From Leptothrix discophora (lineage in GTDB: Bacteria; Pseudomonadota; Gammaproteobacteria; Burkholderiales; Burkholderiaceae_C): DNA of 64,000 nt. How positions within the stretch are numbered: position 1 is the stretch's first letter; every line of letters begins with the position of its first letter. Under the pieces are notes generated by a model. The model made no database searches and had not been told where the DNA came from. It saw nothing but the letters and a program-made list of their open reading frames with translations. Positions 1 to 64,000 of this stretch are shown one piece after another. The stretch is from assembly GCF_030705305.1 (NCBI RefSeq), contig NZ_JAUZEE010000003.1, forward strand, positions 186,001 to 250,000, given 5' to 3'. A program made the translations under genes and the position numbers.

Positions 1-96
1 CGCGGCGGCATAGAAGGCCGTCCCGACCAGACTGGCCGCGACCACCATCCCCAGCGCGCGCCGCCAGCGCACGCCCCCTCGTTGAAAGCGCTTCAT
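1..96 (-). CDS. N-terminus of an exported protein (truncated by window edge)
   Basis: Only the first 32 codons are in the window, reading leftwards from an ATG at 96. The translation begins MKRFQRGGVRWRRALG and continues into a hydrophobic stretch ending near TAFYAAA. This is the pattern of a signal peptide or signal anchor with a basic n-region. A good ribosome binding site (GGAGGGAA, about five bases before the ATG) supports the start. The function cannot be told from this fragment. Confidence 0.6.
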   Translation of the reverse strand, partial: MKRFQRGGVRWRRALGMVVAASLVGTAFYAAA

Positions 97-582
97 CGTG
101 TTCCCTCCGACCCGGCCCTCGAATGGCGCACCGTCTTCTTTCGGCGCGTCCTTTAGTTAAGTAATTCTTATTCATCGAGCACCCACACAGGCGAACCCAC
201 CTGGGGCATGTCGCGTCATTTCACACAGCTCGATGCGTAAAAACGCACGGATCATCCAGATTCAAGGCTTCGAGGGAGGGAACTTTGGGAAACAGCTCGC
301 TGAAAGTTGCGTCAATTGACCCAATTCAACACCGGAGGTCAGATCGACAGAGGGTCCATGGCCCGACGAGAAACCGAGCGACCGATGCAGGATCAGATTC
401 TCTAATGAAGATTTTCTTCAGATACCTGAAGCCAGGATGAGGCAAAAACCGGCGCCGCGACGGCCCCCTGCCCCACACCTGCCCCACACCTGCCGCGCGA
501 TCCCGGCGCACCCGCGCGGCAGGCTCCATCGCACGGACCGCGTCGCCTGAAGCGGCCGTGGCCGGGCGGGCCGGTTTCAGAC
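97..582. other. Intergenic region without a supported gene
   Basis: This gap lies between the truncated gene at the left edge and the dienelactone-hydrolase-like gene. It is AT-richer than its surroundings around 150-420 and probably holds the leftward promoter of the truncated gene. A short perfect hairpin (TGAAGA, three bases, TCTTCA) is at 406-420. A 12-base unit (CCCCACACCTGC) is repeated in tandem near 471-495. Reading frames here have no family resemblance. Confidence 0.5.
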
Positions 583-1485
583 TCAGACGCGGTGCTTCTT
601 GAACCAGTCGCTGGCGAGTTTCTGCGCGTAGGTAGCGGCGGCCTTGTCGTAGCTGGGCCGGTAGTCGGCATTGAAGCCGTGGTCGACGTTCGGGAACACC
701 ACGATCTCCGAACCGCTGCCGCCCTTGTTGAGCAGGCCGCGCATCCTGGCGATGGTCTCCTGCTTGACGAAGGCGTCGATGCCCGAATACAGGCCCAGCA
801 CCGGCACCTGGATGTCGCCGCCGAAATCGATCGGGTCCTGCGGGCGCAGGTCCGGCGTCTTCAGGCCTTCGAGCAGGCCGTAGTACGCCACGGCCGCGTT
901 CAGGCTGCCGTTGTGGCGGGCGTAGACCCAGGCGGTGCGGCCACCCCAGCAATATCCGACCAGGCCGACACGCTTCGCATCGGCGTGACCGCTGGCGCGG
1001 GCGTGGGCCAGCGTCGCGTCGAGGTCGGCGCAGACCTGCGCATCGGGCACCTTGGACACCACCTGGGACAGGATGGCGGGGATGTCGGTCATCGTCGACA
1101 CGTCGCCCTGACGGGCGAACATCTCTGGCGCGATGGCGTAGTAACCCATCTTGGCGTAGCGGCGGCACATGTCCTTGATGTGCTCGTGCACGCCGAAGAT
1201 CTCCTGCACCACGAGCATCACCGGAAACTTGCCAGGGCCGGCCGGCATCGCCCGGTAGGCCGGGATCTTGCCGTCGGCCACCTTGACGCTGACCTCCCCG
1301 GCGACCAGTCCCTTGGTGTCGGTGGTGATGGCCTGCGCCAGCACGGGGTTGGACGCGACGGCAAAGCCCGAGGCCAGCGACGTCATCACGAAGCCGCGGC
1401 GCGAGAAGCCGCTGTCGGTCCGGGCCGTCGTCGCGGCAGGCTGGTTGAAGTCGATCGGCTGGCGTCCGTAGTCCATCAGTTTCAT
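583..1485 (-). CDS. Dienelactone hydrolase family protein, Tat-exported
   Basis: A 300-residue alpha/beta hydrolase of the dienelactone hydrolase family. It opens with a Tat-type signal (SRRGF near residue 30, then a hydrophobic stretch to NPVLAQ), so the mature enzyme should be periplasmic. The family's Cys-Asp-His triad is visible: Cys in GYCWGG, Asp in SGIDAF and His in VDHGF. The natural substrate is unknown; exported members of the family are not necessarily chlorocatechol enzymes. The ATG at 1485 was chosen over longer in-frame starts because AGGAA lies just upstream and the longer extension has no signal character. It is divergent from a GlxA-type regulator that may control it. Confidence 0.85.
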   Translation of the reverse strand: MKLMDYGRQPIDFNQPAATTARTDSGFSRRGFVMTSLASGFAVASNPVLAQAITTDTKGLVAGEVSVKVADGKIPAYRAMPAGPGKFPVMLVVQEIFGVHEHIKDMCRRYAKMGYYAIAPEMFARQGDVSTMTDIPAILSQVVSKVPDAQVCADLDATLAHARASGHADAKRVGLVGYCWGGRTAWVYARHNGSLNAAVAYYGLLEGLKTPDLRPQDPIDFGGDIQVPVLGLYSGIDAFVKQETIARMRGLLNKGGSGSEIVVFPNVDHGFNADYRPSYDKAAATYAQKLASDWFKKHRV

Positions 1486-1681
1486 GAATGTTCCTGGGGT
1501 GGTGGTGTAGCGGGTTGAAAGGCAGGTTGACAGTCGGCTTGGGAAGACGTGTCGTCCCAGCTGTCGCCCTGGCATCGACGACGGCGACGGCGATGGCGAC
1601 GGCGTCGATGCGGGCGCAGCATAGGTCGCGACGGCCACCTTAACGAGTGGCAAGAAAGACAACATTGATATCATTCCCGCC

Positions 1682-2653
1682 ATGCGACTGCACATCCTCG
1701 TCCTCGACGGCGTCTTCGACCTGGGCCTGGCGGCCCTCACCAGCACGCTGAGCACGGCCGGCCAGCTGGCGGGTTCGCTGGACCCGCAGCCGGCACCCAT
1801 CGAGGTGAGCCTGGTCGGCGTCAGACGCCGCGTTCGGACCGCGCAGGGGCTGGTGGTCCCGGTGCTGCCGGTGCAGGGTCTGCCGCAACCCGACGTCGTG
1901 CTCGTGCCGGCACTCGGCGAGAACATGCCCGACACGCTCGCAGCCCGCCTGGCCGGTGCGGACGTGGCCGACGCCCTTTCGGCGTTGCGGCGCTGGTCCG
2001 GCGCTGGCGCCGTCATCGGCGCCGCCTGCACCGGCACCTTCCTCCTGGCGGAGAGCGCCTTGCTGGACGGTCAGCGCGCGACGACGTCCTGGTGGCTCGC
2101 GCCGATGTTCCGGCAGCGCTACCCGCAGGTCCTGCTGGACGACGCCCGCATGCTCGTGACCTCGGCCGGCTTCACCACGGCCGGTGCCGCCCTGGCCCAC
2201 CTCGATCTGGCGCTGGGGATCGTGCGCAGCAGCAGCCCGACGCTGGCCGCGCAAGCCGCGCGCTACCTGCTGGTCGAGGCCCGCGGCTCGCAAGCGGCGT
2301 TCGTGATCCCGGACCACCTCGCCCACGCCGACCCGGTGGTCGAACGCTTCGAGGGCTGGGCCCGGCAGCGGCTCGCGCACGGCGCCTGCGGCTTCTCGCT
2401 GGCCGAGGCGGCCGTCGCGGCGGGCACCAGCGAACGCACCCTGGCGCGACGCCTGCAAGGCGTGCTGGGCAAGTCGCCGCTGTCGTATTTCCAGGACCTG
2501 CGGGTCGAGCGTGCGGTGCACCTGCTGCGCACCGGCACCGGGAGCATCGACCAGATCGCCGCACAGATCGGCTATTCGGACGGCGTGACCCTGCGCGCCC
2601 TGCTGCGACGCAAGCTCGGACGCGGCGTGCGGGAGCTGCGCGCGGGGGCGTGA
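1682..2653 (+). CDS. GlxA family AraC-type transcriptional regulator
   Basis: A 323-residue protein with an N-terminal DJ-1/PfpI amidotransferase-like domain (about residues 1-190, with the nucleophile-elbow-like AACTGTF) and a C-terminal AraC/XylS double helix-turn-helix (about 220-320, including TLARRLQGVLGKSPLSYFQ and the second helix IDQIAAQIGYSDG). In this family the amidotransferase fold serves as a ligand-sensing domain. The gene is transcribed away from the dienelactone-hydrolase-like gene across a 196-base region, so autoregulation and control of that neighbour are reasonable inferences. The effector is unknown. Confidence 0.85.
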   Translation: MRLHILVLDGVFDLGLAALTSTLSTAGQLAGSLDPQPAPIEVSLVGVRRRVRTAQGLVVPVLPVQGLPQPDVVLVPALGENMPDTLAARLAGADVADALSALRRWSGAGAVIGAACTGTFLLAESALLDGQRATTSWWLAPMFRQRYPQVLLDDARMLVTSAGFTTAGAALAHLDLALGIVRSSSPTLAAQAARYLLVEARGSQAAFVIPDHLAHADPVVERFEGWARQRLAHGACGFSLAEAAVAAGTSERTLARRLQGVLGKSPLSYFQDLRVERAVHLLRTGTGSIDQIAAQIGYSDGVTLRALLRRKLGRGVRELRAGA

Positions 2654-2823
2654 GCGGTTCCGCGGCGCGCCGTCCGCTCAGGCCACCCGTGGCGGGGGCG
2701 CCAGGCTCACCCGCAGCGCTGTCGACCGAAGGCCGCGATCCCCGCCGACAGGACGGTTCGACCATCGGCGGCCAGCACGTCGCCGTGCGCGGCCAGGAAC
2801 GCGAAGCGGCTGGCCGCGGCCGC

Positions 2824-4596
2824 TCACAGCACGTCGGGCGTCAGGGTCTCGATGGCCTGGTAGTGCGTCAGGAACACCTGCCCGCCGAGGTGTTTCAGGA
2901 AGTCGGTGCCCTGCAGGCGGTCCATCACCGGGCCCTTGACCTCCGACAGGTGCAGGCTCACGCCGGCATCGCGCAGGCGTTGCTCGATGGTCTCGAGGCT
3001 TTCGAGCGCGCTGGCATCGATGTCGTTGATCGCCGAGCACTGCAGCACGACGTGGCGCAGTTCGGGCTGCGCCGCCACGGCGGCATTGACGCGGTCTTCC
3101 AGCGTGCGCGCATTGGCGAAGTAGAGGCTCTCGTCCACACGCAGGCTGATCAGGCTGGCGTGGGTGCGCACGGCATGGCGGTGGACGTTGCGGAAGTGCT
3201 CGGTGCCCGCCACCAGGCCGACCTCGGCGATGTGGGGCCGGCTGGTGCGCAGCAGGTGCAGCGCGAGCGACACGCCCACGCCGACCACCAGGCCGTTCTC
3301 GACGCCCGCGCCGAGCGTGGCCAGCAGCGTGGCCGCCACGGCGGCGAAATCTGCCTTCGAGTACGACCAGGTGCGACGCAGGATGTCGAGGTCGACCAGC
3401 GACATCACCGCCACCACGATCGTCGCCGCCAGCGTGGCCTGCGGCAGGTAGTACAGGGCGGGGGTCAGCATCAGCGAGGCCAGCGTGATGCCGATCGCGG
3501 TGTACACGCCAGCCGCCGGCGTCTGGGCGCCCGCATCGAAGTTGACCACCGAGCGTGCGAAGCCACCGGTGACGGGGAAGCCACCGCTGAACGCGGCCGA
3601 CAGGTTGGCGGCACCCAGCGCGACCAGTTCCTGGTCCGGCTCGATGCGCTGCCGGCGCTTGGCCGCCAGCGTCTGGCCGACCGACACCGACTCGACGAAA
3701 CCCACCACGCTGATCAGCAGCGCCGGCATCGCCAGTTCGCGCCACAGCGCCAGATCCCAGATGGGCGCGGTCAGCGGCGGCAAGCCTTGCGGGATCGCGC
3801 CGACCAGCCGGACACCCTGGCCTTGCCAGTCGAGTGCCCAGGCCAGCAGCGTCGTCACCGCGATCGCCGCCACCGGGCCGGTCTTGGCGATGACGTCGGC
3901 GATGCGCGCGGACAGGCCCAGGCGCAGCAGCAGCGGCTTGAGGCCCTTGCGCACCCAGAAGAGGAAGGCGGTGGCGGCGACACCGATCACGAGCGTCAGC
4001 GTGTTCGTGTTCGGCAGCTGCTGGATCAAGGCCCCGAGCAGGTCGATCAGGTTGTGGCCCTCGGCCTTCACGCCCATCAGCGTCTTGATCTGGCTGGCCG
4101 TGATCAGCAGACCCGATGCGGAGATGAAGCCCGAGATCACCGGATGGCTGAGGAAGTTGGCCAGGAAGCCCAGGCGCATCAGCCCCATCGCCAGCAGCAT
4201 CGCGCCGGACAGGAAGGCGAGCGTGATCGCGCTGGCCCAGTACGCCGGCGTGCCGGGCGCCGCGTGCTGGCCGAGTTGTCCGATCGCGGCCGCCGTCATC
4301 AGCGACACCACCGCCACCGGTCCGACCGCCAGCACCCGGCTGCTGCCCAGCACCGCGTACAGCAGCAGCGGTGCGACGCTGGCATAGAGGCCGACCTCGG
4401 CGGGCAGGCCCGCGAGCAGCGCGTAGGCCAGGCTCTGGGGGATCAGCATGACCGTGACGATCAGTGCGGCCACGAGGTCGCTGCCGAAGGTGGAACGGTC
4501 GTAGCGCCGACCCCAGTCGAGCAAGGGCACGGACGGCAGCCAGCGTTGCCAGCGCGACGCGGCGACCGGTGCCGTCGGTGTCGGCCCGGCAGCCAT
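2824..4596 (-). CDS. SulP family inorganic anion transporter with STAS domain
   Basis: About 590 residues. The N-terminal half to two-thirds is a polytopic SulP transporter, with the conserved first segment reading MLIPQSLAYALLAGLPAEVGLYAS, given here only as a landmark near residues 50-75. A cytoplasmic STAS domain closes the protein (about residues 450-585). Substrates in the family include sulfate and bicarbonate. Its position behind persulfide-oxidising genes suggests export or exchange of sulfite/sulfate, which is inference. The ATG at 4596 overlaps the stop of the upstream SQR gene (ATGA), implying translational coupling; a GTG ten codons upstream is the alternative. Confidence 0.85.
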   Translation of the reverse strand: MAAGPTPTAPVAASRWQRWLPSVPLLDWGRRYDRSTFGSDLVAALIVTVMLIPQSLAYALLAGLPAEVGLYASVAPLLLYAVLGSSRVLAVGPVAVVSLMTAAAIGQLGQHAAPGTPAYWASAITLAFLSGAMLLAMGLMRLGFLANFLSHPVISGFISASGLLITASQIKTLMGVKAEGHNLIDLLGALIQQLPNTNTLTLVIGVAATAFLFWVRKGLKPLLLRLGLSARIADVIAKTGPVAAIAVTTLLAWALDWQGQGVRLVGAIPQGLPPLTAPIWDLALWRELAMPALLISVVGFVESVSVGQTLAAKRRQRIEPDQELVALGAANLSAAFSGGFPVTGGFARSVVNFDAGAQTPAAGVYTAIGITLASLMLTPALYYLPQATLAATIVVAVMSLVDLDILRRTWSYSKADFAAVAATLLATLGAGVENGLVVGVGVSLALHLLRTSRPHIAEVGLVAGTEHFRNVHRHAVRTHASLISLRVDESLYFANARTLEDRVNAAVAAQPELRHVVLQCSAINDIDASALESLETIEQRLRDAGVSLHLSEVKGPVMDRLQGTDFLKHLGGQVFLTHYQAIETLTPDVL

Positions 4597-6263
4597 CAGC
4601 CCACCTGCTCCGGCTGGGCCAGCCACTCACGACCCTTGAGCATGCCCTCCCAGTAGAGCGGCGGCAGGATGCGTTCCTTGAGCCACCAGGCCAGCGTCGA
4701 CGGCCGGGTGCCATCGATGAGCCACTTCGGGAAGCTGGGTGCCACCTTGCCGCCGTAGGTGAACTCGGCCAGCACGATCTTGCCGCGCTCGACCGTCAGC
4801 GGACAGGAGCCATAGCCGTCGTACTTCACCTCGCCCTGCAACGCGCCCCGCGTGGCCAGCACGTTGTGCGCCACGACCGGCGCCTGCTTGCGTGCGGCCG
4901 CAGCGGTCTTGGCATTGGGGGTGTTGCCGACATCGCCCAGGGCGAACACGTTCGGGAAGGTCTTGTGGCGCATCGTGCCGGGGTCGATGTCGACCCAGCC
5001 TGCGGCGTCGGCCAGCGGGCTGACGCGGATGAAGTCAGGCGCCTTCTGCGGCGGGACCGCATGCAGCATGTCGAACCCGCGCGTGACCCGCGCCTGCGTG
5101 CCGTCGGCGAGGTTCTTGCTGAACACGGCGGTCTTGCCCGGACCATCCACCGACACCAGCGTCTCGCCGAAGTTCAGGGCAATGCCGTATTCCTTGACGT
5201 AGGCCATCAGCGCGGGAACGTAGTCGGCCACGCCGAACAGCACCGCCCCTGCATTGCAGAACTCGATGTCGATGGCATCCAGCACGCCACTGCGGCGCCA
5301 GTGATCGGCCGACAGGTACATCGCCTTCTGCGGCGCACCGGCGCACTTGATCGGCATCGGCGGCTGGCTGAAGATCGCCTTGCCGCGCTTGAGCTGCTGG
5401 ACCAGGTGCCAGGTGTAGGGCGCGAGGTCGTAGCGGTAGTTGCTGGTCACGCCGTGGCGGCCGAGCGTGTCGGCCAGGCCCTCGATGCCGTTCCAGTCGA
5501 GCTTGAGTCCGGGGCAGACCACCAGCTGGCTGTACTTGACGACACGGCAGCCGTCGAGGATCACCGCGTGGCGCTCCGGCTCGAATGCGGCGACGGCCGA
5601 CTTGATCCACGTCACGCCACGCGGCAGCACCGAGGCCATCGTGCGGGCGGTCTGCCCCGGCTCGAAGACGCCGGCACCCACGAGCGTCCAGCCGGGCTGG
5701 TAGTAGTGGATGTCGGCCGGATCGATGATCGCCACGTCCAGGCCGGGGCTGCGCTGCAGCAGGCTGGCCGCCACCGCGATGCCGGCCGCCCCGCCACCGA
5801 TGATGACGATCTCGTGCGTCGCGTCCGCCACCTCGACGGGCGTCTTGCCGCCGTTGACGATGCGCCGCACCACGCCCTTCAGGTCGAAGCCTGCCTTGGC
5901 GGATCGCTCGATGATCTGCGGCAGCGGCAGGCTCGCGGCCTGCGCCAGCGCCCACATCGTGGTCGAGCGCATGCCGGTGCGGCAGTAGGCCAGCACCGGC
6001 TTGGGCAGTTCGGCCATCAGCAGGCCAAACGCGCGGCCCTGCTCGTCCGAGACCTTGCCGGATTCGGCCGGCAGGTAGCGCGCCTGCAATCCGGCCTGGC
6101 TGGCAGCCTGTTCGATCTCGGCATAGCCGGGCTGGTCCGGGGCCTCGCCGTCCGGGCGGTTGCAGATCACCGAACGGTAGCCGGCGGCGGCGATGGCCGC
6201 GAGGTCGGCCCGGCCGATCTGGGCGACCACCGAGAGATCGGGGCTGAGGGTGCGGATGTCCAT
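4596..6263 (-). CDS. Bifunctional phosphatase/rhodanese-like (DUF442) :: sulfide:quinone oxidoreductase-like flavoprotein
   Basis: A 555-residue fusion. Residues 1-110 are a DUF442/TIGR01244 domain with the active loop CRTGMR (Cys94). Residues about 150-555 are an FAD/NAD(P)-binding oxidoreductase (GGGAAG at 156-161) resembling SQOR-type sulfide:quinone oxidoreductase. Cys307 in IKCAGAPQK matches the catalytic cysteine of human SQOR, but the second redox cysteine position (GDC in the human protein) reads GDVGN here (Val445). Expected reaction: sulfide or persulfide oxidation with electrons passed to quinone at the membrane, sulfur handed to the N-terminal domain or to the neighbouring dioxygenase. 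It sits between the persulfide dioxygenase gene (71-base gap) and the SulP gene. The ATG at 6263 starts the conserved domain; 14 upstream codons lack family similarity. Confidence 0.88.
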   Translation of the reverse strand: MDIRTLSPDLSVVAQIGRADLAAIAAAGYRSVICNRPDGEAPDQPGYAEIEQAASQAGLQARYLPAESGKVSDEQGRAFGLLMAELPKPVLAYCRTGMRSTTMWALAQAASLPLPQIIERSAKAGFDLKGVVRRIVNGGKTPVEVADATHEIVIIGGGAAGIAVAASLLQRSPGLDVAIIDPADIHYYQPGWTLVGAGVFEPGQTARTMASVLPRGVTWIKSAVAAFEPERHAVILDGCRVVKYSQLVVCPGLKLDWNGIEGLADTLGRHGVTSNYRYDLAPYTWHLVQQLKRGKAIFSQPPMPIKCAGAPQKAMYLSADHWRRSGVLDAIDIEFCNAGAVLFGVADYVPALMAYVKEYGIALNFGETLVSVDGPGKTAVFSKNLADGTQARVTRGFDMLHAVPPQKAPDFIRVSPLADAAGWVDIDPGTMRHKTFPNVFALGDVGNTPNAKTAAAARKQAPVVAHNVLATRGALQGEVKYDGYGSCPLTVERGKIVLAEFTYGGKVAPSFPKWLIDGTRPSTLAWWLKERILPPLYWEGMLKGREWLAQPEQVG

Positions 6264-6333
6264 GGTCTTGTCTCGTCGTGTTGTAGGGGGGATCAGGCTG
6301 CGCAAGGCATCGCAGGCCGGGAAACGTTCGTGC

Positions 6334-7236
6334 TCAGACCGCGTTCAACGGGATCTTCAGGTAGCGCTGGCCATTGGCCTCGGGCTCGGGCAGCTCGCCC
6401 GCACGCATGTTGACCTGCACCGACGGCAGGATCAGCACAGGCATGTCCAGCGTCGCATCGCGTGCATGGCGCATCGCCACGAAGGCGTCTTCGCTGATGC
6501 CGTTGCGGACGTGGATGTTGTGCTCGCGCTCGTCGGCCACGGTGCTGACGAACTGCACCTCGCGGCCACCCGGCAGGTAGTCGTGGCACATGTAGAGGCG
6601 TGTGTGGGCCGGCAGGCTCAGCACCCGGTTGATCGAGCGGTACAGGGTGCGCGCGTCGCCACCGGGGAAGTCGCAGCGCGCGGTGCCGTAGTCGGGCATG
6701 AACAGCGTGTCGCCCACGAAGGCCGCGATGTTGGCCTGGGCGCCGGCACCGCTGCTGACCACGTAGGTCATGCAGGCGGGGGTGTGGCCGGGCGTGTGCA
6801 TCGCCCGTGCGCTCAGGCTGCCGATCTGGAAGGCCTCGTCGTCGGCGAACAGGTGATCGAACTGGCGACCGTCGTGCGCGAAGCTGGCACCTGCGTTGAA
6901 CAAGGTGCCGAACACCTTCTGCACCGCCGTGATCTGGCTGCCGATGCCGAGCCGGCCCCCGAGCTGCTGCTTCAGGTAGGCCGCGGCCGAGAGGTGATCG
7001 GCGTGAACGTGGGTCTCGAGAATCCACTGGACGGTCGCACCGAGTTCACGCACGCGAGCGATCAGGCGGTCGGCGCTGGTGTGCCGGGTCCGGCCGGACT
7101 TCGGGTCGTAGTCCAGCACGCTGTCGACCAGCGCGCACTGGCGCGTGGTCGTGTCGAGCACGATGTAGCTGACGGTCCAGGTGGCGGGGTCGAAGAAGCC
7201 TTCGACGTGCAGGGCGGAGGGGGTGGCATCGGACAT
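6334..7236 (-). CDS. Metallo-beta-lactamase fold persulfide dioxygenase (ETHE1/Blh type)
   Basis: A 300-residue MBL-fold protein with the metal motif THVHADH (near residue 70), TPGHTP, the GDTLF segment and a late CHDY. This set is typical of ETHE1/Blh persulfide dioxygenases, which oxidise glutathione persulfide to sulfite with O2 and one Fe(II). It is the first gene of the dioxygenase-SQR-SulP operon and is divergent from fisR, the expected activator. The start codon has only a weak ribosome binding site, and a 21-base direct repeat fills the leader immediately upstream. The assignment rests on motifs and context; other glyoxalase-II-like MBL enzymes share part of the signature. Confidence 0.88.
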   Translation of the reverse strand: MSDATPSALHVEGFFDPATWTVSYIVLDTTTRQCALVDSVLDYDPKSGRTRHTSADRLIARVRELGATVQWILETHVHADHLSAAAYLKQQLGGRLGIGSQITAVQKVFGTLFNAGASFAHDGRQFDHLFADDEAFQIGSLSARAMHTPGHTPACMTYVVSSGAGAQANIAAFVGDTLFMPDYGTARCDFPGGDARTLYRSINRVLSLPAHTRLYMCHDYLPGGREVQFVSTVADEREHNIHVRNGISEDAFVAMRHARDATLDMPVLILPSVQVNMRAGELPEPEANGQRYLKIPLNAV

Positions 7237-7237
7237 G

Positions 7238-7284
7238 GGTTCGGGCTTTCGGTTCGGGCTTCTGGTTCGGGCTTTCGGTTCGGG
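7238..7284. repeat. Direct repeat in the leader of the persulfide dioxygenase gene
   Basis: Two identical 21-base copies (7238-7258 and 7264-7284) beginning GGTTCGGGCTTT are separated by five bases. They abut the start codon and fall in the expected 5' untranslated leader of the dioxygenase-SQR mRNA, between the putative sigma-54 promoter and the ATG. Confidence 0.8.
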
Positions 7285-7328
7285 TGCGCCGGGCCGGCCG
7301 CGTACGCGCAGGCTCGCACCTGACCTAT

Positions 7329-7345
7329 CTCAAGACACGTGCCAG
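7329..7345 (-). promoter_or_regulatory. Putative sigma-54 (-24/-12) promoter for the persulfide operon
   Basis: Read on the minus strand the sequence is C TGGCACG, four bases, TTGAG. The -24 element is a perfect match to the sigma-54 consensus TGGCACG and the spacing to TTG is correct. The -12 element has GA in place of the usual GC, so the match is not complete. It lies about 95 bases upstream of the dioxygenase ATG and downstream of the repeated TGGCAG sites. FisR-type activators work with sigma-54, which makes the site plausible. Confidence 0.6.
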
Positions 7346-7463
7346 CTGGCGAGCAACGCGCGGCGACGCGCCAAGTGCCTGATTCAATGGGGAAAACGGC
7401 CAGGTCCGGTACAACGGCCATGAACCGCCCCACCGGATCACCGCCAACATTCACGCCAAGACA

Positions 7464-7499
7464 CTGCCAGATTGGCAGCACACTGGCAGTTATTGGCAG
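7464..7499. promoter_or_regulatory. Putative FisR enhancer: palindrome plus phased TGGCAG repeats
   Basis: CTGCCA (7464-7469), three bases, TGGCAG (7473-7478) forms a perfect inverted repeat. Further TGGCAG copies follow at 7484-7489 and 7494-7499, so three copies are spaced 11 and 10 bases, about one helical turn. The cluster lies about 120 bases upstream of the putative sigma-54 promoter, the normal place for an enhancer, and directly in front of fisR, so it could also mediate autoregulation. Confidence 0.55.
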
Positions 7500-7511
7500 T
7501 AGAGTGTGACG

Positions 7512-8972
<1,461 letters not shown>

Positions 8973-9014
8973 CGCAGGGCAGCCCCACGTGCAGGTCGAC
9001 CGTGCGCCACGTGC

Positions 9015-9770
9015 TCACGAGCGGTCCTGTGCCTCGATCGCCTGCAGCAAGGCGACACGGTCGACGCGGGCGCTGCGCGGGCCGGTGATCGACAACAGGC
9101 CTTCGCGACGCAACTGGCTGACGAATCGGCTGGCGGACTCGATCGCCATGTCGAGCATCGCCCCGATGTCCTCACGGCGTGGCAACCAGATCGGCTGACC
9201 GGGCTCGGTCAGTTCGGTGAGCCTGAGCAGCAGGCGCAGCACGCGCCGACGTGCCGGGCCGGTGGCGAGGTCGGCGACCCAGGCCTCGGACTGGTCGAGC
9301 GCGTCCTGCCAGCGCTGCATCAGCGCACGCGTCAGCGCCGCTTCGTCCTGACCGAGTTCATCGAGCAGGACGCGCGGAATGCGGCAGAGCTGCAGCGGCG
9401 TGCAGGCGATGGCATCGTCGGCGTGGGGACGCTGCAGCAGTGCCTCAAGCCCGATCAGGTCGCCCCGGCCTGCCAGCCGAACGATGCGCCGGTCACCGCG
9501 TGCCGTTGAGCGTTCAAAGCGAACCACCCCCGTCCGGATCGTGTACAGCGCCGATCCGTCGCCACCCCGCGCGTAGAGCGTCTCGTCCGGCGCCATGTCC
9601 AGGCCTTCGATGCGCGTATGGATGCGGTCAAGGCCGGCTTCATCCAGGGCGCCGAACAACGACTGGCTGCGCACCGCACAACGCGCACAGGCTTCGGCCT
9701 GGGGATGGCGCGTGCCCGCTCGATCGATGGGCATCACGGCCATGCGCGAGGCCAAGGCTAGGGTTCTCAT
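9015..9770 (-). CDS. Crp/Fnr family transcriptional regulator
   Basis: About 251 residues with a cyclic-nucleotide-binding-like beta-barrel (about residues 35-150) and a C-terminal winged helix (recognition region EDIGAMLDMAIESASRF, about 190-240). An N-terminal CARC pair precedes the barrel. True FNR proteins use four cysteines for an oxygen-sensing 4Fe-4S cluster; here CARC and two later cysteines exist, so cluster binding is possible but unproven. It converges on fisR and is divergent from the His-rich heme-binding-like gene with about 60 bases between them. Start choice is uncertain: a GTG three codons upstream and ATGs at 9743 and 9734 are alternatives, and none has a clear ribosome binding site. 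Confidence 0.8.
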   Translation of the reverse strand: MRTLALASRMAVMPIDRAGTRHPQAEACARCAVRSQSLFGALDEAGLDRIHTRIEGLDMAPDETLYARGGDGSALYTIRTGVVRFERSTARGDRRIVRLAGRGDLIGLEALLQRPHADDAIACTPLQLCRIPRVLLDELGQDEAALTRALMQRWQDALDQSEAWVADLATGPARRRVLRLLLRLTELTEPGQPIWLPRREDIGAMLDMAIESASRFVSQLRREGLLSITGPRSARVDRVALLQAIEAQDRS

Positions 9771-9833
9771 GAAGAACACTATATCGCTACCGCCTTATAT
9801 TCGCACCCTTGGATACCATGGTCTGGCCAACGA

Positions 9834-10406
9834 ATGATGAAGATGCATCACCACCGTCACTGCCACCACCACCACCACCGCCGTGTCGTCCTCCTGCTGC
9901 TGGCCGGATTCACCGTGCTGTCCGTCCTGCCACAGGTCGCCCGCGCCGCTGCAGCGACTGGAACTGAAGCACCTCCTGCCACCCACACCGTACGGCTGCT
10001 GACCCCTGAGACCGCGCTGAGCGCCGCGCAAGCGGCGATGACCAGCTGTCGCAAGGCGGGCTACCAGGTCGCGGTCGCGGTCGTGGACCGCGGCGGTCAG
10101 CTGCAGGTGCTGCTGCGGGACCGCTACGCCGGCGCACACACCGTTGATGCTGCCGCACAGAAGGCGTGGACAGCCGCGAGCTTCCGCATCCCCAGCGCCG
10201 CGCTCGCGACCGAGACCCAGGCCGGCAAGCCGATGAGCGGCATCCGTGCCGTCCCGAAGGTGCTGGCCATCGGCGGCGGTCAGGTCATCGAAGGCGGCGG
10301 CAGTCTGCTGGGCGGGATCGGCGTCTCTGGCGCTCCGGGCGGTGAGGCCGACGACGCATGCGCGATCGCTGGCATCCAGGCCATCGCCGACGCCCTCGAG
10401 TTCTGA
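9834..10406 (+). CDS. GlcG/HbpS family (DUF336) heme-binding-like exported protein with His-rich N-terminus
   Basis: A 190-residue protein. Residues about 55-188 are a GlcG/HbpS (DUF336) domain, recognisable from AVAVVDRGGQLQVLLRD, KAWTAASFRIPS and the glycine-rich end GGGQVIEGGGSLLGGIGVSG. Members bind heme or cobalamin-like ligands or have unknown roles. A hydrophobic segment (about 18-37, ending ARA) looks like a cleavable signal. It is preceded by MMKMHHHRHCHHHHH, with nine His and one Cys in the first 15 residues, so the His tract would be part of the signal's n-region and would be removed or stay cytoplasmic. It is divergent from the Crp/Fnr-type gene. Confidence 0.8.
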   Translation: MMKMHHHRHCHHHHHRRVVLLLLAGFTVLSVLPQVARAAAATGTEAPPATHTVRLLTPETALSAAQAAMTSCRKAGYQVAVAVVDRGGQLQVLLRDRYAGAHTVDAAAQKAWTAASFRIPSAALATETQAGKPMSGIRAVPKVLAIGGGQVIEGGGSLLGGIGVSGAPGGEADDACAIAGIQAIADALEF

Positions 10407-10477
10407 TTTCGACTGCAGGTCGCACCCCACCCACACCCGCCCCTGCCGAATCGGCCCAGCCTCAACGGAGTGCCAAG

Positions 10478-11098
10478 ATGACCAACAAGGATCACTGGGA
10501 ACGTGTCTACACCCACAAGGCCGCCGAGGCGGTCAGCTGGTTCCAGCCGCACGCCGACACATCGCTGCGCCTGATCGGTGCCAGCGCCATGCCACGGTCG
10601 GGAGCGTTGATCGATGTCGGTGGCGGGGCCTCGACACTGGTCGACGACTTGCTGGAGGCGGGCTACCAGGACCTGAGCGTGCTGGACCTGTCCGCTTCGG
10701 CATTGGCGGCCGCGGGGAAGCGCCTGGGGGCGCGCGCATCGTTGGTGCGCTGGATCGAAGCCGACATCACCCAGGTCGAACTTCCACGGCAGGTGTACGA
10801 CCTCTGGCATGACCGCGCGGTGTTCCATTTCCTGACCACCGAAACGGACCGGCAGGCGTACGTGCGGCAGGTGAGGCAGGCGGTCAAGCCTGGCGGACAT
10901 GTGATCGTCGCGTCCTTCGCCGAAGACGGCCCGAGCCAGTGCAGTGGCCTGCCCGTGGTGCGCTACAGCCCGGATGCGCTGCACGCCGAGTTCGGTGCGC
11001 CGTTCACGCTGCTGAGCCACGAAGAAGATGTTCATCACACGCCATTCGGCACCGTGCAGAAGTTCGTCTATTGCTTCTGCCGGACGGCCCACGCATGA
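10478..11098 (+). CDS. Class I SAM-dependent methyltransferase
   Basis: A 206-residue methyltransferase of the Rossmann type. The SAM-binding motif IDVGGGAS is near residue 46, an acidic residue follows at the end of strand 2 (SVLDLS), and the later motif KPGGHVIVASFAEDGP is present. It has the compact WERVYTHK start shared by small methyltransferases acting on low-molecular-weight thiols, selenite or similar compounds; the substrate here is unknown. GGAG lies eight bases before the ATG. It precedes the YeeE/YedE and persulfide dioxygenase-rhodanese genes on the same strand, so a link to sulfur detoxification is plausible but inferred. Confidence 0.82.
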   Translation: MTNKDHWERVYTHKAAEAVSWFQPHADTSLRLIGASAMPRSGALIDVGGGASTLVDDLLEAGYQDLSVLDLSASALAAAGKRLGARASLVRWIEADITQVELPRQVYDLWHDRAVFHFLTTETDRQAYVRQVRQAVKPGGHVIVASFAEDGPSQCSGLPVVRYSPDALHAEFGAPFTLLSHEEDVHHTPFGTVQKFVYCFCRTAHA

Positions 11099-11341
11099 CC
11101 TGGATGGCCGTGTCCATCGGGCAGGTGATCGACCCGCACGGCGACCGCAGGGCCGAGGCATGGCCCGATGTGGCGGAGCTGTCGGGGATGCTGTCGAGGC
11201 AGTCGGCGCCCGGCGACACGATCGCCTGCGCCAGCTGATGCGCTGCGAGATGGACCTACCAACGCGCTTGCGCTGGCCTGAACATATCATTGCATCCGAA
11301 TAGACTGGCGTACCGATGTCCCGGACCATCAGGAGCACCGC
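11099..11341. other. Gap before the YeeE block, no firm gene
   Basis: A 47-codon ORF (11095-11238) overlaps the methyltransferase stop by ATGA but has no ribosome binding site or recognisable family, so it is not called. Around 11280-11310 the DNA becomes AT-rich (ACATATCATTGCATCC), suggesting the promoter of the following sulfur genes. No clear operator could be assigned. Confidence 0.4.
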
Positions 11342-11488
11342 ATGGATGCAGGCCGCCGCACCCGCGATCGCGTCTTCACGACGGCCGCAGAGCGTTTCGG
11401 CAAGCTGGCCACGCAGGTCGCGATCGAGCTTGACCGCCGTCAAGCGATCGCCCGCGCAGATCGGCTGGTCCCGCTGTCAAATCGCTGA
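11342..11488 (+). CDS. Possible small protein (48 aa) ahead of the YeeE genes
   Basis: The ORF encodes a basic, probably helical 48-residue protein beginning MDAGRRTRDRVF and ending PLSNR. It is supported by a near-perfect ribosome binding site (AGGAG, six bases before the ATG) and by its place 43 bases before the first YeeE/YedE gene. I recognise no family. It could equally be a leader peptide or a chance ORF in GC-rich DNA. Confidence 0.4.
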   Translation: MDAGRRTRDRVFTTAAERFGKLATQVAIELDRRQAIARADRLVPLSNR

Positions 11489-11531
11489 CGACACCCTCAT
11501 CTTCACCCCGGACTTGCCGAACCGCTGAATC

Positions 11532-11975
11532 ATGACCATCGCCTGGAACACCTTCACCCCTTGGAGCTCGCTGGCCGGCGGCCTGCTGATCGGCCTGGCC
11601 TCGGCGCTGTTCCTGCTGGGCAACGGCCGCGTGGCCGGCATCGCCGGAATCGTCGCCAGCCCCTTGCGTGCGCTGATGGCCGGCCGTGCGATGGCCCCCG
11701 AGCGCACCCGCCTGCTGTTCATCGCGGGCCTGCTGGTCGCCCCGTGGGTCTGGCGCCTGGCCGCTCCGCTGCCGACGGTCACGCTCGACGTCGGCCCGTT
11801 CGGCCTGATCGCCGCGGGCCTGTTGGTCGGCCTGGGCGTGCGCATGGGCAACGGCTGCACCAGCGGCCATGGCGTGTGCGGGCTGAGCCGCTTTTCCCTG
11901 CGCTCGCTGGCCAACGTGCTGGCGTTCATGGGCGCGGGCTTCGTCACCGTCGCACTGATGCGTCACCTGGCGTGA
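11532..11975 (+). CDS. YeeE/YedE family sulfur-compound transporter, first half
   Basis: A 147-residue integral membrane protein with about four hydrophobic segments and the family signature GNGCTSGHGVCGLSR near residues 105-119. In the characterised thiosulfate transporter YeeE/TsuA the cysteine of this motif lines the substrate path. Here the transporter is split: this gene carries the N-terminal half and the following gene the C-terminal half, 36 bases apart. Substrate may be thiosulfate or another reduced sulfur species. It is co-directional with the persulfide dioxygenase-rhodanese gene. Confidence 0.85.
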   Translation: MTIAWNTFTPWSSLAGGLLIGLASALFLLGNGRVAGIAGIVASPLRALMAGRAMAPERTRLLFIAGLLVAPWVWRLAAPLPTVTLDVGPFGLIAAGLLVGLGVRMGNGCTSGHGVCGLSRFSLRSLANVLAFMGAGFVTVALMRHLA

Positions 11976-12011
11976 ACGCCCGACACGTGACAACCACTTG
12001 ATCGACCCACC

Positions 12012-12437
12012 ATGAGCGCCTTCTTCGCCCTCCTCAGCGGCCTGGTCTTCGGCCTTGGCCTGATCGCCGGCGGCATGACCGATCCCGCCAAGGTCAAGGG
12101 CTTCCTCGACCTGATCGGCCCCTGGGACCCCAGCCTCGCCTTCGTGATGGGCGGCGCGATCCTGATCGGCGTGTTCGCCTTTGCCGCAGCGCGCCATCGC
12201 CGCACCTCCTGGAGCGGCGATCTGTTCGAGATCCCGACCAACACCGTGATCGACCGCCGCCTGCTGCTGGGGGGCGTGCTGTTCGGCATCGGCTGGGGCA
12301 TCGGCGGCTTCTGTCCCGGTCCGGCCCTGGTCGCGCTCGGCAGCGGACTGCGCGAGGCCGGCCTCTTCGTCGTGGCGATGCTGGCGGGCATGGCCCTGCA
12401 CGACCGCTACCTCTCGGGCTGGCTGACCCGACCCTGA
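12012..12437 (+). CDS. YeeE/YedE family sulfur-compound transporter, second half (DUF6691-like)
   Basis: A 141-residue membrane protein forming the second half of the split YeeE/YedE transporter. It begins with a hydrophobic helix ([17 protein letters not shown]) followed by [13 protein letters not shown], typical of this subunit, and carries [15 protein letters not shown] near residue 100 with the conserved cysteine. Bacterial sulfur loci often hold both halves as adjacent genes. The gap to the downstream persulfide dioxygenase-rhodanese gene is 14 bases, so they are almost certainly co-transcribed. Confidence 0.85.
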
Positions 12438-12451
12438 ACCGGGACCTCTCC

Positions 12452-13540
12452 ATGCTGATCTTCCGGCAACTGTTCGACGCCGCTTCGTCGACCTACACCT
12501 ACCTGCTCGCCGACCCGGACAGCGGCGAGGCGCTGTTGATCGACCCGGTGTTCGAACACCTGCGCCGTGACACGGCCCTGCTGCGTGAACTGGGCCTGCG
12601 CCTGGTGGCCACGCTGGACACGCATGTCCATGCCGACCATGTCACCGGTGCCTGGTTGCTGCAGCAGCGGCTGGGCAGCCGGATCGCCGTGTCCGAGGCG
12701 AGCGGTGCGGCACACGCCGACCTGCTGCTGCGCGATGGCGATCGCGTGAGCTTCGGTCCTCGCCACGTCGAGGTGCGCGCCACGCCGGGTCACACGGCCG
12801 GCTGCCTGAGCTACGTGCTGGACGACCAGTCGATGGCCTTCACGGGCGACGCGCTGCTGATACGGGGCTGCGGTCGAACCGATTTCCAGCAAGGCAGCCC
12901 GGCCACGCTGTTCCGGTCGGTGCGGGAAAGGATCCTGTCGCTGCCGCCGACCTGCCTGCTCTACCCCGGCCACGACTACCGCGGCCTGACCGTCACCAGC
13001 GTGGCCGAGGAACGTCGCCACAACCCGCGCCTGGGCGGTGACGCGAACGTCGGCGACTTCACCGGCTACATGAACCACCTGGGCCTGCCGCACCCCAAGC
13101 TGATGGACATCGCCGTGCCGGCCAACCTGCAGTGCGGCCGCCCCGCCCACGGGGAAGGCATGCCCGCCGATCCGGACTGGGCACCGGTGACCTGCAGCTT
13201 CGGCGGCATCTGGGAGATCGCGCCACTGGCGCTGCAGGAACAGCTCGCCACCACGTCATCCGACCCGATCCAGCTCCTGGACGTGCGCGAGGCGGCGGAG
13301 TTCCACGATGCCCTCGGTCACATCGATGGCGCGCGGCTGCTGCCGCTGTCGGAACTCGCGACGCGCCTGGGCGAGCTCGAGAAGGACCGCCCGGTCGTCA
13401 CCGTGTGCCGCTCTGGCACCCGTTCGGCCCAGGCCAGCGTGCTGCTGGCCAAGGCCGGCTTCCCCCAGGTGGCCAACCTCGGCGGTGGCCTGCTGCGCTG
13501 GCGCGCCGAAGGCCTGCCGGTGGTCGGTGGCGACACCTGA
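12452..13540 (+). CDS. Persulfide dioxygenase-rhodanese fusion (PRF type)
   Basis: A 362-residue two-domain enzyme. Residues 1-240 are an ETHE1-like metallo-beta-lactamase domain (THVHADH near residue 55, TPGHT, the RTDFQQG loop, YPGHDY). Residues about 265-360 are a rhodanese domain with active loop CRSGTR. Such PRF/CstB-like enzymes couple persulfide oxidation to sulfite with rhodanese-mediated sulfur transfer, giving sulfite or thiosulfate. It is a second, distinct persulfide dioxygenase in this window and ends the YeeE/YedE operon. The cysteine of the rhodanese loop and the metal ligands are intact, so both halves look functional. Confidence 0.9.
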
Positions 13541-13810
13541 GAGCAGCCACTGGACCTGCCGCCCACGGTGGACAAGTTCCCGTGCTGGCGCCTCTTCAGA
13601 GGGTCGGGGCGACACGGTTCGATGTGAATGCCGGGGCGGCCGGATTGCAGCGTTCAAGCCTTACCTTTCTAGGACGGTCGGGCACCCAGGGCAAACTCCC
13701 GCTGACCGGCCTCACGCAGTCGTTGGCCGACGCGAAGATGCGTTGCATGAAGGCCGGCCGTCTGGCGCAGAGCAGCCGATCGGTTGGCCTGTGCCGCACC
13801 ATGAGGCTCC

Positions 13811-14089
13811 ATGAAAACAAGCTCTGAACCCCAGGGGCCAACGTCAGCTCCCGATCCCCGCGTGAACAAGAACCCGCTGAGCCCGAAGAAGCTCCTGCTG
13901 ACGAAGTGGACGGCGGTGAACCCGCGGAATCGCGAGAAGCACTTCGTGGTCACGCGGGTCATCGAGCCCGTGCCGCCATCGATGCGTGTCGAGCAAGTCG
14001 AACTGGAAGCCGTGCACTCCAAGCAGGTGTATCTGCTGCACTGGCGCGAGCTGACCGACACGAGCCTCTGGCGTCAAGGCTGGGTATGA
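13811..14089 (+). CDS. TIGR02450 family Trp-rich small protein
   Basis: A 92-residue basic protein matching the TIGR02450 pattern: NPLSPKKLLLTKWTAV (about 20-35), EKHFVVTRVI, the ELEAVHSKQ segment and a C-terminus LTDTSLWRQGW. The family's biochemical role is not known. GAGG lies just before the ATG. It stands alone between the sulfur operon and the eroded segment, with 270 bases of non-coding DNA upstream in which I see no feature. Confidence 0.8.
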   Translation: MKTSSEPQGPTSAPDPRVNKNPLSPKKLLLTKWTAVNPRNREKHFVVTRVIEPVPPSMRVEQVELEAVHSKQVYLLHWRELTDTSLWRQGWV

Positions 14090-14531
14090 CGTGACGACGC
14101 CCCGGGCGGCTGCTTTCTCGACCATTGGAGTGGCGCTCTCGACCCTGATCGGACATCCGCGGCCCGGAACTCGCCGCCACGAAGCGGCCGGTCGCAGAGG
14201 CACCGAAGCCCTCGAAGGTCGTTCCGTCGCTGTCGGCACACACAGCCAGGCGGAACACGGGACGATTGAGTCGCAGCGCGCGGCTTGAGACCCTCCAAGG
14301 TCAAGACCCGAGGGGCCGTAAGTACAAGCCATTCGCTGGAAACCCCGGCGGGCGCAGGAAGGCGTCGAGTGCGTGTTTCGCGAGGTCTGACGGCAAAGTG
14401 GGGCGGTTGTGGACGCAGCCGGACGAATTCCATGGCTGCTGAATGACGCCAGGACTGATCGGGTCGTTGAAGTGAGAGCCGGCAGCGAAGGCCGCAAGCA
14501 CCGGTAGCGCCAAGGGCCGTCACCGCGCGGA
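14090..14531. other. Intergenic region containing a repeat element, no gene
   Basis: The stretch between the TIGR02450 gene and the cytochrome c peroxidase holds one copy of a diverged repeat (see 14240-14308). A 70-codon minus-strand ORF (14301-14513) reads rather protein-like but has no recognised family and starts inside the repeat neighbourhood, so it is not called. Confidence 0.45.
14240..14308 (-). repeat. Diverged intergenic repeat, copy A (inverted relative to copy B)
   Basis: Read on the minus strand, about 70 bases align with 15672-15740: both contain a CTTGACCTNGGA/CTGACCTCGGA-type start, then the identical core GTCTCAAGCCGCGCG and, 22-25 bases on, CCGCCTG-CTGTG. The arms face each other in opposite orientation on either side of the cytochrome c peroxidase gene. 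Both also share short stretches such as a GACCG segment further on, so the element may be longer than the best-aligned part. Confidence 0.6.
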
Positions 14532-15527
14532 TCAAGGCACCTCTGCGGCGACCCAAGGCTCGGTGCTGGTCAGGCTGGTCAGGAAGGCCACGATCTTGTC
14601 AATCTCGGCTTCGCTCAGGTTGCGCGGCTGCAGCAACGGGCTGCGGTTGGGGTCGGGCTTGCCGCCGCTGGCCATGTAGCGCACAGCCTCCTTCAGCGTG
14701 GCAGTCTGGCCATCGTGGAAATACGGCGCGCCCAGCGCCACCGAACGCAGAGAAGGCGTCTTGAAGGCGCCGCGGTCGGCCTCGTTCTTGGTCACATTGA
14801 AGCGACCCACATCGGGCTTGGCCTTGCCGTGTTCCAGGCCGATGTTGAAGAAGGTGCTGTTGCCATAGAAGGGCGGCGCGTGGCAGGCAGTGCAGCCGCC
14901 CTTGCCCGAAAAAAGTGCCCAACCCTCGACTGCTTCTTGCGACACGGCGTTCACATCTCCCATTTCGTAACGGTCCCAGGGTGCGTTCTCGCTGTTCTTG
15001 GTGCGCAGGTAGGCGGTCAGCGACTTGACGATCGTGTCCGGGCTGGCCGGGGCGCCATACACGGCCTGGAACTGGCTGGCGTAGGCCGGTACGGCGTTGA
15101 TGCGTGCCGCGGCGACTGCCGGGTCGACACTCATCTGGTTGCGCCAGGCGGCAAGCGTCTGCGCTTCCATGGAGGCTGCGCGGCCGTCCCAATACCAGAT
15201 GCTTTGGTGGCCCACGTTGTACAGCGACGGCGTGTGGCGCGTATTGAGGTCGCCGTTGTCGCGCTTGGAAAGCACATTGGCGTCGGTCCAGCCCAGCTGG
15301 CGGTAATGGCAGCTCTGGCAGTTGGTGTTGCCGCTGCCCGAGAGCCGCTTGTCCATGAAGAGTTGCGCGCCGAGCGCCACCTTGGCCGGCGACGTGGGGT
15401 TATCGGCCGGATGCTGGATGGCAGGCAACGCCGAAATGCGGCCCACGACCGGCTTTTCGGTGGGTGGACTGACGCACGCCACCAAGCTTGCAGCCCACAG
15501 AACTAGGAAAGATAGACGACCGCGCAT
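14532..15527 (-). CDS. Diheme cytochrome c peroxidase / MauG family lipoprotein
   Basis: A 331-residue exported diheme protein. The N-terminus is a lipoprotein-type signal (LWAASLVAC with the lipobox cysteine near residue 18). Two c-type heme sites are present, CQSCH (about 74-78) and CTACH (about 213-217), with the family landmarks RHTPSLYN, WDGRA, KTPSLR and FHDGQ. The family reduces H2O2 in the periplasm with electrons from small c-type cytochromes, or modifies protein side chains (MauG). GGAG lies upstream of the ATG. It is isolated from other respiratory genes, is framed by inverted copies of an intergenic repeat and lies next to an integrase remnant, so it may have arrived by transfer. 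Confidence 0.87.
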   Translation of the reverse strand: MRGRLSFLVLWAASLVACVSPPTEKPVVGRISALPAIQHPADNPTSPAKVALGAQLFMDKRLSGSGNTNCQSCHYRQLGWTDANVLSKRDNGDLNTRHTPSLYNVGHQSIWYWDGRAASMEAQTLAAWRNQMSVDPAVAAARINAVPAYASQFQAVYGAPASPDTIVKSLTAYLRTKNSENAPWDRYEMGDVNAVSQEAVEGWALFSGKGGCTACHAPPFYGNSTFFNIGLEHGKAKPDVGRFNVTKNEADRGAFKTPSLRSVALGAPYFHDGQTATLKEAVRYMASGGKPDPNRSPLLQPRNLSEAEIDKIVAFLTSLTSTEPWVAAEVP

Positions 15528-15927
15528 GCATCACTCCGGCAAAAGGTGCACGGAGAACTGCCCCGGCGTGGTTTGATTGCCCCACCAGCCAGCAGGGCGT
15601 GTCAAGCGCACTATCCCGACACCGCGCTAACCCTAGGCCGTAGCCGCAGGGCCTACAGGCGAGGGTCCCGAGGTGCTGACCTCGGACAGTCTCAAGCCGC
15701 GCGTCGAGCCTCGATTGCTCTACGTGCCGCCTGCCTGTGGCCGCCTACCTCTGCAGAGCCTCATTCGGGTGATAGGTCTGCGATTGCTTCGGGATGCCAG
15801 CGAGCTGCCTGTCGCGACCGTCGGCGCATGGCCAGCTCCGTCAGCTCGGCGCTCCGCCAGGAAGCTGCCGTTCACGACCGACAGCGGCGCCACGTGGAGA
15901 AGCGCGCGGCGCACGGTCGAGGCGAAT
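15528..15927. other. Non-coding region with repeat copy B
   Basis: The region lies upstream of the cytochrome c peroxidase. It includes the repeat at 15672-15740 and presumably the leftward promoter of the peroxidase. No ORF with family resemblance was seen on either strand. Confidence 0.45.
15672..15740 (+). repeat. Diverged intergenic repeat, copy B
   Basis: Plus-strand partner of the copy at 14240-14308. It shares the exact 15-base core GTCTCAAGCCGCGCG and the downstream CCGCCTG-CTGTG block at the same spacing, with scattered substitutions. The pair brackets the diheme peroxidase gene. Confidence 0.6.
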
Positions 15928-16330
15928 TCAGGTCTCCGCCTGCGCCAAGATGTCGAGAGCGTCCTCGACATCGATGCCCAGGCAGCACACGGTTGACGCC
16001 AACTTGGAGTGACCACCCAGCCGTTGCACCGTCCGCAGGTTATTGGTGCGCCGGCCGGGTCCAAGCCAAGAGCGTGGACCCGGCCACCGAGGATCCGCGC
16101 GTCCTGTCGAGTGCCAAGATGCAGCGACTTCCGGATCCGACTCGGGTACAGGTCGCCGTCGGCCTTGAATCCGTCCAGCTCGATCCACGCCCGGACGGCG
16201 GCTCTCGTTGTCGGGCTGATCTCGAACGGGGCGGGCCGCTGCGTCTTGTGCTGCATCAGGATGGCGCGGGCCGTGAGGTCTTGCAGCGCCCTCTTGCGTT
16301 CGCCATGGTCCAGCCAGCGCTGAGCCCCCA
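15928..16330 (-). pseudogene. Tyrosine recombinase (phage-type integrase) remnant
   Basis: Reading leftwards, one frame gives TARAILMQHKTQRPAPFEIS, then RAWIELDGF and LYPSRI, as in small tyrosine recombinases. It stops matching after ALGLDPAGA, and the family resemblance resumes in another frame at RRTNNLRTVQ, GGHSKLASTV and LGIDVEDALDI. The segment expected between them, containing the HxxR box, is missing. The nucleophile region that normally reads TVRYLG is TVCCLG, so the catalytic tyrosine is lost. No proper start is visible. The gene is clearly dead and marks an old integration event. Confidence 0.75.
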
Positions 16331-16445
16331 ATGAACAGGAAGCCCCGGTCGCGTCAGCGAACCAGGGCTCCGGGGTTCGGCGGGACGGAACGTCGGGGGA
16401 CGTCCCGTGGCACGTCCCGTGGCAGATTGGCGGAGCGTGCGGGCG

Positions 16446-16889
16446 TCAGTAGGTCTTGTAGGGCAGGAACTTGCCGCTCATCACGATGGACACGCGATCG
16501 CCGTTGGGGTTGGCCTCGCGCTGCAGGTCCATCTTGAAGTCGATGGCGCTCATGATGCCGTCGCCGAACTCCTCGTGGATCAGTTCCTTGAAGGTCGTGC
16601 CGTAGACGCTGACCAGTTCGTAGAAGCGGTAGATCAGCGGGTCGGTGGGCACCTGGGTCGGCAGACTGCCCTTGTAGGGCACGACCTTGAGCCACTGCGT
16701 CTCGGCCTCGGTCAGGTCAAAGATCTTCGCCAGCGTGGCGGCCTGGCCGTCGTCGAACTGCATCTGGCCCAGGCAGCCTGCGGTGACCCACTCCTTGCTC
16801 AGGCCGATCTGTGCGGCGACATCGGCCCACTTCAGGCCCTTGGCGACCTTGGTGGCGACGATCTTCTCGGTGACGTCCATGCGGCTCAT
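16446..16889 (-). CDS. cynS: Cyanate hydratase (cyanase)
   Basis: A 147-residue cyanase of normal family length. The N-terminal helix-turn-helix-like domain (about 1-75) is followed by the decamer-forming catalytic domain. Active-site Arg and Glu lie in YRFYELV, and the catalytic Ser in GIMSAIDF. It converts cyanate plus bicarbonate to ammonia and CO2. The ATG at 16889 has an excellent ribosome binding site (GAGGAGA) and overlaps the stop of the ABC ATPase gene, so it is the last gene of the transporter operon. Cyanate would serve as nitrogen source or be detoxified. Confidence 0.93.
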   Translation of the reverse strand: MSRMDVTEKIVATKVAKGLKWADVAAQIGLSKEWVTAGCLGQMQFDDGQAATLAKIFDLTEAETQWLKVVPYKGSLPTQVPTDPLIYRFYELVSVYGTTFKELIHEEFGDGIMSAIDFKMDLQREANPNGDRVSIVMSGKFLPYKTY

Positions 16890-17779
16890 GCGATTCTCCT
16901 CAAGGGGGCGGGTTGAATGGATTCGGGCTCCGGCAGGCCGGGGCTGACCTCGGGGGGCACGGCCGGCGCGCGGCCGTGCGACAGGTCCTTGGACCGCTCC
17001 ACCAGGAAGTCGACCAGGTGATTGCGGATGCGGTAGTGCTGCGGGTCCTTGTGCAGCGTGGCGCGCTGCCGACCTCCGTCGACATGGCGCGGCATCGTGT
17101 TATTCACGATCTCGGCCACGCGCGCTTGCGGGCCATTGCTCATGAGCAGGATGCGGTCGGCCAGCAGGATGGCCTCGTCGACGTCGTGCGTGATCATGAA
17201 GACGGTCTGCTTCGTCTCGGCGCAGATCTTCAGCAGCTCGTCCTGGATCGTGCCCCGCGTCAGCGCGTCGAGCGCGCCGAAAGGCTCATCAAGCAGCAGC
17301 ATCTTGGGCTGGATGGCGAAGGCGCGCGCGATGCCCACGCGCTGCTTCATGCCGCCGGACAGCTGGTGCGGCCTCTTGTCGATGGCGCCGCTCAGGCCCA
17401 CCATCGCCACGAAGCGTTCGACCTGTGCGTCGACCTCGGCAGCGCGCCAGTCGGGCCACTTGCTGCGCACCGCGAAGGCGATGTTGCGGCGCACGCTGAG
17501 CCAGGGCATCAGCGCATGTCCCTGGAAGACCACGCCACGCTCCAGGCTGGGGCCGGCCACCTCACGGCCGTCCATGAAGACATAGCCCTCGCTGGCCTGT
17601 TCGAGTCCGGCCAGCACGTTCAGGATGGTGGTCTTGCCGCAGCCGCTGTGGCCGACGATGCACACGAACTCGCCACGCTCGATGCCAAAGTTGACGCCGT
17701 CGAAGACCGGCTCGGCCGCACCTGGGTAGCGCTTGGCCAGGCCTTCGACGGTGAGGAAGGGGCGACCGTCAGTCGACAT
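16886..17779 (-). CDS. ABC transporter ATP-binding protein (nitrate/cyanate type)
   Basis: A 297-residue ABC ATPase of the NrtD/CynD/SsuB class. Walker A is GHSGCGKTT, the signature is LSGGMKQRVGIARA, and Walker B is LLLDEPFGALD followed by THDVDEA. The C-terminal region RIRNHLVDFLVERS is typical of nitrate/cyanate transporters. A Pro-rich tail extends past it. It overlaps the permease gene upstream and cynS downstream, fitting an importer for cyanate or a related anion. Confidence 0.9.
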   Translation of the reverse strand: MSTDGRPFLTVEGLAKRYPGAAEPVFDGVNFGIERGEFVCIVGHSGCGKTTILNVLAGLEQASEGYVFMDGREVAGPSLERGVVFQGHALMPWLSVRRNIAFAVRSKWPDWRAAEVDAQVERFVAMVGLSGAIDKRPHQLSGGMKQRVGIARAFAIQPKMLLLDEPFGALDALTRGTIQDELLKICAETKQTVFMITHDVDEAILLADRILLMSNGPQARVAEIVNNTMPRHVDGGRQRATLHKDPQHYRIRNHLVDFLVERSKDLSHGRAPAVPPEVSPGLPEPESIQPAPLRRIA

Positions 17780-18644
17780 AGGTCACCCACTTCTGCAGCC
17801 GCGAGAACATCAGGTCGAGCACCATGCCGACGATGCCGATGACCAGGATCGCGAAGATGACGTTGGGCAGGCTCAAGTTGTTCCACTCGTTCCAGACGAA
17901 GTAGCCGATGCCGGTGCCGCCCACCAGCATCTCGGCGGCCACGATCACCAGCCAGGCGATGCTCATGCTGATGCGCATGCCCGTCAGGATGGTGGGCGCG
18001 GCGGCCGGGAGGATGACCTCGAAAGCCTTGCGCAGCGGCGTGACCTCCAGCGTGCGGGCCACGTTGAGCCAGTCGCGGCGCACGCCTGCGACGCCGAAGG
18101 CGGTGTTGATCAGCATCGGCCAGACCGAGCAGATGAAGATCACGAAGATGCCGGAGAGGCTGCTGTCCTTGATCGTGTAGAGCGCCAGCGGCATCCACGC
18201 CAGCGGCGAGATGGGCTTGAGCACCTGGATGAAGGGGTCGAGCGCTCGGTAGACCAGGGGGCTCATGCCGATCAGGAAACCGAGCGGGATCGCCACCACG
18301 GCCGCGCTCAGGAAGCCCAGTGCCACGCGCCCGAGCGAGTGGCCCAGTTGCAGGCCGATGCCCTTGTCGTTGGGGCCGTTGTCGTGGAAGGGGCTGGCCA
18401 GCTGGGTGGCGATGGCCGTGGCCATCTGCGCCAGCGTCGGGAAGCCCGACTTCTGAGCCGCACCGCCGCCGCCCGACGGGTCCTTGCCCATCAGCTTGGC
18501 GTACTCGATCTGTTCGGGCGTGAGCGCGACGACGCCGGCCGCCGGCCCGCCGCGGGTGGCCAGGTGCCAGATGCCCAGCACCAGGGCCAGCAGAAGCAGC
18601 GACAGCAGCGCGGCCCGCGCGCCCTGGGTCCGCAACGCCGTCAT
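17769..18644 (-). CDS. ABC transporter permease (nitrate/cyanate/sulfonate type)
   Basis: A 291-residue binding-protein-dependent permease with an N-terminal membrane segment (ALLSLLLLALVLGIWHLA) and the EAA-type loop (KAFEVILPAAAPTILTGMRISM) around residues 180-205. The ATG at 18644 lies beside the stop of the substrate-binding gene, and the 3' end overlaps the ATPase by 11 bases. The upstream 32 in-frame codons overlap the preceding gene and are not part of it. Confidence 0.9.
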   Translation of the reverse strand: MTALRTQGARAALLSLLLLALVLGIWHLATRGGPAAGVVALTPEQIEYAKLMGKDPSGGGGAAQKSGFPTLAQMATAIATQLASPFHDNGPNDKGIGLQLGHSLGRVALGFLSAAVVAIPLGFLIGMSPLVYRALDPFIQVLKPISPLAWMPLALYTIKDSSLSGIFVIFICSVWPMLINTAFGVAGVRRDWLNVARTLEVTPLRKAFEVILPAAAPTILTGMRISMSIAWLVIVAAEMLVGGTGIGYFVWNEWNNLSLPNVIFAILVIGIVGMVLDLMFSRLQKWVTYVD

Positions 18645-18645
18645 G

Positions 18646-20025
18646 TCAGGACACCTTGCTGATGGCGAAGCTGTTGACGTAGTCCTTAGGCTTGGCAGGG
18701 TCGAAGACCTTGCCCATGACCGTGAACTGCGGGTACGCACCCTCGGGCGGTGTCATGCCGAGCGAGCGCATGGTCTTCTTCGCGTCGGTCAGCAGGAAGA
18801 CCTGCTCGGCGAGCTGCCGGTAGTTGACCGAGCCCTTCACATAGCCCCAGCGCTTCATCTGCGTGAGGATCCACACGGCCATGCTCTGCCAGGGAATGGG
18901 GTCGAAGTCGGCGCGGTCGGGCACGATCTTCACGTTGCCCAGGCCGTCGGCGAACTTGCCGGTGAGGACCTGCGACACCACGGTCTCCGGCTGGTTCAGG
19001 TAGGCCGCCGGCGAGATGACCTTGGCGATGAGTTCGCGGTTCTCGGCCTTGCGCGCCATCGCCGCGGCGGTCAGCACGGCGCGGTAGAGCGCGGCGAAGG
19101 TGTTGGGGTTCTTCTGGATGAACTCGGTGCTGGTGCCGAAGGCGCAGCAGGGGTGCCCGTTCCAGAGGTCCTTGGTCAGCAGGTGCAGGAAGCCGACCTC
19201 CTCGAAGACCGCGCGCTGGTTGAACGGGTCGGGACCGAGGTAGCCATCGATGTTGCCCGCGCGCAGGTTCGCCACCATCTCCGGCGGCGGCACGACGCGG
19301 ATCTGGATGTCGGTGTCGGGGTTCAGTCCATGCTCGGCCACGTAGTAGCGCAGCAGGAAGTTGTGCATGCTGTACTCGAAGGGCACAGCGAACTTGAAGC
19401 CCTTCCAGTCCTTCGGGTCGCGCTTGTCCTTGTGCTTGACGTGCAGCGTGATCGCCTGGCCATTGGTGTTCTGGATCGTGGCCACGTTCATGGGCACCGC
19501 GTTGCTGCCGGCCCCCATGCTGATGGCCAGCGGCATCGGGCTCAGGAAGTGGGTGGCGTCGTATTCCTTGTTGAGCATCTTGTCGCGGATCAGCGCCCAT
19601 CCGGCGGTCTTGACGACCTCGACGTTCAGGCCCTGGTTGCGGTAGAAGCCCAGCGGGTGCGCCATGATCAGCGGCGTCGCGCAGGTGATGGGGATGAATC
19701 CGATCTTCAGGTCCTTCTTCTCCAGCGCCCCCTTCTCCTGCGCCATGGCCTGCAGGCTGGCCATCGGCAGCACGCTGCCGATCGCGGCCATCGCGGTGCT
19801 GCGCCCGACCGCGCGCAGGAAGTTGCGGCGCAGCGCGTCCTGCGGGAAAAGCGCCTTCATCAGCGAGGCCTGCACGAACTCGTTGGAATACGCCTCGAAG
19901 TCGGTGCTCTCGCTGCGCTCGCGCAGGATGGCCGTGGCATGTTCGGCATCGGACGCGTGTCGGCCGCAGCTGCAGGCCATGCGCAGCGGGCGATCGGCAT
20001 CGAAGGGGTCGAAGTAGTCGCTCAT
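18646..20025 (-). CDS. CmpA/NrtA-like ABC substrate-binding protein with Cys-rich N-terminal extension
   Basis: A 459-residue binding protein of the NrtA/CmpA family; binding-domain landmarks include KIGFIPITCATPLIMAHP and ATHFLSPMPLAISMG. The Tat-like motif RRNFLRAVG does not start the protein but appears about 65 residues in. The extension carries MACSCGRHASDAEH, a CxCxxH-like cluster that could bind a metal or be a remnant of family architecture. It begins the transporter-cyanase operon; cyanate is the likely ligand from context, with nitrate or bicarbonate as alternatives. A 134-base gap separates it from the response regulator gene upstream, leaving room for its own promoter. Confidence 0.88.
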   Translation of the reverse strand: MSDYFDPFDADRPLRMACSCGRHASDAEHATAILRERSESTDFEAYSNEFVQASLMKALFPQDALRRNFLRAVGRSTAMAAIGSVLPMASLQAMAQEKGALEKKDLKIGFIPITCATPLIMAHPLGFYRNQGLNVEVVKTAGWALIRDKMLNKEYDATHFLSPMPLAISMGAGSNAVPMNVATIQNTNGQAITLHVKHKDKRDPKDWKGFKFAVPFEYSMHNFLLRYYVAEHGLNPDTDIQIRVVPPPEMVANLRAGNIDGYLGPDPFNQRAVFEEVGFLHLLTKDLWNGHPCCAFGTSTEFIQKNPNTFAALYRAVLTAAAMARKAENRELIAKVISPAAYLNQPETVVSQVLTGKFADGLGNVKIVPDRADFDPIPWQSMAVWILTQMKRWGYVKGSVNYRQLAEQVFLLTDAKKTMRSLGMTPPEGAYPQFTVMGKVFDPAKPKDYVNSFAISKVS

Positions 20026-20159
20026 GTCGGGCTTTCTTGCGAAGGGTTCCAGAGGGCTGCGTGAGCCGGCAGTCTGGTCGGGTCAGGCCGTTTGCAACAT
20101 CGATGCCGACGGCGTTCTGCTGTAGGGCCAGCCCTACATGGATGGCTCGGCGGGCCGCC

Positions 20160-20801
20160 TCAGAGCGGCAGTTGCTGCCGACGCACGGCGTACAGGGCCA
20201 GCTCGACGTCGTTGCGCGCACCGGTCTTCTCCAGGATGCGGGCGCGGTAGGTGCTGACGGTGTTGGACGACAGGCTCAGCGCCGCCGCGATCTCGCCCAC
20301 GCTCTCGCCGCTGGCCAGGCGCTCGAAGACCTGGTGCTCGCGGTGCGACAGCAGCTGGTGCAACGGCGTCTCGTCGTCGGCCGGTGCGCCCAGCGCATGC
20401 GCCAGCAGCTCGGCCACCGAGGCCGTCACGAATCGCTGGCCGCCGGCCACGCGGCGCACGGCGGCGGTGATCTCGCCCGAGTCGGCGCTCTTGTTGAGGT
20501 AGCCGCTGGCGCCGAGCTTGAGGCTGCGCACCGCGTACTGGCGGTCGGGGTAGGTGCTGAGCATCAGCACCGGCAGGCGCGGGAACTCCTCGCGCACCTG
20601 GCGCAACACGTCGAGGCCGTCGCGGCCGGGCAGCGAGATGTCCAGCAGCAGCACGTCGATGCCGCCCTGGCGCAGCGCCTGCACGGCGGCCGGGCCGTCG
20701 CCCGCCTCGGCCACGACGGCGATCTCCGCTGCCTCGCCCAGAGACTGCCGGATGCCCTGGCGCACGATCATGTGGTCGTCGCAGATCAGCACCCGGATCA
20801 T
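20160..20801 (-). CDS. NarL/LuxR-type response regulator
   Basis: A 213-residue response regulator: a receiver domain (acidic DDH near residue 9, phosphorylatable Asp in LLLDISLPG near residue 54, Lys in NKSADSG) and a LuxR-type helix-turn-helix (LSHREHQVFERLASGESVGEIAAALSLS, landmark only, about residues 145-172). It overlaps the histidine kinase gene by four bases, so the two form a pair. It is followed after 134 bases by the cyanate transporter genes, which are the likely targets. Confidence 0.9.
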   Translation of the reverse strand: MIRVLICDDHMIVRQGIRQSLGEAAEIAVVAEAGDGPAAVQALRQGGIDVLLLDISLPGRDGLDVLRQVREEFPRLPVLMLSTYPDRQYAVRSLKLGASGYLNKSADSGEITAAVRRVAGGQRFVTASVAELLAHALGAPADDETPLHQLLSHREHQVFERLASGESVGEIAAALSLSSNTVSTYRARILEKTGARNDVELALYAVRRQQLPL

Positions 20802-21994
20802 GTCGACCCCACGTCGGTGTCTGGACGCAGGCGATCACCCGGCGCGATCCCGCCCTCAGCCTCCAGGGGCATCACCAGCCGCACCCGCGTGCCCTGCCCC
20901 GGCGCGCTGTCGATCGTGACGCGTCCACCGAAGGGAGCGGCCCGTTCGTGCATGCCCATCACGCCATAGCTTCGCGGCGCACCCAGTCGCTCGGCGCTGG
21001 CCCCCACGCCGTCGTCGCGCACGTCCAGGTAGAGCACCGGCCCCGGTGGGTCGTCGACCGCGATGCGGATCGCGACCTGGCGCGCCTGCGCATGGCGGGC
21101 GACGTTGCTCAGGATCTCCTGGAAGATGCGGAACACCGCGATTGCCCGCCCGCCCTGCGGTGGCGGCACACCGGCCGCCACGTGCACCTGCAGCTCGACG
21201 CGCAGTTCGCTGCTCTCGATGAACTCCTGCGCCTGCCACTCCAGTGCCGCCCACAGGCCCTGGTGATCGAGGATGCTGGGGCGCAGGTCGGTGATGATGC
21301 GGCCGAGGTTGTCCACGGCCGTGTCGATCATGCGACCCATGCCCAGGCACTTGGCCTGCAGGGCTGGTTGCTCGCCGGTTGCGGGCAGGCGGCGCGCCAG
21401 CCAGTCGGTGTCCATCTTCAGCGCGACCAGCAACGAGCCGAGCTCGTCGTGGATCTCGCGCGCGATGCGCGTGCGTTCCTGCTCGCGCACCGCCTCGGCA
21501 TGGTGCGCGCGGTCGCGCAGGCGCGTCAGGGCCGAGCTCAGCTGCGCGGTGCGTTCGGCCACACGTTGTTCGAGCGCGTCGTTGGTCTGCCGCAGCAGCG
21601 CCTCGGCGCGTTTGCGCTCACCGATGTCGACGAAGCTGACCACGGCCCCCACCACCCGACCCTGGTCGAGGATCGGGTGGCTGGCGTACTCGGCGTGAAA
21701 GGCGGTGCCGTCGGCCCGCCAGAGCACCTCGTCGTCGATGCGGCAAGGCGCACCGAGGCGGAAGGCCTTGAAGATCGGGCAGTCGCACTCGGGATAGTGG
21801 CGACCGTCGGCATGTGTGTGGTGGACCAGCTCGTGCATGTTGCGGCCGAGCACCGCGCCGGTGCGGTGGCCCAGCAAACGCAAGGCGGCCGGGTTGACGA
21901 AGGTGCAGCGACCGTCCAGGTCGATGCCGAAGATGCCCTCGCCCAGGCTGTCGAGCAGCAGCGAGTGACGGTCGGCGAGGTCGGCGGCGGACAT
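20798..21994 (-). CDS. PAS-domain sensor histidine kinase (HisKA_3 type)
   Basis: About 398 residues. A PAS domain (about 10-130) contains an unusual His/Cys group (HHTHADG, YPECDCP, APCR) often seen in this PAS subtype. A coiled coil leads to the HisKA_3 phosphoacceptor (AREIHDELGSLL, His near residue 195) and a HATPase domain (DNLGRII, VRDDGVGA, GVMGMHERA). It lacks transmembrane segments, so it should sense a cytoplasmic signal. It pairs with the overlapping NarL-type regulator. The ATG at 21994 is preferred to a TTG six codons upstream; neither has a clear ribosome binding site. It lies 45 bases after mdcH. Confidence 0.87.
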   Translation of the reverse strand: MSAADLADRHSLLLDSLGEGIFGIDLDGRCTFVNPAALRLLGHRTGAVLGRNMHELVHHTHADGRHYPECDCPIFKAFRLGAPCRIDDEVLWRADGTAFHAEYASHPILDQGRVVGAVVSFVDIGERKRAEALLRQTNDALEQRVAERTAQLSSALTRLRDRAHHAEAVREQERTRIAREIHDELGSLLVALKMDTDWLARRLPATGEQPALQAKCLGMGRMIDTAVDNLGRIITDLRPSILDHQGLWAALEWQAQEFIESSELRVELQVHVAAGVPPPQGGRAIAVFRIFQEILSNVARHAQARQVAIRIAVDDPPGPVLYLDVRDDGVGASAERLGAPRSYGVMGMHERAAPFGGRVTIDSAPGQGTRVRLVMPLEAEGGIAPGDRLRPDTDVGST

Positions 21995-22039
21995 GCCGCA
22001 CCGCGGCAGCAAGCCGCGTGCCGAGCGGCGGCCCGGTCA

Positions 22040-22951
22040 TCAAGGCATGTGGCGGTCCACCCACCGGACCAGCGCATCGCTGCTGCGGAATTCATCTGCG
22101 GCGCGCGCGGGCACATCCGGAAAGCGTCGGTTCCACATGGATGCCAGCGCGCTGCCCGGTCCGATCTCGAGCACACAGGCGGGCCGGCGCGCGTGCATCG
22201 CTTCGAGCACGTCGGACCAGCGCACCGTCCGTGCGATCTGCTGCGCCAACACACGCGTGGCCTGGGCCCCGTCGTTGATGCGACCACCGGTGGCATTGCT
22301 GAACAGCGGCAGCCGGGGCGCGTGGCGCTTGACGCGCGCCAGCTCCGCCGCAAAGGCCTCGGCCGCAGGCTGCATCGACGGCGTGTGCGACGCGACCGAC
22401 ACGCCCAGCCGCCCGACCTTGGCGCCGAGGTCGCTGGCGCGGCTCGCCAGCGCGCCGAGTCGGTCCGCAGGTCCACCCACGACGCGTGTTTCCTCGTCGA
22501 TGTCGATCGCCACGCCGACACCGGCCCCCTCGCACAAGGCATCGACGACCGATCGGCTCAGGCCACTCACCGACAGCAGGCCGCCTGGCGCTTGCCTGGC
22601 GCAAAGGTCCATGGCCTGGGCGCGCAGGACGGCCAGGTCCAGCGCGGTGGTTGCATCGAAGACGCCCGCCGCACTGAAGGCGGCGAGTTCGCCGACGCTG
22701 TAGCCGGCGATCGCTGCCGGTGCGGGAAGCCGCGCCGCGAGTTGGTTCCAGGCGGCCAGATCCAGGCCGGTGAGCAGGACCTGCGCTTGGCGGTTGCCGA
22801 CGGCCCAGTCCGCGTCGCCCAGGGACAGGCGCCAGTCGGTGATGCCCAGCATGGCGAGGGTGCGCTGCACGAGCGGGTCGGCTTCATCGAGCCAAGGCAG
22901 CATGTTCGGGTGCTGCGTGCCTTGCCCCGCAAACATCAGGCCCAGACTCAT
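22040..22951 (-). CDS. mdcH: Malonate decarboxylase-associated malonyl-CoA:ACP transacylase
   Basis: A 303-residue acyltransferase. FAGQGTQH at the N-terminus and the nucleophile motif GYSVGEL (Ser near residue 87) identify the malonyltransferase fold; a conserved His follows in VASHTPSM. MdcH loads malonyl groups from malonyl-CoA onto the specialised acyl carrier MdcC to start the decarboxylation cycle. The ATG overlaps the mdcB stop (TCATG on the plus strand). It closes the mdcACDEGBH series here. Confidence 0.9.
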   Translation of the reverse strand: MSLGLMFAGQGTQHPNMLPWLDEADPLVQRTLAMLGITDWRLSLGDADWAVGNRQAQVLLTGLDLAAWNQLAARLPAPAAIAGYSVGELAAFSAAGVFDATTALDLAVLRAQAMDLCARQAPGGLLSVSGLSRSVVDALCEGAGVGVAIDIDEETRVVGGPADRLGALASRASDLGAKVGRLGVSVASHTPSMQPAAEAFAAELARVKRHAPRLPLFSNATGGRINDGAQATRVLAQQIARTVRWSDVLEAMHARRPACVLEIGPGSALASMWNRRFPDVPARAADEFRSSDALVRWVDRHMP

Positions 22952-23838
22952 GTCGCCTGGCCGATGTGGACGCCCAGTGCGCCGATGCGCTGCATCCAGC
23001 AGGCCGCGGCCAGCATGTCGGCGGCACCGCCCGGTGACAGGCGCCGGGAGACGAAGGCGCGGCCGATCGCCTCTGCCCGCGCCAGCCCATCCGGCGCCGC
23101 GGCGCCGCCGTCGGCGAGGAATCGGCGTGCCTCGGCTTGCGCGAAACGCAGTCCTTCGAGCCCGCCGCGGTGGGCCAGGTTGGCATCGTCGAGCACGGCG
23201 ATGACGTGGAAGAGCGTGTCCAGACGCGCCACGTGCCACGCCAAACCGCGCCGCAGCGCCGACGCGAGCGACGGCAGCGCCACCTCGAACAGCACCGGGA
23301 AGCCGAGCGCCGCTTCGGCCGAGGCGCTGCGAAGGCCGTGGCGCCACGCGGCGCGGCCACCCGGCAGCACGGACACCTTCTGCGCCCGCAGGTGCAGTGC
23401 GCCGCCCCACCGCTCGACCAGTTCGGCGCGCAGCCCGCTGGCATCCAACGCGTGCCCGCTGTTGCCCAGGGCGCCGGCCGCCGCACACAGCAGCCCGAGC
23501 GTGAAGATCGCGCCGCGGTGGGTGTTGATGCCGCCCGTGGCGCGGGCCATCCGCGCCTCGGCCTCGAGGCCGCAGCGCTCGAGGGCGTCAAAAGGCGCGG
23601 CCGCCGCACCGAGTTCGGCGATGCGCGGGAAGTAGCCGCGCAGGGCGAGCAGGCTGCGCATGAAGGTTTGGGCGTCCATGTCCTCGTGGCTGCCGCGGTC
23701 GCTGAGCGTCACGAGTCCGGGCTTGGGCGACAGGGCCAGTTCGTCGTACAACGCCAGCGTCGCTGCTCGGCCCAGAGACTGCGGTGCAGCCGTTGCCGGC
23801 GTCGATGCAGGGCCACGCAGGGGCTGGACGGCGTTCAT
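22948..23838 (-). CDS. mdcB: Triphosphoribosyl-dephospho-CoA synthase
   Basis: A 296-residue enzyme of the CitG/MdcB family, which makes 2'-(5''-triphosphoribosyl)-3'-dephospho-CoA, precursor of the MdcC prosthetic group. Landmarks are LSPKPGLVTLSDRGSHEDMD near residue 40, GINTHRGAIFTLGLL and the late SPGGAADMLAA. The ATG at 23838 overlaps the end of mdcG, and its own end overlaps mdcH, indicating tight translational coupling. Confidence 0.9.
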   Translation of the reverse strand: MNAVQPLRGPASTPATAAPQSLGRAATLALYDELALSPKPGLVTLSDRGSHEDMDAQTFMRSLLALRGYFPRIAELGAAAAPFDALERCGLEAEARMARATGGINTHRGAIFTLGLLCAAAGALGNSGHALDASGLRAELVERWGGALHLRAQKVSVLPGGRAAWRHGLRSASAEAALGFPVLFEVALPSLASALRRGLAWHVARLDTLFHVIAVLDDANLAHRGGLEGLRFAQAEARRFLADGGAAAPDGLARAEAIGRAFVSRRLSPGGAADMLAAACWMQRIGALGVHIGQAT

Positions 23839-24542
23839 CGCGGCGCCGCCACGGTCGCCAGCACACCGCGCGATGGGTCGACGCGGTCGACCCGGTCCCG
23901 CCACTCGAGCGACACGGCCGTCAACGTCTTGCACAGGATCGCGCGGCTGCGGCCCGCACGCCACGCCTGCCACTCGCGCCAGGCATAGGCACGCCCATCG
24001 GGGAACTGCAGTTCGCCGTCGAGCCGGCGCGGCAAGATCGGACAGAAGCCTGCCAGCACCGCAGCCACGGCGTCGGCGTGGTGGGCATCGAGAACGGCAA
24101 GGGACAGGTCGATGTCGGAGCCGTCGCGCAGGTAGGGCAAGCCGGTCAGCAACTGCCAGCCATGGCTGCCGTAGACCCGCGCGGACGCATCGAGCCCCGT
24201 GAGCGCCGAGACCAGGCGTTGCCAGGTGGCGCGACCGCTGCGGGGCAGAAGCGGACCGAGGTCCTGCACGCCCGGGAACTCGTCGAACCCCAGGACATGC
24301 TGCCAGTCGGCGCGCAACGCCAGGCGCCGGCGCTGCCAGCGCAGCGGTGCTGGCAGGCCGAGCGAGAGCCCATCCGGGTCTTCCGGGCACTGACGCGTCA
24401 CCACCAGCGGCAGTCGCGCGGCGGCCCAGTGGTCGATGCAGGCACGCGCCCCGTCGTCGTCCCAGTCCTGCGCTGCGAGGCGCTGCCAGCCCTCGGTGGC
24501 CAGGTGAACCAGTTGGTGGCGGTGCAGCGGCGGCATGGTCAT
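23835..24542 (-). CDS. mdcG: Phosphoribosyl-dephospho-CoA transferase (holo-ACP synthase)
   Basis: A 235-residue nucleotidyltransferase-like protein. YGSHGWQ and the acidic pair GSDIDL (about residues 145-165) match MdcG, which attaches the prosthetic group to the serine of MdcC. The end reads AILCKTLTAVSLEWR, typical of the family. Start candidates GTG 24545, ATG 24542 and ATG 24536 lie together; 24542 is used. It is six bases or less from the mdcE stop. Confidence 0.87.
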   Translation of the reverse strand: MTMPPLHRHQLVHLATEGWQRLAAQDWDDDGARACIDHWAAARLPLVVTRQCPEDPDGLSLGLPAPLRWQRRRLALRADWQHVLGFDEFPGVQDLGPLLPRSGRATWQRLVSALTGLDASARVYGSHGWQLLTGLPYLRDGSDIDLSLAVLDAHHADAVAAVLAGFCPILPRRLDGELQFPDGRAYAWREWQAWRAGRSRAILCKTLTAVSLEWRDRVDRVDPSRGVLATVAAPR

Positions 24543-24547
24543 CACGC

Positions 24548-25249
24548 TCAGGGCGCGTCAAGCACCTGTTGAACGACGTCGGCCGCCAGACGTCGGCCGC
24601 CTCGTACCTTGCCGTCGGCCGCGCGCCGGTCAGCCACCGGCGCTTCGGCGAGCGCGTCGCGCAGCGCGACGCGCACGTCGCCCCGCCACAGCGCCCGCAC
24701 GCCGCCCATCGCGACATAGTTGTCCACGCCCGGTGCGAAGACGGGGTTGGATTGCGACAGCGCCGTCAGCATCGATTCGGGCAGCTTGGTCACGCGCGCC
24801 ATGGCCGGGATGCGCATGACCCGGATCTCGGCTTCGGGCAGCGCGTCGCAGGCATCGGCGATGAGCCCTGAGGTGATGAAACCACCGGACAGCGCCTGGT
24901 CGTACACCAGACCGAGCACGCGATGTCCGGCTCGCCGCGCCAGGTCGATGGTCATCCCCAGATGCGCCATGGCGCGGTTGATGCCCAGCAGTTCGTCGCG
25001 TCGCCGAAGTTGCTGCCCCTGCGTATCGATCAACAGCAGGATCGCGCGTCCCGGATGTTGCGCCACCGTGTCCAGCACGACGCGGGCCTGCGCCAGCGCG
25101 AGATGCACGCCGATCGGTGCGTGGTCGGTGGTGCCGACCACCGCCAGGGTTCGGCCGTCGAACGTGGCGCTGCCGCGCAGCAGATGGCCGTCCTGCTCGA
25201 TGGCGTGGTCCGCGCCGAACAGGCCGGCCGAGAGTTGACGCCAGTCCAT
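24548..25249 (-). CDS. mdcE: Malonate decarboxylase gamma subunit
   Basis: A 233-residue crotonase/carboxyltransferase-like subunit. Together with MdcD it decarboxylates malonyl-S-MdcC to acetyl-S-MdcC without biotin. Landmarks are LLLIDTQGQQLRRRDELLG, YDQALSGGFITSG and the MRIPAMARVTKLP stretch. The ATG at 25249 overlaps the mdcD stop by ATGA; 31 more in-frame upstream codons belong to mdcD antisense-free overlap and are excluded. Confidence 0.9.
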   Translation of the reverse strand: MDWRQLSAGLFGADHAIEQDGHLLRGSATFDGRTLAVVGTTDHAPIGVHLALAQARVVLDTVAQHPGRAILLLIDTQGQQLRRRDELLGINRAMAHLGMTIDLARRAGHRVLGLVYDQALSGGFITSGLIADACDALPEAEIRVMRIPAMARVTKLPESMLTALSQSNPVFAPGVDNYVAMGGVRALWRGDVRVALRDALAEAPVADRRAADGKVRGGRRLAADVVQQVLDAP

Positions 25250-26151
25250 CACGGTGCTCCTCGTAGCGGGCGCCGAACGCGCACCTCGCCCACGTCCAGG
25301 TCGACGATGCGCGCGGCGTCGGGCACGCCCAGGCGAGACCACAGGGCAACGGCCTCGTCGCCGTCCAGCGGCGCGTCGAGAAGCTGCAGGCGCGCGGCCA
25401 GCATCGCGTGCTCCGCTTCCAGCTGCGACAGCGTGACCGGTCTGGACGGACCCAACGCCGCGATCGCGGCCGCACGAAAGGCTGCGACGTCGTCCTCGAC
25501 CAGCGCATCACAGTCGCCCGTCAGCCAGCGGTGCTTGCCGCCGGTGGTGCGCCAGACCAGCGCCCGATCGCGTGAGTCGAATTCGTCGACGCCATGCGAG
25601 GCCTCGATCACCTCCGGGCCCGACATGGCCAGCCGTCCAACGTCGCTCATCACGATCCGGTCGGCGCAGCGTGCGACGATGCCCATGCCGCCGAAGCAAC
25701 CGTTCGCGCCGCCGATCAGCACGACGACGGGGATGCCCGCCGCACGCACGTCGAGCACCGCGCGCATCACTTCCGACACCGCGATCAAGCCGGCGTTGGC
25801 CTCGTGCAGGCGCACGCCACCCGATTCCGCCAGCAGCAGCACCGCCTGCGGACGCTCGCGCAGCGCGCGCTGCAGCAGGCCCACCAGCTTGGCGCCGTGC
25901 ACCTCGCCGACACCGCCGCCCATGAAAGCGCCTTCCTGTGCCGCGACGAACACCGCGTGGCCGTCCAGCATGGCGCGACCGATGGCCACGCCGTCGTCGA
26001 AGGCGCAGGGCACACCCAGCTGCGCCAGGTGCGGGCTCATCACGCGCTCGGCAGGCGGCAGCCACTCGTGGAAGCTGCCGGGGTCCAGCAGGCCCGCCAG
26101 GCGCTCGCGTGCCGAGCATTCCGAATAGCTGAGGCTCACGGCGGTGCTCAT
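25249..26151 (-). CDS. mdcD: Malonate decarboxylase beta subunit
   Basis: A 300-residue carboxyltransferase-fold protein. Family landmarks are SARERLAGLLDPGSFHEW near the start, QEGAFMGGGVGEVHGAK around residues 72-88, AESGGVRLHEAN and GGANGCFGGMG. It is the catalytic partner of MdcE. Its start overlaps the mdcC stop, and its end overlaps mdcE, consistent with stoichiometric complex assembly. Confidence 0.92.
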   Translation of the reverse strand: MSTAVSLSYSECSARERLAGLLDPGSFHEWLPPAERVMSPHLAQLGVPCAFDDGVAIGRAMLDGHAVFVAAQEGAFMGGGVGEVHGAKLVGLLQRALRERPQAVLLLAESGGVRLHEANAGLIAVSEVMRAVLDVRAAGIPVVVLIGGANGCFGGMGIVARCADRIVMSDVGRLAMSGPEVIEASHGVDEFDSRDRALVWRTTGGKHRWLTGDCDALVEDDVAAFRAAAIAALGPSRPVTLSQLEAEHAMLAARLQLLDAPLDGDEAVALWSRLGVPDAARIVDLDVGEVRVRRPLRGAP

Positions 26152-26468
26152 GACAGCTCCGCGATGGCCTGGTCCAGACGCAGGCTGACGACCGCCGGTG
26201 TCGCGCCCATGTCATGCACCGACACCCGCAGGCCGCTCAGCGGGTGCCGGCGGTGGAAGTCGCTCACCACCGCGTCCCAGATCGCGCCGAAGCCGCGCGC
26301 CGATGTTTCGACGTGGACTTCGCACAGCGCGCTCTCGATGGGCTCGACCAGGATCTCGAGGTTGCCCGAACCGACCACGCCGACGAGCACCGGCGTGAAC
26401 GGTCCGGCGGCACGCGCGCCGGCCAGGCGGTAGTCGCGCACCTCGATGCCGGGAGATGGATCACTCAT
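26148..26468 (-). CDS. mdcC: Malonate decarboxylase acyl carrier protein (delta subunit)
   Basis: A 106-residue MdcC. The probable prosthetic-group serine is Ser34 in VVGSGNLEILVE; in characterised homologues this serine carries phosphoribosyl-dephospho-CoA. The ATG at 26468 is chosen because the conserved sequence starts soon after, and the 29 upstream codons overlap mdcA. The gene is eight bases from the mdcA stop. Confidence 0.9.
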   Translation of the reverse strand: MSDPSPGIEVRDYRLAGARAAGPFTPVLVGVVGSGNLEILVEPIESALCEVHVETSARGFGAIWDAVVSDFHRRHPLSGLRVSVHDMGATPAVVSLRLDQAIAELS

Positions 26469-26475
26469 CGTCGGT

Positions 26476-28146
26476 TCACCAGTTGCGAAAGCGTTTCGGG
26501 GGTGCGTACAAGCCGCCCGACGCGCGCACCAGGTCGCGCATCGAACGTGCTGCAAGCAGCTGGCGTGTGGCCTGGCGGGGGTCGATGCCCAGGTCTTGCG
26601 GGCGCCGGATCACGCCGCGGTCACGCAGGTTCTCCACCAGGCGGTGGTCCCGCGCCTGGCCCACGGCGGTGTAGCCGGCCACGCCGCGGATGGCCTGCTC
26701 GCGTTCTTCGTCGGATCGGCACAGCAGCAGGTTGGCGATGCCTTCCTCGGTCAGCACGTGGGTCACGTCGTCGCCGTAGACCATGATGGGCGGCAGGGCG
26801 AGGCCGGCGCGTTCCTGCAGCGTCCAGGCATCCAGGCGCTCGACGAAGGCCGGCTGCATGTGCTCGCGGAAGGTCTCGACGATCTGCACCACCAGCTTCT
26901 GCCCGCGTGGCGTGGCGGCTGCACCGCTGCGGCCACGTCGCGCCTCTTCGCCCGCCATCAGCCAGGCGGGGCTGGCGTGGCGGCGGCCGCGCGCATCGGC
27001 ACCCATGTTGGGTGCGCCGCCGAAGCCGGCGATGCGGTCCATCGTCGCGGTCGAGCTGTTGCCCTGCAGGTCCATCTGCAGTGTCGAGCCGATGAACAGG
27101 TCGCAGGCGTAGTGCCCGGCCGCTTGGCAGAAGGCGCGGTTGCTGCGCATCGATCCGTCGCGGCCGGTGAAGAACACGTCGGGACGGGCACGGATGTAGT
27201 TCTCCATGCCAAGCTCGGATCCGAAGGAGTGCACCGATTCGACCCAGCCCGCCTCGATCGCGGGGATCAGCGCCGGGTGCGGGTTCAGCGCCCAGTGCTG
27301 GCAGATCCTGCCCTTCAGGCCGAGCGAGTCCGCGTAGGTGGGCAGCAGCAGTTCGATGGCTGCGGTGTCGAAACCGATGCCGTGGTTCAGCCGCTGCACG
27401 CCGTATTCGGCGTAGATGCCCTTGATGGCCATCATGGCCATCAGCACCTGAATCTCGCTGATCTGCGCCGGGTCGCGCGTGAACAGCGGCTCGATGAAGT
27501 GCGGTCGCGGCGAGGCGATCACGAAATCGACCCAGTCGGCCGGGATGTCGACGCGAGGCAGCACGTCGACCACCTCGTTCACCTGCGCGATCACGATGCC
27601 GCGACGAAAGGCCGTGGCCTCGACGATCGCGGGCGTGTCCTCGGTGTTGGGGCCGGTGTAGAGGTTGCCGGCGGCATCGGCACTGGCGGCCACCACCAGC
27701 GCCACCCGCGGCGTCAGGTCGACGAAGTAGCGTGCGAAGAGTTCGAGGTAGGTGTGGATCGCGCCGATCGCGATGTGTCCCTGGGACACCAGTTGCGCCA
27801 GTCGGGCGCCCTGCGGGCCGGAGAACGAGAAGTCGAGCTTCGACGCGATGCCTCGTTCGAAGATGTCCAGGTGCTCGGGCAATGCCAGCACCGACTGGAC
27901 CATGTGCAGGTCGTGCACCCGCGCCGGGTCGACCTGCAGCAGCGCCTTGGCGAGGAAGTCGGCCTGCTTCTGGTTGTTGCCCTCCAGGCAGACGCGGTCA
28001 CCCGGCTCGAGCACGGCCTCAAGCAGCGCCACCGCGTCGGCATGCGCGACGTGTCGTTGCCCCGCGCGCGCGCCGAGCCGGCCGGCTGCGCGTGCCAGGC
28101 GATCGTCGCGGTTGCGCGCGAGCCGGTTCCAGCGGTCTTTGTGCAT
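26476..28146 (-). CDS. mdcA: Malonate decarboxylase alpha subunit (acetyl-S-ACP:malonate ACP transferase)
   Basis: A 556-residue CoA-transferase-like subunit that swaps the acetyl group on MdcC for malonate, releasing acetate and regenerating malonyl-S-ACP. Landmarks are LEGNNQKQADFLAK near residue 55, YTGPNTEDTP, LNHGIGFDTAAIELLLP and GSTLQMDLQGNSSTAT. Length is normal. It is the first mdc enzyme gene after the TTT receptor gene, with eight bases between the receptor stop and the mdcA start. Confidence 0.93.
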   Translation of the reverse strand: MHKDRWNRLARNRDDRLARAAGRLGARAGQRHVAHADAVALLEAVLEPGDRVCLEGNNQKQADFLAKALLQVDPARVHDLHMVQSVLALPEHLDIFERGIASKLDFSFSGPQGARLAQLVSQGHIAIGAIHTYLELFARYFVDLTPRVALVVAASADAAGNLYTGPNTEDTPAIVEATAFRRGIVIAQVNEVVDVLPRVDIPADWVDFVIASPRPHFIEPLFTRDPAQISEIQVLMAMMAIKGIYAEYGVQRLNHGIGFDTAAIELLLPTYADSLGLKGRICQHWALNPHPALIPAIEAGWVESVHSFGSELGMENYIRARPDVFFTGRDGSMRSNRAFCQAAGHYACDLFIGSTLQMDLQGNSSTATMDRIAGFGGAPNMGADARGRRHASPAWLMAGEEARRGRSGAAATPRGQKLVVQIVETFREHMQPAFVERLDAWTLQERAGLALPPIMVYGDDVTHVLTEEGIANLLLCRSDEEREQAIRGVAGYTAVGQARDHRLVENLRDRGVIRRPQDLGIDPRQATRQLLAARSMRDLVRASGGLYAPPKRFRNW

Positions 28147-28154
28147 GGAAGCGC

Positions 28155-29147
28155 TCAGTCAGCCTTGATGTTGCCGGTCTTGACCACGTCGGCCCAGCGT
28201 CGGGTCTCGGCGGTGACGAAGTCGCCGAAGGCCTTGCCGGCAAGCGTCGGGGGTTCCGCGCCGATCGCGGCCCAGGCGGCCACGATCTCCTTGGACGCCA
28301 GCGCGTTGCGCAGCTCGATGCCCATGCGCTCGACCACCGGCGCCGGCGTGCCCTTGGGCGCCCACAGCCCGTACCAGGTCGCGACCTTGTAGGCCGGCAG
28401 ACCAGCTTCGGCAGCGGTCGGAAGATCGGCGAAGCCCGGTGCCCGCTTGTCCCCTGCGACCGCGATCGCCTTCAGGCGCCCGCCCTTGATGTGGTTGGCC
28501 GAGGAGCCAAGGCCGTCGAACATCACGTCGACCTGGCCGCCCATCAGGTCCTGCAGGGCGGGCCCGGCGCCACGGTACGGGATGTGGGTGATGAAGGTCT
28601 GCGTCTGCAGCTTGAACAGCTCGCCCGCGAGGTGGTGGGATGAGCCATTGCCGGCCGACCCATAGCTCACCTTGCCCGGGTTGGCCTTCAGATAGGCGAT
28701 CAGGCCCTTGAGATCGTTCGCGGCGATGCGCTGCGGATTGACCACGATCACCTGCGGCACGCTCGCGATCATGGCCACCGGGACGAAGTCGTTGGCCAGG
28801 TTGTAGTCGAGCTTCGGGTACACCGACGGCGCGATCGCGTGATGCACCGCGCCCATGAACCAGGTGTAGCCGTCAGGCGCGGCACGTGCAGCCACGCCGG
28901 CGCCAAGATTGCCCCCTGCACCACCCTTGTTGTCGATGATCACCTGGTGCCCGAGCTGTCGTGCCAGCTGCGCCGACAAGGGCCTGGCAAACGCATCGGT
29001 GCCGCCGCCGGCCGGAAAGGGCACGACCACCGTGATCGGCTTGCTGGGCCAGTCGGCCTGCCCCCACACGACGGCGGGCGCCAGAAGGCTGGCTGCGGCC
29101 AGGGTCAGCATCGCGTTGCGGCGCGCGTGGAAGGGGTGCAGGCTCAT
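28155..29147 (-). CDS. Bug/TTT family periplasmic solute-binding protein
   Basis: A 330-residue tripartite tricarboxylate transporter receptor. A signal peptide with a twin-Arg-like start (RRNAMLTLAAASLLAP) is followed by the family motifs WPSKPITVVVPFPAGGGTD near residues 33-51, VIIDNKGGAGGN and PYRGAGPALQDLMGG. The ligand is probably malonate because it is embedded directly upstream of mdcA, but no TTT membrane subunits lie in the window, so the receptor must work with a transporter encoded elsewhere or act differently. Confidence 0.87.
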   Translation of the reverse strand: MSLHPFHARRNAMLTLAAASLLAPAVVWGQADWPSKPITVVVPFPAGGGTDAFARPLSAQLARQLGHQVIIDNKGGAGGNLGAGVAARAAPDGYTWFMGAVHHAIAPSVYPKLDYNLANDFVPVAMIASVPQVIVVNPQRIAANDLKGLIAYLKANPGKVSYGSAGNGSSHHLAGELFKLQTQTFITHIPYRGAGPALQDLMGGQVDVMFDGLGSSANHIKGGRLKAIAVAGDKRAPGFADLPTAAEAGLPAYKVATWYGLWAPKGTPAPVVERMGIELRNALASKEIVAAWAAIGAEPPTLAGKAFGDFVTAETRRWADVVKTGNIKAD

Positions 29148-29268
29148 CGATGTCTCCGGGTTGTTGTCGTGCTGAGGTCAGGCCACACCTTATCGGCCCG
29201 TCCCCTGCACCATCAATCAACCTGGATCGCCGATCGTTACGTACAGCGGAACGATCGTGCCCCCAGGA

Positions 29269-30213
29269 TCAACCGCGCCGAGGGTCGCTGCCAGGGGTCG
29301 ACGGGAGTTGTGAGGCGTAGCCGCGACACGCTGCCAGCAAGGACAGCAGGTTCGGATCGCGCTCGCGGGTGCGCAGGAACGCCACGACGATCTTGTGCGG
29401 CATGCGAAAGCGCGGCTGCAGCGGAATCAGGCGGACCTCGCCCGGCAACACGGGGCGGATGCGACCCGGCAGCAAGGTGCACCCGATGCCGCCGCCGACC
29501 AGGTTCATCAGCGAGAAGATGTCGCCCGTCGTCATCACCACGTTCGGCGCGAAGCCGGCGGCACGAAACGCGTCGACGAAGCGCCCCGTGGTGACGAAGC
29601 CCTCGGTCAGCCGGACGAAGCGTTCGTCGCTGCACTGGGCCAGATCGACTTCGGCCTGCCCATCGAAACTGGAGCCGGCCCGCGTGGCGAAGAAGATCTC
29701 GTCCTCGAACAGCGCCTGTGACTCGATGTCGGTTGCGGCTTCCGGTGCGCCCATCAGCGCGGCGTCGACCGCACCGTCGCGCAGCTTGAGCAGCAGGTCG
29801 GCATTCGAGCCGAGCACGAGCTCGGTCTGGACGTCGGGCTTGCGCAGCTTCAAGCCCATGATCAGGGCGGGCACCGTGCCGCTGGTCAAGGAATACAGCG
29901 AGCCGATGCGGATGCGGTCGGCGGCATAGCCTGCCACCTCCCGCGTCGAGCGGATGCCTTCGGCCATCTGGCGCAGCACCTCGCGTGCCACGTCCGCCAG
30001 GGCCTGTGCGGCGTCGTTGGGCAGCAGGTTGCGGCCCTCTTGGCGAAACAGCGTGCACCGCACGCCCGCTTCGAGCGAATGGAGCGCCCGGTGCACGCTC
30101 ACCGGGCTGGTGCCCAGCCTCTCGGCTGCTCGCCCGAGGCTGCCGACCTCCATGAAGACCAGCAGCGTCTCCAGTTTGCGGAAGGTGATCTCTTCGTCGA
30201 TGTGGGCCGCCAT
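29269..30213 (-). CDS. mdcR: LysR family regulator, probable malonate regulator
   Basis: A 314-residue LysR regulator: winged helix at residues about 8-65 (FMEVGSLGRAAERLGTSPVS is the HTH landmark) and a substrate-binding-like effector domain (about 90-295). It is transcribed in the same direction as the mdc genes, 121 bases ahead of the receptor gene, instead of divergently as is usual for LysR regulators. MdcR is the known malonate-responsive LysR protein in other bacteria; the assignment here rests on position. ATG 30213 is used. Confidence 0.75.
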   Translation of the reverse strand: MAAHIDEEITFRKLETLLVFMEVGSLGRAAERLGTSPVSVHRALHSLEAGVRCTLFRQEGRNLLPNDAAQALADVAREVLRQMAEGIRSTREVAGYAADRIRIGSLYSLTSGTVPALIMGLKLRKPDVQTELVLGSNADLLLKLRDGAVDAALMGAPEAATDIESQALFEDEIFFATRAGSSFDGQAEVDLAQCSDERFVRLTEGFVTTGRFVDAFRAAGFAPNVVMTTGDIFSLMNLVGGGIGCTLLPGRIRPVLPGEVRLIPLQPRFRMPHKIVVAFLRTRERDPNLLSLLAACRGYASQLPSTPGSDPRRG

Positions 30214-30246
30214 GATTCGTTCCGGCTGCAAAACGATGCCGACAGC

Positions 30247-30268
30247 GATCAGTGCAGCTGAACTGATC
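30247..30268. promoter_or_regulatory. Near-perfect 22-base palindrome upstream of the LysR gene
   Basis: GATCAGT (30247-30253) and ACTGATC (30262-30268) are perfect arms with a central CAGCTG that is itself palindromic; one symmetric pair out of eleven mismatches. It lies 34 bases upstream of the LysR start and is a good candidate for a regulator binding site, possibly for autoregulation. Confidence 0.5.
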
Positions 30269-30387
30269 CGCGATCGAGTCTAAGGGGTCGAGGTCGGGAG
30301 CACACGTGAGTCGACCCGTCGTCCTTCCTGTTCCATCCGCTGAGTGCTGGAACCTTGCGTCAGACGTCGACTGTTGGCCCCCAGTCC

Positions 30388-31202
30388 TCAGCATGAAGGC
30401 ATGCTGTCGAGCGCCTGAGCCGACCTCGACAGCCCTCCCGGCACCTGGTCGGCCACCTCCTGCGAGAAGCCCGTGGGCAGCGCCTGCTGCACCTGGTCGA
30501 TGACGGCCGGCGTTCGCGCGATGAGTTACTGGATCAAGGGCTCGGCACTCTCGCCATAGCCGAAACGCCTGGCGGTGCGGTTGAAGTGGCGTCGCTGGAT
30601 GAACGCCGCCTCGACGTGGCGGTTCTTGCCCACCAGGGCCATCGCCATCTTGAGGTCGCGGAGCGACCACTGGTTTGGGCCATGTCCCATCACCGCGTAG
30701 GCCGACATGACGTCGTACAGCGGCGTGCGCCGGTAGCGGCCGCCGGGCAGCAGGTGGATGCTGAAGTTCTTGGCGTGACCGTCCGGGGCACGCAGCATCC
30801 AGAAGAGCAGCTGCGAGGCCATCAGCGTGCGCAGGTCCTGCGGCGCGTCGACCGACTGCTGCAGCAGCGTGAACAGGTCCGCCAGACCCGGTCCTCCTTC
30901 GGCCTCGTGCTTCACCAGCGGCGACGTGCCGGTGGCCTGGCAGAAGTCCTCCTGGACCCGCCGGCGCATGGCCGGGCGGTCCGGCAGCAGGTTGTCGAAG
31001 TCATGCTCGACCGCTGGCCCCTTGAGGACGTCGTTGCCCAGCCCGAAGGCAAGGACAGCGACAAGGGCCGCCCCAAGGCCGAGGCGCGCCAGGCGGCGTC
31101 GTACTGGAGCGCCATGTCGCCGCGGGCCGTCACGGTCCAGCGTCCGACACGGATGCCGTTGGCCCACAGGACCAGCGTCTGGGTCTTCGAGCGCCGCGCC
31201 AT
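30388..31202 (-). pseudogene. HipA-like serine/threonine kinase pseudogene
   Basis: Reading leftwards from an ATG at 31202 with GGAG upstream, the start MARRSKTQTLVLWANG matches HipA toxins. Soon after RPLSLSLP the match moves to another frame (GPAVEHDFDNLLPD), showing a frameshift. The central part of the kinase is missing between RRVQEDF and ASQLLFWMLRAPDGHAKNFS. The catalytic APDGHAKN motif survives. A TAA at 30526-30528 then interrupts the frame after SAEPLIQ, while the HipA-like tail (LIARTPAVIDQ, then ALPTGFSQEVADQ) continues beyond it in the same frame to 30388. At least three lesions make this a dead gene. No intact hipB partner is present. Confidence 0.75.
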
Positions 31203-31376
31203 GTCACCACTCCGGCGTCGTGGCCGACGAACCGTCCGGCCTCCACCCACTGCACCCACCACGCCTGCAGAACCTGGCGAGGCGCCTTCCGACTGCCGAC
31301 CTCCTCCAGTCCTGCCAGCACACGACACCAGCGAAAAGAGGTCGTCGTTGCAGACTTCTGAGAAGGCAGAAAGCAC

Positions 31377-31407
31377 AACGGGCTACGTCAAAAAGACGTA
31401 ACCCGTT
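31377..31407 (-). terminator. Stem-loop terminator after tRNA-Pro
   Basis: AACGGG (31377-31382) and TACGTC (31384-31389) pair with GACGTA (31395-31400) and CCCGTT (31402-31407) around a five-A loop (five T on the transcribed minus strand), with one internal mismatch. It starts nine bases beyond the encoded CCA end of the tRNA gene on the minus strand. Confidence 0.6.
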
Positions 31408-31415
31408 GATTTGAT

Positions 31416-31492
31416 TGGTCGGGGCGACACGATTCGAACGTGCGACCTACTGGTCCCAAACCAGCCGCGCTACCAAGCTGCGCCACGCCCCG
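31416..31492 (-). tRNA. tRNA-Pro (anticodon UGG)
   Basis: The minus strand gives a 77-base cloverleaf: acceptor CGGGGCG pairing with CGCCCCG, D-arm with AGCTTGGTAGC, anticodon arm GCTGG/TTTGGGA/CCAGT with anticodon TGG at positions 34-36, and T-arm with GTTCGAATC. The discriminator A and a CCA are encoded in the DNA (plus strand TGGT at 31416-31419). It decodes proline codons. Confidence 0.93.
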
Positions 31493-31537
31493 AAGCCCGC
31501 GAGTGTAGCCGGGTGGCGACGTGCCCCGGCGCTGACG

Positions 31538-32488
31538 TCAGACGGTGGCGCGCAATTCGCTGCGGCGGGGCAGGTCCGGACCGCGGCGGGTGCAGGTGAT
31601 GGCGGCGGCCTGGGCGGCGAAATCGGCGACGCGGCGGACCTCGTCCAGCGTGATGCCGGCCAGGCCTTCGGGCGTCAGGCGGCCGATCTCGGCCAGCGCG
31701 ACCAGCGTGGCGGCCTGGAAGGTGTCGCCGGCGCCGACGGTGTCCTGGACCTTGACCTTCGGCGCCGGAACCGAGACCTCGCCGTCGCGGGTCCAGGCCA
31801 GTGCGCCCTCGCCGCCGCGGGTCATCATGACCAGGTGCACGCCGTTGGCGAGCCAGCCGCGTGCCAGCTCGGCCGGGCTCTGGTGCGGGTAGAGGCGCTC
31901 GAAGTCCTCGTCGCTGAGCTTGAGCAGGTGGACGCGGTGCGACATCCACTCGACCAGTTCCTTCCACGCGCCCAGGTCCGGCTGCACGTTCAGGCGCACG
32001 TTCGGGTCATAGGACATCACGCTGGCATGACGGCGCTGCTCATAGAGCGCGCGGATGGTGCTGCCGATCGGCTCGACCGCGCAGCCATACGAGCCGGTGT
32101 GATAGGCCGCAGCCTGCGCCGGCAGGCGGTCGAAGTGCTCGGGCAGCAGCTGCCGGTCCGCGCCGCCGTGGCCGTAGAAGCGGTAGCTCGGCACGCCCTC
32201 GCTGTCGACGCCGACCAGGCTCAACGTGGTCGGGGCGTCGCATTGGACCAGCGTGTCCATGCCGATCTGCTCCTCGCGGATCGTGCGTTCGATGCGCGCG
32301 CCGAGGAAGTCGCTGGAGATCGCGCCGAAGAAAGAGACCGGCTGCGCCATGCGCGCCAGGCCCATCGCGACGTTCAGCGGCGAGCCGCCGACGACCGCAT
32401 CCAGGTGCAGGCCGGTCGGCGTCGCACCGTCGTCGAAGACATCCAGCAGCGACTCGCCGACGACGACGATGGGCAGACGATCAGACAT
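31538..32488 (-). CDS. PfkB family carbohydrate kinase, probable fructokinase
   Basis: A 316-residue ribokinase/PfkB kinase. The N-terminal signature GGSPLNVAMGLARM (near 34-47) binds sugar; the C-terminal signature DTVGAGDTFQAATL contains the catalytic Asp. Its position, divergent from a fructose-type ABC operon and next to a matching operator, suggests phosphorylation of the imported sugar to the 6- or 1-phosphate. ATG 32488 is used because the family sequence starts directly after it. Substrate specificity cannot be fixed from sequence. Confidence 0.85.
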   Translation of the reverse strand: MSDRLPIVVVGESLLDVFDDGATPTGLHLDAVVGGSPLNVAMGLARMAQPVSFFGAISSDFLGARIERTIREEQIGMDTLVQCDAPTTLSLVGVDSEGVPSYRFYGHGGADRQLLPEHFDRLPAQAAAYHTGSYGCAVEPIGSTIRALYEQRRHASVMSYDPNVRLNVQPDLGAWKELVEWMSHRVHLLKLSDEDFERLYPHQSPAELARGWLANGVHLVMMTRGGEGALAWTRDGEVSVPAPKVKVQDTVGAGDTFQAATLVALAEIGRLTPEGLAGITLDEVRRVADFAAQAAAITCTRRGPDLPRRSELRATV

Positions 32489-32507
32489 GGTGGGCAACCT
32501 CTGGGAA

Positions 32508-32528
32508 ATGATCAACACAATGGATTTA
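32508..32528. promoter_or_regulatory. Putative ROK operator, pfkB side
   Basis: ATGATCAA, five bases, TGGATTTA: the same layout as the perfect site at 32630-32650, with 5 of 8 and 7 of 8 arm positions matching. It lies 20 bases upstream of the PfkB start codon, where it could block transcription or promoter access. Confidence 0.5.
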
Positions 32529-32629
32529 GGGCGCTGCTAAACAAGATTCACGCCCGCCAGACCCTGGGAGAACCCTGGGTGGCGTGGATCGTCGCACTGT
32601 GTCGGCGCTGCCGTACTCAGGGAAACCAC

Positions 32630-32650
32630 TAAATCAAACACCTTGATTTA
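32630..32650. promoter_or_regulatory. Perfect palindromic operator before frcB (probable ROK repressor site)
   Basis: TAAATCAA, five bases (ACACC), TTGATTTA: perfect eight-base arms, AT-rich against a very GC-rich background. The right arm overlaps the putative -35 element of the frc promoter, as expected for a repressor. The downstream operon encodes a ROK-family regulator. Confidence 0.65.
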
Positions 32651-32670
32651 AGAAGCGTGGCGACTAAGAT
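32643..32670 (+). promoter_or_regulatory. Putative sigma-70 promoter of the frc operon
   Basis: TTGATT (32643-32648), a 16-base spacer, and TAAGAT (32665-32670). Both elements are moderate matches to the consensus. The start codon of frcB is about 75 bases downstream of the expected transcription start. Overlap with the operator supports it. Confidence 0.45.
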
Positions 32671-32748
32671 TCGTTCTGCGTTCTGGAGCACGGTCGCTCC
32701 AGATGCCCACCCGGTCCAACCCCCTTCGAACCCGTCCCAGGAGACAAC

Positions 32749-33729
32749 ATGAAGCGTCTTTCCATCCTCGCCGCCGCCGTCCTCGTCGCCGGCACCGCTT
32801 CGGCCCAGAACCAGCCGGTCATCGGCCTGATCACCAAGACCGAGACCAACCCGTTCTTCGTGAAGATGAAGGAAGGCGCGGAAGCCGAAGCCAAGAAGCT
32901 GGGCGCCAAGCTGCTGTCGGCCGCCGGCAAGCAGGACGGCGACACCGCCGGCCAGATCACCGCGATGGAAAACATGGTCGCCGCCGGCGCCAAGACCATC
33001 CTGATCACCTCGTCGGGTGACGCGATCGTCCCGACCATCAAGAAGATCAAGGCCCAGGGCGTGCAGGTCATCGCCCTCGACAGCCCCGTGCCGGAAGCCG
33101 ACGCGCTGTTCGCCACCAACAACTACAAGGCCGGCGAGCTGATCGGCGCCTACGCCAAGACCGTGCTGGGCGGCAAGAAGCCCGTCATCGCCACGCTGGA
33201 CCTGTTCCCCGGCCACCCGGTCGGCGCGCAGCGCCACAACGGTTTCCTGGCCGGCTACGGCCTGAAGACCCTGCCCGCCGAGAGCAACGAGCTGGCCCAG
33301 CCGGCTGAAGTGGTCTGCATGGCCGACTCCTTCGGCGACGCCGCCAAGGGCCAGACCGGCATGGAGAACTGCCTGCAGAAGAACGACAAGATCAACGTCG
33401 TCTACGCGATCAACGAACCCGCTGCCGCCGGTGCCTACAAGGCGCTGAAGGCCGCCGGCAAGGAAAAGGACGTCGTCATCCTGGGCGTGGACGGCATGTG
33501 CTCGAACGGCGTGGGCAACGTCGAGAAGGGCGTGATCGCCGCGACGTCGATGCAGTACCCGCTGAAGATGGCCGCGATGGGCGTGGCCGCCGGCGTCAAG
33601 TACGCCAAGGACGGCAAGCGTCAGGCTGGCTACACCGACACCGGCGTGGACCTGGTCGCTGCCAAGGCGGTTGCCGGCGTCAAGAGCATCGACACCAAGA
33701 CCGCCCGCGGCCAGTGCTGGGGCGACTGA
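32749..33729 (+). CDS. frcB: Sugar ABC transporter periplasmic binding protein (fructose-type)
   Basis: A 326-residue periplasmic binding protein of the ribose/fructose class. A clean signal peptide ends at ASA-Q (residue about 19). Landmarks are VIGLITKTETNPFFVKMKEGA and ITSSGDAIVPTIKKIKAQGVQVIALDSP, given only as positions near 24-44 and 85-115. AGGAGA precedes the ATG. It begins the frcBCA operon; the symbol follows similarity to FrcB and the kinase context, and another hexose is possible. Confidence 0.87.
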   Translation: MKRLSILAAAVLVAGTASAQNQPVIGLITKTETNPFFVKMKEGAEAEAKKLGAKLLSAAGKQDGDTAGQITAMENMVAAGAKTILITSSGDAIVPTIKKIKAQGVQVIALDSPVPEADALFATNNYKAGELIGAYAKTVLGGKKPVIATLDLFPGHPVGAQRHNGFLAGYGLKTLPAESNELAQPAEVVCMADSFGDAAKGQTGMENCLQKNDKINVVYAINEPAAAGAYKALKAAGKEKDVVILGVDGMCSNGVGNVEKGVIAATSMQYPLKMAAMGVAAGVKYAKDGKRQAGYTDTGVDLVAAKAVAGVKSIDTKTARGQCWGD

Positions 33730-33800
33730 TGCGGCGCGGGTCCCGAGCCCTCGGGACCTGAAGCATCCAGGGGCGCGTCCCGGCGACGCCCTCCTGACCT

Positions 33801-33830
33801 GAAAGCCCCGTGGACACGGGGCTTTCTTTT
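33801..33830 (+). terminator. Intrinsic terminator-like hairpin between frcB and frcC
   Basis: GAAAGCCCCGT pairs with ACGGGGCTTTC around a four-base loop (GGAC), followed by TTTT. The 11-base stem and T-run fit a rho-independent terminator or a processing barrier. Inside the operon it would leave more binding-protein mRNA than permease mRNA. Confidence 0.7.
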
Positions 33831-33896
33831 CTGATCGTGCATGACGACGGCCGCATCGACCGTTCGTTCGAGGCACACCACCAGCGAGCCCATTCC

Positions 33897-34856
33897 ATGA
33901 ATTCGCTCAAAGCCAAGCTCCCCCCGATCGGGACACTGGGCCCAGCCATCGCGCTGATCCTGGCCTGTGCCTTCTTCTCCTTCCAGCATGAGCGCTTCCT
34001 CACGCTGCAGAACTTCTCGCTGATCCTCCAGCAGGTGATGGTGGTGGGCACCATCGCCATCGGCCAGACGCTGATCATCCTGACCGCCGGCATCGACCTG
34101 TCCTGCGGCATGGTCATGGCGCTGGGCTCGATCGTGATGACCAAGGTCGCCGCCGACTACGGCCTGAGCGCACCGGTGGCCATCCTCTGCGGCATCGCCG
34201 TGACCACGCTGTTCGGCCTGATCAACGGCCTGCTGGTCACCCGCATCAAGCTGCCGCCCTTCATCGTCACGCTCGGCACGCTGAACATCGCCTTCGCGAT
34301 CACGCAGCTCTACTCCCGTGCGCAGACCATCACCAACATCCCCGACGGCATGAACCTGCTCGGCGAGACCTTCAACCTGGGCGGCGCGCGCGTGGCCTTC
34401 GGTGCGGTGCTGATGCTGGCGCTCTATGTCGCGACCTGGCTGTGGCTGCGCGAGACCGCGCCCGGCCGCCACGTCTACGCAGTGGGCAACAACCCCGAGG
34501 CGACGCGCCTGACCGGCATTCCGACCGAGCGCGTGCTGCTGACCGTCTACGCCCTGGCCGGCGTGTTCTACGGCATCGCCTCGATGCTGGCGGTGGCCCG
34601 CACCGGTGCCGGTGACCCGAACGCCGGTCAGACCGAGAACCTCGACGCCATCACCGCCGTGGTGCTGGGCGGCACCAGCCTGTTCGGCGGTCGCGGCATC
34701 CTGCTGGGCACGCTGGTCGGCGCACTGATCGTCGGCGTGTTCCGAAACGGCCTGACGCTGATGGGCGTCTCCTCGGTCTACCAGATCCTGGTGACCGGTG
34801 TTCTGGTGATCCTGGCCGTGGCCACGGATCAGATGTCTCGCAAGGGAGGCCGCTGA
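33897..34856 (+). CDS. frcC: Sugar ABC transporter permease
   Basis: A 319-residue RbsC/FrcC-type permease with about eight to ten hydrophobic segments. Landmarks are LIILTAGIDLSCGM near residue 60, NGLLVTRIKLPPFIVTLGT and NAGQTENLDAITAVVLGGTSL. The ATG at 33897 is used; an in-frame GTG at 33810 lies inside the terminator hairpin and the intervening residues are not membrane-like. One base separates its stop from frcA. Confidence 0.9.
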   Translation: MNSLKAKLPPIGTLGPAIALILACAFFSFQHERFLTLQNFSLILQQVMVVGTIAIGQTLIILTAGIDLSCGMVMALGSIVMTKVAADYGLSAPVAILCGIAVTTLFGLINGLLVTRIKLPPFIVTLGTLNIAFAITQLYSRAQTITNIPDGMNLLGETFNLGGARVAFGAVLMLALYVATWLWLRETAPGRHVYAVGNNPEATRLTGIPTERVLLTVYALAGVFYGIASMLAVARTGAGDPNAGQTENLDAITAVVLGGTSLFGGRGILLGTLVGALIVGVFRNGLTLMGVSSVYQILVTGVLVILAVATDQMSRKGGR

Positions 34857-34857
34857 C

Positions 34858-35652
34858 ATGAGCGCACAAGCCAACATCGTGATGAAGGCCACCGGCCTGA
34901 TCAAGCGCTATGGCCAGGTCACGGCCCTGGACGGCGCGGACTTCGAGCTGCGGGCCGGCGAGATCCTCGCGGTCATCGGCGACAACGGCGCGGGCAAGTC
35001 CTCGCTGATCAAGTGCCTGTCGGGCGCGACGATCCCCGACGAAGGCTCGATCGAGCTGGACGGCAAGACCATCCACTTCAAGAGCCCGATCGACGCCCGC
35101 CGCGTCGGCATCGAGACGGTCTACCAGGACCTCGCGGTGGCCCCGGCGATGACGATCGCCGAGAACCTCTTCCTCGGTCGCGAGCTGCGCCGGCCCGGCT
35201 TCGCCGGCAGCGTGCTGCGGATGATCGACAAGAAGAAGATGCTCGAACAGAGCATCGCCCGGATGAACGACCTGAAGGTCGGCATCCGCTCGATGACGCA
35301 GGCGGTGGAAACGCTGTCGGGCGGCCAGCGGCAGTGTGTCGCAGTGGCCCGCGCGGCAGCCTTCGCCGAGCATGTCGTGATCCTCGACGAGCCGACCGCG
35401 GCGCTCGGCGTCAAGGAAGGCAACATGGTGCTGGAACTGATCCGCCGGGTGCGCGACAAGGGCCTGCCGGTGATCCTGATCTCGCACAACATGCCGCACG
35501 TCTTCGAGATCGCCGACCGCATCCATGTCGCCCGCCTGGGCAAGCGTGCCGCCGTGCTGAACCCGAAGAAGATCAGCATGAGCGACACCGTCGCGGTCAT
35601 GACCGGGGCGATGCCGCCGGAGCAGATCCCGGCGGAGTGCCTGGCGCACTGA
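34858..35652 (+). CDS. frcA: Sugar ABC transporter ATP-binding protein, single-cassette type
   Basis: A 264-residue ATPase: Walker A GDNGAGKSS, signature LSGGQRQCVAVARA, Walker B VVILDEPTAALG, and the H-loop SHNMPHVFE. Most sugar ABC ATPases of this class have two fused cassettes (about 500 residues); this one has a single cassette, as known for FrcA. GGGAGG lies before the ATG. It completes the frcBCA importer. Confidence 0.9.
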   Translation: MSAQANIVMKATGLIKRYGQVTALDGADFELRAGEILAVIGDNGAGKSSLIKCLSGATIPDEGSIELDGKTIHFKSPIDARRVGIETVYQDLAVAPAMTIAENLFLGRELRRPGFAGSVLRMIDKKKMLEQSIARMNDLKVGIRSMTQAVETLSGGQRQCVAVARAAAFAEHVVILDEPTAALGVKEGNMVLELIRRVRDKGLPVILISHNMPHVFEIADRIHVARLGKRAAVLNPKKISMSDTVAVMTGAMPPEQIPAECLAH

Positions 35653-35692
35653 GCGTCGACACCACGAGGCCCACGGCCCGCCCACCCATCGC

Positions 35693-35721
35693 AAGCCCCT
35701 GACCCGCAACGGCAGGGGCTT
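35693..35721 (+). terminator. Hairpin between frcA and the mutarotase gene
   Basis: AAGCCCCTG (35693-35701) and CAGGGGCTT (35713-35721) form a nine-base stem with an extra CC/GG pairing possible in the loop. No T-run follows, so it may act as an mRNA stabiliser or weak terminator. Confidence 0.45.
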
Positions 35722-35742
35722 GTCCGCCACAAGGAGTCCCCC

Positions 35743-36213
35743 ATGCTCAAGGGCATCGATCCGCTCATCAGCCCCGACCTGCTCAAGGTCCTGGCCGACA
35801 TGGGCCATGGCGACGAGATCGTCATTGCCGACGCCAACTTCACCGCCGCCAGCCTGGCGATCGGCCCGGACGGCGTGCGCAAGCCGCTGGTGCACCTGCC
35901 GGGCGCGGGCATCCTGCGCACCGTGCAGGCCGTCATGGGCCTGCTGCCGCTGGACGTGGCGGTCGAGCAACCGGTCGCCTACATGCACGTCAGCGGCCAG
36001 CCCGAGGGCTACCGCAGCCGCCTGCAGCGTGACGTGGTGCAGTGGCTGGACGAGAACGGCCATGCCCGGCCGGGGCAGTGTCAGGCGATCGAACGGTTCG
36101 CCTTCTACGATCGCGTCCGCACCGCCTACGCGATCGTGCTGACCAGTGACCTGCAGCCCTACGGCAACGTGATCCTCAAGAAGGGCGTGATCGGCGAGGC
36201 ACTGGAACCGTGA
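35743..36213 (+). CDS. RbsD/FucU family sugar mutarotase
   Basis: A 156-residue protein of the RbsD/FucU family, which interconverts anomers of pyranose/furanose sugars. Landmarks are LLKVLADMGHGDEIVIADANF at residues 13-33 (catalytic His in MGHGD) and the C-terminal TSDLQPYGNVILKKGV. AGGAG lies seven bases before the ATG. Behind a fructose-type importer it would speed conversion of the imported sugar to the form used by the kinase. Confidence 0.87.
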   Translation: MLKGIDPLISPDLLKVLADMGHGDEIVIADANFTAASLAIGPDGVRKPLVHLPGAGILRTVQAVMGLLPLDVAVEQPVAYMHVSGQPEGYRSRLQRDVVQWLDENGHARPGQCQAIERFAFYDRVRTAYAIVLTSDLQPYGNVILKKGVIGEALEP

Positions 36214-36270
36214 CCGCGTGATCACCTGACCCTCCCCAACTGTCCTGCGGGACAACGCTGCCCTGCCGCC

Positions 36271-37596
36271 GTGGCCTACGACACCATCGATCCCAGTCCC
36301 AGCCCGGCGCCCGCCGGCTCGCCAGCGGCACCGCGGGGGGGTGACGGCCGTCCGGCCGAGGCCGCATCGCGTCCCGCCGAAGCCGCATCGCAGCTGCGCC
36401 CGCGCGGCTCCAACCATGCCGGCATGCGGCAATACAACGAGCGCGTCGTGCTGCAGGCCATCCGCCTGCATGGCGACCTGCCCAAGGCCGACCTGGCGCG
36501 GCTGACGCACCTGAGCACGCAGACCGTCTCGCTGATCGTCAACGCGCTGCTGGAGGACGGCCTGCTGGTCAAGCGCCAGCCGCTGCGCGGGCGCATCGGC
36601 CAGCCTTCGGTGCCGATCGCGCTGAACCCCGACGGGGCCTATGCCATCGGCGTGAAGATCGGCCGGCGCAGCATGGACGTGCTGGTGATCGACTTCACCG
36701 GTTCGGTGCGCGAACGCTCCAGCGTCGCCTATGACTTCCCCGATCCGCTGACCCTGTTCGGCGACCTGCGACGGCTGCTCGAACAGTCGGTGGCCAGCCT
36801 CGGCACCGGTGCCGAGCGGCTCGCGGGCATCGGCATCGCGACGCCGCTGTCGCTGGGCAGCTGGCAGGCGCTGCTGGGTGTCGGCGATGACCAGGCCAGC
36901 CGCTGGAACGAGATCGACCTGGCCCAGCGCGTCGGCGAGATGACCGACCTGCCGGTCCACGTCATCAAGGACACCTCGGCCGCCTGCGTGGCCGAGCTGG
37001 TCTCCGGCCGCGGCCGCTCGATGCACAGCTTCCTCTACCTGTTCGTCGACACCTTCGTCGGCGGCGGGCTGGTGATCGACAGCCAGCTCTACAACGGCGC
37101 ACGCGGCAACGCCGGTGCGGTCGGCTCGATGCCGCTGCATGCGGCTGGCGGACCGGCCGGGGTGCCGCCGCAGGTGCTGAGCGCGGCCTCGCTGTTCAAC
37201 CTGCAGCAGCTCTACGCAGCGGCCGGCCTGGACCCGCAGGCCGCCGTCGACGGCCGCGCACTGGAACCGCCCTGGGCCAGCTACACGCGGGTCTGGCTGC
37301 GCAACGCGGCCCAGGCCATGGCGCTGGCCACGGTCAACGCGACCTGCCTGCTCGACCTCGACGACGTGGTGGTCGACGGCGTGTTCGGCCGCGAGCTGCT
37401 GTCGCGCCTGATTGCCCACCTGGAAGAAGCGCTGGACATGCACAACTGGGAAGGCATCAGCCGCCCCAGCGTGCGCGCCGGCACCATCGGCTCGGATGCC
37501 CGCGCGATGGGCGGCGCGCTGTTGCCGCTGTACGCGGCCTTTGCGCCCGACCCGGAAGTCTTCCTGAAGAACCGGGCCAGCGGCGATACCGCCTGA
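36271..37596 (+). CDS. ROK family transcriptional repressor of the sugar operon
   Basis: About 441 residues. An N-terminal Pro/Ala-rich tail with a duplicated RPAEAAS precedes a winged helix (DLPKADLARLTHLSTQTVS, about residues 70-88) and a ROK/ASKHA domain with a glycine-rich segment. The sugar-kinase-like region lacks a clear zinc CxCGxxGC motif, as in many regulators that do not bind zinc that way. It is the last gene of the frc operon and is the best candidate to bind the two palindromes at 32508 and 32630. The GTG at 36271 is used for lack of a better start; the true start may be slightly downstream. Confidence 0.82.
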   Translation: MAYDTIDPSPSPAPAGSPAAPRGGDGRPAEAASRPAEAASQLRPRGSNHAGMRQYNERVVLQAIRLHGDLPKADLARLTHLSTQTVSLIVNALLEDGLLVKRQPLRGRIGQPSVPIALNPDGAYAIGVKIGRRSMDVLVIDFTGSVRERSSVAYDFPDPLTLFGDLRRLLEQSVASLGTGAERLAGIGIATPLSLGSWQALLGVGDDQASRWNEIDLAQRVGEMTDLPVHVIKDTSAACVAELVSGRGRSMHSFLYLFVDTFVGGGLVIDSQLYNGARGNAGAVGSMPLHAAGGPAGVPPQVLSAASLFNLQQLYAAAGLDPQAAVDGRALEPPWASYTRVWLRNAAQAMALATVNATCLLDLDDVVVDGVFGRELLSRLIAHLEEALDMHNWEGISRPSVRAGTIGSDARAMGGALLPLYAAFAPDPEVFLKNRASGDTA

Positions 37597-37673
37597 GCCC
37601 GATGCGCCGCTTGATACGGATCAACTGAGCGAGAGACATGCCAGAGCGGGCCGGGCGGCACGGGCCGGCAACG

Positions 37674-37691
37674 GCCCGACACGTGTCGGGC
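37674..37691. promoter_or_regulatory. 18-base perfect palindrome
   Basis: GCCCGACAC followed directly by GTGTCGGGC, with no spacer. It could serve as an operator for a dimeric regulator or as part of a terminator for the upstream ROK gene; no T-run follows. Confidence 0.5.
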
Positions 37692-37705
37692 AAATGAATT
37701 GGGGA

Positions 37706-37756
37706 ATTCGACACAGCCTTTTCCGGCAATCCCCTGCCGGTATGGGGGTGTCGAAT
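37706..37756. repeat. Nested inverted repeat upstream of the MCP gene
   Basis: Outer arms ATTCGACAC (37706-37714) and GTGTCGAAT (37748-37756) are perfect complements. Inside them CCGGCA and TGCCGG form a second hairpin around ATCCCC. The outer arms repeat the GACAC/GTGTC half-site of the palindrome 15 bases upstream. It may be an RNA structure in the leader or a paired operator. Confidence 0.55.
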
Positions 37757-37933
37757 GCATGCACTCCCTGACACGAACCGCAAGCCCTGACGACAGGCAG
37801 GCGGCTGTGCATGCACGGGCGGGCAACAGGGCACCTCGGTGGTGGTCAGGCCTGGTTCGGTCGCGGAGGTGGACCGGTTGCCAGCGTGGCGACCGGCCGA
37901 AGCCCTCACACACTGCCCTTTTGGAGCCTGCCC

Positions 37934-39865
37934 ATGTCCCTCGTCCGCAAAACCAGCTTCGCGTCCAAGGAATCCGATACCGCCCTTCATGCCATGGCAG
38001 CGGGCATTCCGAAGGCGGTGGCCCGTGACGCAGACGCCCAGCGCAGGCGCGCCCGCACGCTGGCCAAGCAGCAGCAGGCCTCCGAGCGCGTGGCCTCGGC
38101 GTCGAGCCAGCTGGCAGCAGGCATCAACGAGGCCGCTTCGGCCGCCGAGGAGCTCAAGCGCGCCGCCACCCAGATCGCCACCGGCGCCGAAGAGGCCTCC
38201 GGCGCGGCACAGGAGTCGCTGGCGGCCATCACCCAGGTGTCGGCCTCGATCACGCGCCAGATGGCCGCCGTGACCCAGGCCCAGCGCACCGCCGAAGGCA
38301 TGCAGACGCTGGCCGCGGAGATCAACGGCCAGGTCGAGTCGACCGTCAACAACGTCGCCACCGCCGCCCAGCGCCAGGCCGAGTCGGTCAAGATGGTGGC
38401 CGAGCTGGAGCGCCAGGCCGCCAACATCGGCGAGATCGTCAAGGCGGTCGCGCGCATCGCCGACCAGACCAACCTGCTCGCGCTGAACGCCGCCATCGAG
38501 GCCGCCCGCGCCGGCAAGCACGGCAAGGGCTTCGCGGTGGTCGCCGACGAGGTTCGCACGCTGGCCGAGACCAGCGAGAAGAGCGCCAGGCAGATCCAGG
38601 AACTCGTCGGCCAGATCCAGGGCGAGGTCAAGACCATCGCCGAGGGCATCAACCTGAGTGCCGAGACGGTCCGCGGCGAGGTCGAGAAGAGCTCGGTCAT
38701 CCTCAAGCAGCTGGAGCAGATCCGCCAGGACGCCGCCGAGATCGCCGCCGGTTCGGGCGAGATCGCCACCGCCGCCAGCCAGAGCAACGTCGCCGCGCAG
38801 CAGGCCCTCAAGGGCGCCGAGCAGATCGCCTCGGCCGCCAACGAGCAGTCCTCGGCCTGCGAGGAGGCCAACAAGACCGTCACCGAGCAGACCACCGCCC
38901 TGTCGCAGTGCGAACAGACGGCCGCCGGCCTGTCAGAGATCGCCGACGAGCTGAAGAACTCGACCGACATCGCCAAGAGCGCCGAAGAGGTCGCCAGCGC
39001 CGCCGAGGAGCTCTCCAGCGCGGTGCAGGAGATCAACCGCTCGGCCGCGCAGATCATGGTGGCGCTCGACCAGATCCGCAAGGGTGCGCAGACCCAGGCC
39101 GTCGCCAGCGCCGAGTCGGCCGCTGCGGTGACCCAGATCGAGAAGGGTGCGCAGATCGCCGAGACCCGTGCCAGCGTCGCCAACGACCGTGCCGGCGCGA
39201 TCCGCACGCTGCTGGGCGACAACAAGAAGAACATCGACAGCCTGATCAGCGGCATCTCGAACAACGTCGGCACGACCGAGAGCAGCATCGCCCAGGTCAA
39301 GGACCTGGAACTGGTCTCGCGCAAGATCGACAAGATCGTGGACGCCATCACCCAGGTCTCGATCCAGACCAACATGCTGGCGGTCAACGGCAGCATCGAG
39401 GCAGCCCGCGCCGGCGAATACGGCAAGGGCTTCGTCGTGGTGGCCACCGACATCCGCAACCTGGCGCATGACTCGGCCGAGAACGCCGACCGCATCAAGG
39501 ACATGGTCAAGTCCATCCAGGACCAGATCGGCCTGGTCGGTCGGGACCTGAATGGCATCGTCACCTCGGCACTGACCGAGGTCGAGAAAGCCAAGGTCAT
39601 CACGATGAGCCTGAACCGGATCGAGGGCGACGTGGCCGAGATCCAGAAGGGCAACCAGGAAGCGGTGGCCGCCGCCCAGGAAATCGCCACCGCGGTGACC
39701 CAGGTGAAGGTCGGTGTCGAGCAGGTCTCGGCCGCCGCCGCCCAGGCCGAGAAGGCCGCCGAACAGGCCGCGGCCGCTGCCAGGCAGCAGTCGCAGGGGG
39801 CCGAGGAACTGTCGGCCGCGATCGAGGAAATCGCCTCGCTCGCCGACGAGCTGCAGAGCGCCTGA
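37934..39865 (+). CDS. Soluble methyl-accepting chemotaxis protein with two signalling tips
   Basis: A 643-residue, almost wholly helical coiled-coil protein with no transmembrane segment or recognised sensor domain. It has two copies of the MCP hairpin tip: [18 protein letters not shown] near residues 177-194 with [12 protein letters not shown], and a second [18 protein letters not shown] near 475-492 with [12 protein letters not shown]. Each tip is the site where CheA and CheW dock. It starts the chemosensory cluster. GGAG precedes the ATG at 37934. Soluble receptors of this kind are usually linked to non-flagellar outputs such as the Frz-type pathway, which is inference here. Confidence 0.87.
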
Positions 39866-39913
39866 GCGCCGCCCTTCCCCACCCCCGAAGTCAGCCTACC
39901 CAGGAGGTGTGCG

Positions 39914-41701
39914 ATGCGCACAGCCCTTGCCCTGCGTGACGATCACGCAGAGGCCGCCCTGCGCGGCCATCCCGCGCCCGGTGACCTTGATGCCGCCCCT
40001 CGCGATGCCCGCGACGATCTGGACGCGCTCGATGACGGCAGTGACGACGGCAGCGATGCCGCCAGCCAGAACCGGCAGTTCGTGACCTTCTCGGTCGCCG
40101 GCGAGATGTTCGCGGTGCCGATGGCGCCGGTGCAGGAAATCATCCGCGTGCCGGCCGTCGCCCACCTGCCGCTGGCGCCGCGCACGCTCGACGGCCTGGC
40201 CAACCTGCGTGGCCGGGTGCTGCCCATCATCAACCTGAGGCGCCTGTTCGGCTGCGACGAGCGCGAGCACGACGACGCGACGCGCGCGCTGGTCATCAAC
40301 CTCGGCCAGGCGCTGGGCTTCGTGGTCGACCGCGTCGCCAGCGTCGTCACGATCGAGGCCGGCGAGATGGAGCCGGCCGACGCGATCCAGAGCATCGTCA
40401 GCGCCGACTACCTGACCGGCGTGATCAAGCGCGCCCGGTCCGATGGCGGCCACGACATGCTGCTGTCGATCGACTTCGAGCGCCTGATCGAAGGCCAGTT
40501 CAGCGGCATCGGCGCGCTGCGCGGCGCCGAGCGCGCCGCCAGCAGCATCGGCAACCCGGCCGGCCTGGCCGAGGCTGACGCGCAGGACGACGACGTCGCC
40601 AGCGACGAGCTGCGCCTGGTGTCGTTCTCGGTCGCCCACCAGGAGTACGCGCTCGACATCGCCGAGGTGCAGGAGATCGTGCAGCTGCCCGAACGCATCA
40701 ACGCCTTGCCGAACACGCCCCACCACGTGCTGGGCGTGATCTCGCTGCGCGAGCGGCTGCTGCCGCTGGTCAGCCTGCGCGCGCTGTTCGGCCTGCCGAC
40801 GCTGGACGCTGCCGAGCAGCACCGCATCGTCGTGACCTCGCTGCCCGGCGGCCTCAGCGTCGGCCTGGTGACCGACTCGGTCAAGGAGGTGCTGAGCGTG
40901 CCGCGCGCCCAGGCCGAGCCGATGCCGGGCCTGCTGTCGGCCCAGCAGGACCTGGACGAGTTCTCGTCCATCTGCCGCCTCGACGGTGGCAAGCGCCTGG
41001 TGTCGATCATCGCCACCGACCGCCTGCTGCGCATGCCCGCGATCGAGCGGGCGCTCGATGCCAGCAGCCAACTTCCGACCGAGGACAACAGCGCCATGCG
41101 CCAAGACCGCACCCGCCAGAACAGCCTGCAGAACGGCCTGCACAGCGATGCCGACGACCGCGCCGACAGCGCCGACGACGACACCCAGGTGGTGATCTTC
41201 CGCCTCGGTGCCGAGGAGTTCGGCGTGCCGATCATGAGCGTGCAGGAGATCGTGCGCGTGCCCGAGGCCCTGACCCGCGTGCCGCGCACGCCGGCCTTCG
41301 TCGAGGGCGTGATCAACCTGCGCGGCACCGTGCTGCCGGTGATCGACCAGCGCAGCCGCCTGGGCCTGCCGACCATCGAGCGCAACGACCAGCAGCGCAT
41401 CATGGTCTACCTGATCGGCGGCATGCGCACCGGCTTCATCGTCGACTCAGTGGCCGAGGTGCTGCGCATCCCGCGCGGCCAGATCGTGCCGGCACCGACC
41501 CTGTCGACCGAGCAGAGCCAGCTGATCGGCCGGGTCGCCAACCTCGCGGGCAGCAAGCGCATGGTCATGCTGATCGAGCCCGCGCACCTGCTGCACGGCA
41601 GCGAGATGCAGGCGATGGCGCAGCAGCTCGCCACCCCGTCAGTGACAACGCCGGCCGCCGCCCGCAGCCACGACGACCGCACCGTCGCACGCGCCGCCTG
41701 A
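39914..41701 (+). CDS. Chemotaxis coupling protein with three CheW domains
   Basis: A 595-residue protein built of three successive CheW domains, approximately residues 53-195, 230-375 and 415-570, each with the F/V-V-PI-VQEI(I/V) start and a NLRG-LP(I/L)I or equivalent turn (NLRGRVLPIINL, SLRERLLPLVSL, NLRGTVLPVIDQ). Acidic linkers (DDGSDDGSDAA, DADDRADSADDD) join them. Ordinary CheW has one such domain and bridges receptors to CheA; three in one chain could crosslink receptor arrays. A perfect ribosome binding site (AGGAGG) is present. It follows the double-tip MCP gene and precedes cheB. Confidence 0.9.
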   Translation: MRTALALRDDHAEAALRGHPAPGDLDAAPRDARDDLDALDDGSDDGSDAASQNRQFVTFSVAGEMFAVPMAPVQEIIRVPAVAHLPLAPRTLDGLANLRGRVLPIINLRRLFGCDEREHDDATRALVINLGQALGFVVDRVASVVTIEAGEMEPADAIQSIVSADYLTGVIKRARSDGGHDMLLSIDFERLIEGQFSGIGALRGAERAASSIGNPAGLAEADAQDDDVASDELRLVSFSVAHQEYALDIAEVQEIVQLPERINALPNTPHHVLGVISLRERLLPLVSLRALFGLPTLDAAEQHRIVVTSLPGGLSVGLVTDSVKEVLSVPRAQAEPMPGLLSAQQDLDEFSSICRLDGGKRLVSIIATDRLLRMPAIERALDASSQLPTEDNSAMRQDRTRQNSLQNGLHSDADDRADSADDDTQVVIFRLGAEEFGVPIMSVQEIVRVPEALTRVPRTPAFVEGVINLRGTVLPVIDQRSRLGLPTIERNDQQRIMVYLIGGMRTGFIVDSVAEVLRIPRGQIVPAPTLSTEQSQLIGRVANLAGSKRMVMLIEPAHLLHGSEMQAMAQQLATPSVTTPAAARSHDDRTVARAA

Positions 41702-41741
41702 GCCATGCGCCATCGCAACCCCATGATCGGCTCGAACTGAC

Positions 41742-42860
41742 ATGAAGCGCGTCCTGGTCGTCGACGACTCGGCGCTGATGCGCAAGCTGCTGGGTGGCGT
41801 GCTCACCGAGGGCGGCTACGACGTGCGCACCGCCCGCAACGGCACCGAGGCGGTCGAGGAGGTGGTGCGCTGGACGCCCGACGTCGTCACCCTCGACATC
41901 AACATGCCCGAGATGGACGGCCTGACCGCGCTGTCGCTGATCATGGCCGCCCGGCCCACGCCGGTGGTGATGGTGTCCTCGCTGACCGAGCGCGGCGCGC
42001 TCGCCACCTTCGAGGCGCTGGCACTCGGCGCGGTCGACTTCATCCCCAAGCCCGGCGGCACGATCTCGCTGCACGTCAACGACATCCGCGCCCTGCTGCT
42101 CGACAAGTTGGCCTCGGCCGCCCGCGCGCGGCTCGGCCCGCGACCGGCCGCACGCGCCGCAGCCAAGCCGGTGGCACCGACCCGGCCGGGATCGACCACG
42201 CCGGCCCCGCAGCCCGCGAAGGCCGGTCCCGCCGGCCCGCTGCCGCGTGGCAGTGCCATGCCGGCGGCGTCGCCACGGGCCGGACAGGTGCCCGGCCTGG
42301 TGCTGGTGGGCGTGTCCACCGGCGGGCCGCGCACGCTCGAAGACATCCTGCCCAGGCTGCCCGCGAACTTCCCGTGGCCGGTGCTGGTCGCCCAGCACAT
42401 GCCGGCCAACTTCACCGACACCTTTGCCCGGCGCATGGACAGCCTCTGCGCGCTGAACGTGGTCGAGGTCAACGCCCCGATGGCGCTGTCGCCCGGCCAT
42501 GTCTACATCGGCCGCGGCGGCACCGACCTGACCGTCACCGACCGCGTCGGTGTGCTGCACGCCGCGCCACGACCCGAGACGCCCGGCGTGCTGTGGCATC
42601 CCTCGGTCGAGATCCTGGTCGACAGCGCGATGCAGCACCTGCCGGCGCACAAGCTGGTCGGCGTGATGCTGACCGGCATGGGCAACGACGGCGCCATCGC
42701 GATGGCCCGCCTGCACGCCCAGGGCGGCCGCACGATCGCCGAATCGGCCGACACCGCGGTGGTCTTCGGCATGCCGCAAGAACTGATCGAACGCCGTGCC
42801 GCGACGCTGGTGCTGCCCTGCACCAGCATCGCCTCCCAGCTGCGCCTGTGGCTGCCGTGA
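41742..42860 (+). CDS. cheB: Chemotaxis protein-glutamate methylesterase CheB
   Basis: A 372-residue CheB: receiver domain (VVDDSALMRK, phosphorylatable Asp in TLDINMPEMDG near residue 54), a long Ala/Pro linker (about 125-180) and the methylesterase domain with catalytic Ser in GVSTGGP, His in AQHMP and Asp in TGMGNDGA. It demethylates/deamidates MCP glutamates and resets receptor sensitivity. All catalytic residues are intact. It is followed by a 79-base gap and the HEAT-repeat gene. Confidence 0.93.
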   Translation: MKRVLVVDDSALMRKLLGGVLTEGGYDVRTARNGTEAVEEVVRWTPDVVTLDINMPEMDGLTALSLIMAARPTPVVMVSSLTERGALATFEALALGAVDFIPKPGGTISLHVNDIRALLLDKLASAARARLGPRPAARAAAKPVAPTRPGSTTPAPQPAKAGPAGPLPRGSAMPAASPRAGQVPGLVLVGVSTGGPRTLEDILPRLPANFPWPVLVAQHMPANFTDTFARRMDSLCALNVVEVNAPMALSPGHVYIGRGGTDLTVTDRVGVLHAAPRPETPGVLWHPSVEILVDSAMQHLPAHKLVGVMLTGMGNDGAIAMARLHAQGGRTIAESADTAVVFGMPQELIERRAATLVLPCTSIASQLRLWLP

Positions 42861-42939
42861 CGCACGTCTGTCCCCGGTACCACACCTTGCACCACACCTT
42901 GCACCGCCCCCTGCAACCGCCCTCCCCGAGGACCGACCG

Positions 42940-43566
42940 ATGCCCTTGAAAAAATCCGGCGCCGCGACCGAACTGCACCAGGTCGAGACCCGCGACTACG
43001 GGCGCGACTTCGACGGCCTGGTCGCCCAGCTGCGTGACCCCGAGCCCGGCGTGCGCCGCTGGGCCGCGCGCGACCTGGCCAGCGAGCCGCGCGCCGCCGT
43101 CGCCGTGTGCGCCCGGCTGGCCGAGGAAGGGGACGCCAGCGTGCGGGTCGCGCTGTTCAACAGCGCCACCCAGATCGGCGGCGCGGCCATCGTGCAGGGC
43201 ATGGTCAGGCTGCTGCGCAGCGAGGACGCGGGACTGCGCAACGGTGCGATCGAGGTGCTGGCCGGCCTGCCCGACGCCGTCGCGCCGCAGGTCGATGCGC
43301 TGCTGCGCGACCCCGACAGCGACGTGCGCATCTTCAGCGTCAACCTGCTGGGCGACCTGCGCCACCCGAACGTGCCGCAGTGGCTGGCCCAGGTGCTGCT
43401 GCACGACGAGGCGGTCAACGTCGTCGGCGCGGCCCTGGAGGTCGCGGCCGAGGTCGGCACGGCCGGGACCCTGCCGGCGCTGCGCGCGGCCCGCGAGCGC
43501 TTCGCCGCCGACGCCTACATCAGCTTTTCGGTCGACCTCGCGATCGAGCGGATCGAGTCGACATGA
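42940..43566 (+). CDS. HEAT-repeat protein in the chemosensory operon
   Basis: A 208-residue protein with four to five HEAT-like helical repeats (RRWAARDLASEP, VRVALFNSATQI, LRNGAIEVLAGLP, VRIFSVNLLGDLRHP, AVNVVGAALEVAAEVG). Such repeats serve as protein-binding scaffolds. HEAT proteins are known in some alternative chemosensory clusters, where their partner is generally unknown. GAGGA lies before the ATG at 42940, and its stop overlaps the cheR start, so it is made together with CheR. Confidence 0.85.
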   Translation: MPLKKSGAATELHQVETRDYGRDFDGLVAQLRDPEPGVRRWAARDLASEPRAAVAVCARLAEEGDASVRVALFNSATQIGGAAIVQGMVRLLRSEDAGLRNGAIEVLAGLPDAVAPQVDALLRDPDSDVRIFSVNLLGDLRHPNVPQWLAQVLLHDEAVNVVGAALEVAAEVGTAGTLPALRAARERFAADAYISFSVDLAIERIEST

Positions 43567-44423
43567 GAGCCCCCGGCCTGGCCGCACGGCACACCATCAC
43601 CGACGCCGACTTCCAGAAGTTCGCCGAGTTCTTCTACCGCAAGACCGGCATCCACTTCGACGACGGCAAGCGCTACTTCGTCGACAAGCGCCTGATCGAG
43701 CGCATGGAGGCCACCGGGGCGGAGAACTTCCGCGCCTACTTCGTCGCGCTGCGCTTCGAGGCAGACGGTGCCGAGATGCAGCACCTGATCAACTCGATGA
43801 CGGTCAACGAGACCTACTTCTTCCGCGAGGCCTACCAGTTCGACTGCCTGGTCAACGACATCCTCAACGAGGTCGCGCGGCGCAAGCGGCCGGGCTCGCG
43901 CATCCGCATCTGGTCCATCCCCTCGTCGACCGGCGAGGAGCCCTACTCGATCGCGATCTACCTGCTTGAGCGCTGGGCCCTGATCAACGACTACGAGGTC
44001 GAGATCCTGTCCTCGGACATCGACACCGAGGTGCTCGCCTCGGCCCAGCGCGGCTGCTACTCGGCCCGTTCGGTGGCGCAGCTGCCGCAGGCCTACCTGC
44101 GCAAGTACTTCACCCCGCACGGCCCGCACGAGTGGCGCATCTCGCGCGACCTGGTCGACTCGGTCGAGTTCAGCCGCGTCAACCTGTCCGAGCCGGCCGA
44201 CACGCGGCGCTTCCGCGACATCGACGTCGTCTTCTGCCGCAACCTGCTGATCTATTTCGACGACCTGTCGCGGCGCGTCGCGGCCGAGGCGCTGTACGAC
44301 GCGATGAGCCCGGGCGGCTTCATCTGCCTGGGCCATTCCGAGTCGATGAGCCGCATGTCATCCCTCTACACCGTGCGCCGCTTCGCCGACGCGATGGTCT
44401 ACCAAAAACCGCTGGAGGCCTGA
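43563..44423 (+). CDS. cheR: Chemotaxis protein methyltransferase CheR
   Basis: A 286-residue CheR with an N-terminal helical domain and a SAM-dependent methyltransferase domain. Landmarks are MTVNETYFFRE (near residue 78), IWSIPSSTGEEPYSIA in the SAM site and CRNLLIYFDD. It methylates receptor glutamates, opposing CheB. One feature is that the SAM motif reads SIPSSTGEEP in place of the more usual AAxCSTGEEP, and should still be functional. The start overlaps the HEAT gene stop. Confidence 0.92.
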   Translation: MRAPGLAARHTITDADFQKFAEFFYRKTGIHFDDGKRYFVDKRLIERMEATGAENFRAYFVALRFEADGAEMQHLINSMTVNETYFFREAYQFDCLVNDILNEVARRKRPGSRIRIWSIPSSTGEEPYSIAIYLLERWALINDYEVEILSSDIDTEVLASAQRGCYSARSVAQLPQAYLRKYFTPHGPHEWRISRDLVDSVEFSRVNLSEPADTRRFRDIDVVFCRNLLIYFDDLSRRVAAEALYDAMSPGGFICLGHSESMSRMSSLYTVRRFADAMVYQKPLEA

Positions 44424-44425
44424 CC

Positions 44426-44860
44426 ATGAGCCTGACCCCGAAACCGCGCCGCATCCTCGTGGTCGACGACGCCGCAACGGTCCGCATGTACCACCGCAAG
44501 ATCCTCGGCGATGCCGGCTGGCACACCGACGAGGCGATCAATGGCGTCGAGGCGCTCGAACGGGTGCACCTGCAGGACGTCACCCAGCCCTTCGACCTCT
44601 ACGTCGTCGACATCAACATGCCGCGCATGGACGGCTACAGCTTCGTGCGCGAGCTGCGCAAGCTCGATCCCCGCCACCAGGCGCCAGTGTTGATGGTCTC
44701 GACCGAGGCGCGCCGCCAGGACGCCAGCAGCGCCTTCGACGCCGGCGCCAACTGCTACCTCGTCAAGCCCGCCCGCCCGGCCGAACTGGTGCTGTCGGCC
44801 GCGCTGCTGCTGGGCGACCGCCCGGCCGCGCGGATCGCCGCCGAAGGAGCGAGCGCATGA
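44426..44860 (+). CDS. CheY-like response regulator
   Basis: A 144-residue single receiver domain. Acidic pair VVDDAATVR, phosphorylatable Asp in YVVDINMPRMDG (near residue 59), Thr/Ser in VSTEA and Lys in LVKPARP. GGAGG precedes the ATG. It overlaps cheA by four bases. It would accept phosphate from CheA; the output partner is unknown. Confidence 0.9.
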   Translation: MSLTPKPRRILVVDDAATVRMYHRKILGDAGWHTDEAINGVEALERVHLQDVTQPFDLYVVDINMPRMDGYSFVRELRKLDPRHQAPVLMVSTEARRQDASSAFDAGANCYLVKPARPAELVLSAALLLGDRPAARIAAEGASA

Positions 44861-47355
44861 ACCAGACCGACCTGCTGGAACAGTTCGTCCTCGAGGCGCG
44901 CGACTGCCTCGAATCGATCGGCAAGCGCCTGCTCGAGGTCGAACGCGATCCCGGCAACACCGACCTGCTCAACGACCTGTTCCGCTCCGTCCACACGCTC
45001 AAGGGCAACTGCGGGCTGTTCGAGTTCAAGCCGCTCGAACGCGTGGTGCATGCGGGCGAGGACCTGCTCGACCGCATCCGCAACCGCAGCCTGGCCCACA
45101 GCGCCAGGATCGCCGATGCGCTGCTGGACGCGATGGACTACAGCGCCGAGCTGATCGACGAGATCGAGCGCACCGGCCGCATCGCCGACGCGGCCGACGC
45201 CCGCTCGCAGCACCACGCCGCCGCGCTGCGTGCGCTGCTGGAACCGGCCGCCTTGCCGTCTGCCTTGACGGGTGCCTTGCCGGGTGCCTTGCCGGCTGCC
45301 CTGCCGATGCCCGCCCCGGATCTGGCACCCGCCGTCGCGGTCGCCATTGCCCCGGCCAACACCCATGCCGCACCCGACTGGCTGGCGCGCCTGGACCCTG
45401 CGCTGCGGCAGGCCCATGCCGGCGCAACCGCGCTGCGCTACGTGCCCGAGCCCGAGTGCTTCTTCAAGGGCGAGGACCCCTGGCGCCTGGCCAGCACCAC
45501 GCCCGGCCTGCTGGCCGTCGACGTGGCGGGCCAGCAGCCCTGGCCGGTCGGCGACGAGCAGGTGCGCTGGGACTGCTACCAGTGCAACCTCGACATCGTG
45601 CTGATCAGCAGCGCGCCGCAGGCCGACCTGGAAGAACACTTCCGCTGCGTGCCCGAGCAGGTGGCCTATGCCAGCGTCGCTGCGGCAGACGCGGCGGCAG
45701 ACGCGGTGACGACCGGCGAGCCCGACACGGCGACCACCGGCGAGCCCGACACGGCCGCACCGGCGCCGGGATCGCGCGCCGGGCAGACCCTGCGCCGGCG
45801 CGCCCAGGCGATCTGGGCCGACCAGCTCGCGCTGCTGGGGCGCAGCGGCCTGGGCGCCGGCAGCATCGCCTCGGCGCGGCGGGCGCTCGGCCACCTGCTG
45901 GCGTGCGTCGACGACGACGACGCGCGACGCGCTGCGGCCGACCTGGCCACGCTGCCGGGCACGGTCTCGGCCGCCGGCCTGCTGGCCTGGGCCCGCCAGC
46001 AGCCACTGGGACGGGCAGCGGACGCCGCAGCGGTCGAGCCGATGGAGCCGGCCGCCGCGGCTGCCTGGAACGGCCACGACGGCGGCCTGGCCGAGATCGG
46101 CCTGGAAGAAGTGCCGACCACCGATGCGCCGACCGCCGACGCACCGCGCCGCGTCGACGATGCGAACGGCGCGCCCGCCCAGCGTGTGCTCAAGGTCACG
46201 CAGGAAAAGGTCGACCGGCTGATGGACCTGATCGGCGAGATGGTGGTGGCCAAGAACAGCCTGCCCTACCTGGCCCAGCGCGCCGAGCAGGCCTTCGGCC
46301 AGCGGGAGCTGGCGCGCGAGATCAAGGCCCAGTACGCGGTCATCAACCGCATCGCCGAGGACATGCAACACGCCATCATGCAGGTGCGCATGCTGCCGGT
46401 GGGCGTGGTGTTCCAGCGCTTCGGCCGGCTGATCCGCGACATCTCCAGGAAGCTCGGCAAGGACGTCAACCTGGTGATCGAGGGCGAGGACACCGAGGCC
46501 GACAAGAACGTCATCGAGCCGCTGGCCGACCCGCTGATCCACATCCTGCGCAACAGCCTGGACCACGGCATCGAGCGCCCCGAGGTGCGCCGCGCCGCCG
46601 GCAAGCCGGTGGTGGGCACGATACGCATCCGTGCCCACCAGGAGAGCGACCGCGTGCTGATCGAGATCAGCGACGACGGCGCCGGCGTGGACCCGGCCCG
46701 CGTGCGCGCCAAGGCGGTCGAGCGCGGCCTGATCCCGGCCGACCGGGCCGGCTCGCTGTCCGACGCCGACTCGGTCCAGCTGATCTTCCTGCCCGGCTTC
46801 TCGACCGCCGACGCGATCTCCGACCTGTCGGGCCGCGGCGTCGGCATGGACGTGGTGCGCAACGCGGTCGAACGCATCAACGGCTCGGTCGAGCTGCACA
46901 GCGTGCTCGGCCAGGGCACGACGATCCGGCTGGCGCTGCCGCTCTCGATGGCCGTCTCCAACGTGATGGTGATCGAGAGCGCCGGGCGCCACTTCGGCGT
47001 ACCGATGGACCTGATCGTCGAGACCGTGCGGGTGCACGGCGACGACATCCACCAGTTCAAGCAGGCCCGCACCACGGTGCTGCGCGGACGCATCGTGCCG
47101 CTGCGCGCGCTCAACGAGCTGCTGGCGCTCGACGCCCCGGCCCGCCTCAACGACGACGGCGAGTTCACCGTGCTGGTGCTGCGCCTGGGCACCGAGACGG
47201 TCGGCCTGCTGGTCGACCAGTTCCACGGCGCCAGCGACATCATCCTCAAGCCGCTCGAGGGCGTGCTGGCCGGGCTGACCGGCTTTGCCGGCACCGCGCT
47301 GATGGGCGACGGTGGCGTGCTGATGGTGCTGAACCCGAAGGAATTGCTGCCATGA
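44857..47355 (+). CDS. cheA: Chemotaxis histidine kinase CheA
   Basis: An 832-residue kinase. HPt domain at 1-110 with phosphoacceptor His46 in SVHTLKG; an Ala/Pro linker with a repeated LPGALPAALP-like motif (about 125-160); a middle region with ECFFKGEDPW; the dimerisation/P3 region near VTQEKVDRLMDLIGEMVV (about 447-465); the ATPase domain (NSLDHGIE, DDGAGVD, GRGVGMD) and a C-terminal CheW-like domain. It autophosphorylates at the HPt and feeds CheY, CheB and possibly the downstream receivers. Stop overlaps the next gene. Confidence 0.93.
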   Translation: MNQTDLLEQFVLEARDCLESIGKRLLEVERDPGNTDLLNDLFRSVHTLKGNCGLFEFKPLERVVHAGEDLLDRIRNRSLAHSARIADALLDAMDYSAELIDEIERTGRIADAADARSQHHAAALRALLEPAALPSALTGALPGALPAALPMPAPDLAPAVAVAIAPANTHAAPDWLARLDPALRQAHAGATALRYVPEPECFFKGEDPWRLASTTPGLLAVDVAGQQPWPVGDEQVRWDCYQCNLDIVLISSAPQADLEEHFRCVPEQVAYASVAAADAAADAVTTGEPDTATTGEPDTAAPAPGSRAGQTLRRRAQAIWADQLALLGRSGLGAGSIASARRALGHLLACVDDDDARRAAADLATLPGTVSAAGLLAWARQQPLGRAADAAAVEPMEPAAAAAWNGHDGGLAEIGLEEVPTTDAPTADAPRRVDDANGAPAQRVLKVTQEKVDRLMDLIGEMVVAKNSLPYLAQRAEQAFGQRELAREIKAQYAVINRIAEDMQHAIMQVRMLPVGVVFQRFGRLIRDISRKLGKDVNLVIEGEDTEADKNVIEPLADPLIHILRNSLDHGIERPEVRRAAGKPVVGTIRIRAHQESDRVLIEISDDGAGVDPARVRAKAVERGLIPADRAGSLSDADSVQLIFLPGFSTADAISDLSGRGVGMDVVRNAVERINGSVELHSVLGQGTTIRLALPLSMAVSNVMVIESAGRHFGVPMDLIVETVRVHGDDIHQFKQARTTVLRGRIVPLRALNELLALDAPARLNDDGEFTVLVLRLGTETVGLLVDQFHGASDIILKPLEGVLAGLTGFAGTALMGDGGVLMVLNPKELLP

Positions 47356-47675
47356 CGATCCGCTACCTGAAGAAGCATGCCGCGCTCGAGGGCCACGTCG
47401 CGGTCGACGACGCCGAGGCACTGGCGCAATGGCTGCTGAAGCAGCCGAGCCCTGCGGTACACCTGGGCAAGTGCGAGCACCTGCACGCCGCCGTGCTGCA
47501 GGTGCTACTGGCGCTGCGGCCGCGTCTGGTGAAGCCGCCGACGGATGCGCTGCTGGCTGGCGTGCTGGCCGGCGTGCAGGCTGGCGTGCAGGCAGATGAC
47601 CGATCGAACGACCGCACGACCCAGCTCAAGGTCGGGCACCGGTCGGACTCAGGTTTGTCGGCATCCGACCGATGA
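47352..47675 (+). CDS. Small protein following cheA, possible STAS-like
   Basis: A 107-residue protein overlapping the cheA stop by ATGA. Residues 1-63 (with AVHLGKCEHLHAAVLQVLLALRP near 33-55 as landmark) resemble the strand-helix pattern of small STAS/MlaB-like domains found at this position in some chemosensory operons. The rest is low complexity (LAGVLAGVQAGVQA) and polar. The assignment is tentative, and no phosphorylatable serine could be placed. Confidence 0.5.
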   Translation: MTIRYLKKHAALEGHVAVDDAEALAQWLLKQPSPAVHLGKCEHLHAAVLQVLLALRPRLVKPPTDALLAGVLAGVQAGVQADDRSNDRTTQLKVGHRSDSGLSASDR

Positions 47676-47762
47676 ACCGTACGGAGGTCAGGTGCAAGGG
47701 CGCAGCCGTGCCGGCACCGATCCTGTCTCAACCCGGCCCGACGCTGGCCGACTGGAACCCGC

Positions 47763-48128
47763 ATGAAGACCATCTTTCTGATTGACGACTCGGCCACGAT
47801 GGTGATGAGCGTCAAGACCACCCTCGAGATCTCGGGGTTCAAGGTCGAGACCGCCGCCGACGGCGAGCAGGCGATGGGCAAGATCAACAAGGGCCTCAAG
47901 CCCGACCTGATCATCACCGACATCAACATGCCGAAGATGGACGGGATCGAGTTCATCCGCAACGCCCGCAAGATCCTGCGCTTCACGCCCATCCTGACGC
48001 TGACCACCGAGAGCCAGCAGGCCAAGCGCGACGAAGCCAAGAAGCTCGGCGCCTCGGGCTGGCTGGTCAAGCCGATCGGCGGGGCCGACCTGCTGAAGGT
48101 GATCAAGCAAGTGCTGCCGGGAGCCTGA
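47763..48128 (+). CDS. CheY-like response regulator (second)
   Basis: A 121-residue receiver with no output domain: LIDDSATM, phosphorylatable Asp in [12 protein letters not shown] (near residue 57), Thr in LTTES and Lys in LVKPIGG. It lies after an 87-base gap, which is the longest inside this half of the cluster, and one base before the small MCP gene. With the CheY at 44426 it gives CheA a second soluble target or phosphate sink. Confidence 0.9.
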
Positions 48129-48129
48129 G

Positions 48130-49179
48130 ATGGCCACGCGCCCGACCGCGATGGCGTCCCTGCGGGGCCGGATCTGGCATGCCCGCCAGCGGCTGGCCGA
48201 CTGGATCTCGCCGCAGCCACGTGTGTCGGCCGAGTGCGAGGCGGTGGCCGGCATGCGCGAGCTTGACCGCCAGGTGATGACGCAGCTCGGCCGTGCCGTC
48301 GGGCTGTCGGAGACCGCCACGGTCGACTTCGTCGGCCGCCTGTCGGACCTGCACGACCTGTCGCACAAGCTGGTGCAGTACCTCGACACCGCCCACGTGC
48401 AAAGCCAGGCGATGCAGGCCAGCATGGAAGGCAACAGCCACATCATCCAGGAGCTGGCCTCCTTCGTGCAGACGCTGCCGGCGCAGATCGCGCAGGAACG
48501 GGTGCATTTCCACCAGCTGGTCACCGAGGTCAAGGGCCTGTCGGACATGACCGACGCGATCCGCGCCATCGCGCGCCAGACCGAGATCCTGGCGATCAAC
48601 GCCGCGATCGAGGCGGCCCGCGCCGGCGAGGCCGGCCGGGGCTTCGCGGTGCTGGCCGGCGAGGTGCGCCGGCTGGCCACCCAGTCCAACGAGTCGGCGG
48701 CCCGCATCAACAACGACATCACGCGGCTGGTGAAGACGGTCGAGGTCGGCTTCAGTGGCGACTTCAACGCCCGCACCCGTCACAACGAGGCCGAGGCCGA
48801 ACGTCTGGGCAACCTGACGCGCCAGCTCGACGAGAGCTACGTCGACATGCGCCAGTTCTACGAGATGCTGGTGACGGCGGTCACGCAGCACAACCACGAG
48901 CTCGACCAGGGTATCGGCCAGATGCTGAACGCCGGCCAGTACCAGGACGTGTTCAAGCAGATCATCGACCGCGTCGAGCCGGCCCTGGAAAGCCGCCACC
49001 AGGTGCTCTCCGACCTGATCACCCGGCTGCGCAGCGGCGCACGCGACACCGCCGAGGTCGACGCCCGGGCACGCGAGCTGGCACCCAACTATCTGGCGGG
49101 TGAAGCCGACCACCGCGACCCCGATGACCCCGCTCACGCCGGAGCGGCCGCGAGCGGTCCGCGCATCGAGCTTTTCTGA
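48130..49179 (+). CDS. Small soluble methyl-accepting protein
   Basis: A 349-residue receptor without a membrane segment. The MCP tip is at [18 protein letters not shown] with [14 protein letters not shown] (about 153-185). The C-terminal part includes [15 protein letters not shown], a segment typical of cytoplasmic MCPs found in alternative chemosensory systems. It has no recognised ligand domain and may sense through other proteins in the cluster. Confidence 0.87.
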
Positions 49180-49202
49180 CCGAGCCGAAAGACACCCTGG
49201 CC

Positions 49203-49592
49203 ATGGCCCACATCCTGCTGATCGATGACGACGACCTGCTGCGCGACACCGTGCTGCAGATGCTGCAACTGGACCGTCACGACGTCACCGAGGCACCCGA
49301 TGGCCAGACCGCGCTGCGACTGTCCGCCGGCCGCGGCGGGCGTGGCTTCGACCTGGTCATCACCGATGTGTTGATGCCCGGCATGGACGGCACACGCGTG
49401 ATCGTCGAACTGCGCCGCAACCACCCGAGGCTGCCTATCATCGCGATCTCGGGTGGACGACGCGTGCTGTCGCCGCAGTTCAACCTCGAGACCGCCGCGC
49501 TGGCGGGCGCTGTCTGCCAGCTCGCCAAGCCCTTCACCCGCCAGGCGCTGCAAGCGGCCGTGGCGGCGGCCCTGGAGTCCCCGTCCACATGA
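49203..49592 (+). CDS. Response regulator (receiver only) at the Che/Rsb junction
   Basis: A 129-residue receiver with the acidic LIDDDDLLRD, phosphorylatable Asp in LVITDVLMPGMDG (near 58), Ser in AISGG and Lys in LAKPFTR. It overlaps the RsbR start by four bases, so it belongs translationally to the stressosome half. It is a reasonable partner for the terminal histidine kinase gene, or for CheA. Confidence 0.88.
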   Translation: MAHILLIDDDDLLRDTVLQMLQLDRHDVTEAPDGQTALRLSAGRGGRGFDLVITDVLMPGMDGTRVIVELRRNHPRLPIIAISGGRRVLSPQFNLETAALAGAVCQLAKPFTRQALQAAVAAALESPST

Positions 49593-50455
49593 ACATGTCC
49601 TCGATCGACGCACGGCTCGCCGAGATGCTGCGCAGCCGTGCCGCCGACATCAGCCGCAACTGGCGCGAGCGCCTGCGCCAGACCGGCGGCAACCACCTGC
49701 ATGGCCTGACGCCCGAGACCGAGCTCGATGCCGAGATGGCCGGGCTGCTCGGTGGCCTGGACGCCGCGCTCGACAACCCCGACGACCGCTTCGGCACCGA
49801 CACCGGCCATCCGCTGGCCATCGCCCTGCGCATGGCCAGCCAGGTGCGCGCCGCGCGCGGCTTCACGCCCGAGGAATCGCTGCTGTTCGTGCAGACCTGC
49901 AAGGAAGCGCTGATCGACACGCTGCACGGCCACGCGCCGCTGCGCGAGTCGCTGCTGCCCGCCACGCTGCGCATCGAACGCCTGATGGACCGCTGCGTGC
50001 TGGTGCTGGCGAGCGCCTTCATGGCCGCGCGCGAGGACGTCATCCAGCGCCAGACCGAGTCGCTGCGCGAGGTCTCGACGCCGGTGATCACGCTGTGGGA
50101 CTCGATCCTGCTGCTGCCGCTGGTGGGCGTGGTCGATTCGGTGCGGGCGCAGCAGATCTCCGAGCGCCTGCTCGAGGCGATCGGCCGCAGCGAGGCCGAG
50201 GTCACGCTGATCGACGTGACCGGCGTGCCGGTGATGGACACCAGCGTCGCGCGGCACATCCTCAAGACCGTCGCCGCGGCCGAGATGCTCGGCACCCGCG
50301 TGATCCTGACCGGCATCAGCCCGAGCACGGCGCAGACCATGGTCAAGCTCGCGATCGACCTGTCGAGCGTGCCCACCCGCGGTTCGCTCAAAGCCGGCAT
50401 GGCGCTGGCGCTGACGATGACCGGCCGGCGCATCACCGACGCCGCATCGAGCTGA
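49589..50455 (+). CDS. rsbR: RsbR-like stressosome sensor (RsbRD_N + STAS)
   Basis: A 288-residue protein with an N-terminal helical RsbRD-type sensor domain (about 1-150) and a C-terminal STAS domain (about 165-285). The STAS part has VTGVPVMDTSVARHIL, whose Thr218 corresponds to the RsbT phosphorylation site of RsbR, and TGISPSTAQT, with a second candidate Thr. RsbR forms stressosome shells with RsbS and controls release of RsbT. It leads the rsbR-S-T series. The input signal is unknown. Confidence 0.88.
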   Translation: MNMSSIDARLAEMLRSRAADISRNWRERLRQTGGNHLHGLTPETELDAEMAGLLGGLDAALDNPDDRFGTDTGHPLAIALRMASQVRAARGFTPEESLLFVQTCKEALIDTLHGHAPLRESLLPATLRIERLMDRCVLVLASAFMAAREDVIQRQTESLREVSTPVITLWDSILLLPLVGVVDSVRAQQISERLLEAIGRSEAEVTLIDVTGVPVMDTSVARHILKTVAAAEMLGTRVILTGISPSTAQTMVKLAIDLSSVPTRGSLKAGMALALTMTGRRITDAASS

Positions 50456-50456
50456 C

Positions 50457-50831
50457 ATGCGCGTACCCATCCTGCGGCTCAACGCCGACGTGCTGATCGT
50501 GGCGCTGTCCGCCGACATCAGCGACGAGGACGTGATGGACTTCCAGTCCGACCTTGCCGAGCGCGCCGCAGCGATGCAGGCACGTGGCCTGGTCATCGAC
50601 GTGTCGGCGCTCGACGTGATCGACTCCTTCATGGCCCGTGTCCTCAACGACAGCGCGCGCATGCTGCGCCTGCTCGGTGCCGAGGTGGTCGTCTGCGGCG
50701 TGCAGCCGGCGGTGGCCATGACGCTGGTCGAGATGGGCAGCAAGCTGGTCGACGTGGCCACCTCGTTCACGCTCGAAGGCGCGTTGCGACGCCTGGCGCA
50801 GCGGATGGACCAGGCGGCCCGCGATGCTTGA
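50457..50831 (+). CDS. rsbS: RsbS-like STAS antagonist
   Basis: A 124-residue single STAS domain. Ser57 in DVIDSFMARVL matches the serine phosphorylated by RsbT in RsbS. RsbS holds RsbT in the stressosome until phosphorylated. It starts two bases after the rsbR stop and overlaps rsbT by eight bases. Confidence 0.9.
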   Translation: MRVPILRLNADVLIVALSADISDEDVMDFQSDLAERAAAMQARGLVIDVSALDVIDSFMARVLNDSARMLRLLGAEVVVCGVQPAVAMTLVEMGSKLVDVATSFTLEGALRRLAQRMDQAARDA

Positions 50832-51231
50832 GCTGCTGGCGAGCGACGACATCGTGCGTGCGCGCCTGGCCGCGCGCGACCTGGCCCGGGCCGCCGGCCT
50901 GGGCGTGATGGACCAGACCCGCTTCGCCACGGCGGTGTCCGAACTCGGTCGCAACGCGGTGCGCTACGCGGTGCAGGGGCGCTGCGAACTGAGCGACCAG
51001 TCCGACGCCCGCACGGTGCGGCTGCAGGCCTGCGTGCGCGACAGCGGCCCAGGCATCTCCGACCTGACGCTGGCGCTGCAGGACGGCTACTCCACCGCCG
51101 GCAGCATGGGCGCCGGGCTGCCCGGCACGCAGCGCCTGGTCGATGTCTTCGAGATCGAGTCCACCCCGGCCGGCACCGTGGTGACCGTGCAGATCGTGCG
51201 GCCGCGGCGCAACACGGGCCGTGTGGCATGA
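50824..51231 (+). CDS. rsbT: RsbT-like switch kinase (HATPase_c)
   Basis: A 135-residue GHKL kinase: N-box SELGRNAVRYA, G1 box RDSGPGISD and G2 box GAGLPGTQRLVD. It phosphorylates RsbS and RsbR and, once released, binds the N-terminal domain of RsbU-type proteins. Here the only RsbU-like N-terminal domain in the window is on the histidine kinase at 52291. It overlaps both neighbours, as expected for a partner-switching operon. Confidence 0.9.
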   Translation: MLELLASDDIVRARLAARDLARAAGLGVMDQTRFATAVSELGRNAVRYAVQGRCELSDQSDARTVRLQACVRDSGPGISDLTLALQDGYSTAGSMGAGLPGTQRLVDVFEIESTPAGTVVTVQIVRPRRNTGRVA

Positions 51232-51656
51232 CGGCCGAGCAGGCGACGCGCGACGAGCTGACGCTGACGGTCGGCCATGAAGGCGACGTGGCGCACGTCA
51301 TCGCCAGCGTGATGCGCTTCTGCAGCGAGCACAACCACGACAGCGTGTTTGCCGCGCACGTCGCCACGGCCAGCTCCGAGCTCGCCAACAACCTGTGGAT
51401 GCACACGCCGGACGGCGGCCAGATCCGGCTGCGCTGGCTCGAGACGGGCCTGCGCCGTGGTGTCGAGCTGCGCGCCGACGATCGCGGACCCGGCATCCCC
51501 GACCTCTCGCTGGCGATGACCGAGGGCTACAGCACCGGCGGCGGCATGGGTTGCGGCCTGCCCGGCGTCGAGCGGCTGATGGACGACTTCGACATCCGCT
51601 CCCAGCCGGGCAGCGGCACGCAGGTGGTGACGCACAAATGGCTGCGCCGTCGCTGA
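51228..51656 (+). CDS. Second RsbT/RsbW-like ATPase
   Basis: A 142-residue GHKL ATPase paralogous to the preceding gene. It has N-box SELANNLWMH, G1 box DDRGPGIPD and the G2 motif GMGCGLPGVERLMDD. The ATP-binding residues look intact. Whether it is a kinase for another STAS protein, a regulator of RsbT or an ATPase for the phosphatase is unknown. ATGA overlap with rsbT and 19-base overlap with the phosphatase gene. Confidence 0.87.
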   Translation: MTAEQATRDELTLTVGHEGDVAHVIASVMRFCSEHNHDSVFAAHVATASSELANNLWMHTPDGGQIRLRWLETGLRRGVELRADDRGPGIPDLSLAMTEGYSTGGGMGCGLPGVERLMDDFDIRSQPGSGTQVVTHKWLRRR

Positions 51657-52291
51657 CCGGCAGCGCGCCCCGTCTGAGCACCCGGCGCGCCCATCTGCTG
51701 GAGGCCCTCAAGGCGGACGAGCCCTGCGGCGACGCCGTGGGCTGCTGGCTGGCCGACGGCACAGCGGGCCTCGATGCCAGCGGCAGCGCCGACGGCCTGC
51801 TTGCCGTGATCGACGGCCTGGGCCACGGCCGCGAAGCCGCGCAGGCGGCACAGGTCGCGCTGCAGACGATCGGCGCCGCGCCTGAGCTGCCGATGCCCGA
51901 GCTGTTCGTCCGGCTCGACCGCGCGCTGTTCGCCACCCGTGGCGCGGCAATCGGCCTGCTGCGCATCGACGGCCAGCGCCTGCACCATGCCGGCGTGGGC
52001 AACACGCGGCTGCTGCACTGGCGCGCCAGCGGCCTGGTGCGGCTGAACTCGCAGAACGGCATCGTCGGAGGCGGCTTGCCGACGCAGGTGGTCGAGACCG
52101 AACATCCCCTGCAGGCCGGCGACTGGCTGCTGCTGTTCACCGATGGCCTGGACGAACGCGTGCGACTGCCGCTGCGCCTGCCCGAGTGGCAGCGCGACCC
52201 TGCCATCCTGTGTCAGCACCTGATGAAGCACGCACGCGCCGGGCGCGACGACGCCGGCGTGATGGTGGTGCAGATCGGAGTGGCCGCCTGA
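51638..52291 (+). CDS. rsbX: RsbX-like PP2C/SpoIIE phosphatase
   Basis: A 217-residue phosphatase of the SpoIIE/PP2C type. Metal-site motifs are GDAVGCWLAD (about 31-40), VIDGLGHGREAA and the late RDDAGVMVVQ. HAGVGNTRLL is also conserved. In Bacillus RsbX dephosphorylates RsbR and RsbS and resets the stressosome; the short single-domain form here fits RsbX, not RsbU. It overlaps the following kinase gene (TGATG). Confidence 0.87.
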   Translation: MAAPSLTGSAPRLSTRRAHLLEALKADEPCGDAVGCWLADGTAGLDASGSADGLLAVIDGLGHGREAAQAAQVALQTIGAAPELPMPELFVRLDRALFATRGAAIGLLRIDGQRLHHAGVGNTRLLHWRASGLVRLNSQNGIVGGGLPTQVVETEHPLQAGDWLLLFTDGLDERVRLPLRLPEWQRDPAILCQHLMKHARAGRDDAGVMVVQIGVAA

Positions 52292-53697
52292 TGGACCGGG
52301 TCGAACGCCTGCTGGTGCCCTACACCACGCTGCTGAGCCGCTATGCGCTGTCGCCCGATCCGTTTGTGCGGGAGGGCGTGCTGATCGAGGCCACCGAGCT
52401 GGGCAAGTCCGTGCTGGACGATGGCCCCGCGGTCGACCAGATGCATGAGGTGCACGCGCGCGCCCAGGCCGACCTGGCACAGCGCTGGCGCGACTCGCCC
52501 GAAGGCAGCGCGCCGCAGCGGGGCCGCGAGGCCCTGGTGCGTGGCGAGGCGCTGCCGCTCATGCTGGCCTTGCAGCTGCCGCATGAACTGGCGACCAAGG
52601 CCCACCACGAGCAGCGCTGGCGCCGTGAGCACGAGACGCTGGTGGCGATGTTCGAGCAGACCGACGACCTGATCGCGGTGCTCGACGTCGACGGCCAGTG
52701 CGACGACGTCAACCCGGCCTTCTGCCGCTCGACCGGCTGGACCCGGCGCGAGGCGGTCGAGGGCGCCGGCGCCTGGGCCGAGCCGCCACAGGGCGTGCAG
52801 ACGCAGCGCCGGCGCACCCAGCAACGTCGGCGCGATGGCAGCAGCCTGCTGGTGGACTGGTCGATCTCGCCGATCCTGGGCCGGCGCGGCGAGCTGCTGA
52901 GCCACGTCTGCATCGGCCGCGACGTCGACCGCCAGCAGAAGATCGAGGACAGCCTGCGCGAGAACGACAAGCTGCGCGCCGTCGCCACGCTGGCCGGCGG
53001 CATCGCGCACGACTTCAACAACCTGCTCGGCTCGATCATCGGCCTGACCGAGCTGTGCGAGCTCGAGGCCGTCGCCGGCTCACGCCAGGCCCGCAACCTC
53101 GGGCGCATCCAGCAGGCCGGCGCCAAGGCCGCGGCACTGGTGCGGCAGATGCTCGACTTCTCGCGCCAGACGCCCCCCGCGCTGCAGCCGATCGACCTGG
53201 CCGACTGGCTCGGCCAGGCCGAGCCGCTGCTGCGTGCGGCCATGCCACGCCAGCAGGGCCTCACGGTCGAGGTGCGGGACGGCGGCAGGATCCAGATCGA
53301 TCCGGTGCAAATGGAACAGGTGCTGCTGAACCTGGTGCGCAACGCCGCACAGGCCATGGGTGACAGCGCGGGACAGGTGCGCATCAGCGCCGACCACGCC
53401 GAGCCCGGTGGCGCCGGACGCCCGCAAGCCGGGTCGACCGACACGCACCTGCGGCTGCGCATCAGCGACACCGGCAGCGGCATCCCGCCCGACCTGCTGG
53501 ACAAGATCTTCGAGCCCTTCTTCACCACCAAGCCGGTCGGCGAAGGCACCGGCCTGGGCCTGGCGGCGGTACACGGCATCGTCAGCAGCCACGCGGGCGT
53601 CATCGAGGTCGACAGCCAGGTGGGCGTGGGGACCACCTTCAGCCTGTTCCTGCCCCTGGACCCAGACCGCGCGCCGGTCCAGCCATCCGACCGTTGA
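52291..53697 (+). CDS. RsbU_N-like::PAS::histidine kinase fusion
   Basis: A 468-residue protein. Residues 1-90 resemble the RsbT-binding N-terminal domain of RsbU (VPYTTLLSRYALSP near 8-21, IEATELGKSVLDD). A PAS domain follows (about 118-225: FEQTDDLIAVLDVDGQC, NPAFCRSTGW). The rest is a histidine kinase with His240 in AGGIAHDFNNLLG and the ATPase boxes (VLLNLVRNAAQAM, ISDTGSGIP, GTGLGLAAVHGIV). In RsbU the same N-terminus precedes a PP2C phosphatase; here the output is a kinase. It ends the cluster; a convergent hrpA follows after 84 bases. Confidence 0.85.
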   Translation: MDRVERLLVPYTTLLSRYALSPDPFVREGVLIEATELGKSVLDDGPAVDQMHEVHARAQADLAQRWRDSPEGSAPQRGREALVRGEALPLMLALQLPHELATKAHHEQRWRREHETLVAMFEQTDDLIAVLDVDGQCDDVNPAFCRSTGWTRREAVEGAGAWAEPPQGVQTQRRRTQQRRRDGSSLLVDWSISPILGRRGELLSHVCIGRDVDRQQKIEDSLRENDKLRAVATLAGGIAHDFNNLLGSIIGLTELCELEAVAGSRQARNLGRIQQAGAKAAALVRQMLDFSRQTPPALQPIDLADWLGQAEPLLRAAMPRQQGLTVEVRDGGRIQIDPVQMEQVLLNLVRNAAQAMGDSAGQVRISADHAEPGGAGRPQAGSTDTHLRLRISDTGSGIPPDLLDKIFEPFFTTKPVGEGTGLGLAAVHGIVSSHAGVIEVDSQVGVGTTFSLFLPLDPDRAPVQPSDR

Positions 53698-53781
53698 GCG
53701 CCCTGCGAGCCCGTCAGGGTCGAGGGACGGCCGGCGACAGGCCAGCGAACAACAGGCGAACAACAGGCGATCAACCGGCAA

Positions 53782-56700
53782 TCAACCGGCGATCTGGCTC
53801 CAGACCTTGTCCAGCCGCTTGACGCTGACCGGCTGCGGCGTGCGCAGCTCCTGGGCAAAGAAGCTCACGCGCAGCTCTTCGAGCAACCAGCGGTACTCGT
53901 CCATGCGCGCGTCGGCGCTGCCCTTGAGGTCGGCCAGCCGGCGCACGTAGCGCTGTTCCAGCGGGCGCAGCTCGGCGAGGCGCTGGGCGTCGCGCACGGC
54001 GTCGGCGCGCTGCTTGTCCAGCCGCAGCGTGATGGCCTTGAGGTAGCGCGGCAGGTGCTGCAGCTGGACCCAGGGCGTGGTGACCACGAAGCGCTTGGGC
54101 ATCAGGCGCTGCAGCTGCGCGGTGATGTCGTCGCCGACCTCCTTGGGCGCACGCGCATCCTTGAGCTTGCGCTGCGCGGCGGCGTAATCGACCAGCACGA
54201 CGCCGGCGTTGCGGGCCACCTCCTGGGCGATCAGGTTCAGGCGCGATCGGCCTTCCTCGATGCGGCGGGCGAAGGCCTGCGCATCGGTGGGCAGCGGGTC
54301 GGACAGGAAGGCCCGGTCCAGCGCGACGTCGATGATCTGGGCGCGCAGCTCCTCCTGCGTGCCCAGCGGCATGTAGGCCACGGCCATCTTCTGCAGGTCG
54401 GGGATGTTCTTCTCGAGGTACCTGAGCGGTTCCTTGATCGCCAGCGCGACCAGCCGGCGCAGGCCGGCGCGGTGCTTCGCGGCGGCCGCATCGGGCTCGT
54501 CGAAGACCTCGATCTCGACGTGCGTGTCGCGGTCGATCAGGGCCGGGAAGCCGACCAGCGTCTGGCCGGCCTTGCGGATCTCCATCAGCTCGGGCAGCTC
54601 GCCGAAGGTCCAGGCGGTGTAGCTGGCGCTGGCCTGGACGGCCGGGACGGCCGGTGAGGCGGAAGTCGGCGGCGCGGCGTCGGCGGCCGCCACGCGCCGG
54701 GCTCCGCCAGGTCCGGTCGATGCCGGCGTCGACCTGGAAGCCTGGCCCGCCGGGGCCGGCTCGGCCTGCGAGGCCAGCTTGAGCGTCGCCAGCGCCTGGA
54801 AGGCCGAACGCGCCTGCGTGCCCAGCTCGGCCTTGAGCGTGGCCAGGTTGCGGCCGGCGCCGAGTTGTCGCCCGTGCTCGTCGACGATGCGGAAGTTCAT
54901 GAACAGGTGGGGGGCCACCATGTCCAGCTTGAAGTCGTTGCGCTGCACGGCGATCTGGCTGCGCTCGCGCACGGCGGCCAGCAGCAGGTCGAGCAACCGG
55001 CCGTCGCCGAAGGGTTGGCTGGCGCAGAACTCGGCGACGAATTCCTGTAACGGCATGAGGCGCGAACGCGGCCGCTGGTGCAGGCTCTTGACCAGCGCCA
55101 GCACCTTGGCCTCCAGCATGCCGGGCACCAGCCAGTCGCAACGGTCCTCGCTGACCTGGTTGAGCGCGTAGATCGGCACCGCCACGGTGATGCCGTCCTT
55201 CGGGTCGCCGGGCTGGTGCAGGTAGGTCGCGGCGCAGTCGATGCCGCCCAGCCGCACGGTGCGCGGGAAGGACTCGGTCGTGATGCCGGCGGCCTCATGG
55301 CGCATCAGCTCGTCGCGGCTGAGGTGCAGCAGCTTCGGCTCGGCCTTGCTGGCCACGCGGTACCAGCGCTCGAAGCTCGCGCCGCTGCAGACCTCGGCCG
55401 GCAGGTGCTCGTCGTAGTAGGCGTGGATCAGCTCATCGTCGACCAGCACGTCCTGGCGGCGCGACTTGTGCTCCAGCTCCTCGACCTGGCGGATCATCTT
55501 CTGGTTGTGGGCCAGGAAGGGCAGCTTGCAGTCCCACTCGCCGTTGGCCAGCGCCTCGCGGATGAAGATCTGGCGCGCGGCCGGTGCGTCGACGTTGCCG
55601 TAGTTCACCCGCCGGTTGCTGTAGACCACGATGCCGTAGAGCGTCGCGCGCTCCAGCGCGATCACCTCGGCGGCCTTCTTCTCCCAGTGCGGCTCCAGCA
55701 GCTGGGTCTTGAGCAGGTGGCCGGCGATGCCGGGGATCCACTGCGGCTCGATCGCCGCCAGCCCGCGGCCGAACAGCCGCGTCGTGTCGACCAGCTCGGC
55801 CGCGACCAGCCAGCGGCCGGGCTTCTTGCTCAGGTGCGCGCCGGGGTGGCGCCAGAACTTGATGCCGCGCGCGCCGAGGTACCACTCGTCGTCGTCCGCC
55901 TTGAGGCCGATGTTGCCGAGCAGGCCGGCCAGCATCGACAGGTGGACCTGCTCGTAGGTCGCGGCCACGCCGTTCACGCGCCAGCCGTGCTCGGCCACCA
56001 CGGTGTGCAGCTGGCTGTGGATGTCGCGCCATTCGCGCACCCGACGCGGGCTGACGAAGCTCTCGCGCAGGCGCTGTTCCTGCTGCCGGTTGCTGAGCTT
56101 GTGGGTGTCGACCTGGGCCGGCGCCTGGCCCGCCGAGCCGGGATGGCCGTGCTGCCCGCGCCCTTCCTCGATCCAGTGCCAGAGCTTGAGGTAGCCCATG
56201 AACTCGGATTTCTCGTCGTCGAACTTCCTGTGCTTCTCGTCGGCCGCCTGCTGCGCCTCCATCGGCCGGTCGCGCACGTCCTGCACGCTGAGCGCGCTGG
56301 CGATGATCAGCACCTCGTGCAGGGCCTGGCGGTCGCGCGCCTCCAGGATCATGCGGCCCACGCGCGGGTCCAGCGGCAGGCGCGAAAGTTCGCGGCCGAT
56401 GCGGGTCAGCTCGTTGGCATCGTCGACCGCACCGAGTTCGCCGAGCAGCGCATAGCCGTCGGCAATCGCCTTGCGCGGCGGCGCCTCCAGGAAGGGGAAG
56501 TCCTCGACCAGGCCGAGGTTCAGCGCCTTCATGCGCAGGATCACCCCGGCCAGCGAGCTGCGCAGGATCTCCGGGTCGGTGAAGCGTGGCCGGCCGCTGA
56601 AGTCCTTCTCGTCGTAGAGCCGGATGCAGATGCCGTTGGCAACGCGGCCGCAGCGGCCGGCGCGCTGGTTGGCCGCCGCCTGGCTGATCGGCTCGACCTG

Positions 56701-57900
56701 CAGCTGCTCGACCTTGTTGCGGTAGCTGTAGCGCTTGACGCGGGCATGGCCGGTGTCGATCACGTAGCGGATGCCCGGCACCGTCAGCGAGGTCTCGGCC
56801 ACGTTGGTCGCCAGCACGATGCGGCGTCCGCCGCCGGTCTCGAAGACACGGTCCTGCTCGGCCTGCGACAGCCGCGCGAACAGCGGCAGGATGTCGGCGT
56901 TGCGGTGCAGCGGCTGGTGGCTCAGGTGCTTGCGCAGGTGGTCGGCCGCCTCGCGGATCTCGCGTTCGCCGGGCAGGAAGACGAGGATGTCGCCCGAGCC
57001 CTCGCGCCAGAGTTCATCGACGCCATCGGCGATCGCGTCGTTGATGTCGAAGTCCTTGCCGTCCTCGAAGGGCCGCCAGCGCTGCTCGACCGGGAAGGTC
57101 CGGCCGCTGACCATCAGCACCGGCGCGGGGCGGCTCTCGACCGAGCCGTCGGCGGCCGCGTGGCTGCTGGCGAAGTGGTTGGCGAAGCGGTCGGCGTCGA
57201 TCGTCGCCGAGGTCACGATGACCTTCAGGTCGGGCCGGCGCGGCAGGATCTGGCGCAGGTAGCCGAGCAGGAAGTCGATGTTGAGGCTGCGCTCGTGGGC
57301 CTCGTCGATGATCAGCGTGTCGTAGGCCCGCAGCAGCGGATCGGTCTGGGTCTCGGCCAGCAGGATGCCGTCGGTCATCAGCTTGACGCTGGCGCCGGGC
57401 TGCAGGCGGTCCTGGAAGCGGACCTTGTAGCCGACCACCTCGCCCAGCGGCGACTTCAGCTCGTCGGCGATGCGCTTGGCCACCGAGCTGGCGGCGATGC
57501 GGCGCGGCTGCGTGTGGCCGATCAGGCCGTTGCCGCCGGCCCCCAGGCCGCGGCCCATCGCCAGCGCGATCTTGGGCAGCTGGGTGGTCTTGCCCGAGCC
57601 GGTCTCGCCGCAGACGATGACGACCTGGTGCTCGCGCAGCGCGGCCTCGATGGCCTCGCGACGGGCCGAGACCGGCAGCGCCTCGGGGAAGGTGATCGGC
57701 GGGACGGGGGTCGCGGGGCGGCGTTCGCCACCCCGCGCATCGCCGCGGCCACCGCGACGGCCGGGCGCGCGTTCGGGCTCGCGTCCGGGCGCACGTTCGG
57801 GCGCATGTTCGCTGGGCCGGTCTGCGGCCGGCGAGGCGGCCTCGGCGGGGACTTCGGGGACGTCTGGATTGGGTCGGTTCACGGGGCGCGGATTATCCAC
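53782..57900 (-). CDS. hrpA: ATP-dependent RNA helicase HrpA
   Basis: A 1372-residue DEAH-box helicase of usual HrpA length. The first 75 residues are a low-complexity Arg/Glu/Pro region (EHAPERAPGREPERAPGR). Helicase core: Walker A GETGSGKTTQ, DEAH in IIDEAHERS, SAT in VTSATID, and QRAGRCGR. A DUF3418-type C-terminus completes it (LDKVWSQIAG at the end). HrpA acts in mRNA processing and rescue of stalled ribosomes. The start used is GTG at 57900 (DNPRPVNRP follows); a downstream start is possible. A tandem AACAACAGGCG repeat lies just beyond its stop. Confidence 0.92.
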   Translation of the reverse strand: MDNPRPVNRPNPDVPEVPAEAASPAADRPSEHAPERAPGREPERAPGRRGGRGDARGGERRPATPVPPITFPEALPVSARREAIEAALREHQVVIVCGETGSGKTTQLPKIALAMGRGLGAGGNGLIGHTQPRRIAASSVAKRIADELKSPLGEVVGYKVRFQDRLQPGASVKLMTDGILLAETQTDPLLRAYDTLIIDEAHERSLNIDFLLGYLRQILPRRPDLKVIVTSATIDADRFANHFASSHAAADGSVESRPAPVLMVSGRTFPVEQRWRPFEDGKDFDINDAIADGVDELWREGSGDILVFLPGEREIREAADHLRKHLSHQPLHRNADILPLFARLSQAEQDRVFETGGGRRIVLATNVAETSLTVPGIRYVIDTGHARVKRYSYRNKVEQLQVEPISQAAANQRAGRCGRVANGICIRLYDEKDFSGRPRFTDPEILRSSLAGVILRMKALNLGLVEDFPFLEAPPRKAIADGYALLGELGAVDDANELTRIGRELSRLPLDPRVGRMILEARDRQALHEVLIIASALSVQDVRDRPMEAQQAADEKHRKFDDEKSEFMGYLKLWHWIEEGRGQHGHPGSAGQAPAQVDTHKLSNRQQEQRLRESFVSPRRVREWRDIHSQLHTVVAEHGWRVNGVAATYEQVHLSMLAGLLGNIGLKADDDEWYLGARGIKFWRHPGAHLSKKPGRWLVAAELVDTTRLFGRGLAAIEPQWIPGIAGHLLKTQLLEPHWEKKAAEVIALERATLYGIVVYSNRRVNYGNVDAPAARQIFIREALANGEWDCKLPFLAHNQKMIRQVEELEHKSRRQDVLVDDELIHAYYDEHLPAEVCSGASFERWYRVASKAEPKLLHLSRDELMRHEAAGITTESFPRTVRLGGIDCAATYLHQPGDPKDGITVAVPIYALNQVSEDRCDWLVPGMLEAKVLALVKSLHQRPRSRLMPLQEFVAEFCASQPFGDGRLLDLLLAAVRERSQIAVQRNDFKLDMVAPHLFMNFRIVDEHGRQLGAGRNLATLKAELGTQARSAFQALATLKLASQAEPAPAGQASRSTPASTGPGGARRVAAADAAPPTSASPAVPAVQASASYTAWTFGELPELMEIRKAGQTLVGFPALIDRDTHVEIEVFDEPDAAAAKHRAGLRRLVALAIKEPLRYLEKNIPDLQKMAVAYMPLGTQEELRAQIIDVALDRAFLSDPLPTDAQAFARRIEEGRSRLNLIAQEVARNAGVVLVDYAAAQRKLKDARAPKEVGDDITAQLQRLMPKRFVVTTPWVQLQHLPRYLKAITLRLDKQRADAVRDAQRLAELRPLEQRYVRRLADLKGSADARMDEYRWLLEELRVSFFAQELRTPQPVSVKRLDKVWSQIAG

Positions 57901-57921
57901 GTGCGCCCTGCGCGGGCCCGA

Positions 57922-58308
57922 TCAGTCGTCGATGTAGTCGATGATGCTGAAGACCGCACCCTGCGGGTCCTGCAGCACCGCGAAGCGGCCGACGCCGGGC
58001 ACGTCGGTCGGCGCGACGATCACCTTGGCACCCAGCGCCTGGGCCTCGGCGGCGCTCTCGTCGGCGTTGTCGACGGTGATGTAGCAGCCCCAGTGCGGCG
58101 GCATCATCGGCGAGGCATCGGCCGGCATCGCCATGATCCCGGCGACCGAGGTGTCGCCGACCTTGACCACGTGGTACGGGCCGCCGGGCATGTCCAGCGT
58201 CTGGAGGCTCCAGCCGAAGAGCTGGTGATAGAAGTCGGCGGCAGCCTTCGGATTCGGTGTCATCAGCTCGCACCAGCTGAACGCGCCGTGGGTCTTCATC
58301 GGGTCCAT
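57922..58308 (-). CDS. VOC family protein (glyoxalase/bleomycin-resistance fold)
   Basis: A 128-residue single-domain VOC protein. HGAFSWCELMTPNPKAAADFY near the start and DPQGAVFSIIDY near the end match the two beta-alpha-beta-beta-beta modules of the family. Substrate unknown; the two-module short form acts on varied small molecules. GAGGAGA lies before the ATG at 58308. It precedes hrpA by 21 bases on the same strand and is divergent from argA. Confidence 0.87.
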   Translation of the reverse strand: MDPMKTHGAFSWCELMTPNPKAAADFYHQLFGWSLQTLDMPGGPYHVVKVGDTSVAGIMAMPADASPMMPPHWGCYITVDNADESAAEAQALGAKVIVAPTDVPGVGRFAVLQDPQGAVFSIIDYIDD

Positions 58309-58467
58309 CGTGTTCTCCTCAGGATGTCGCCGATGCTGCGCGGCACACCGGTCAGCGTCAAGCCGGGTGAGGGCCCCGGGAGCCTGGCGACGGCAGGCCG
58401 GGCGACACCCCTGCGGCACAATCGTCCGTCTCGACGGACGACACCCACCGACCCCACGCCGCAGCCC

Positions 58468-59808
58468 ATGAGCCTCGTCTTCCCGCACACCTTCGTCCCG
58501 TGGTTCCGCTCGGTCGCGCCGTACATCCACGCGTACCACGGCAAGACCTTCGTGATCGGCATGGCCGGCGAGCTGATCGCGGCGGGCAAGCTCAGCGCCT
58601 TCGCGCAGGACCTGTCCATCCTGCACGCGATGGGCATCAAGCTCGTGCTGGTGCACGGCTTCCGTCCGCAGGTCACCGAGCAGCTCAACGCCAAGGGCCA
58701 TCCGTCGCGCTTCAGCCATGGCAAGCGCATCACCGATCCGGTCGCGCTGGACTGCGCCCAGGAAGCCGCCGGCCAGCTGCGTTTCGAGATCGAGGCGGCC
58801 TTCTCGCAGGGCCTGCCCAACACGCCGATGGCCAACGCGACCGTGCGTGTGGTCTCGGGCAACTTCCTGACCGCGCGGCCGGTCGGCATCGTCGACGGCG
58901 TCGACTTCATGCACAGCGGCGTGGTCCGCAAGGTCGACGGCGCCTCCATCCGCCGCGCCATCGACATCGGCGCGCTGGTGCTGCTGTCGCCGTTCGGCTT
59001 CTCGCCCACCGGCGAGGCCTTCAACCTGACGATGGAAGACGTCGCCACGCAGACCGCGATCGCACTGCAGGCCGACAAGCTGCTGTTCATCACCGAAGTG
59101 CCCGGCATCCACGAGGACCGCGACGACCCGGAAAGCCCGATCGACACGGAACTCGCGCTGGCCGACGCCAAGCGCATGCTGGCGGCCCTGCCCGCCCCGA
59201 CCCAGCCAACCGACACCGCCTTCTACCTGCAGCACTGCATCCGCGCCTGCGAGGGCGGCGTCGAGCGTTCGCACATCCTGCCCTTCGCGGTCGACGGCGC
59301 GCTGCTGCGCGAGGTCTTCACGCACGACGGCATCGGCACCATGGTGGTCGACGAGAAGCTGGAGAGCCTGCGCGAGGCCACGTCCGACGACGTCGGCGGC
59401 GTGCTGCAGCTGATCGAGCCCTTCGAGCGCGACGGCACGCTGGTCAAGCGCAGCCGCACCGAGATCGAGCGCGACATCCAGCTCTACACGGTCATCGAGC
59501 ACGACGGCATCATCTTCGGCTGCGCCGCGCTCTACCCCTACCCCGAGTCGCGCACCGCCGAGATGGCCGCGCTGACCATCTCGCCCCAGGTCCAGGGCCA
59601 GGGCGACGGCGAACGCATCCTCAAGCGCGTCGAGCAGCGGGCCCGCCTGCAGGGCCTGGACAGCATCTTCGTGCTGACCACCCGCACGATGCACTGGTTC
59701 ATCAAGCGCGGCTTCGTGCAAGTCGACCCCGACTGGCTGCCCGAGGCCCGCAAGCGCAAGTACAACTGGGACCGGCGCTCGCAGGTCCTGGTCAAGAAGC
59801 TGGTCTGA
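58468..59808 (+). CDS. argA: N-acetylglutamate synthase (amino-acid kinase + GNAT)
   Basis: A 446-residue classical ArgA: an amino-acid-kinase-like domain (about 1-290, VPWFRSVAPYIHAYHGKTFV near residues 10-29, LVHGFRPQV, GILDGVDF-like GIVDGVDF) that binds arginine, and a C-terminal GNAT acetyltransferase domain (about 300-440; VQGQGDGERIL is the acetyl-CoA loop). It makes N-acetylglutamate from glutamate and acetyl-CoA, the first step in arginine synthesis, and is normally inhibited by arginine. No clear regulatory site was recognised upstream. Confidence 0.93.
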   Translation: MSLVFPHTFVPWFRSVAPYIHAYHGKTFVIGMAGELIAAGKLSAFAQDLSILHAMGIKLVLVHGFRPQVTEQLNAKGHPSRFSHGKRITDPVALDCAQEAAGQLRFEIEAAFSQGLPNTPMANATVRVVSGNFLTARPVGIVDGVDFMHSGVVRKVDGASIRRAIDIGALVLLSPFGFSPTGEAFNLTMEDVATQTAIALQADKLLFITEVPGIHEDRDDPESPIDTELALADAKRMLAALPAPTQPTDTAFYLQHCIRACEGGVERSHILPFAVDGALLREVFTHDGIGTMVVDEKLESLREATSDDVGGVLQLIEPFERDGTLVKRSRTEIERDIQLYTVIEHDGIIFGCAALYPYPESRTAEMAALTISPQVQGQGDGERILKRVEQRARLQGLDSIFVLTTRTMHWFIKRGFVQVDPDWLPEARKRKYNWDRRSQVLVKKLV

Positions 59809-59880
59809 GGCGCGGTGCCGCGCCTGGACCCGAACCACCGAACAACCGATCAAGCCCCCCGCATCCCGAAAGGAAACACC

Positions 59881-60153
59881 ATGGCCCGTACCGTTCAATG
59901 TGTCCTGCTGAAGAAGGAAGGCGACGGCCTCGACTTCGCGCCCTACCCCGGCGAGCTGGGCAAGCGCATCTATGACGGCGTCAGCAAGGAAGCCTGGCAG
60001 CAGTGGCTCAAGCACCAGACCATGCTGGTCAACGAGAACCGCCTGAACCTGGCCGATGCCCGCGCCCGCCAGTACCTGGCGCGCCAGATGGAGCGCTACT
60101 TCTTCGGCGAAGGCGCCGACCAGCCGGCCGGCTACGTGCCGCCGTCGGCCTGA
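59881..60153 (+). CDS. yggX: Fe(2+)-trafficking/oxidative damage protection protein YggX
   Basis: A 90-residue YggX. The start [19 protein letters not shown] with conserved Cys7, and the segments [22 protein letters not shown] and [14 protein letters not shown] identify it, here as landmarks at 28-50 and 63-76. The protein protects iron-sulfur enzymes from oxidation. A good AAGGAAA site lies before the ATG. It is followed by a strong terminator. Confidence 0.94.
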
Positions 60154-60229
60154 ACGAGTCCGCTCGGGCCTGATCGGGCCCGAGATCGCCCCGGCCGGCT
60201 GAACGCCGGCTGTACCAGCACCGCCCGAG

Positions 60230-60260
60230 AGCGCCGCAACTGCGGCGCTTTCCGCTTTCT
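60230..60260 (+). terminator. Rho-independent terminator after yggX
   Basis: AGCGCCGCA (60230-60238), two bases, TGCGGCGCT (60241-60249), followed by TTTCCGCTTTCT. A nine-base GC-rich stem with a T-rich tail 77 bases after the yggX stop. Confidence 0.75.
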
Positions 60261-60340
60261 GATCGACCCTTCATCGGGTCCAGCACCGGAGCAGCGCGTC
60301 GCGCGGTCGGCCAAGAGTCCTTGCAGAAGGCTTTGCTTGC

Positions 60341-60360
60341 AATTGCGAATCGTTCTCGTT
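60341..60360. promoter_or_regulatory. Putative Fur box
   Basis: AATTGCGAATCGTTCTCGTT closely resembles betaproteobacterial Fur sites (GAAT-C-GTTCTC core, imperfect palindrome) and is AT-richer than its surroundings. It lies about 80 bases upstream of the iron-binding protein gene. Confidence 0.7.
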
Positions 60361-60437
60361 CGCTGCTAGGATGCAGCTCAGGCAACCGGCGCCGCCGGTT
60401 TCGAACCACCTGCAAGCGCCGTCCAGGCCTCCTCACC

Positions 60438-61496
60438 ATGACCGCCTCATCCTTTCCGAAACTGTTGCTGGCCTCGATCACCGCCGCGCTGGGCCTCGGC
60501 CTTGCCGCGCCAGCCGCGACGGCGCAGGAAAAGGTCCTGAACCTGTATTCGGCGCGCCATTACCAGACCGATGAGGCGCTCTACACGAATTTCACCAAGG
60601 CCACCGGCATCCGCATCAACCGGGTCGACACGGACGACGCCGCACTGCTGCAGCGCCTGAAGACCGAAGGTTCGGCCAGTCCCGCCGACGTCGTCCTGCT
60701 GGTCGACGCCGCACGGCTGTGGCGCGCAGAAACCGACGGCCTGTTCTCGCCGGTCAAGTCGGCGGTGCTGGAACAGCGCATCCCGGCGCAACTGCGCGGC
60801 AAGGACAACGGCGAGGGTTCGCAATGGTTCGGCTTCTCGACCCGTGCCCGCGTCATCGTCTACAACAAGGCCGACGTGAAGGCGGAAAACGTCGATACCT
60901 ACGAAAAGCTGGCCGACCCGGTCAACAAGGGCCGTTTCTGCTCGCGCTCGGGTTCGCACCCCTATAACCTGTCGCTGTTTGGTGCCTATCTGGAACACCT
61001 CGGCGAGGCCAAGACCGAAGCCTGGCTCAAGGGCATCGTCGCCAACCAGGCGCGCGACCCCAAGGGCGGTGACACCGACCAGATCAAGGCCGTTGCCACC
61101 GGCGAATGCGGCGTGACGCTGAGCAACACGTACTACGTCGCCCGCCTGATGCGTTCGAGCAATCCGGACGACCGCAAGACGATGGAACAGGTCGGGGTGA
61201 TCTTCCCGAACCAGAAGACCTGGGGCGCCCACGTCAACGTCGCCGGTGGTGCCGTGGCCCGCCATGCACGCAACCGCGACGCGGCGATCAGGTTCCTCGA
61301 ATATCTGTCGAGCGACGACGCCCAGCGTTACTTCGCCGACGGCAACAACGAATACCCGGCGGTCGCCGGCGTGAAGACCGCCAACCCGGCACTGACCACG
61401 CTGGGAGCCTTCAATCAGGAACTGATTCCGATCTCGGTGGTCGGCCAGAACAGCGCGAAAGTCCAGCAGATTCTTGACCGGGTCGGCTTCAAGTAA
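60438..61496 (+). CDS. Iron(III) ABC transporter periplasmic binding protein (FbpA/FutA type)
   Basis: A 352-residue binding protein. Signal peptide to about residue 32 (ATAQ). LNLYSARHYQTDEALYTNFT near the mature start, and the twin tyrosines in LSNTYYVARL (about 230), match ferric-binding proteins of the FutA/IdiA class. No permease or ATPase gene follows within the window, so the rest of the transporter is elsewhere. The upstream Fur-like site predicts derepression in low iron. The gene shows no clear ribosome binding site; ATG 60438 is the first codon in front of the signal peptide. Confidence 0.9.
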   Translation: MTASSFPKLLLASITAALGLGLAAPAATAQEKVLNLYSARHYQTDEALYTNFTKATGIRINRVDTDDAALLQRLKTEGSASPADVVLLVDAARLWRAETDGLFSPVKSAVLEQRIPAQLRGKDNGEGSQWFGFSTRARVIVYNKADVKAENVDTYEKLADPVNKGRFCSRSGSHPYNLSLFGAYLEHLGEAKTEAWLKGIVANQARDPKGGDTDQIKAVATGECGVTLSNTYYVARLMRSSNPDDRKTMEQVGVIFPNQKTWGAHVNVAGGAVARHARNRDAAIRFLEYLSSDDAQRYFADGNNEYPAVAGVKTANPALTTLGAFNQELIPISVVGQNSAKVQQILDRVGFK

Positions 61497-61586
61497 TCGA
61501 CAGCGCGATTGCCATCTGCCGCGCTGGACAGCGCCGAAGGGCCATTCCTAGAATCCCCGGCGAATTCATCAACCGGGGAGACTGGC

Positions 61587-61925
61587 GTGGCCACCTATCA
61601 GGAACTGCTCGCCCAGCGCGAGGCGATCGAGCGCCAGCAGGCGGAACTCGAACAGCAGATTGCAGATACCTTGAAAGGCGAGCGCGATGGCGTCATCGGC
61701 CAGATCAAGGGACTGATGGCCGAACACGGGATTACCGTGGCCGACCTGACGCGCGCCGTCGGCCGGAATCCCCGGGCCAGCAGTGCCGATGCATCGGTTC
61801 GCAAGGTCGCACCCAAGTTCCGCGACCCATCGACGGGCGACACCTGGTCGGGCCGCGGACTGAAGCCGAGATGGCTGACCGCCGCGCTGGACGCCGGTCG
61901 CAAGCTGGAAGACTTCGCGGTCTGA
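61587..61925 (+). CDS. H-NS family nucleoid-associated protein
   Basis: A 112-residue H-NS-like protein. An N-terminal coiled coil (QREAIERQQAELEQQI) for oligomerisation is followed by the AT-hook-like DNA-binding end with TWSGRGLKPRW, the family core motif. The GTG at 61587 with GGGGAG upstream is used rather than the longer frame, which starts just after the preceding gene. H-NS proteins silence AT-rich or foreign DNA. Confidence 0.9.
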   Translation: MATYQELLAQREAIERQQAELEQQIADTLKGERDGVIGQIKGLMAEHGITVADLTRAVGRNPRASSADASVRKVAPKFRDPSTGDTWSGRGLKPRWLTAALDAGRKLEDFAV

Positions 61926-62135
61926 CGCGCACCCTGCCCTGCCACCTGGCAGGCCCCACGACCGCCACGACGGCGGGCCCCAACGGGTCCGCCGTCGTCG
62001 TTTCAGGCCAGCACCAGCCCACCCGGCTGCCTGCTCCCGCCCGTGGAATGACCACCGCAACGGACACACGAAAAAGTTGCTAACACGCGCACATCAAATT
62101 CGTCAAGACCCTCAGCCGTTCCACCCCCCAAAAGG

Positions 62136-62164
62136 TTGACAGTGAACCAGGCGGTACCTATGCT
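62136..62164 (+). promoter_or_regulatory. Sigma-70 promoter before the NlpC/P60 gene
   Basis: TTGACA (62136-62141), exactly 17 bases, TATGCT (62159-62164). The -35 is a perfect consensus; the -10 matches four of six. It predicts a transcription start near 62171 and a very short leader to the GTG at 62192. Confidence 0.7.
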
Positions 62165-62191
62165 CCGCTAGGCTTTTTCACGTCCGACACA

Positions 62192-62923
62192 GTGTTTCAC
62201 TTCCGCAACATCCGACGCATCCTGGTGGCTGGCCTTCTGGTCGGTGCTGCCGTGGGCGCGTGGTCGGCACCGTCCGACCTGCCGGGTGGCAGCAACGCCA
62301 GCGCCTCGACGGCCGCTGCGCTGAACGGTCCGATCGCCCAGATGGCCACCAGCGGCGCCGACTCGGTCGCCCGCTTCCTGCAGGACTCCGGCGTGCTGAC
62401 CAACAGCGAAGGCAGCGGCCAGCTGATGCAGCAGATGCGCGGCGTGGCCACCGACCTGGTCGTCTCGGCGATGCAATTTCTCGGCGTGCCCTACAAGCGC
62501 GGCGGCACGACCGAGAACGGCTTCGACTGCAGCGGATTCACCCGCCATGTGTTCGAGAACAGCCTCGGCCTGATCCTGCCCCGTCGCTCGCGTGACCAGG
62601 CCCAGAGCCCGGGTCTGCTGCCCATCCGCAAGGAAGAGCTGCGGCCCGGCGACCTGGTGTTCTTCAACACCATGCGCAGCGCTTTCTCACATGTGGGCAT
62701 CTATGTCGGCGACGGCAAGTTCATCCACGCGCCGCGGACCGGCAGCAAGGTGCGGGTCGAGGACATGCGCGAGGCGTACTGGACCAAGCGCTTCAACGGC
62801 GCACGACGTGCCCCGGCCGCCGCGCAGAACAACGCCGCAGCGGCTGCCGCACTGGCCTCGGGCGGCGACGCCACCGGCCCAAGCACGCTGCGCGCCGAGA
62901 TCGCCGGCGAGAAGCTCCAATAA
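62192..62923 (+). CDS. NlpC/P60 family cysteine peptidase (C40), exported
   Basis: A 243-residue exported hydrolase. Signal peptide at about 1-25 (ILVAGLLVGAAVGAWSA). The NlpC/P60 domain covers about 88-205, with catalytic Cys in FDCSGFTRHVF, His in FSHVGIYVG and a third His in IHAPRTG. It should cleave stem peptides of peptidoglycan in the periplasm. The C-terminal tail is Ala-rich. Start GTG 62192 is supported by the strong promoter just upstream, although no good ribosome binding site is visible. Confidence 0.88.
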   Translation: MFHFRNIRRILVAGLLVGAAVGAWSAPSDLPGGSNASASTAAALNGPIAQMATSGADSVARFLQDSGVLTNSEGSGQLMQQMRGVATDLVVSAMQFLGVPYKRGGTTENGFDCSGFTRHVFENSLGLILPRRSRDQAQSPGLLPIRKEELRPGDLVFFNTMRSAFSHVGIYVGDGKFIHAPRTGSKVRVEDMREAYWTKRFNGARRAPAAAQNNAAAAAALASGGDATGPSTLRAEIAGEKLQ

Positions 62924-63019
62924 GGATCAGCGGCAGGCGGCCGCTGGGCGTCGGCAAGCCGCCGGCTCCGGGGTAGCCCCGACTGCCGGGTGCAGCCCCT
63001 CGCCGGCCACAATCCGTGC

Positions 63020-64000
63020 ATGTCCGAGCGCAACATCATCGCCATCACGCCCGTCGCCGCCACGCCCACCACGGGCTTGCGCATGGCACGTCCGAGCGCC
63101 GCACCAGCCCAGGTCGGCGGGGCCTGGCTGGACGGCCTCGGCCGGCCCCTGCGTGACCTGCGCATCTCGGTCACCGACCGCTGCAACTTCCGCTGCAGTT
63201 ACTGCATGCCCAAGGAAGTGTTCGACAAGGACTACCGCTTCCTGCCGCAAGGCCAGCTGCTCAGCTTCGAGGAAATGGCCCGCGTGGCGCGCATCCTGGT
63301 TGCCCACGGCGTTCAGAAGATCCGCCTGACCGGCGGCGAGCCGCTGCTGCGCAAGAACCTTGAACGCCTGGTCGAGATGCTCGCCGCGCTGCGCACGCCC
63401 GAGGGCCGCCCGGTCGACCTGACCCTGACCACCAACGGCTCGCTGCTGGCGCGCAAGGCCCGCAGCCTGCGCGACGCCGGACTGCAGCGCGTGACGGTCA
63501 GCCTGGACGCGATGGACGACACCATCTTCCGGCGCATGAACGACGTCGACTTCCCCGTCGCCGACGTGCTGGAGGGCATCGCCGCCGCCGAGGCCGCCGG
63601 GCTCGGGCCGATCAAGGTCAACATGGTCGTCAAGCGTGGCACCAACGACCAGGAGGCGCTGCCGATGGCGCGGCATTTCCGTGAACACCACGGTGGCCGG
63701 GTCGTGCTGCGCTTCATCGAGTTCATGGACGTCGGCGCGACCAACGGCTGGCGCATGGCCGAGGTCGTGCCCTCGGCCGAGCTGCGCGACCGCATCGCGG
63801 CGATCTACCCGCTGCACGCGCTGTCGCCGGCCCAGGTCGGCGAGACCGCCGAGCGCTGGGGCTACGACGACGGCCACGGCGAGGTCGGCTTCATCTCCAG
63901 CGTCACCCAGGCCTTCTGCGGCGACTGCAACCGGCTGCGGCTGTCGACCGAAGGCCAGCTCTACCTGTGCCTGTTCGCCGGCCAGGGCCATGACCTGCGC
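63020..64000 (+). CDS. moaA: GTP 3',8-cyclase MoaA (truncated by window edge)
   Basis: The first 327 codons of a radical SAM enzyme. The N-terminal cluster motif CNFRCSYC (CxxxCxxC) and the C-terminal cluster cysteines in [12 protein letters not shown] followed by CLF are both present; GGEP and the substrate-site region [11 protein letters not shown] match MoaA. It rearranges GTP to 3',8-cyclo-GTP in molybdenum cofactor synthesis. The protein has a 30-residue N-terminal extension before the usual start of homology ([19 protein letters not shown]). The last residues, including the GG end, are beyond the window. Confidence 0.93.

Follow-up and report, generated by a model that had tools for sequence, protein, structure and literature searches.

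A conserved gene cluster joining a probable F9-type chemosensory system and a stressosome in Leptothrix discophora and other proteobacteria

A 64,000-nucleotide stretch of the genome of Leptothrix discophora, a member of the Sphaerotilus group (contig NZ_JAUZEE010000003.1, positions 186,001 to 250,000; hereafter the window), carries the genes of a complete chemosensory system directly followed by those of a stressosome and a histidine kinase (HK). This raises the question of whether the two sensory systems are neighbors by chance or form a functional unit and, in the latter case, whether they feed one output, as was proposed in an original prediction made from the sequence of the window.

Gene content and layout of the cluster

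The 17 genes, which span positions 37934-53697, are all located on the + strand in the order complete chemosensory system, RsbR-RsbS-RsbT-RsbT2-RsbX and HK (Table 1). The original prediction that full che and rsb gene sets follow each other without a strand change or a promoter-sized gap, with overlaps between many neighbors, was borne out: all the genes it named were found in place on the + strand, the widest intergenic gap in the run is 87 bp, and 5 of the 16 junctions are 4-bp overlaps, with three further overlaps of 1, 8 and 19 bp. Its details needed correction in three respects. The region 47675-47763, taken as the che/rsb border, is the STL-CheY gap within the che half; this gap (87 bp) and the CheB-HEAT gap (79 bp), also in the che half, are the two largest. 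The second MCP follows CheY and forms the transition to the rsb half, with gaps at the actual border of 1 bp (CheY-MCP2) and 23 bp (MCP2-RR2). Finally, the small STAS-like protein STL after CheA was missing from the gene list; its start overlaps the CheA stop by ATGA, and the conservation of the protein in an alignment rules out that this region is a non-coding gap.

Table 1. Features of the chemosensory-stressosome cluster, in positions of the window
Feature	Position	Strand	Description	Evidence
Upstream region	37597..37933	+	337 bp; only promoter-sized gap preceding the cluster	
MCP1	37934..39865	+	Soluble MCP, DosM-type, two signalling tips (residues 177-208, 477-508)	PF00015 6.9e-65, several stretches; two tip motifs; no TM-like stretch
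CheW3	39914..41701	+	Three CheW domains in a single protein	PF01584 2.3e-97, 3 stretches
CheB	41742..42860	+	Methylesterase with receiver	PF01339, PF00072
HEAT	42940..43566	+	HEAT-repeat protein	PF13646; start set at ATG 42940
CheR	43563..44423	+	Methyltransferase	PF01739, PF03705
RRa	44426..44860	+	CheY-like receiver	PF00072
CheA	44857..47355	+	Kinase: Hpt, dimerisation, ATPase and CheW domains	PF01627, PF02895, PF02518, PF01584
STL	47352..47675	+	107 aa, STAS-like, conserved CxHLHxAxLQ motif	Alignment A3
CheY	47763..48128	+	Single-domain receiver	PF00072 1.4e-26
MCP2	48130..49179	+	Soluble MCP between the two halves	PF00015 2.8e-24
RR2	49203..49592	+	Single-domain receiver, likely kinase partner	PF00072; MCP2-RR2-HK without rsb in L068
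RsbR	49589..50455	+	RsbRD_N and STAS; likely phosphosites S184, T218	PF14361, PF01740
RsbS	50457..50831	+	STAS; likely phosphosite S57	phmmer 2.5e-26 to solved RsbS
RsbT	50824..51231	+	Switch kinase	PF13581 1e-13; ATP-binding motifs kept
RsbT2	51228..51656	+	Second RsbT/SpoIIAB-like kinase domain	PF02518, PF13581; TIGR01925 4.7e-10
RsbX	about 51638-52291	+	PP2C/SpoIIE-type phosphatase	PF07228 3.5e-11
HK	about 52291-53697	+	RsbU_N-bearing relatives can be aligned to its N-terminus; PAS, HisKA and HATPase domains follow; lacks TM-like stretches	Domain profiles, alignment A2

The start positions of RsbX and HK were chosen by us, and their coordinates are approximate at that end. A ROK-type gene (36271-37596, + strand) precedes the cluster at a distance of 337 bp. 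Promoter scans of the upstream region gave no clear sigma-70, sigma-54 or sigma-28 match; across 37300-54200, the sigma-70 scan returned 0 sites (shuffled sequences averaged 0.4) and the terminator scan two hits, both on the - strand and below chance level. We infer that the locus is one transcription unit.

The che half has the hallmarks of the F9 class, a double-tip DosM-type receptor and a triple CheW, and is, judged by its genes, probably F9-type. Both MCPs are predicted to be cytoplasmic, with peak 19-residue hydropathies of 1.06 (MCP1) and 0.71 (MCP2). The Hpt histidine of CheA is present in 31 of 48 alignment rows, the other 17 having gaps there that probably result from trimming. STL is weakly assigned to the STAS fold: the Pfam profile STAS_2 is weak in 5 of 13 orthologues (best E 0.01), and the top Foldseek matches of its structure model (pLDDT 77.7) are STAS proteins, with a best E of 1.5e-3 and TM-scores of 0.36-0.50 for the first nine. 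Sinorhizobium meliloti CheS, likewise a small STAS-like protein encoded with CheA, may be comparable.

In the stressosome half, RsbR, RsbS and RsbT are encoded together with RsbX, the feedback phosphatase. The residues that, from alignment to solved proteins and from family background, we take to be the phosphate acceptors are conserved at RsbS S57 (48/48), RsbR S/T184 (48/48) and RsbR S/T218 (47/48). RsbT is identified by its HATPase_c_2 domain and gene position only; phmmer found no relative of it among solved structures. RsbT2 retains the residues of the N-box and the G-box in 47-48 of 48 sequences and may have an RsbW-like role, because it resembles SpoIIAB (TIGR01925). A SigB-type pathway within the operon was rejected, neither a sigma factor nor RsbU being among the 17 genes. 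A genome-wide search for RsbU_N found none, which weighs little against such a pathway because the kinase of the window likewise escaped this search.

Conservation and separation of the two halves

Named genomes were scanned with the patterns of this RsbS clade, giving 246 stretches and 83 relatives, the best 80 of which were kept. An orthologous CheA lies upstream on the same strand in 49 of these 80 loci, a proportion that describes this RsbS clade and not all stressosomes, and in one more (L140) CheA is just below the cut-off. Nineteen loci have no CheA despite at least 9 kb of upstream sequence, although L078, among these, does carry CheY and an MCP; the remainder consist of nine with shorter upstream sequence and two (L151, L152) with RsbS below the cut-off. 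Joined loci occur in alpha-, beta-, gamma- and delta-type proteobacteria, and their culturable carriers include Methylotuvimicrobium buryatense 5G, Rubrivivax gelatinosus and Methylobacterium. The distance from the CheA stop to the RsbS start is ~2.6-5.0 kb, with a median of 2.97 kb (50 joined loci and G005), and no recognised opposite-strand gene interrupts it in any of these 51 loci. An MCP lies between CheA and RsbS in 48 of the 51 when counted by BLAST to MCP1 or MCP2 (31 by a stricter tip pattern); the remaining three carry one downstream. Elsewhere this linking MCP is mostly just 25-38% identical to MCP2.

The che-rsb arrangement is thus shared by other loci. That the junction is conserved in 49 of 80 loci argues against chance neighbors, and its presence in many named genomes against an artefact of a single assembly. 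The synteny check proposed in the original prediction, which would have failed on a junction private to this genome, therefore came out in favor of a coupled che-rsb unit, which is well supported by conservation across several proteobacterial classes, although the halves also exist apart.

Correlations of protein distances between che and rsb proteins (CheA-RsbR 0.91, CheA-RsbS 0.85; che-rsb pairs 0.63-0.91) are of similar strength to those within each half (che 0.86-0.95, rsb 0.52-0.84), and 0 of 2000 permutations reach the CheA-RsbS value. This comparison comprised 47 loci and the window with no species-tree control, and therefore shows co-inheritance, not co-evolution. A joined block transferred as a unit would also be co-inherited, its linkage then saying little about function. 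Some CheA placements fit such hitch-hiking, since a tree made by a quick method groups an Anaeroferrophillacea MAG with Delftia and Zoogloea, cutting across taxonomy; we nevertheless regard it as very improbable, as deeply diverged lineages retain the gene order while individual genes switch from one side of the border to the other. The same tree contains seven changes between joined and rsb-less labels, five of them forced. Because it combines loci selected through RsbS with loci of one family that have no rsb, these changes do not prove an ancestral joined state.

The separate existence of the halves is seen at several levels. Among 13 genomes of the genus, a CheA orthologue is present in 8 and RsbR in 4, and the S. 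hippei assembly places the two halves on separate contigs, with MCP2 staying with rsb. Seven of 12 MCP2 places fall within che clusters that showed no rsb, and STL is also present in such clusters. Sampling 274 genomes of the class gave F9-like CheA in 8, RsbS in 8 and both in 3. RsbR occurs in 53 genomes of the family; among 27 of these loci (L024-L050), with 1.5-kb flanks that could reveal the nearest genes only, MCP2 and RR2 are upstream of it only in L028 (the same place, in G069, as L052 and L085). In the order sample, a search for MCP2 at E up to 1e-35 returned 1 of 200, the window itself. A search of the scanned loci for che-rsb fusion proteins returned none, its only cases being of the kinase-receiver and CheB types.

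That the halves are separable yet intact, as in S. hippei and the 19 loci without CheA, and that fusion proteins are absent would be expected if they merely shared a promoter and served under the same condition, such as starvation or low oxygen, without molecular cross-talk. In excerpts of published work, the F9 arrays of Vibrio cholerae are indeed seen under starvation or low oxygen (PMC7534058) and the stressosome of V. vulnificus is expressed in minimal medium. We take co-expression seriously, while judging it to fall well short of probable, because 48 of 51 loci have an MCP separating CheA from RsbR and because genes move across the che/rsb border. A ParA-type ATPase of one family (43-56% identity to that of L121) accompanies 25 of 50 loci. 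Twelve of these, namely 11 alphas and the unclassed L125, have it among the che genes, another 12 have it past the stressosome, and in L104 it precedes RsbR; the first position is that of alphas and the second that of gammas. An RR2-like receiver precedes RsbS in 21 of 51 loci and follows it in 22, its orthology being unsure because receivers are hard to tell apart.

Output arm and possible circuit

The alternative that we favor, with a confidence that is evenly balanced, is one circuit in which an F9 array and a stressosome act, via RsbT, on HK and a single-domain receiver. MCP1 and CheW3 would build a two-layered, membrane-free lattice in which CheA is held; CheR and CheB would tune it, and its receivers would be CheY and RRa. 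The RsbR-RsbS core would hold RsbT, RsbX would reset it, and RsbT2 would be a second kinase. Under stress, RsbT would phosphorylate RsbR and RsbS and leave the core; once free, it would dock on the RsbU_N-like N-terminus of HK, which would then phosphorylate RR2. Array formation and the release and docking of RsbT are proposed by analogy with the known biochemistry of these families. MCP2 and STL might link the two halves, and joint readout of CheA and the stressosome-controlled HK might occur through a shared pool of single-domain receivers.

Evidence on the output comes from HK. RsbU_N (PF08673), the RsbT-docking domain, is found in 23 of 26 aligned kinases, a hand-picked set that includes nine from loci where CheA was not found; the stressosome-to-kinase arm is therefore supported by the kinase family, and not by the window's copy alone. 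In the latter, the profile search did not detect RsbU_N despite its being alignable with the others, and Foldseek of its N-terminal domain gave no significant hit, none being under 1e-3. One locus (L068) has MCP2-RR2-HK without rsb. The originally predicted convergence of two arrays on one output is partly supported: the stressosome-HK arm has this evidence from the kinase family, and that CheA feeds the same receiver is what we infer.

The halves could also be joined physically: through MCP2 and STL, the F9 array would bind the stressosome, or RsbT/RsbT2, to give one composite particle. RsbT-like kinases bind the STAS fold, which the structure model of STL resembles, MCP2 remains with rsb in S. 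hippei, and a ParA-type ATPase is present at 25 of 50 loci. On the other side, both STL and MCP2 are also found in che clusters that showed no rsb, and the STAS assignment is weak; such co-assembly therefore seems unlikely to us. A wider proposal, which we offer only tentatively and with some doubt, is that the F9 array and the stressosome constitute one composite stress-sensing machine in many proteobacteria, with a soluble MCP and a STAS-like protein as bridge, a ParA-type ATPase distributing it at division in some lineages, and readout by an RsbT-activated HK and single-domain receivers.

Relation to known systems

The published systems are compared here as they appear in excerpts of the cited papers. 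V. cholerae cluster I (F9) shares with the window a double-signalling-domain receptor, a concatenated triple CheW and CheA, and its locus tags (DosM VC1403, CheW VC1402, CheA VC1397, MCP VC1394) follow the gene order of the window, whose MCPs have no TM-like stretch; unlike in the window, stressosome genes go unmentioned in the excerpt, which describes the role of F9 cytoplasmic arrays as poorly understood (PMC7534058). Ancestral F7 clusters, for which a stress role was proposed, likewise carry partner-switching proteins within a chemosensory cluster (an anti-sigma-factor antagonist and a serine phosphatase), but belong to another array class, and the excerpt does not mention an RsbR-RsbS-RsbT set (PMC7184735). 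In the Che3 system of Rhodospirillum centenum, CheA3 phosphorylates CheS3, and only CheS3~P phosphorylates CheY3; the likeness lies in a che-like CheA and a second kinase around one single-domain receiver in a stress programme (cysts), the difference in that the excerpt mentions no stressosome (PMC3868531).

Our literature search found no report of che-stressosome coupling; the survey of Pane-Farre (2005), which could mention such neighbors, and its 2017 successor lay outside its coverage. The recurrence of the joined gene order in many distant proteobacteria suggests that two separately studied sensing machines may often work as one. The conserved joint locus merges the questions of the F9 role and of stressosome output into one, and predicts that supramolecular sensors based on His-Asp and on Ser/Thr phosphorylation are wired together. 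A composite machine, if true, would provide a function for the long-unassigned F9 class.

The excerpts on Gram-negative stressosomes describe their downstream part as largely open (PMC9237108, PMC10014275). The RsbRSTX-D1-D2 locus of V. vulnificus consists of an RSTX module followed by a two-component output (PMC9237108, PMC10014275), and the window shares with such modules RsbR, RsbS, RsbT and RsbX followed by a histidine kinase and a receiver. It differs in its full che system upstream, in an RsbR with RsbRD_N instead of a globin, and in its second RsbT-like kinase. In some species, the protein downstream of the RSTX module bears RsbU_N (PMC9237108, PMC10014275); in V. vulnificus, where RsbU_N was undetected, a test for interaction between RsbT and VvD1 failed (PMC9237108). 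Stressosome mutants of V. vulnificus show reduced motility (PMC10014275).

Layout of the 17-gene run

All 17 genes lie on the forward strand, in the order MCP1, CheW3 (a triple-CheW protein), CheB, HEAT, CheR, RRa, CheA, STL (a small STAS-like gene), CheY, MCP2, RR2, RsbR, RsbS, RsbT, RsbT2, RsbX and HK (a PAS-histidine kinase), RRa and RR2 being receivers. Neighbouring genes overlap at 8 of the 16 junctions, and the widest gaps, STL-CheY (87 bp) and CheB-HEAT (79 bp), fall within the che half, while those at the che/rsb border (CheY-MCP2 and MCP2-RR2) measure 1 bp and 23 bp. The original prediction of one cluster without a strand change or promoter-sized gap therefore stands, all gaps being at most 87 bp. 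Its gene list lacked STL, the second MCP is actually located after CheY, and the junction 47675-47763, which it singled out, sits within the che half. The sole promoter-sized gap is the 337 bp ahead of MCP1, and neither this gap nor the interior of the run showed a clear promoter in consensus scans.

Features with their locations, in the window unless a locus (L) of another genome is named
Feature	Location	Strand	Remark
17-gene run	37934-53697	+	
ROK-type gene	directly before the run	+	
HrpA-type helicase gene	directly after the run	opposite	
STL	47352-47675	+	
True che/rsb border	48128-49592		
RsbT2	51228-51656	+	second RsbT/SpoIIAB-like kinase; ATP motifs intact across 48 aligned sequences
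Selenocysteine tRNA	7976-8067		ARAGORN prediction
MCP2-RR2-HK without any rsb gene	L068, 9797-13112		HK with GAF and PAS domains
Second CheR and CheB	L114 (Methylotuvimicrobium buryatense), 13457-15606		after the rsb-HK-RR2 block
ParA-type ATPase, che half	L126, L130-L132, L136, L137, L139, L140, L142, L144, L147		
ParA-type ATPase, beyond the stressosome	among others L077, L087, L092, L098, L107, L110, L121, L122		

Occurrence of the joined order

The proposed search of other genomes for conserved cheA-rsbRST synteny, made with an RsbS alignment, yielded 80 loci (the best 80 of 83 relatives), and the order proved to be kept across alpha, beta, gamma and delta classes. In 49 of these 80 loci RsbS is preceded by an orthologous CheA gene of like strand, and in L140 CheA is just below the cut-off; 19 have none despite at least 9 kb of upstream sequence, 9 have less upstream DNA, and in 2 RsbS itself is below the cut-off. 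Together with G005, a genome of the window's genus, this gives 51 joined loci (22 gamma, 13 alpha, 10 beta, 1 delta, 1 Desulfuromonadia, 3 without an NCBI class, including G005, and 1 cyanobacterial MAG), in which the CheA stop and the RsbS start are about 2.6-5.0 kb apart (median 2.97 kb). The MAG contig, filed as Synechococcaceae, is probably misbinned, since its CheA pairs with Candidatus Contendobacter. Joined genera include Rubrivivax, Allochromatium, Marichromatium, Ectothiorhodospira, Methylobacter, Methylotuvimicrobium, Undibacterium, Delftia, Magnetospirillum, Rhodovulum and Methylobacterium. An MCP separates CheA from RsbS in 48 of the 51, and outside the Sphaerotilus-Rubrivivax group it mostly shares just 25-38% identity with MCP2.

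In the window's genus, which in the grouping used here also includes Sphaerotilus mobilis and S. hippei, 8 of 13 genomes carry a CheA orthologue and 4 carry RsbR, the two being contiguous in three of these four (the window's genome, G004 and G005, the last with an additional MCP between CheY and MCP2). In S. hippei the halves are interior to different contigs, and MCP2-RR2 remain with rsb; three genomes (G006, G011, G012) have che without rsb. Among 399 genomes of the family, RsbR (E <=1e-15) occurs in 53 and MCP2 (E <=1e-30) in 11, at 12 places. Four of these adjoin rsb (the window's genome, S. hippei, G005 and G069), seven are che clusters where no rsb was seen, two of them on short contigs, and the last is MCP2-RR2-HK, where the GAF and PAS domains of HK suggest that MCP2 may have been partnered earlier by a receiver-kinase pair. 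G069, which is also locus L085 of the RsbS scan, comes from another genus and has a 43% identical CheA; it keeps the joined order from CheB through HK.

The two halves can exist apart, and among 274 genomes sampled across the class unlinked cases outnumber linked ones. RsbS (E <=1e-12) and F9-like CheA (E <=1e-95) each occur in 8 of these genomes and together in 3, including the window's, where 0.23 would be expected if they were independent; they are adjacent in the window's genome and G847, whereas G715, an assembly of 360 contigs, has them on two separate ones.

Components of the two halves

MCP1 carries two signalling tips, at residues 177 and 477, but lacks any hydrophobic stretch, and the next gene encodes three CheW domains. 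Cluster I of the Vibrio cholerae F9 system, as described in PMC7534058, comprises DosM (VC1403), a receptor with two signalling domains, three CheW domains concatenated in one protein (VC1402) and CheA (VC1397), and forms cytoplasmic, double-layered arrays observed in starvation or low oxygen, with a function described as poorly understood. The double-tip receptor and triple CheW are common to both, and on three tested sequence features the che half resembles an F9 system. In 13 STL orthologues with the motif CxHLHxAxLQ, C41 and H45 are invariant and H43 nearly so; STL could bind a metal or ligand, and a STAS fold is weakly indicated.

RsbS and the STAS domain of RsbR match their solved counterparts (2.5e-26 and ~3e-30, respectively). 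The likely phospho-acceptors, assigned by alignment to those proteins and from general knowledge of the family, are RsbS S57 (kept in 48/48 aligned sequences) and RsbR S/T184 (48/48) and S/T218 (47/48). ATP-binding motifs are retained in RsbT and in RsbT2, which is similar to SpoIIAB, and RsbX is a PP2C/SpoIIE phosphatase.

In Bacillus, RsbT is bound by RsbU_N. This domain (PF08673, E <=0.01) is present in 23 of 26 aligned kinases; none was detected in the window's own HK, and a search of its genome gave 0 matches. The HK N-terminus is alignable with its relatives and helical in the predicted model (pLDDT 95.4), with which Foldseek found no significant match. RsbU_N-type domains have been described previously on proteins that follow RSTX modules (PMC9237108). 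In L090, L101 and L104, HK lies between the MCP and RsbR, not after RsbX.

A possible common circuit

The individual parts are already known; their joined, conserved architecture is the new part. A literature search of titles and abstract beginnings, a scope outside which Pane-Farre 2005 falls, returned no report of che-stressosome coupling. Aerotaxis has been suggested by others as an output on the strength of a CheY-like gene next to Vibrio rsbRST (PMC4976288), and genes for an anti-sigma antagonist and a serine phosphatase are part of ancestral F7 clusters (PMC7184735).

Building on what is observed directly, namely the parts, their order and conservation, the acceptor residues and RsbU_N in orthologues, we propose one circuit joining an F9-type array and the stressosome via RsbT, HK and a single-domain receiver. 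As established for these families, RsbT would quit the stressosome core upon stress and dock on RsbU_N, RsbX would reset the stressosome, and CheA would phosphorylate CheY-type receivers. HK would phosphorylate RR2; the two adjoin without rsb in L068, and 6 of the 26 aligned kinases carry a receiver domain. CheA and HK would converge in the receiver pool. The nearest precedent for this logic is Che3 of R. centenum, a stress programme in which a single CheY is served by a CheA and a second kinase (PMC3868531). We consider this circuit about equally likely to be right or wrong, our confidence being lowered by the presence of MCP2, the proposed tie, in che clusters that have no rsb. Also against one unit are the separate occurrence of the halves and the weakness of the case for a STAS fold in STL; the scanned loci yielded no che-rsb fusion protein, and an interaction test between V. 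vulnificus RsbT and the kinase downstream of it was not positive (PMC9237108).

Three signs beyond adjacency favour one unit. The che-rsb protein distance correlations (0.63-0.91) about equal those within che (0.86-0.95) and within rsb (0.52-0.84; 48 rows, without species control). An RR2-like receiver, its orthology unsure, precedes RsbS in 21 of the 51 joined loci and follows it in 22. Finally, 25 of 50 loci from the best 80 of 83 relatives hold, on one side or the other, an ATPase from a single ParA-type family (43-56% identity to the L121 copy); the window's genome has no close copy (best 35%). In Rhodobacter sphaeroides, ParA-type proteins are known to segregate cytoplasmic chemosensory clusters. 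The ATPase gene stands ahead of CheY within the che half in 12 loci (11 alphas plus L125, which has no class), past the stressosome in another 12, of gamma, beta and delta type, and in L104 between the relocated kinase-receiver pair and RsbR.
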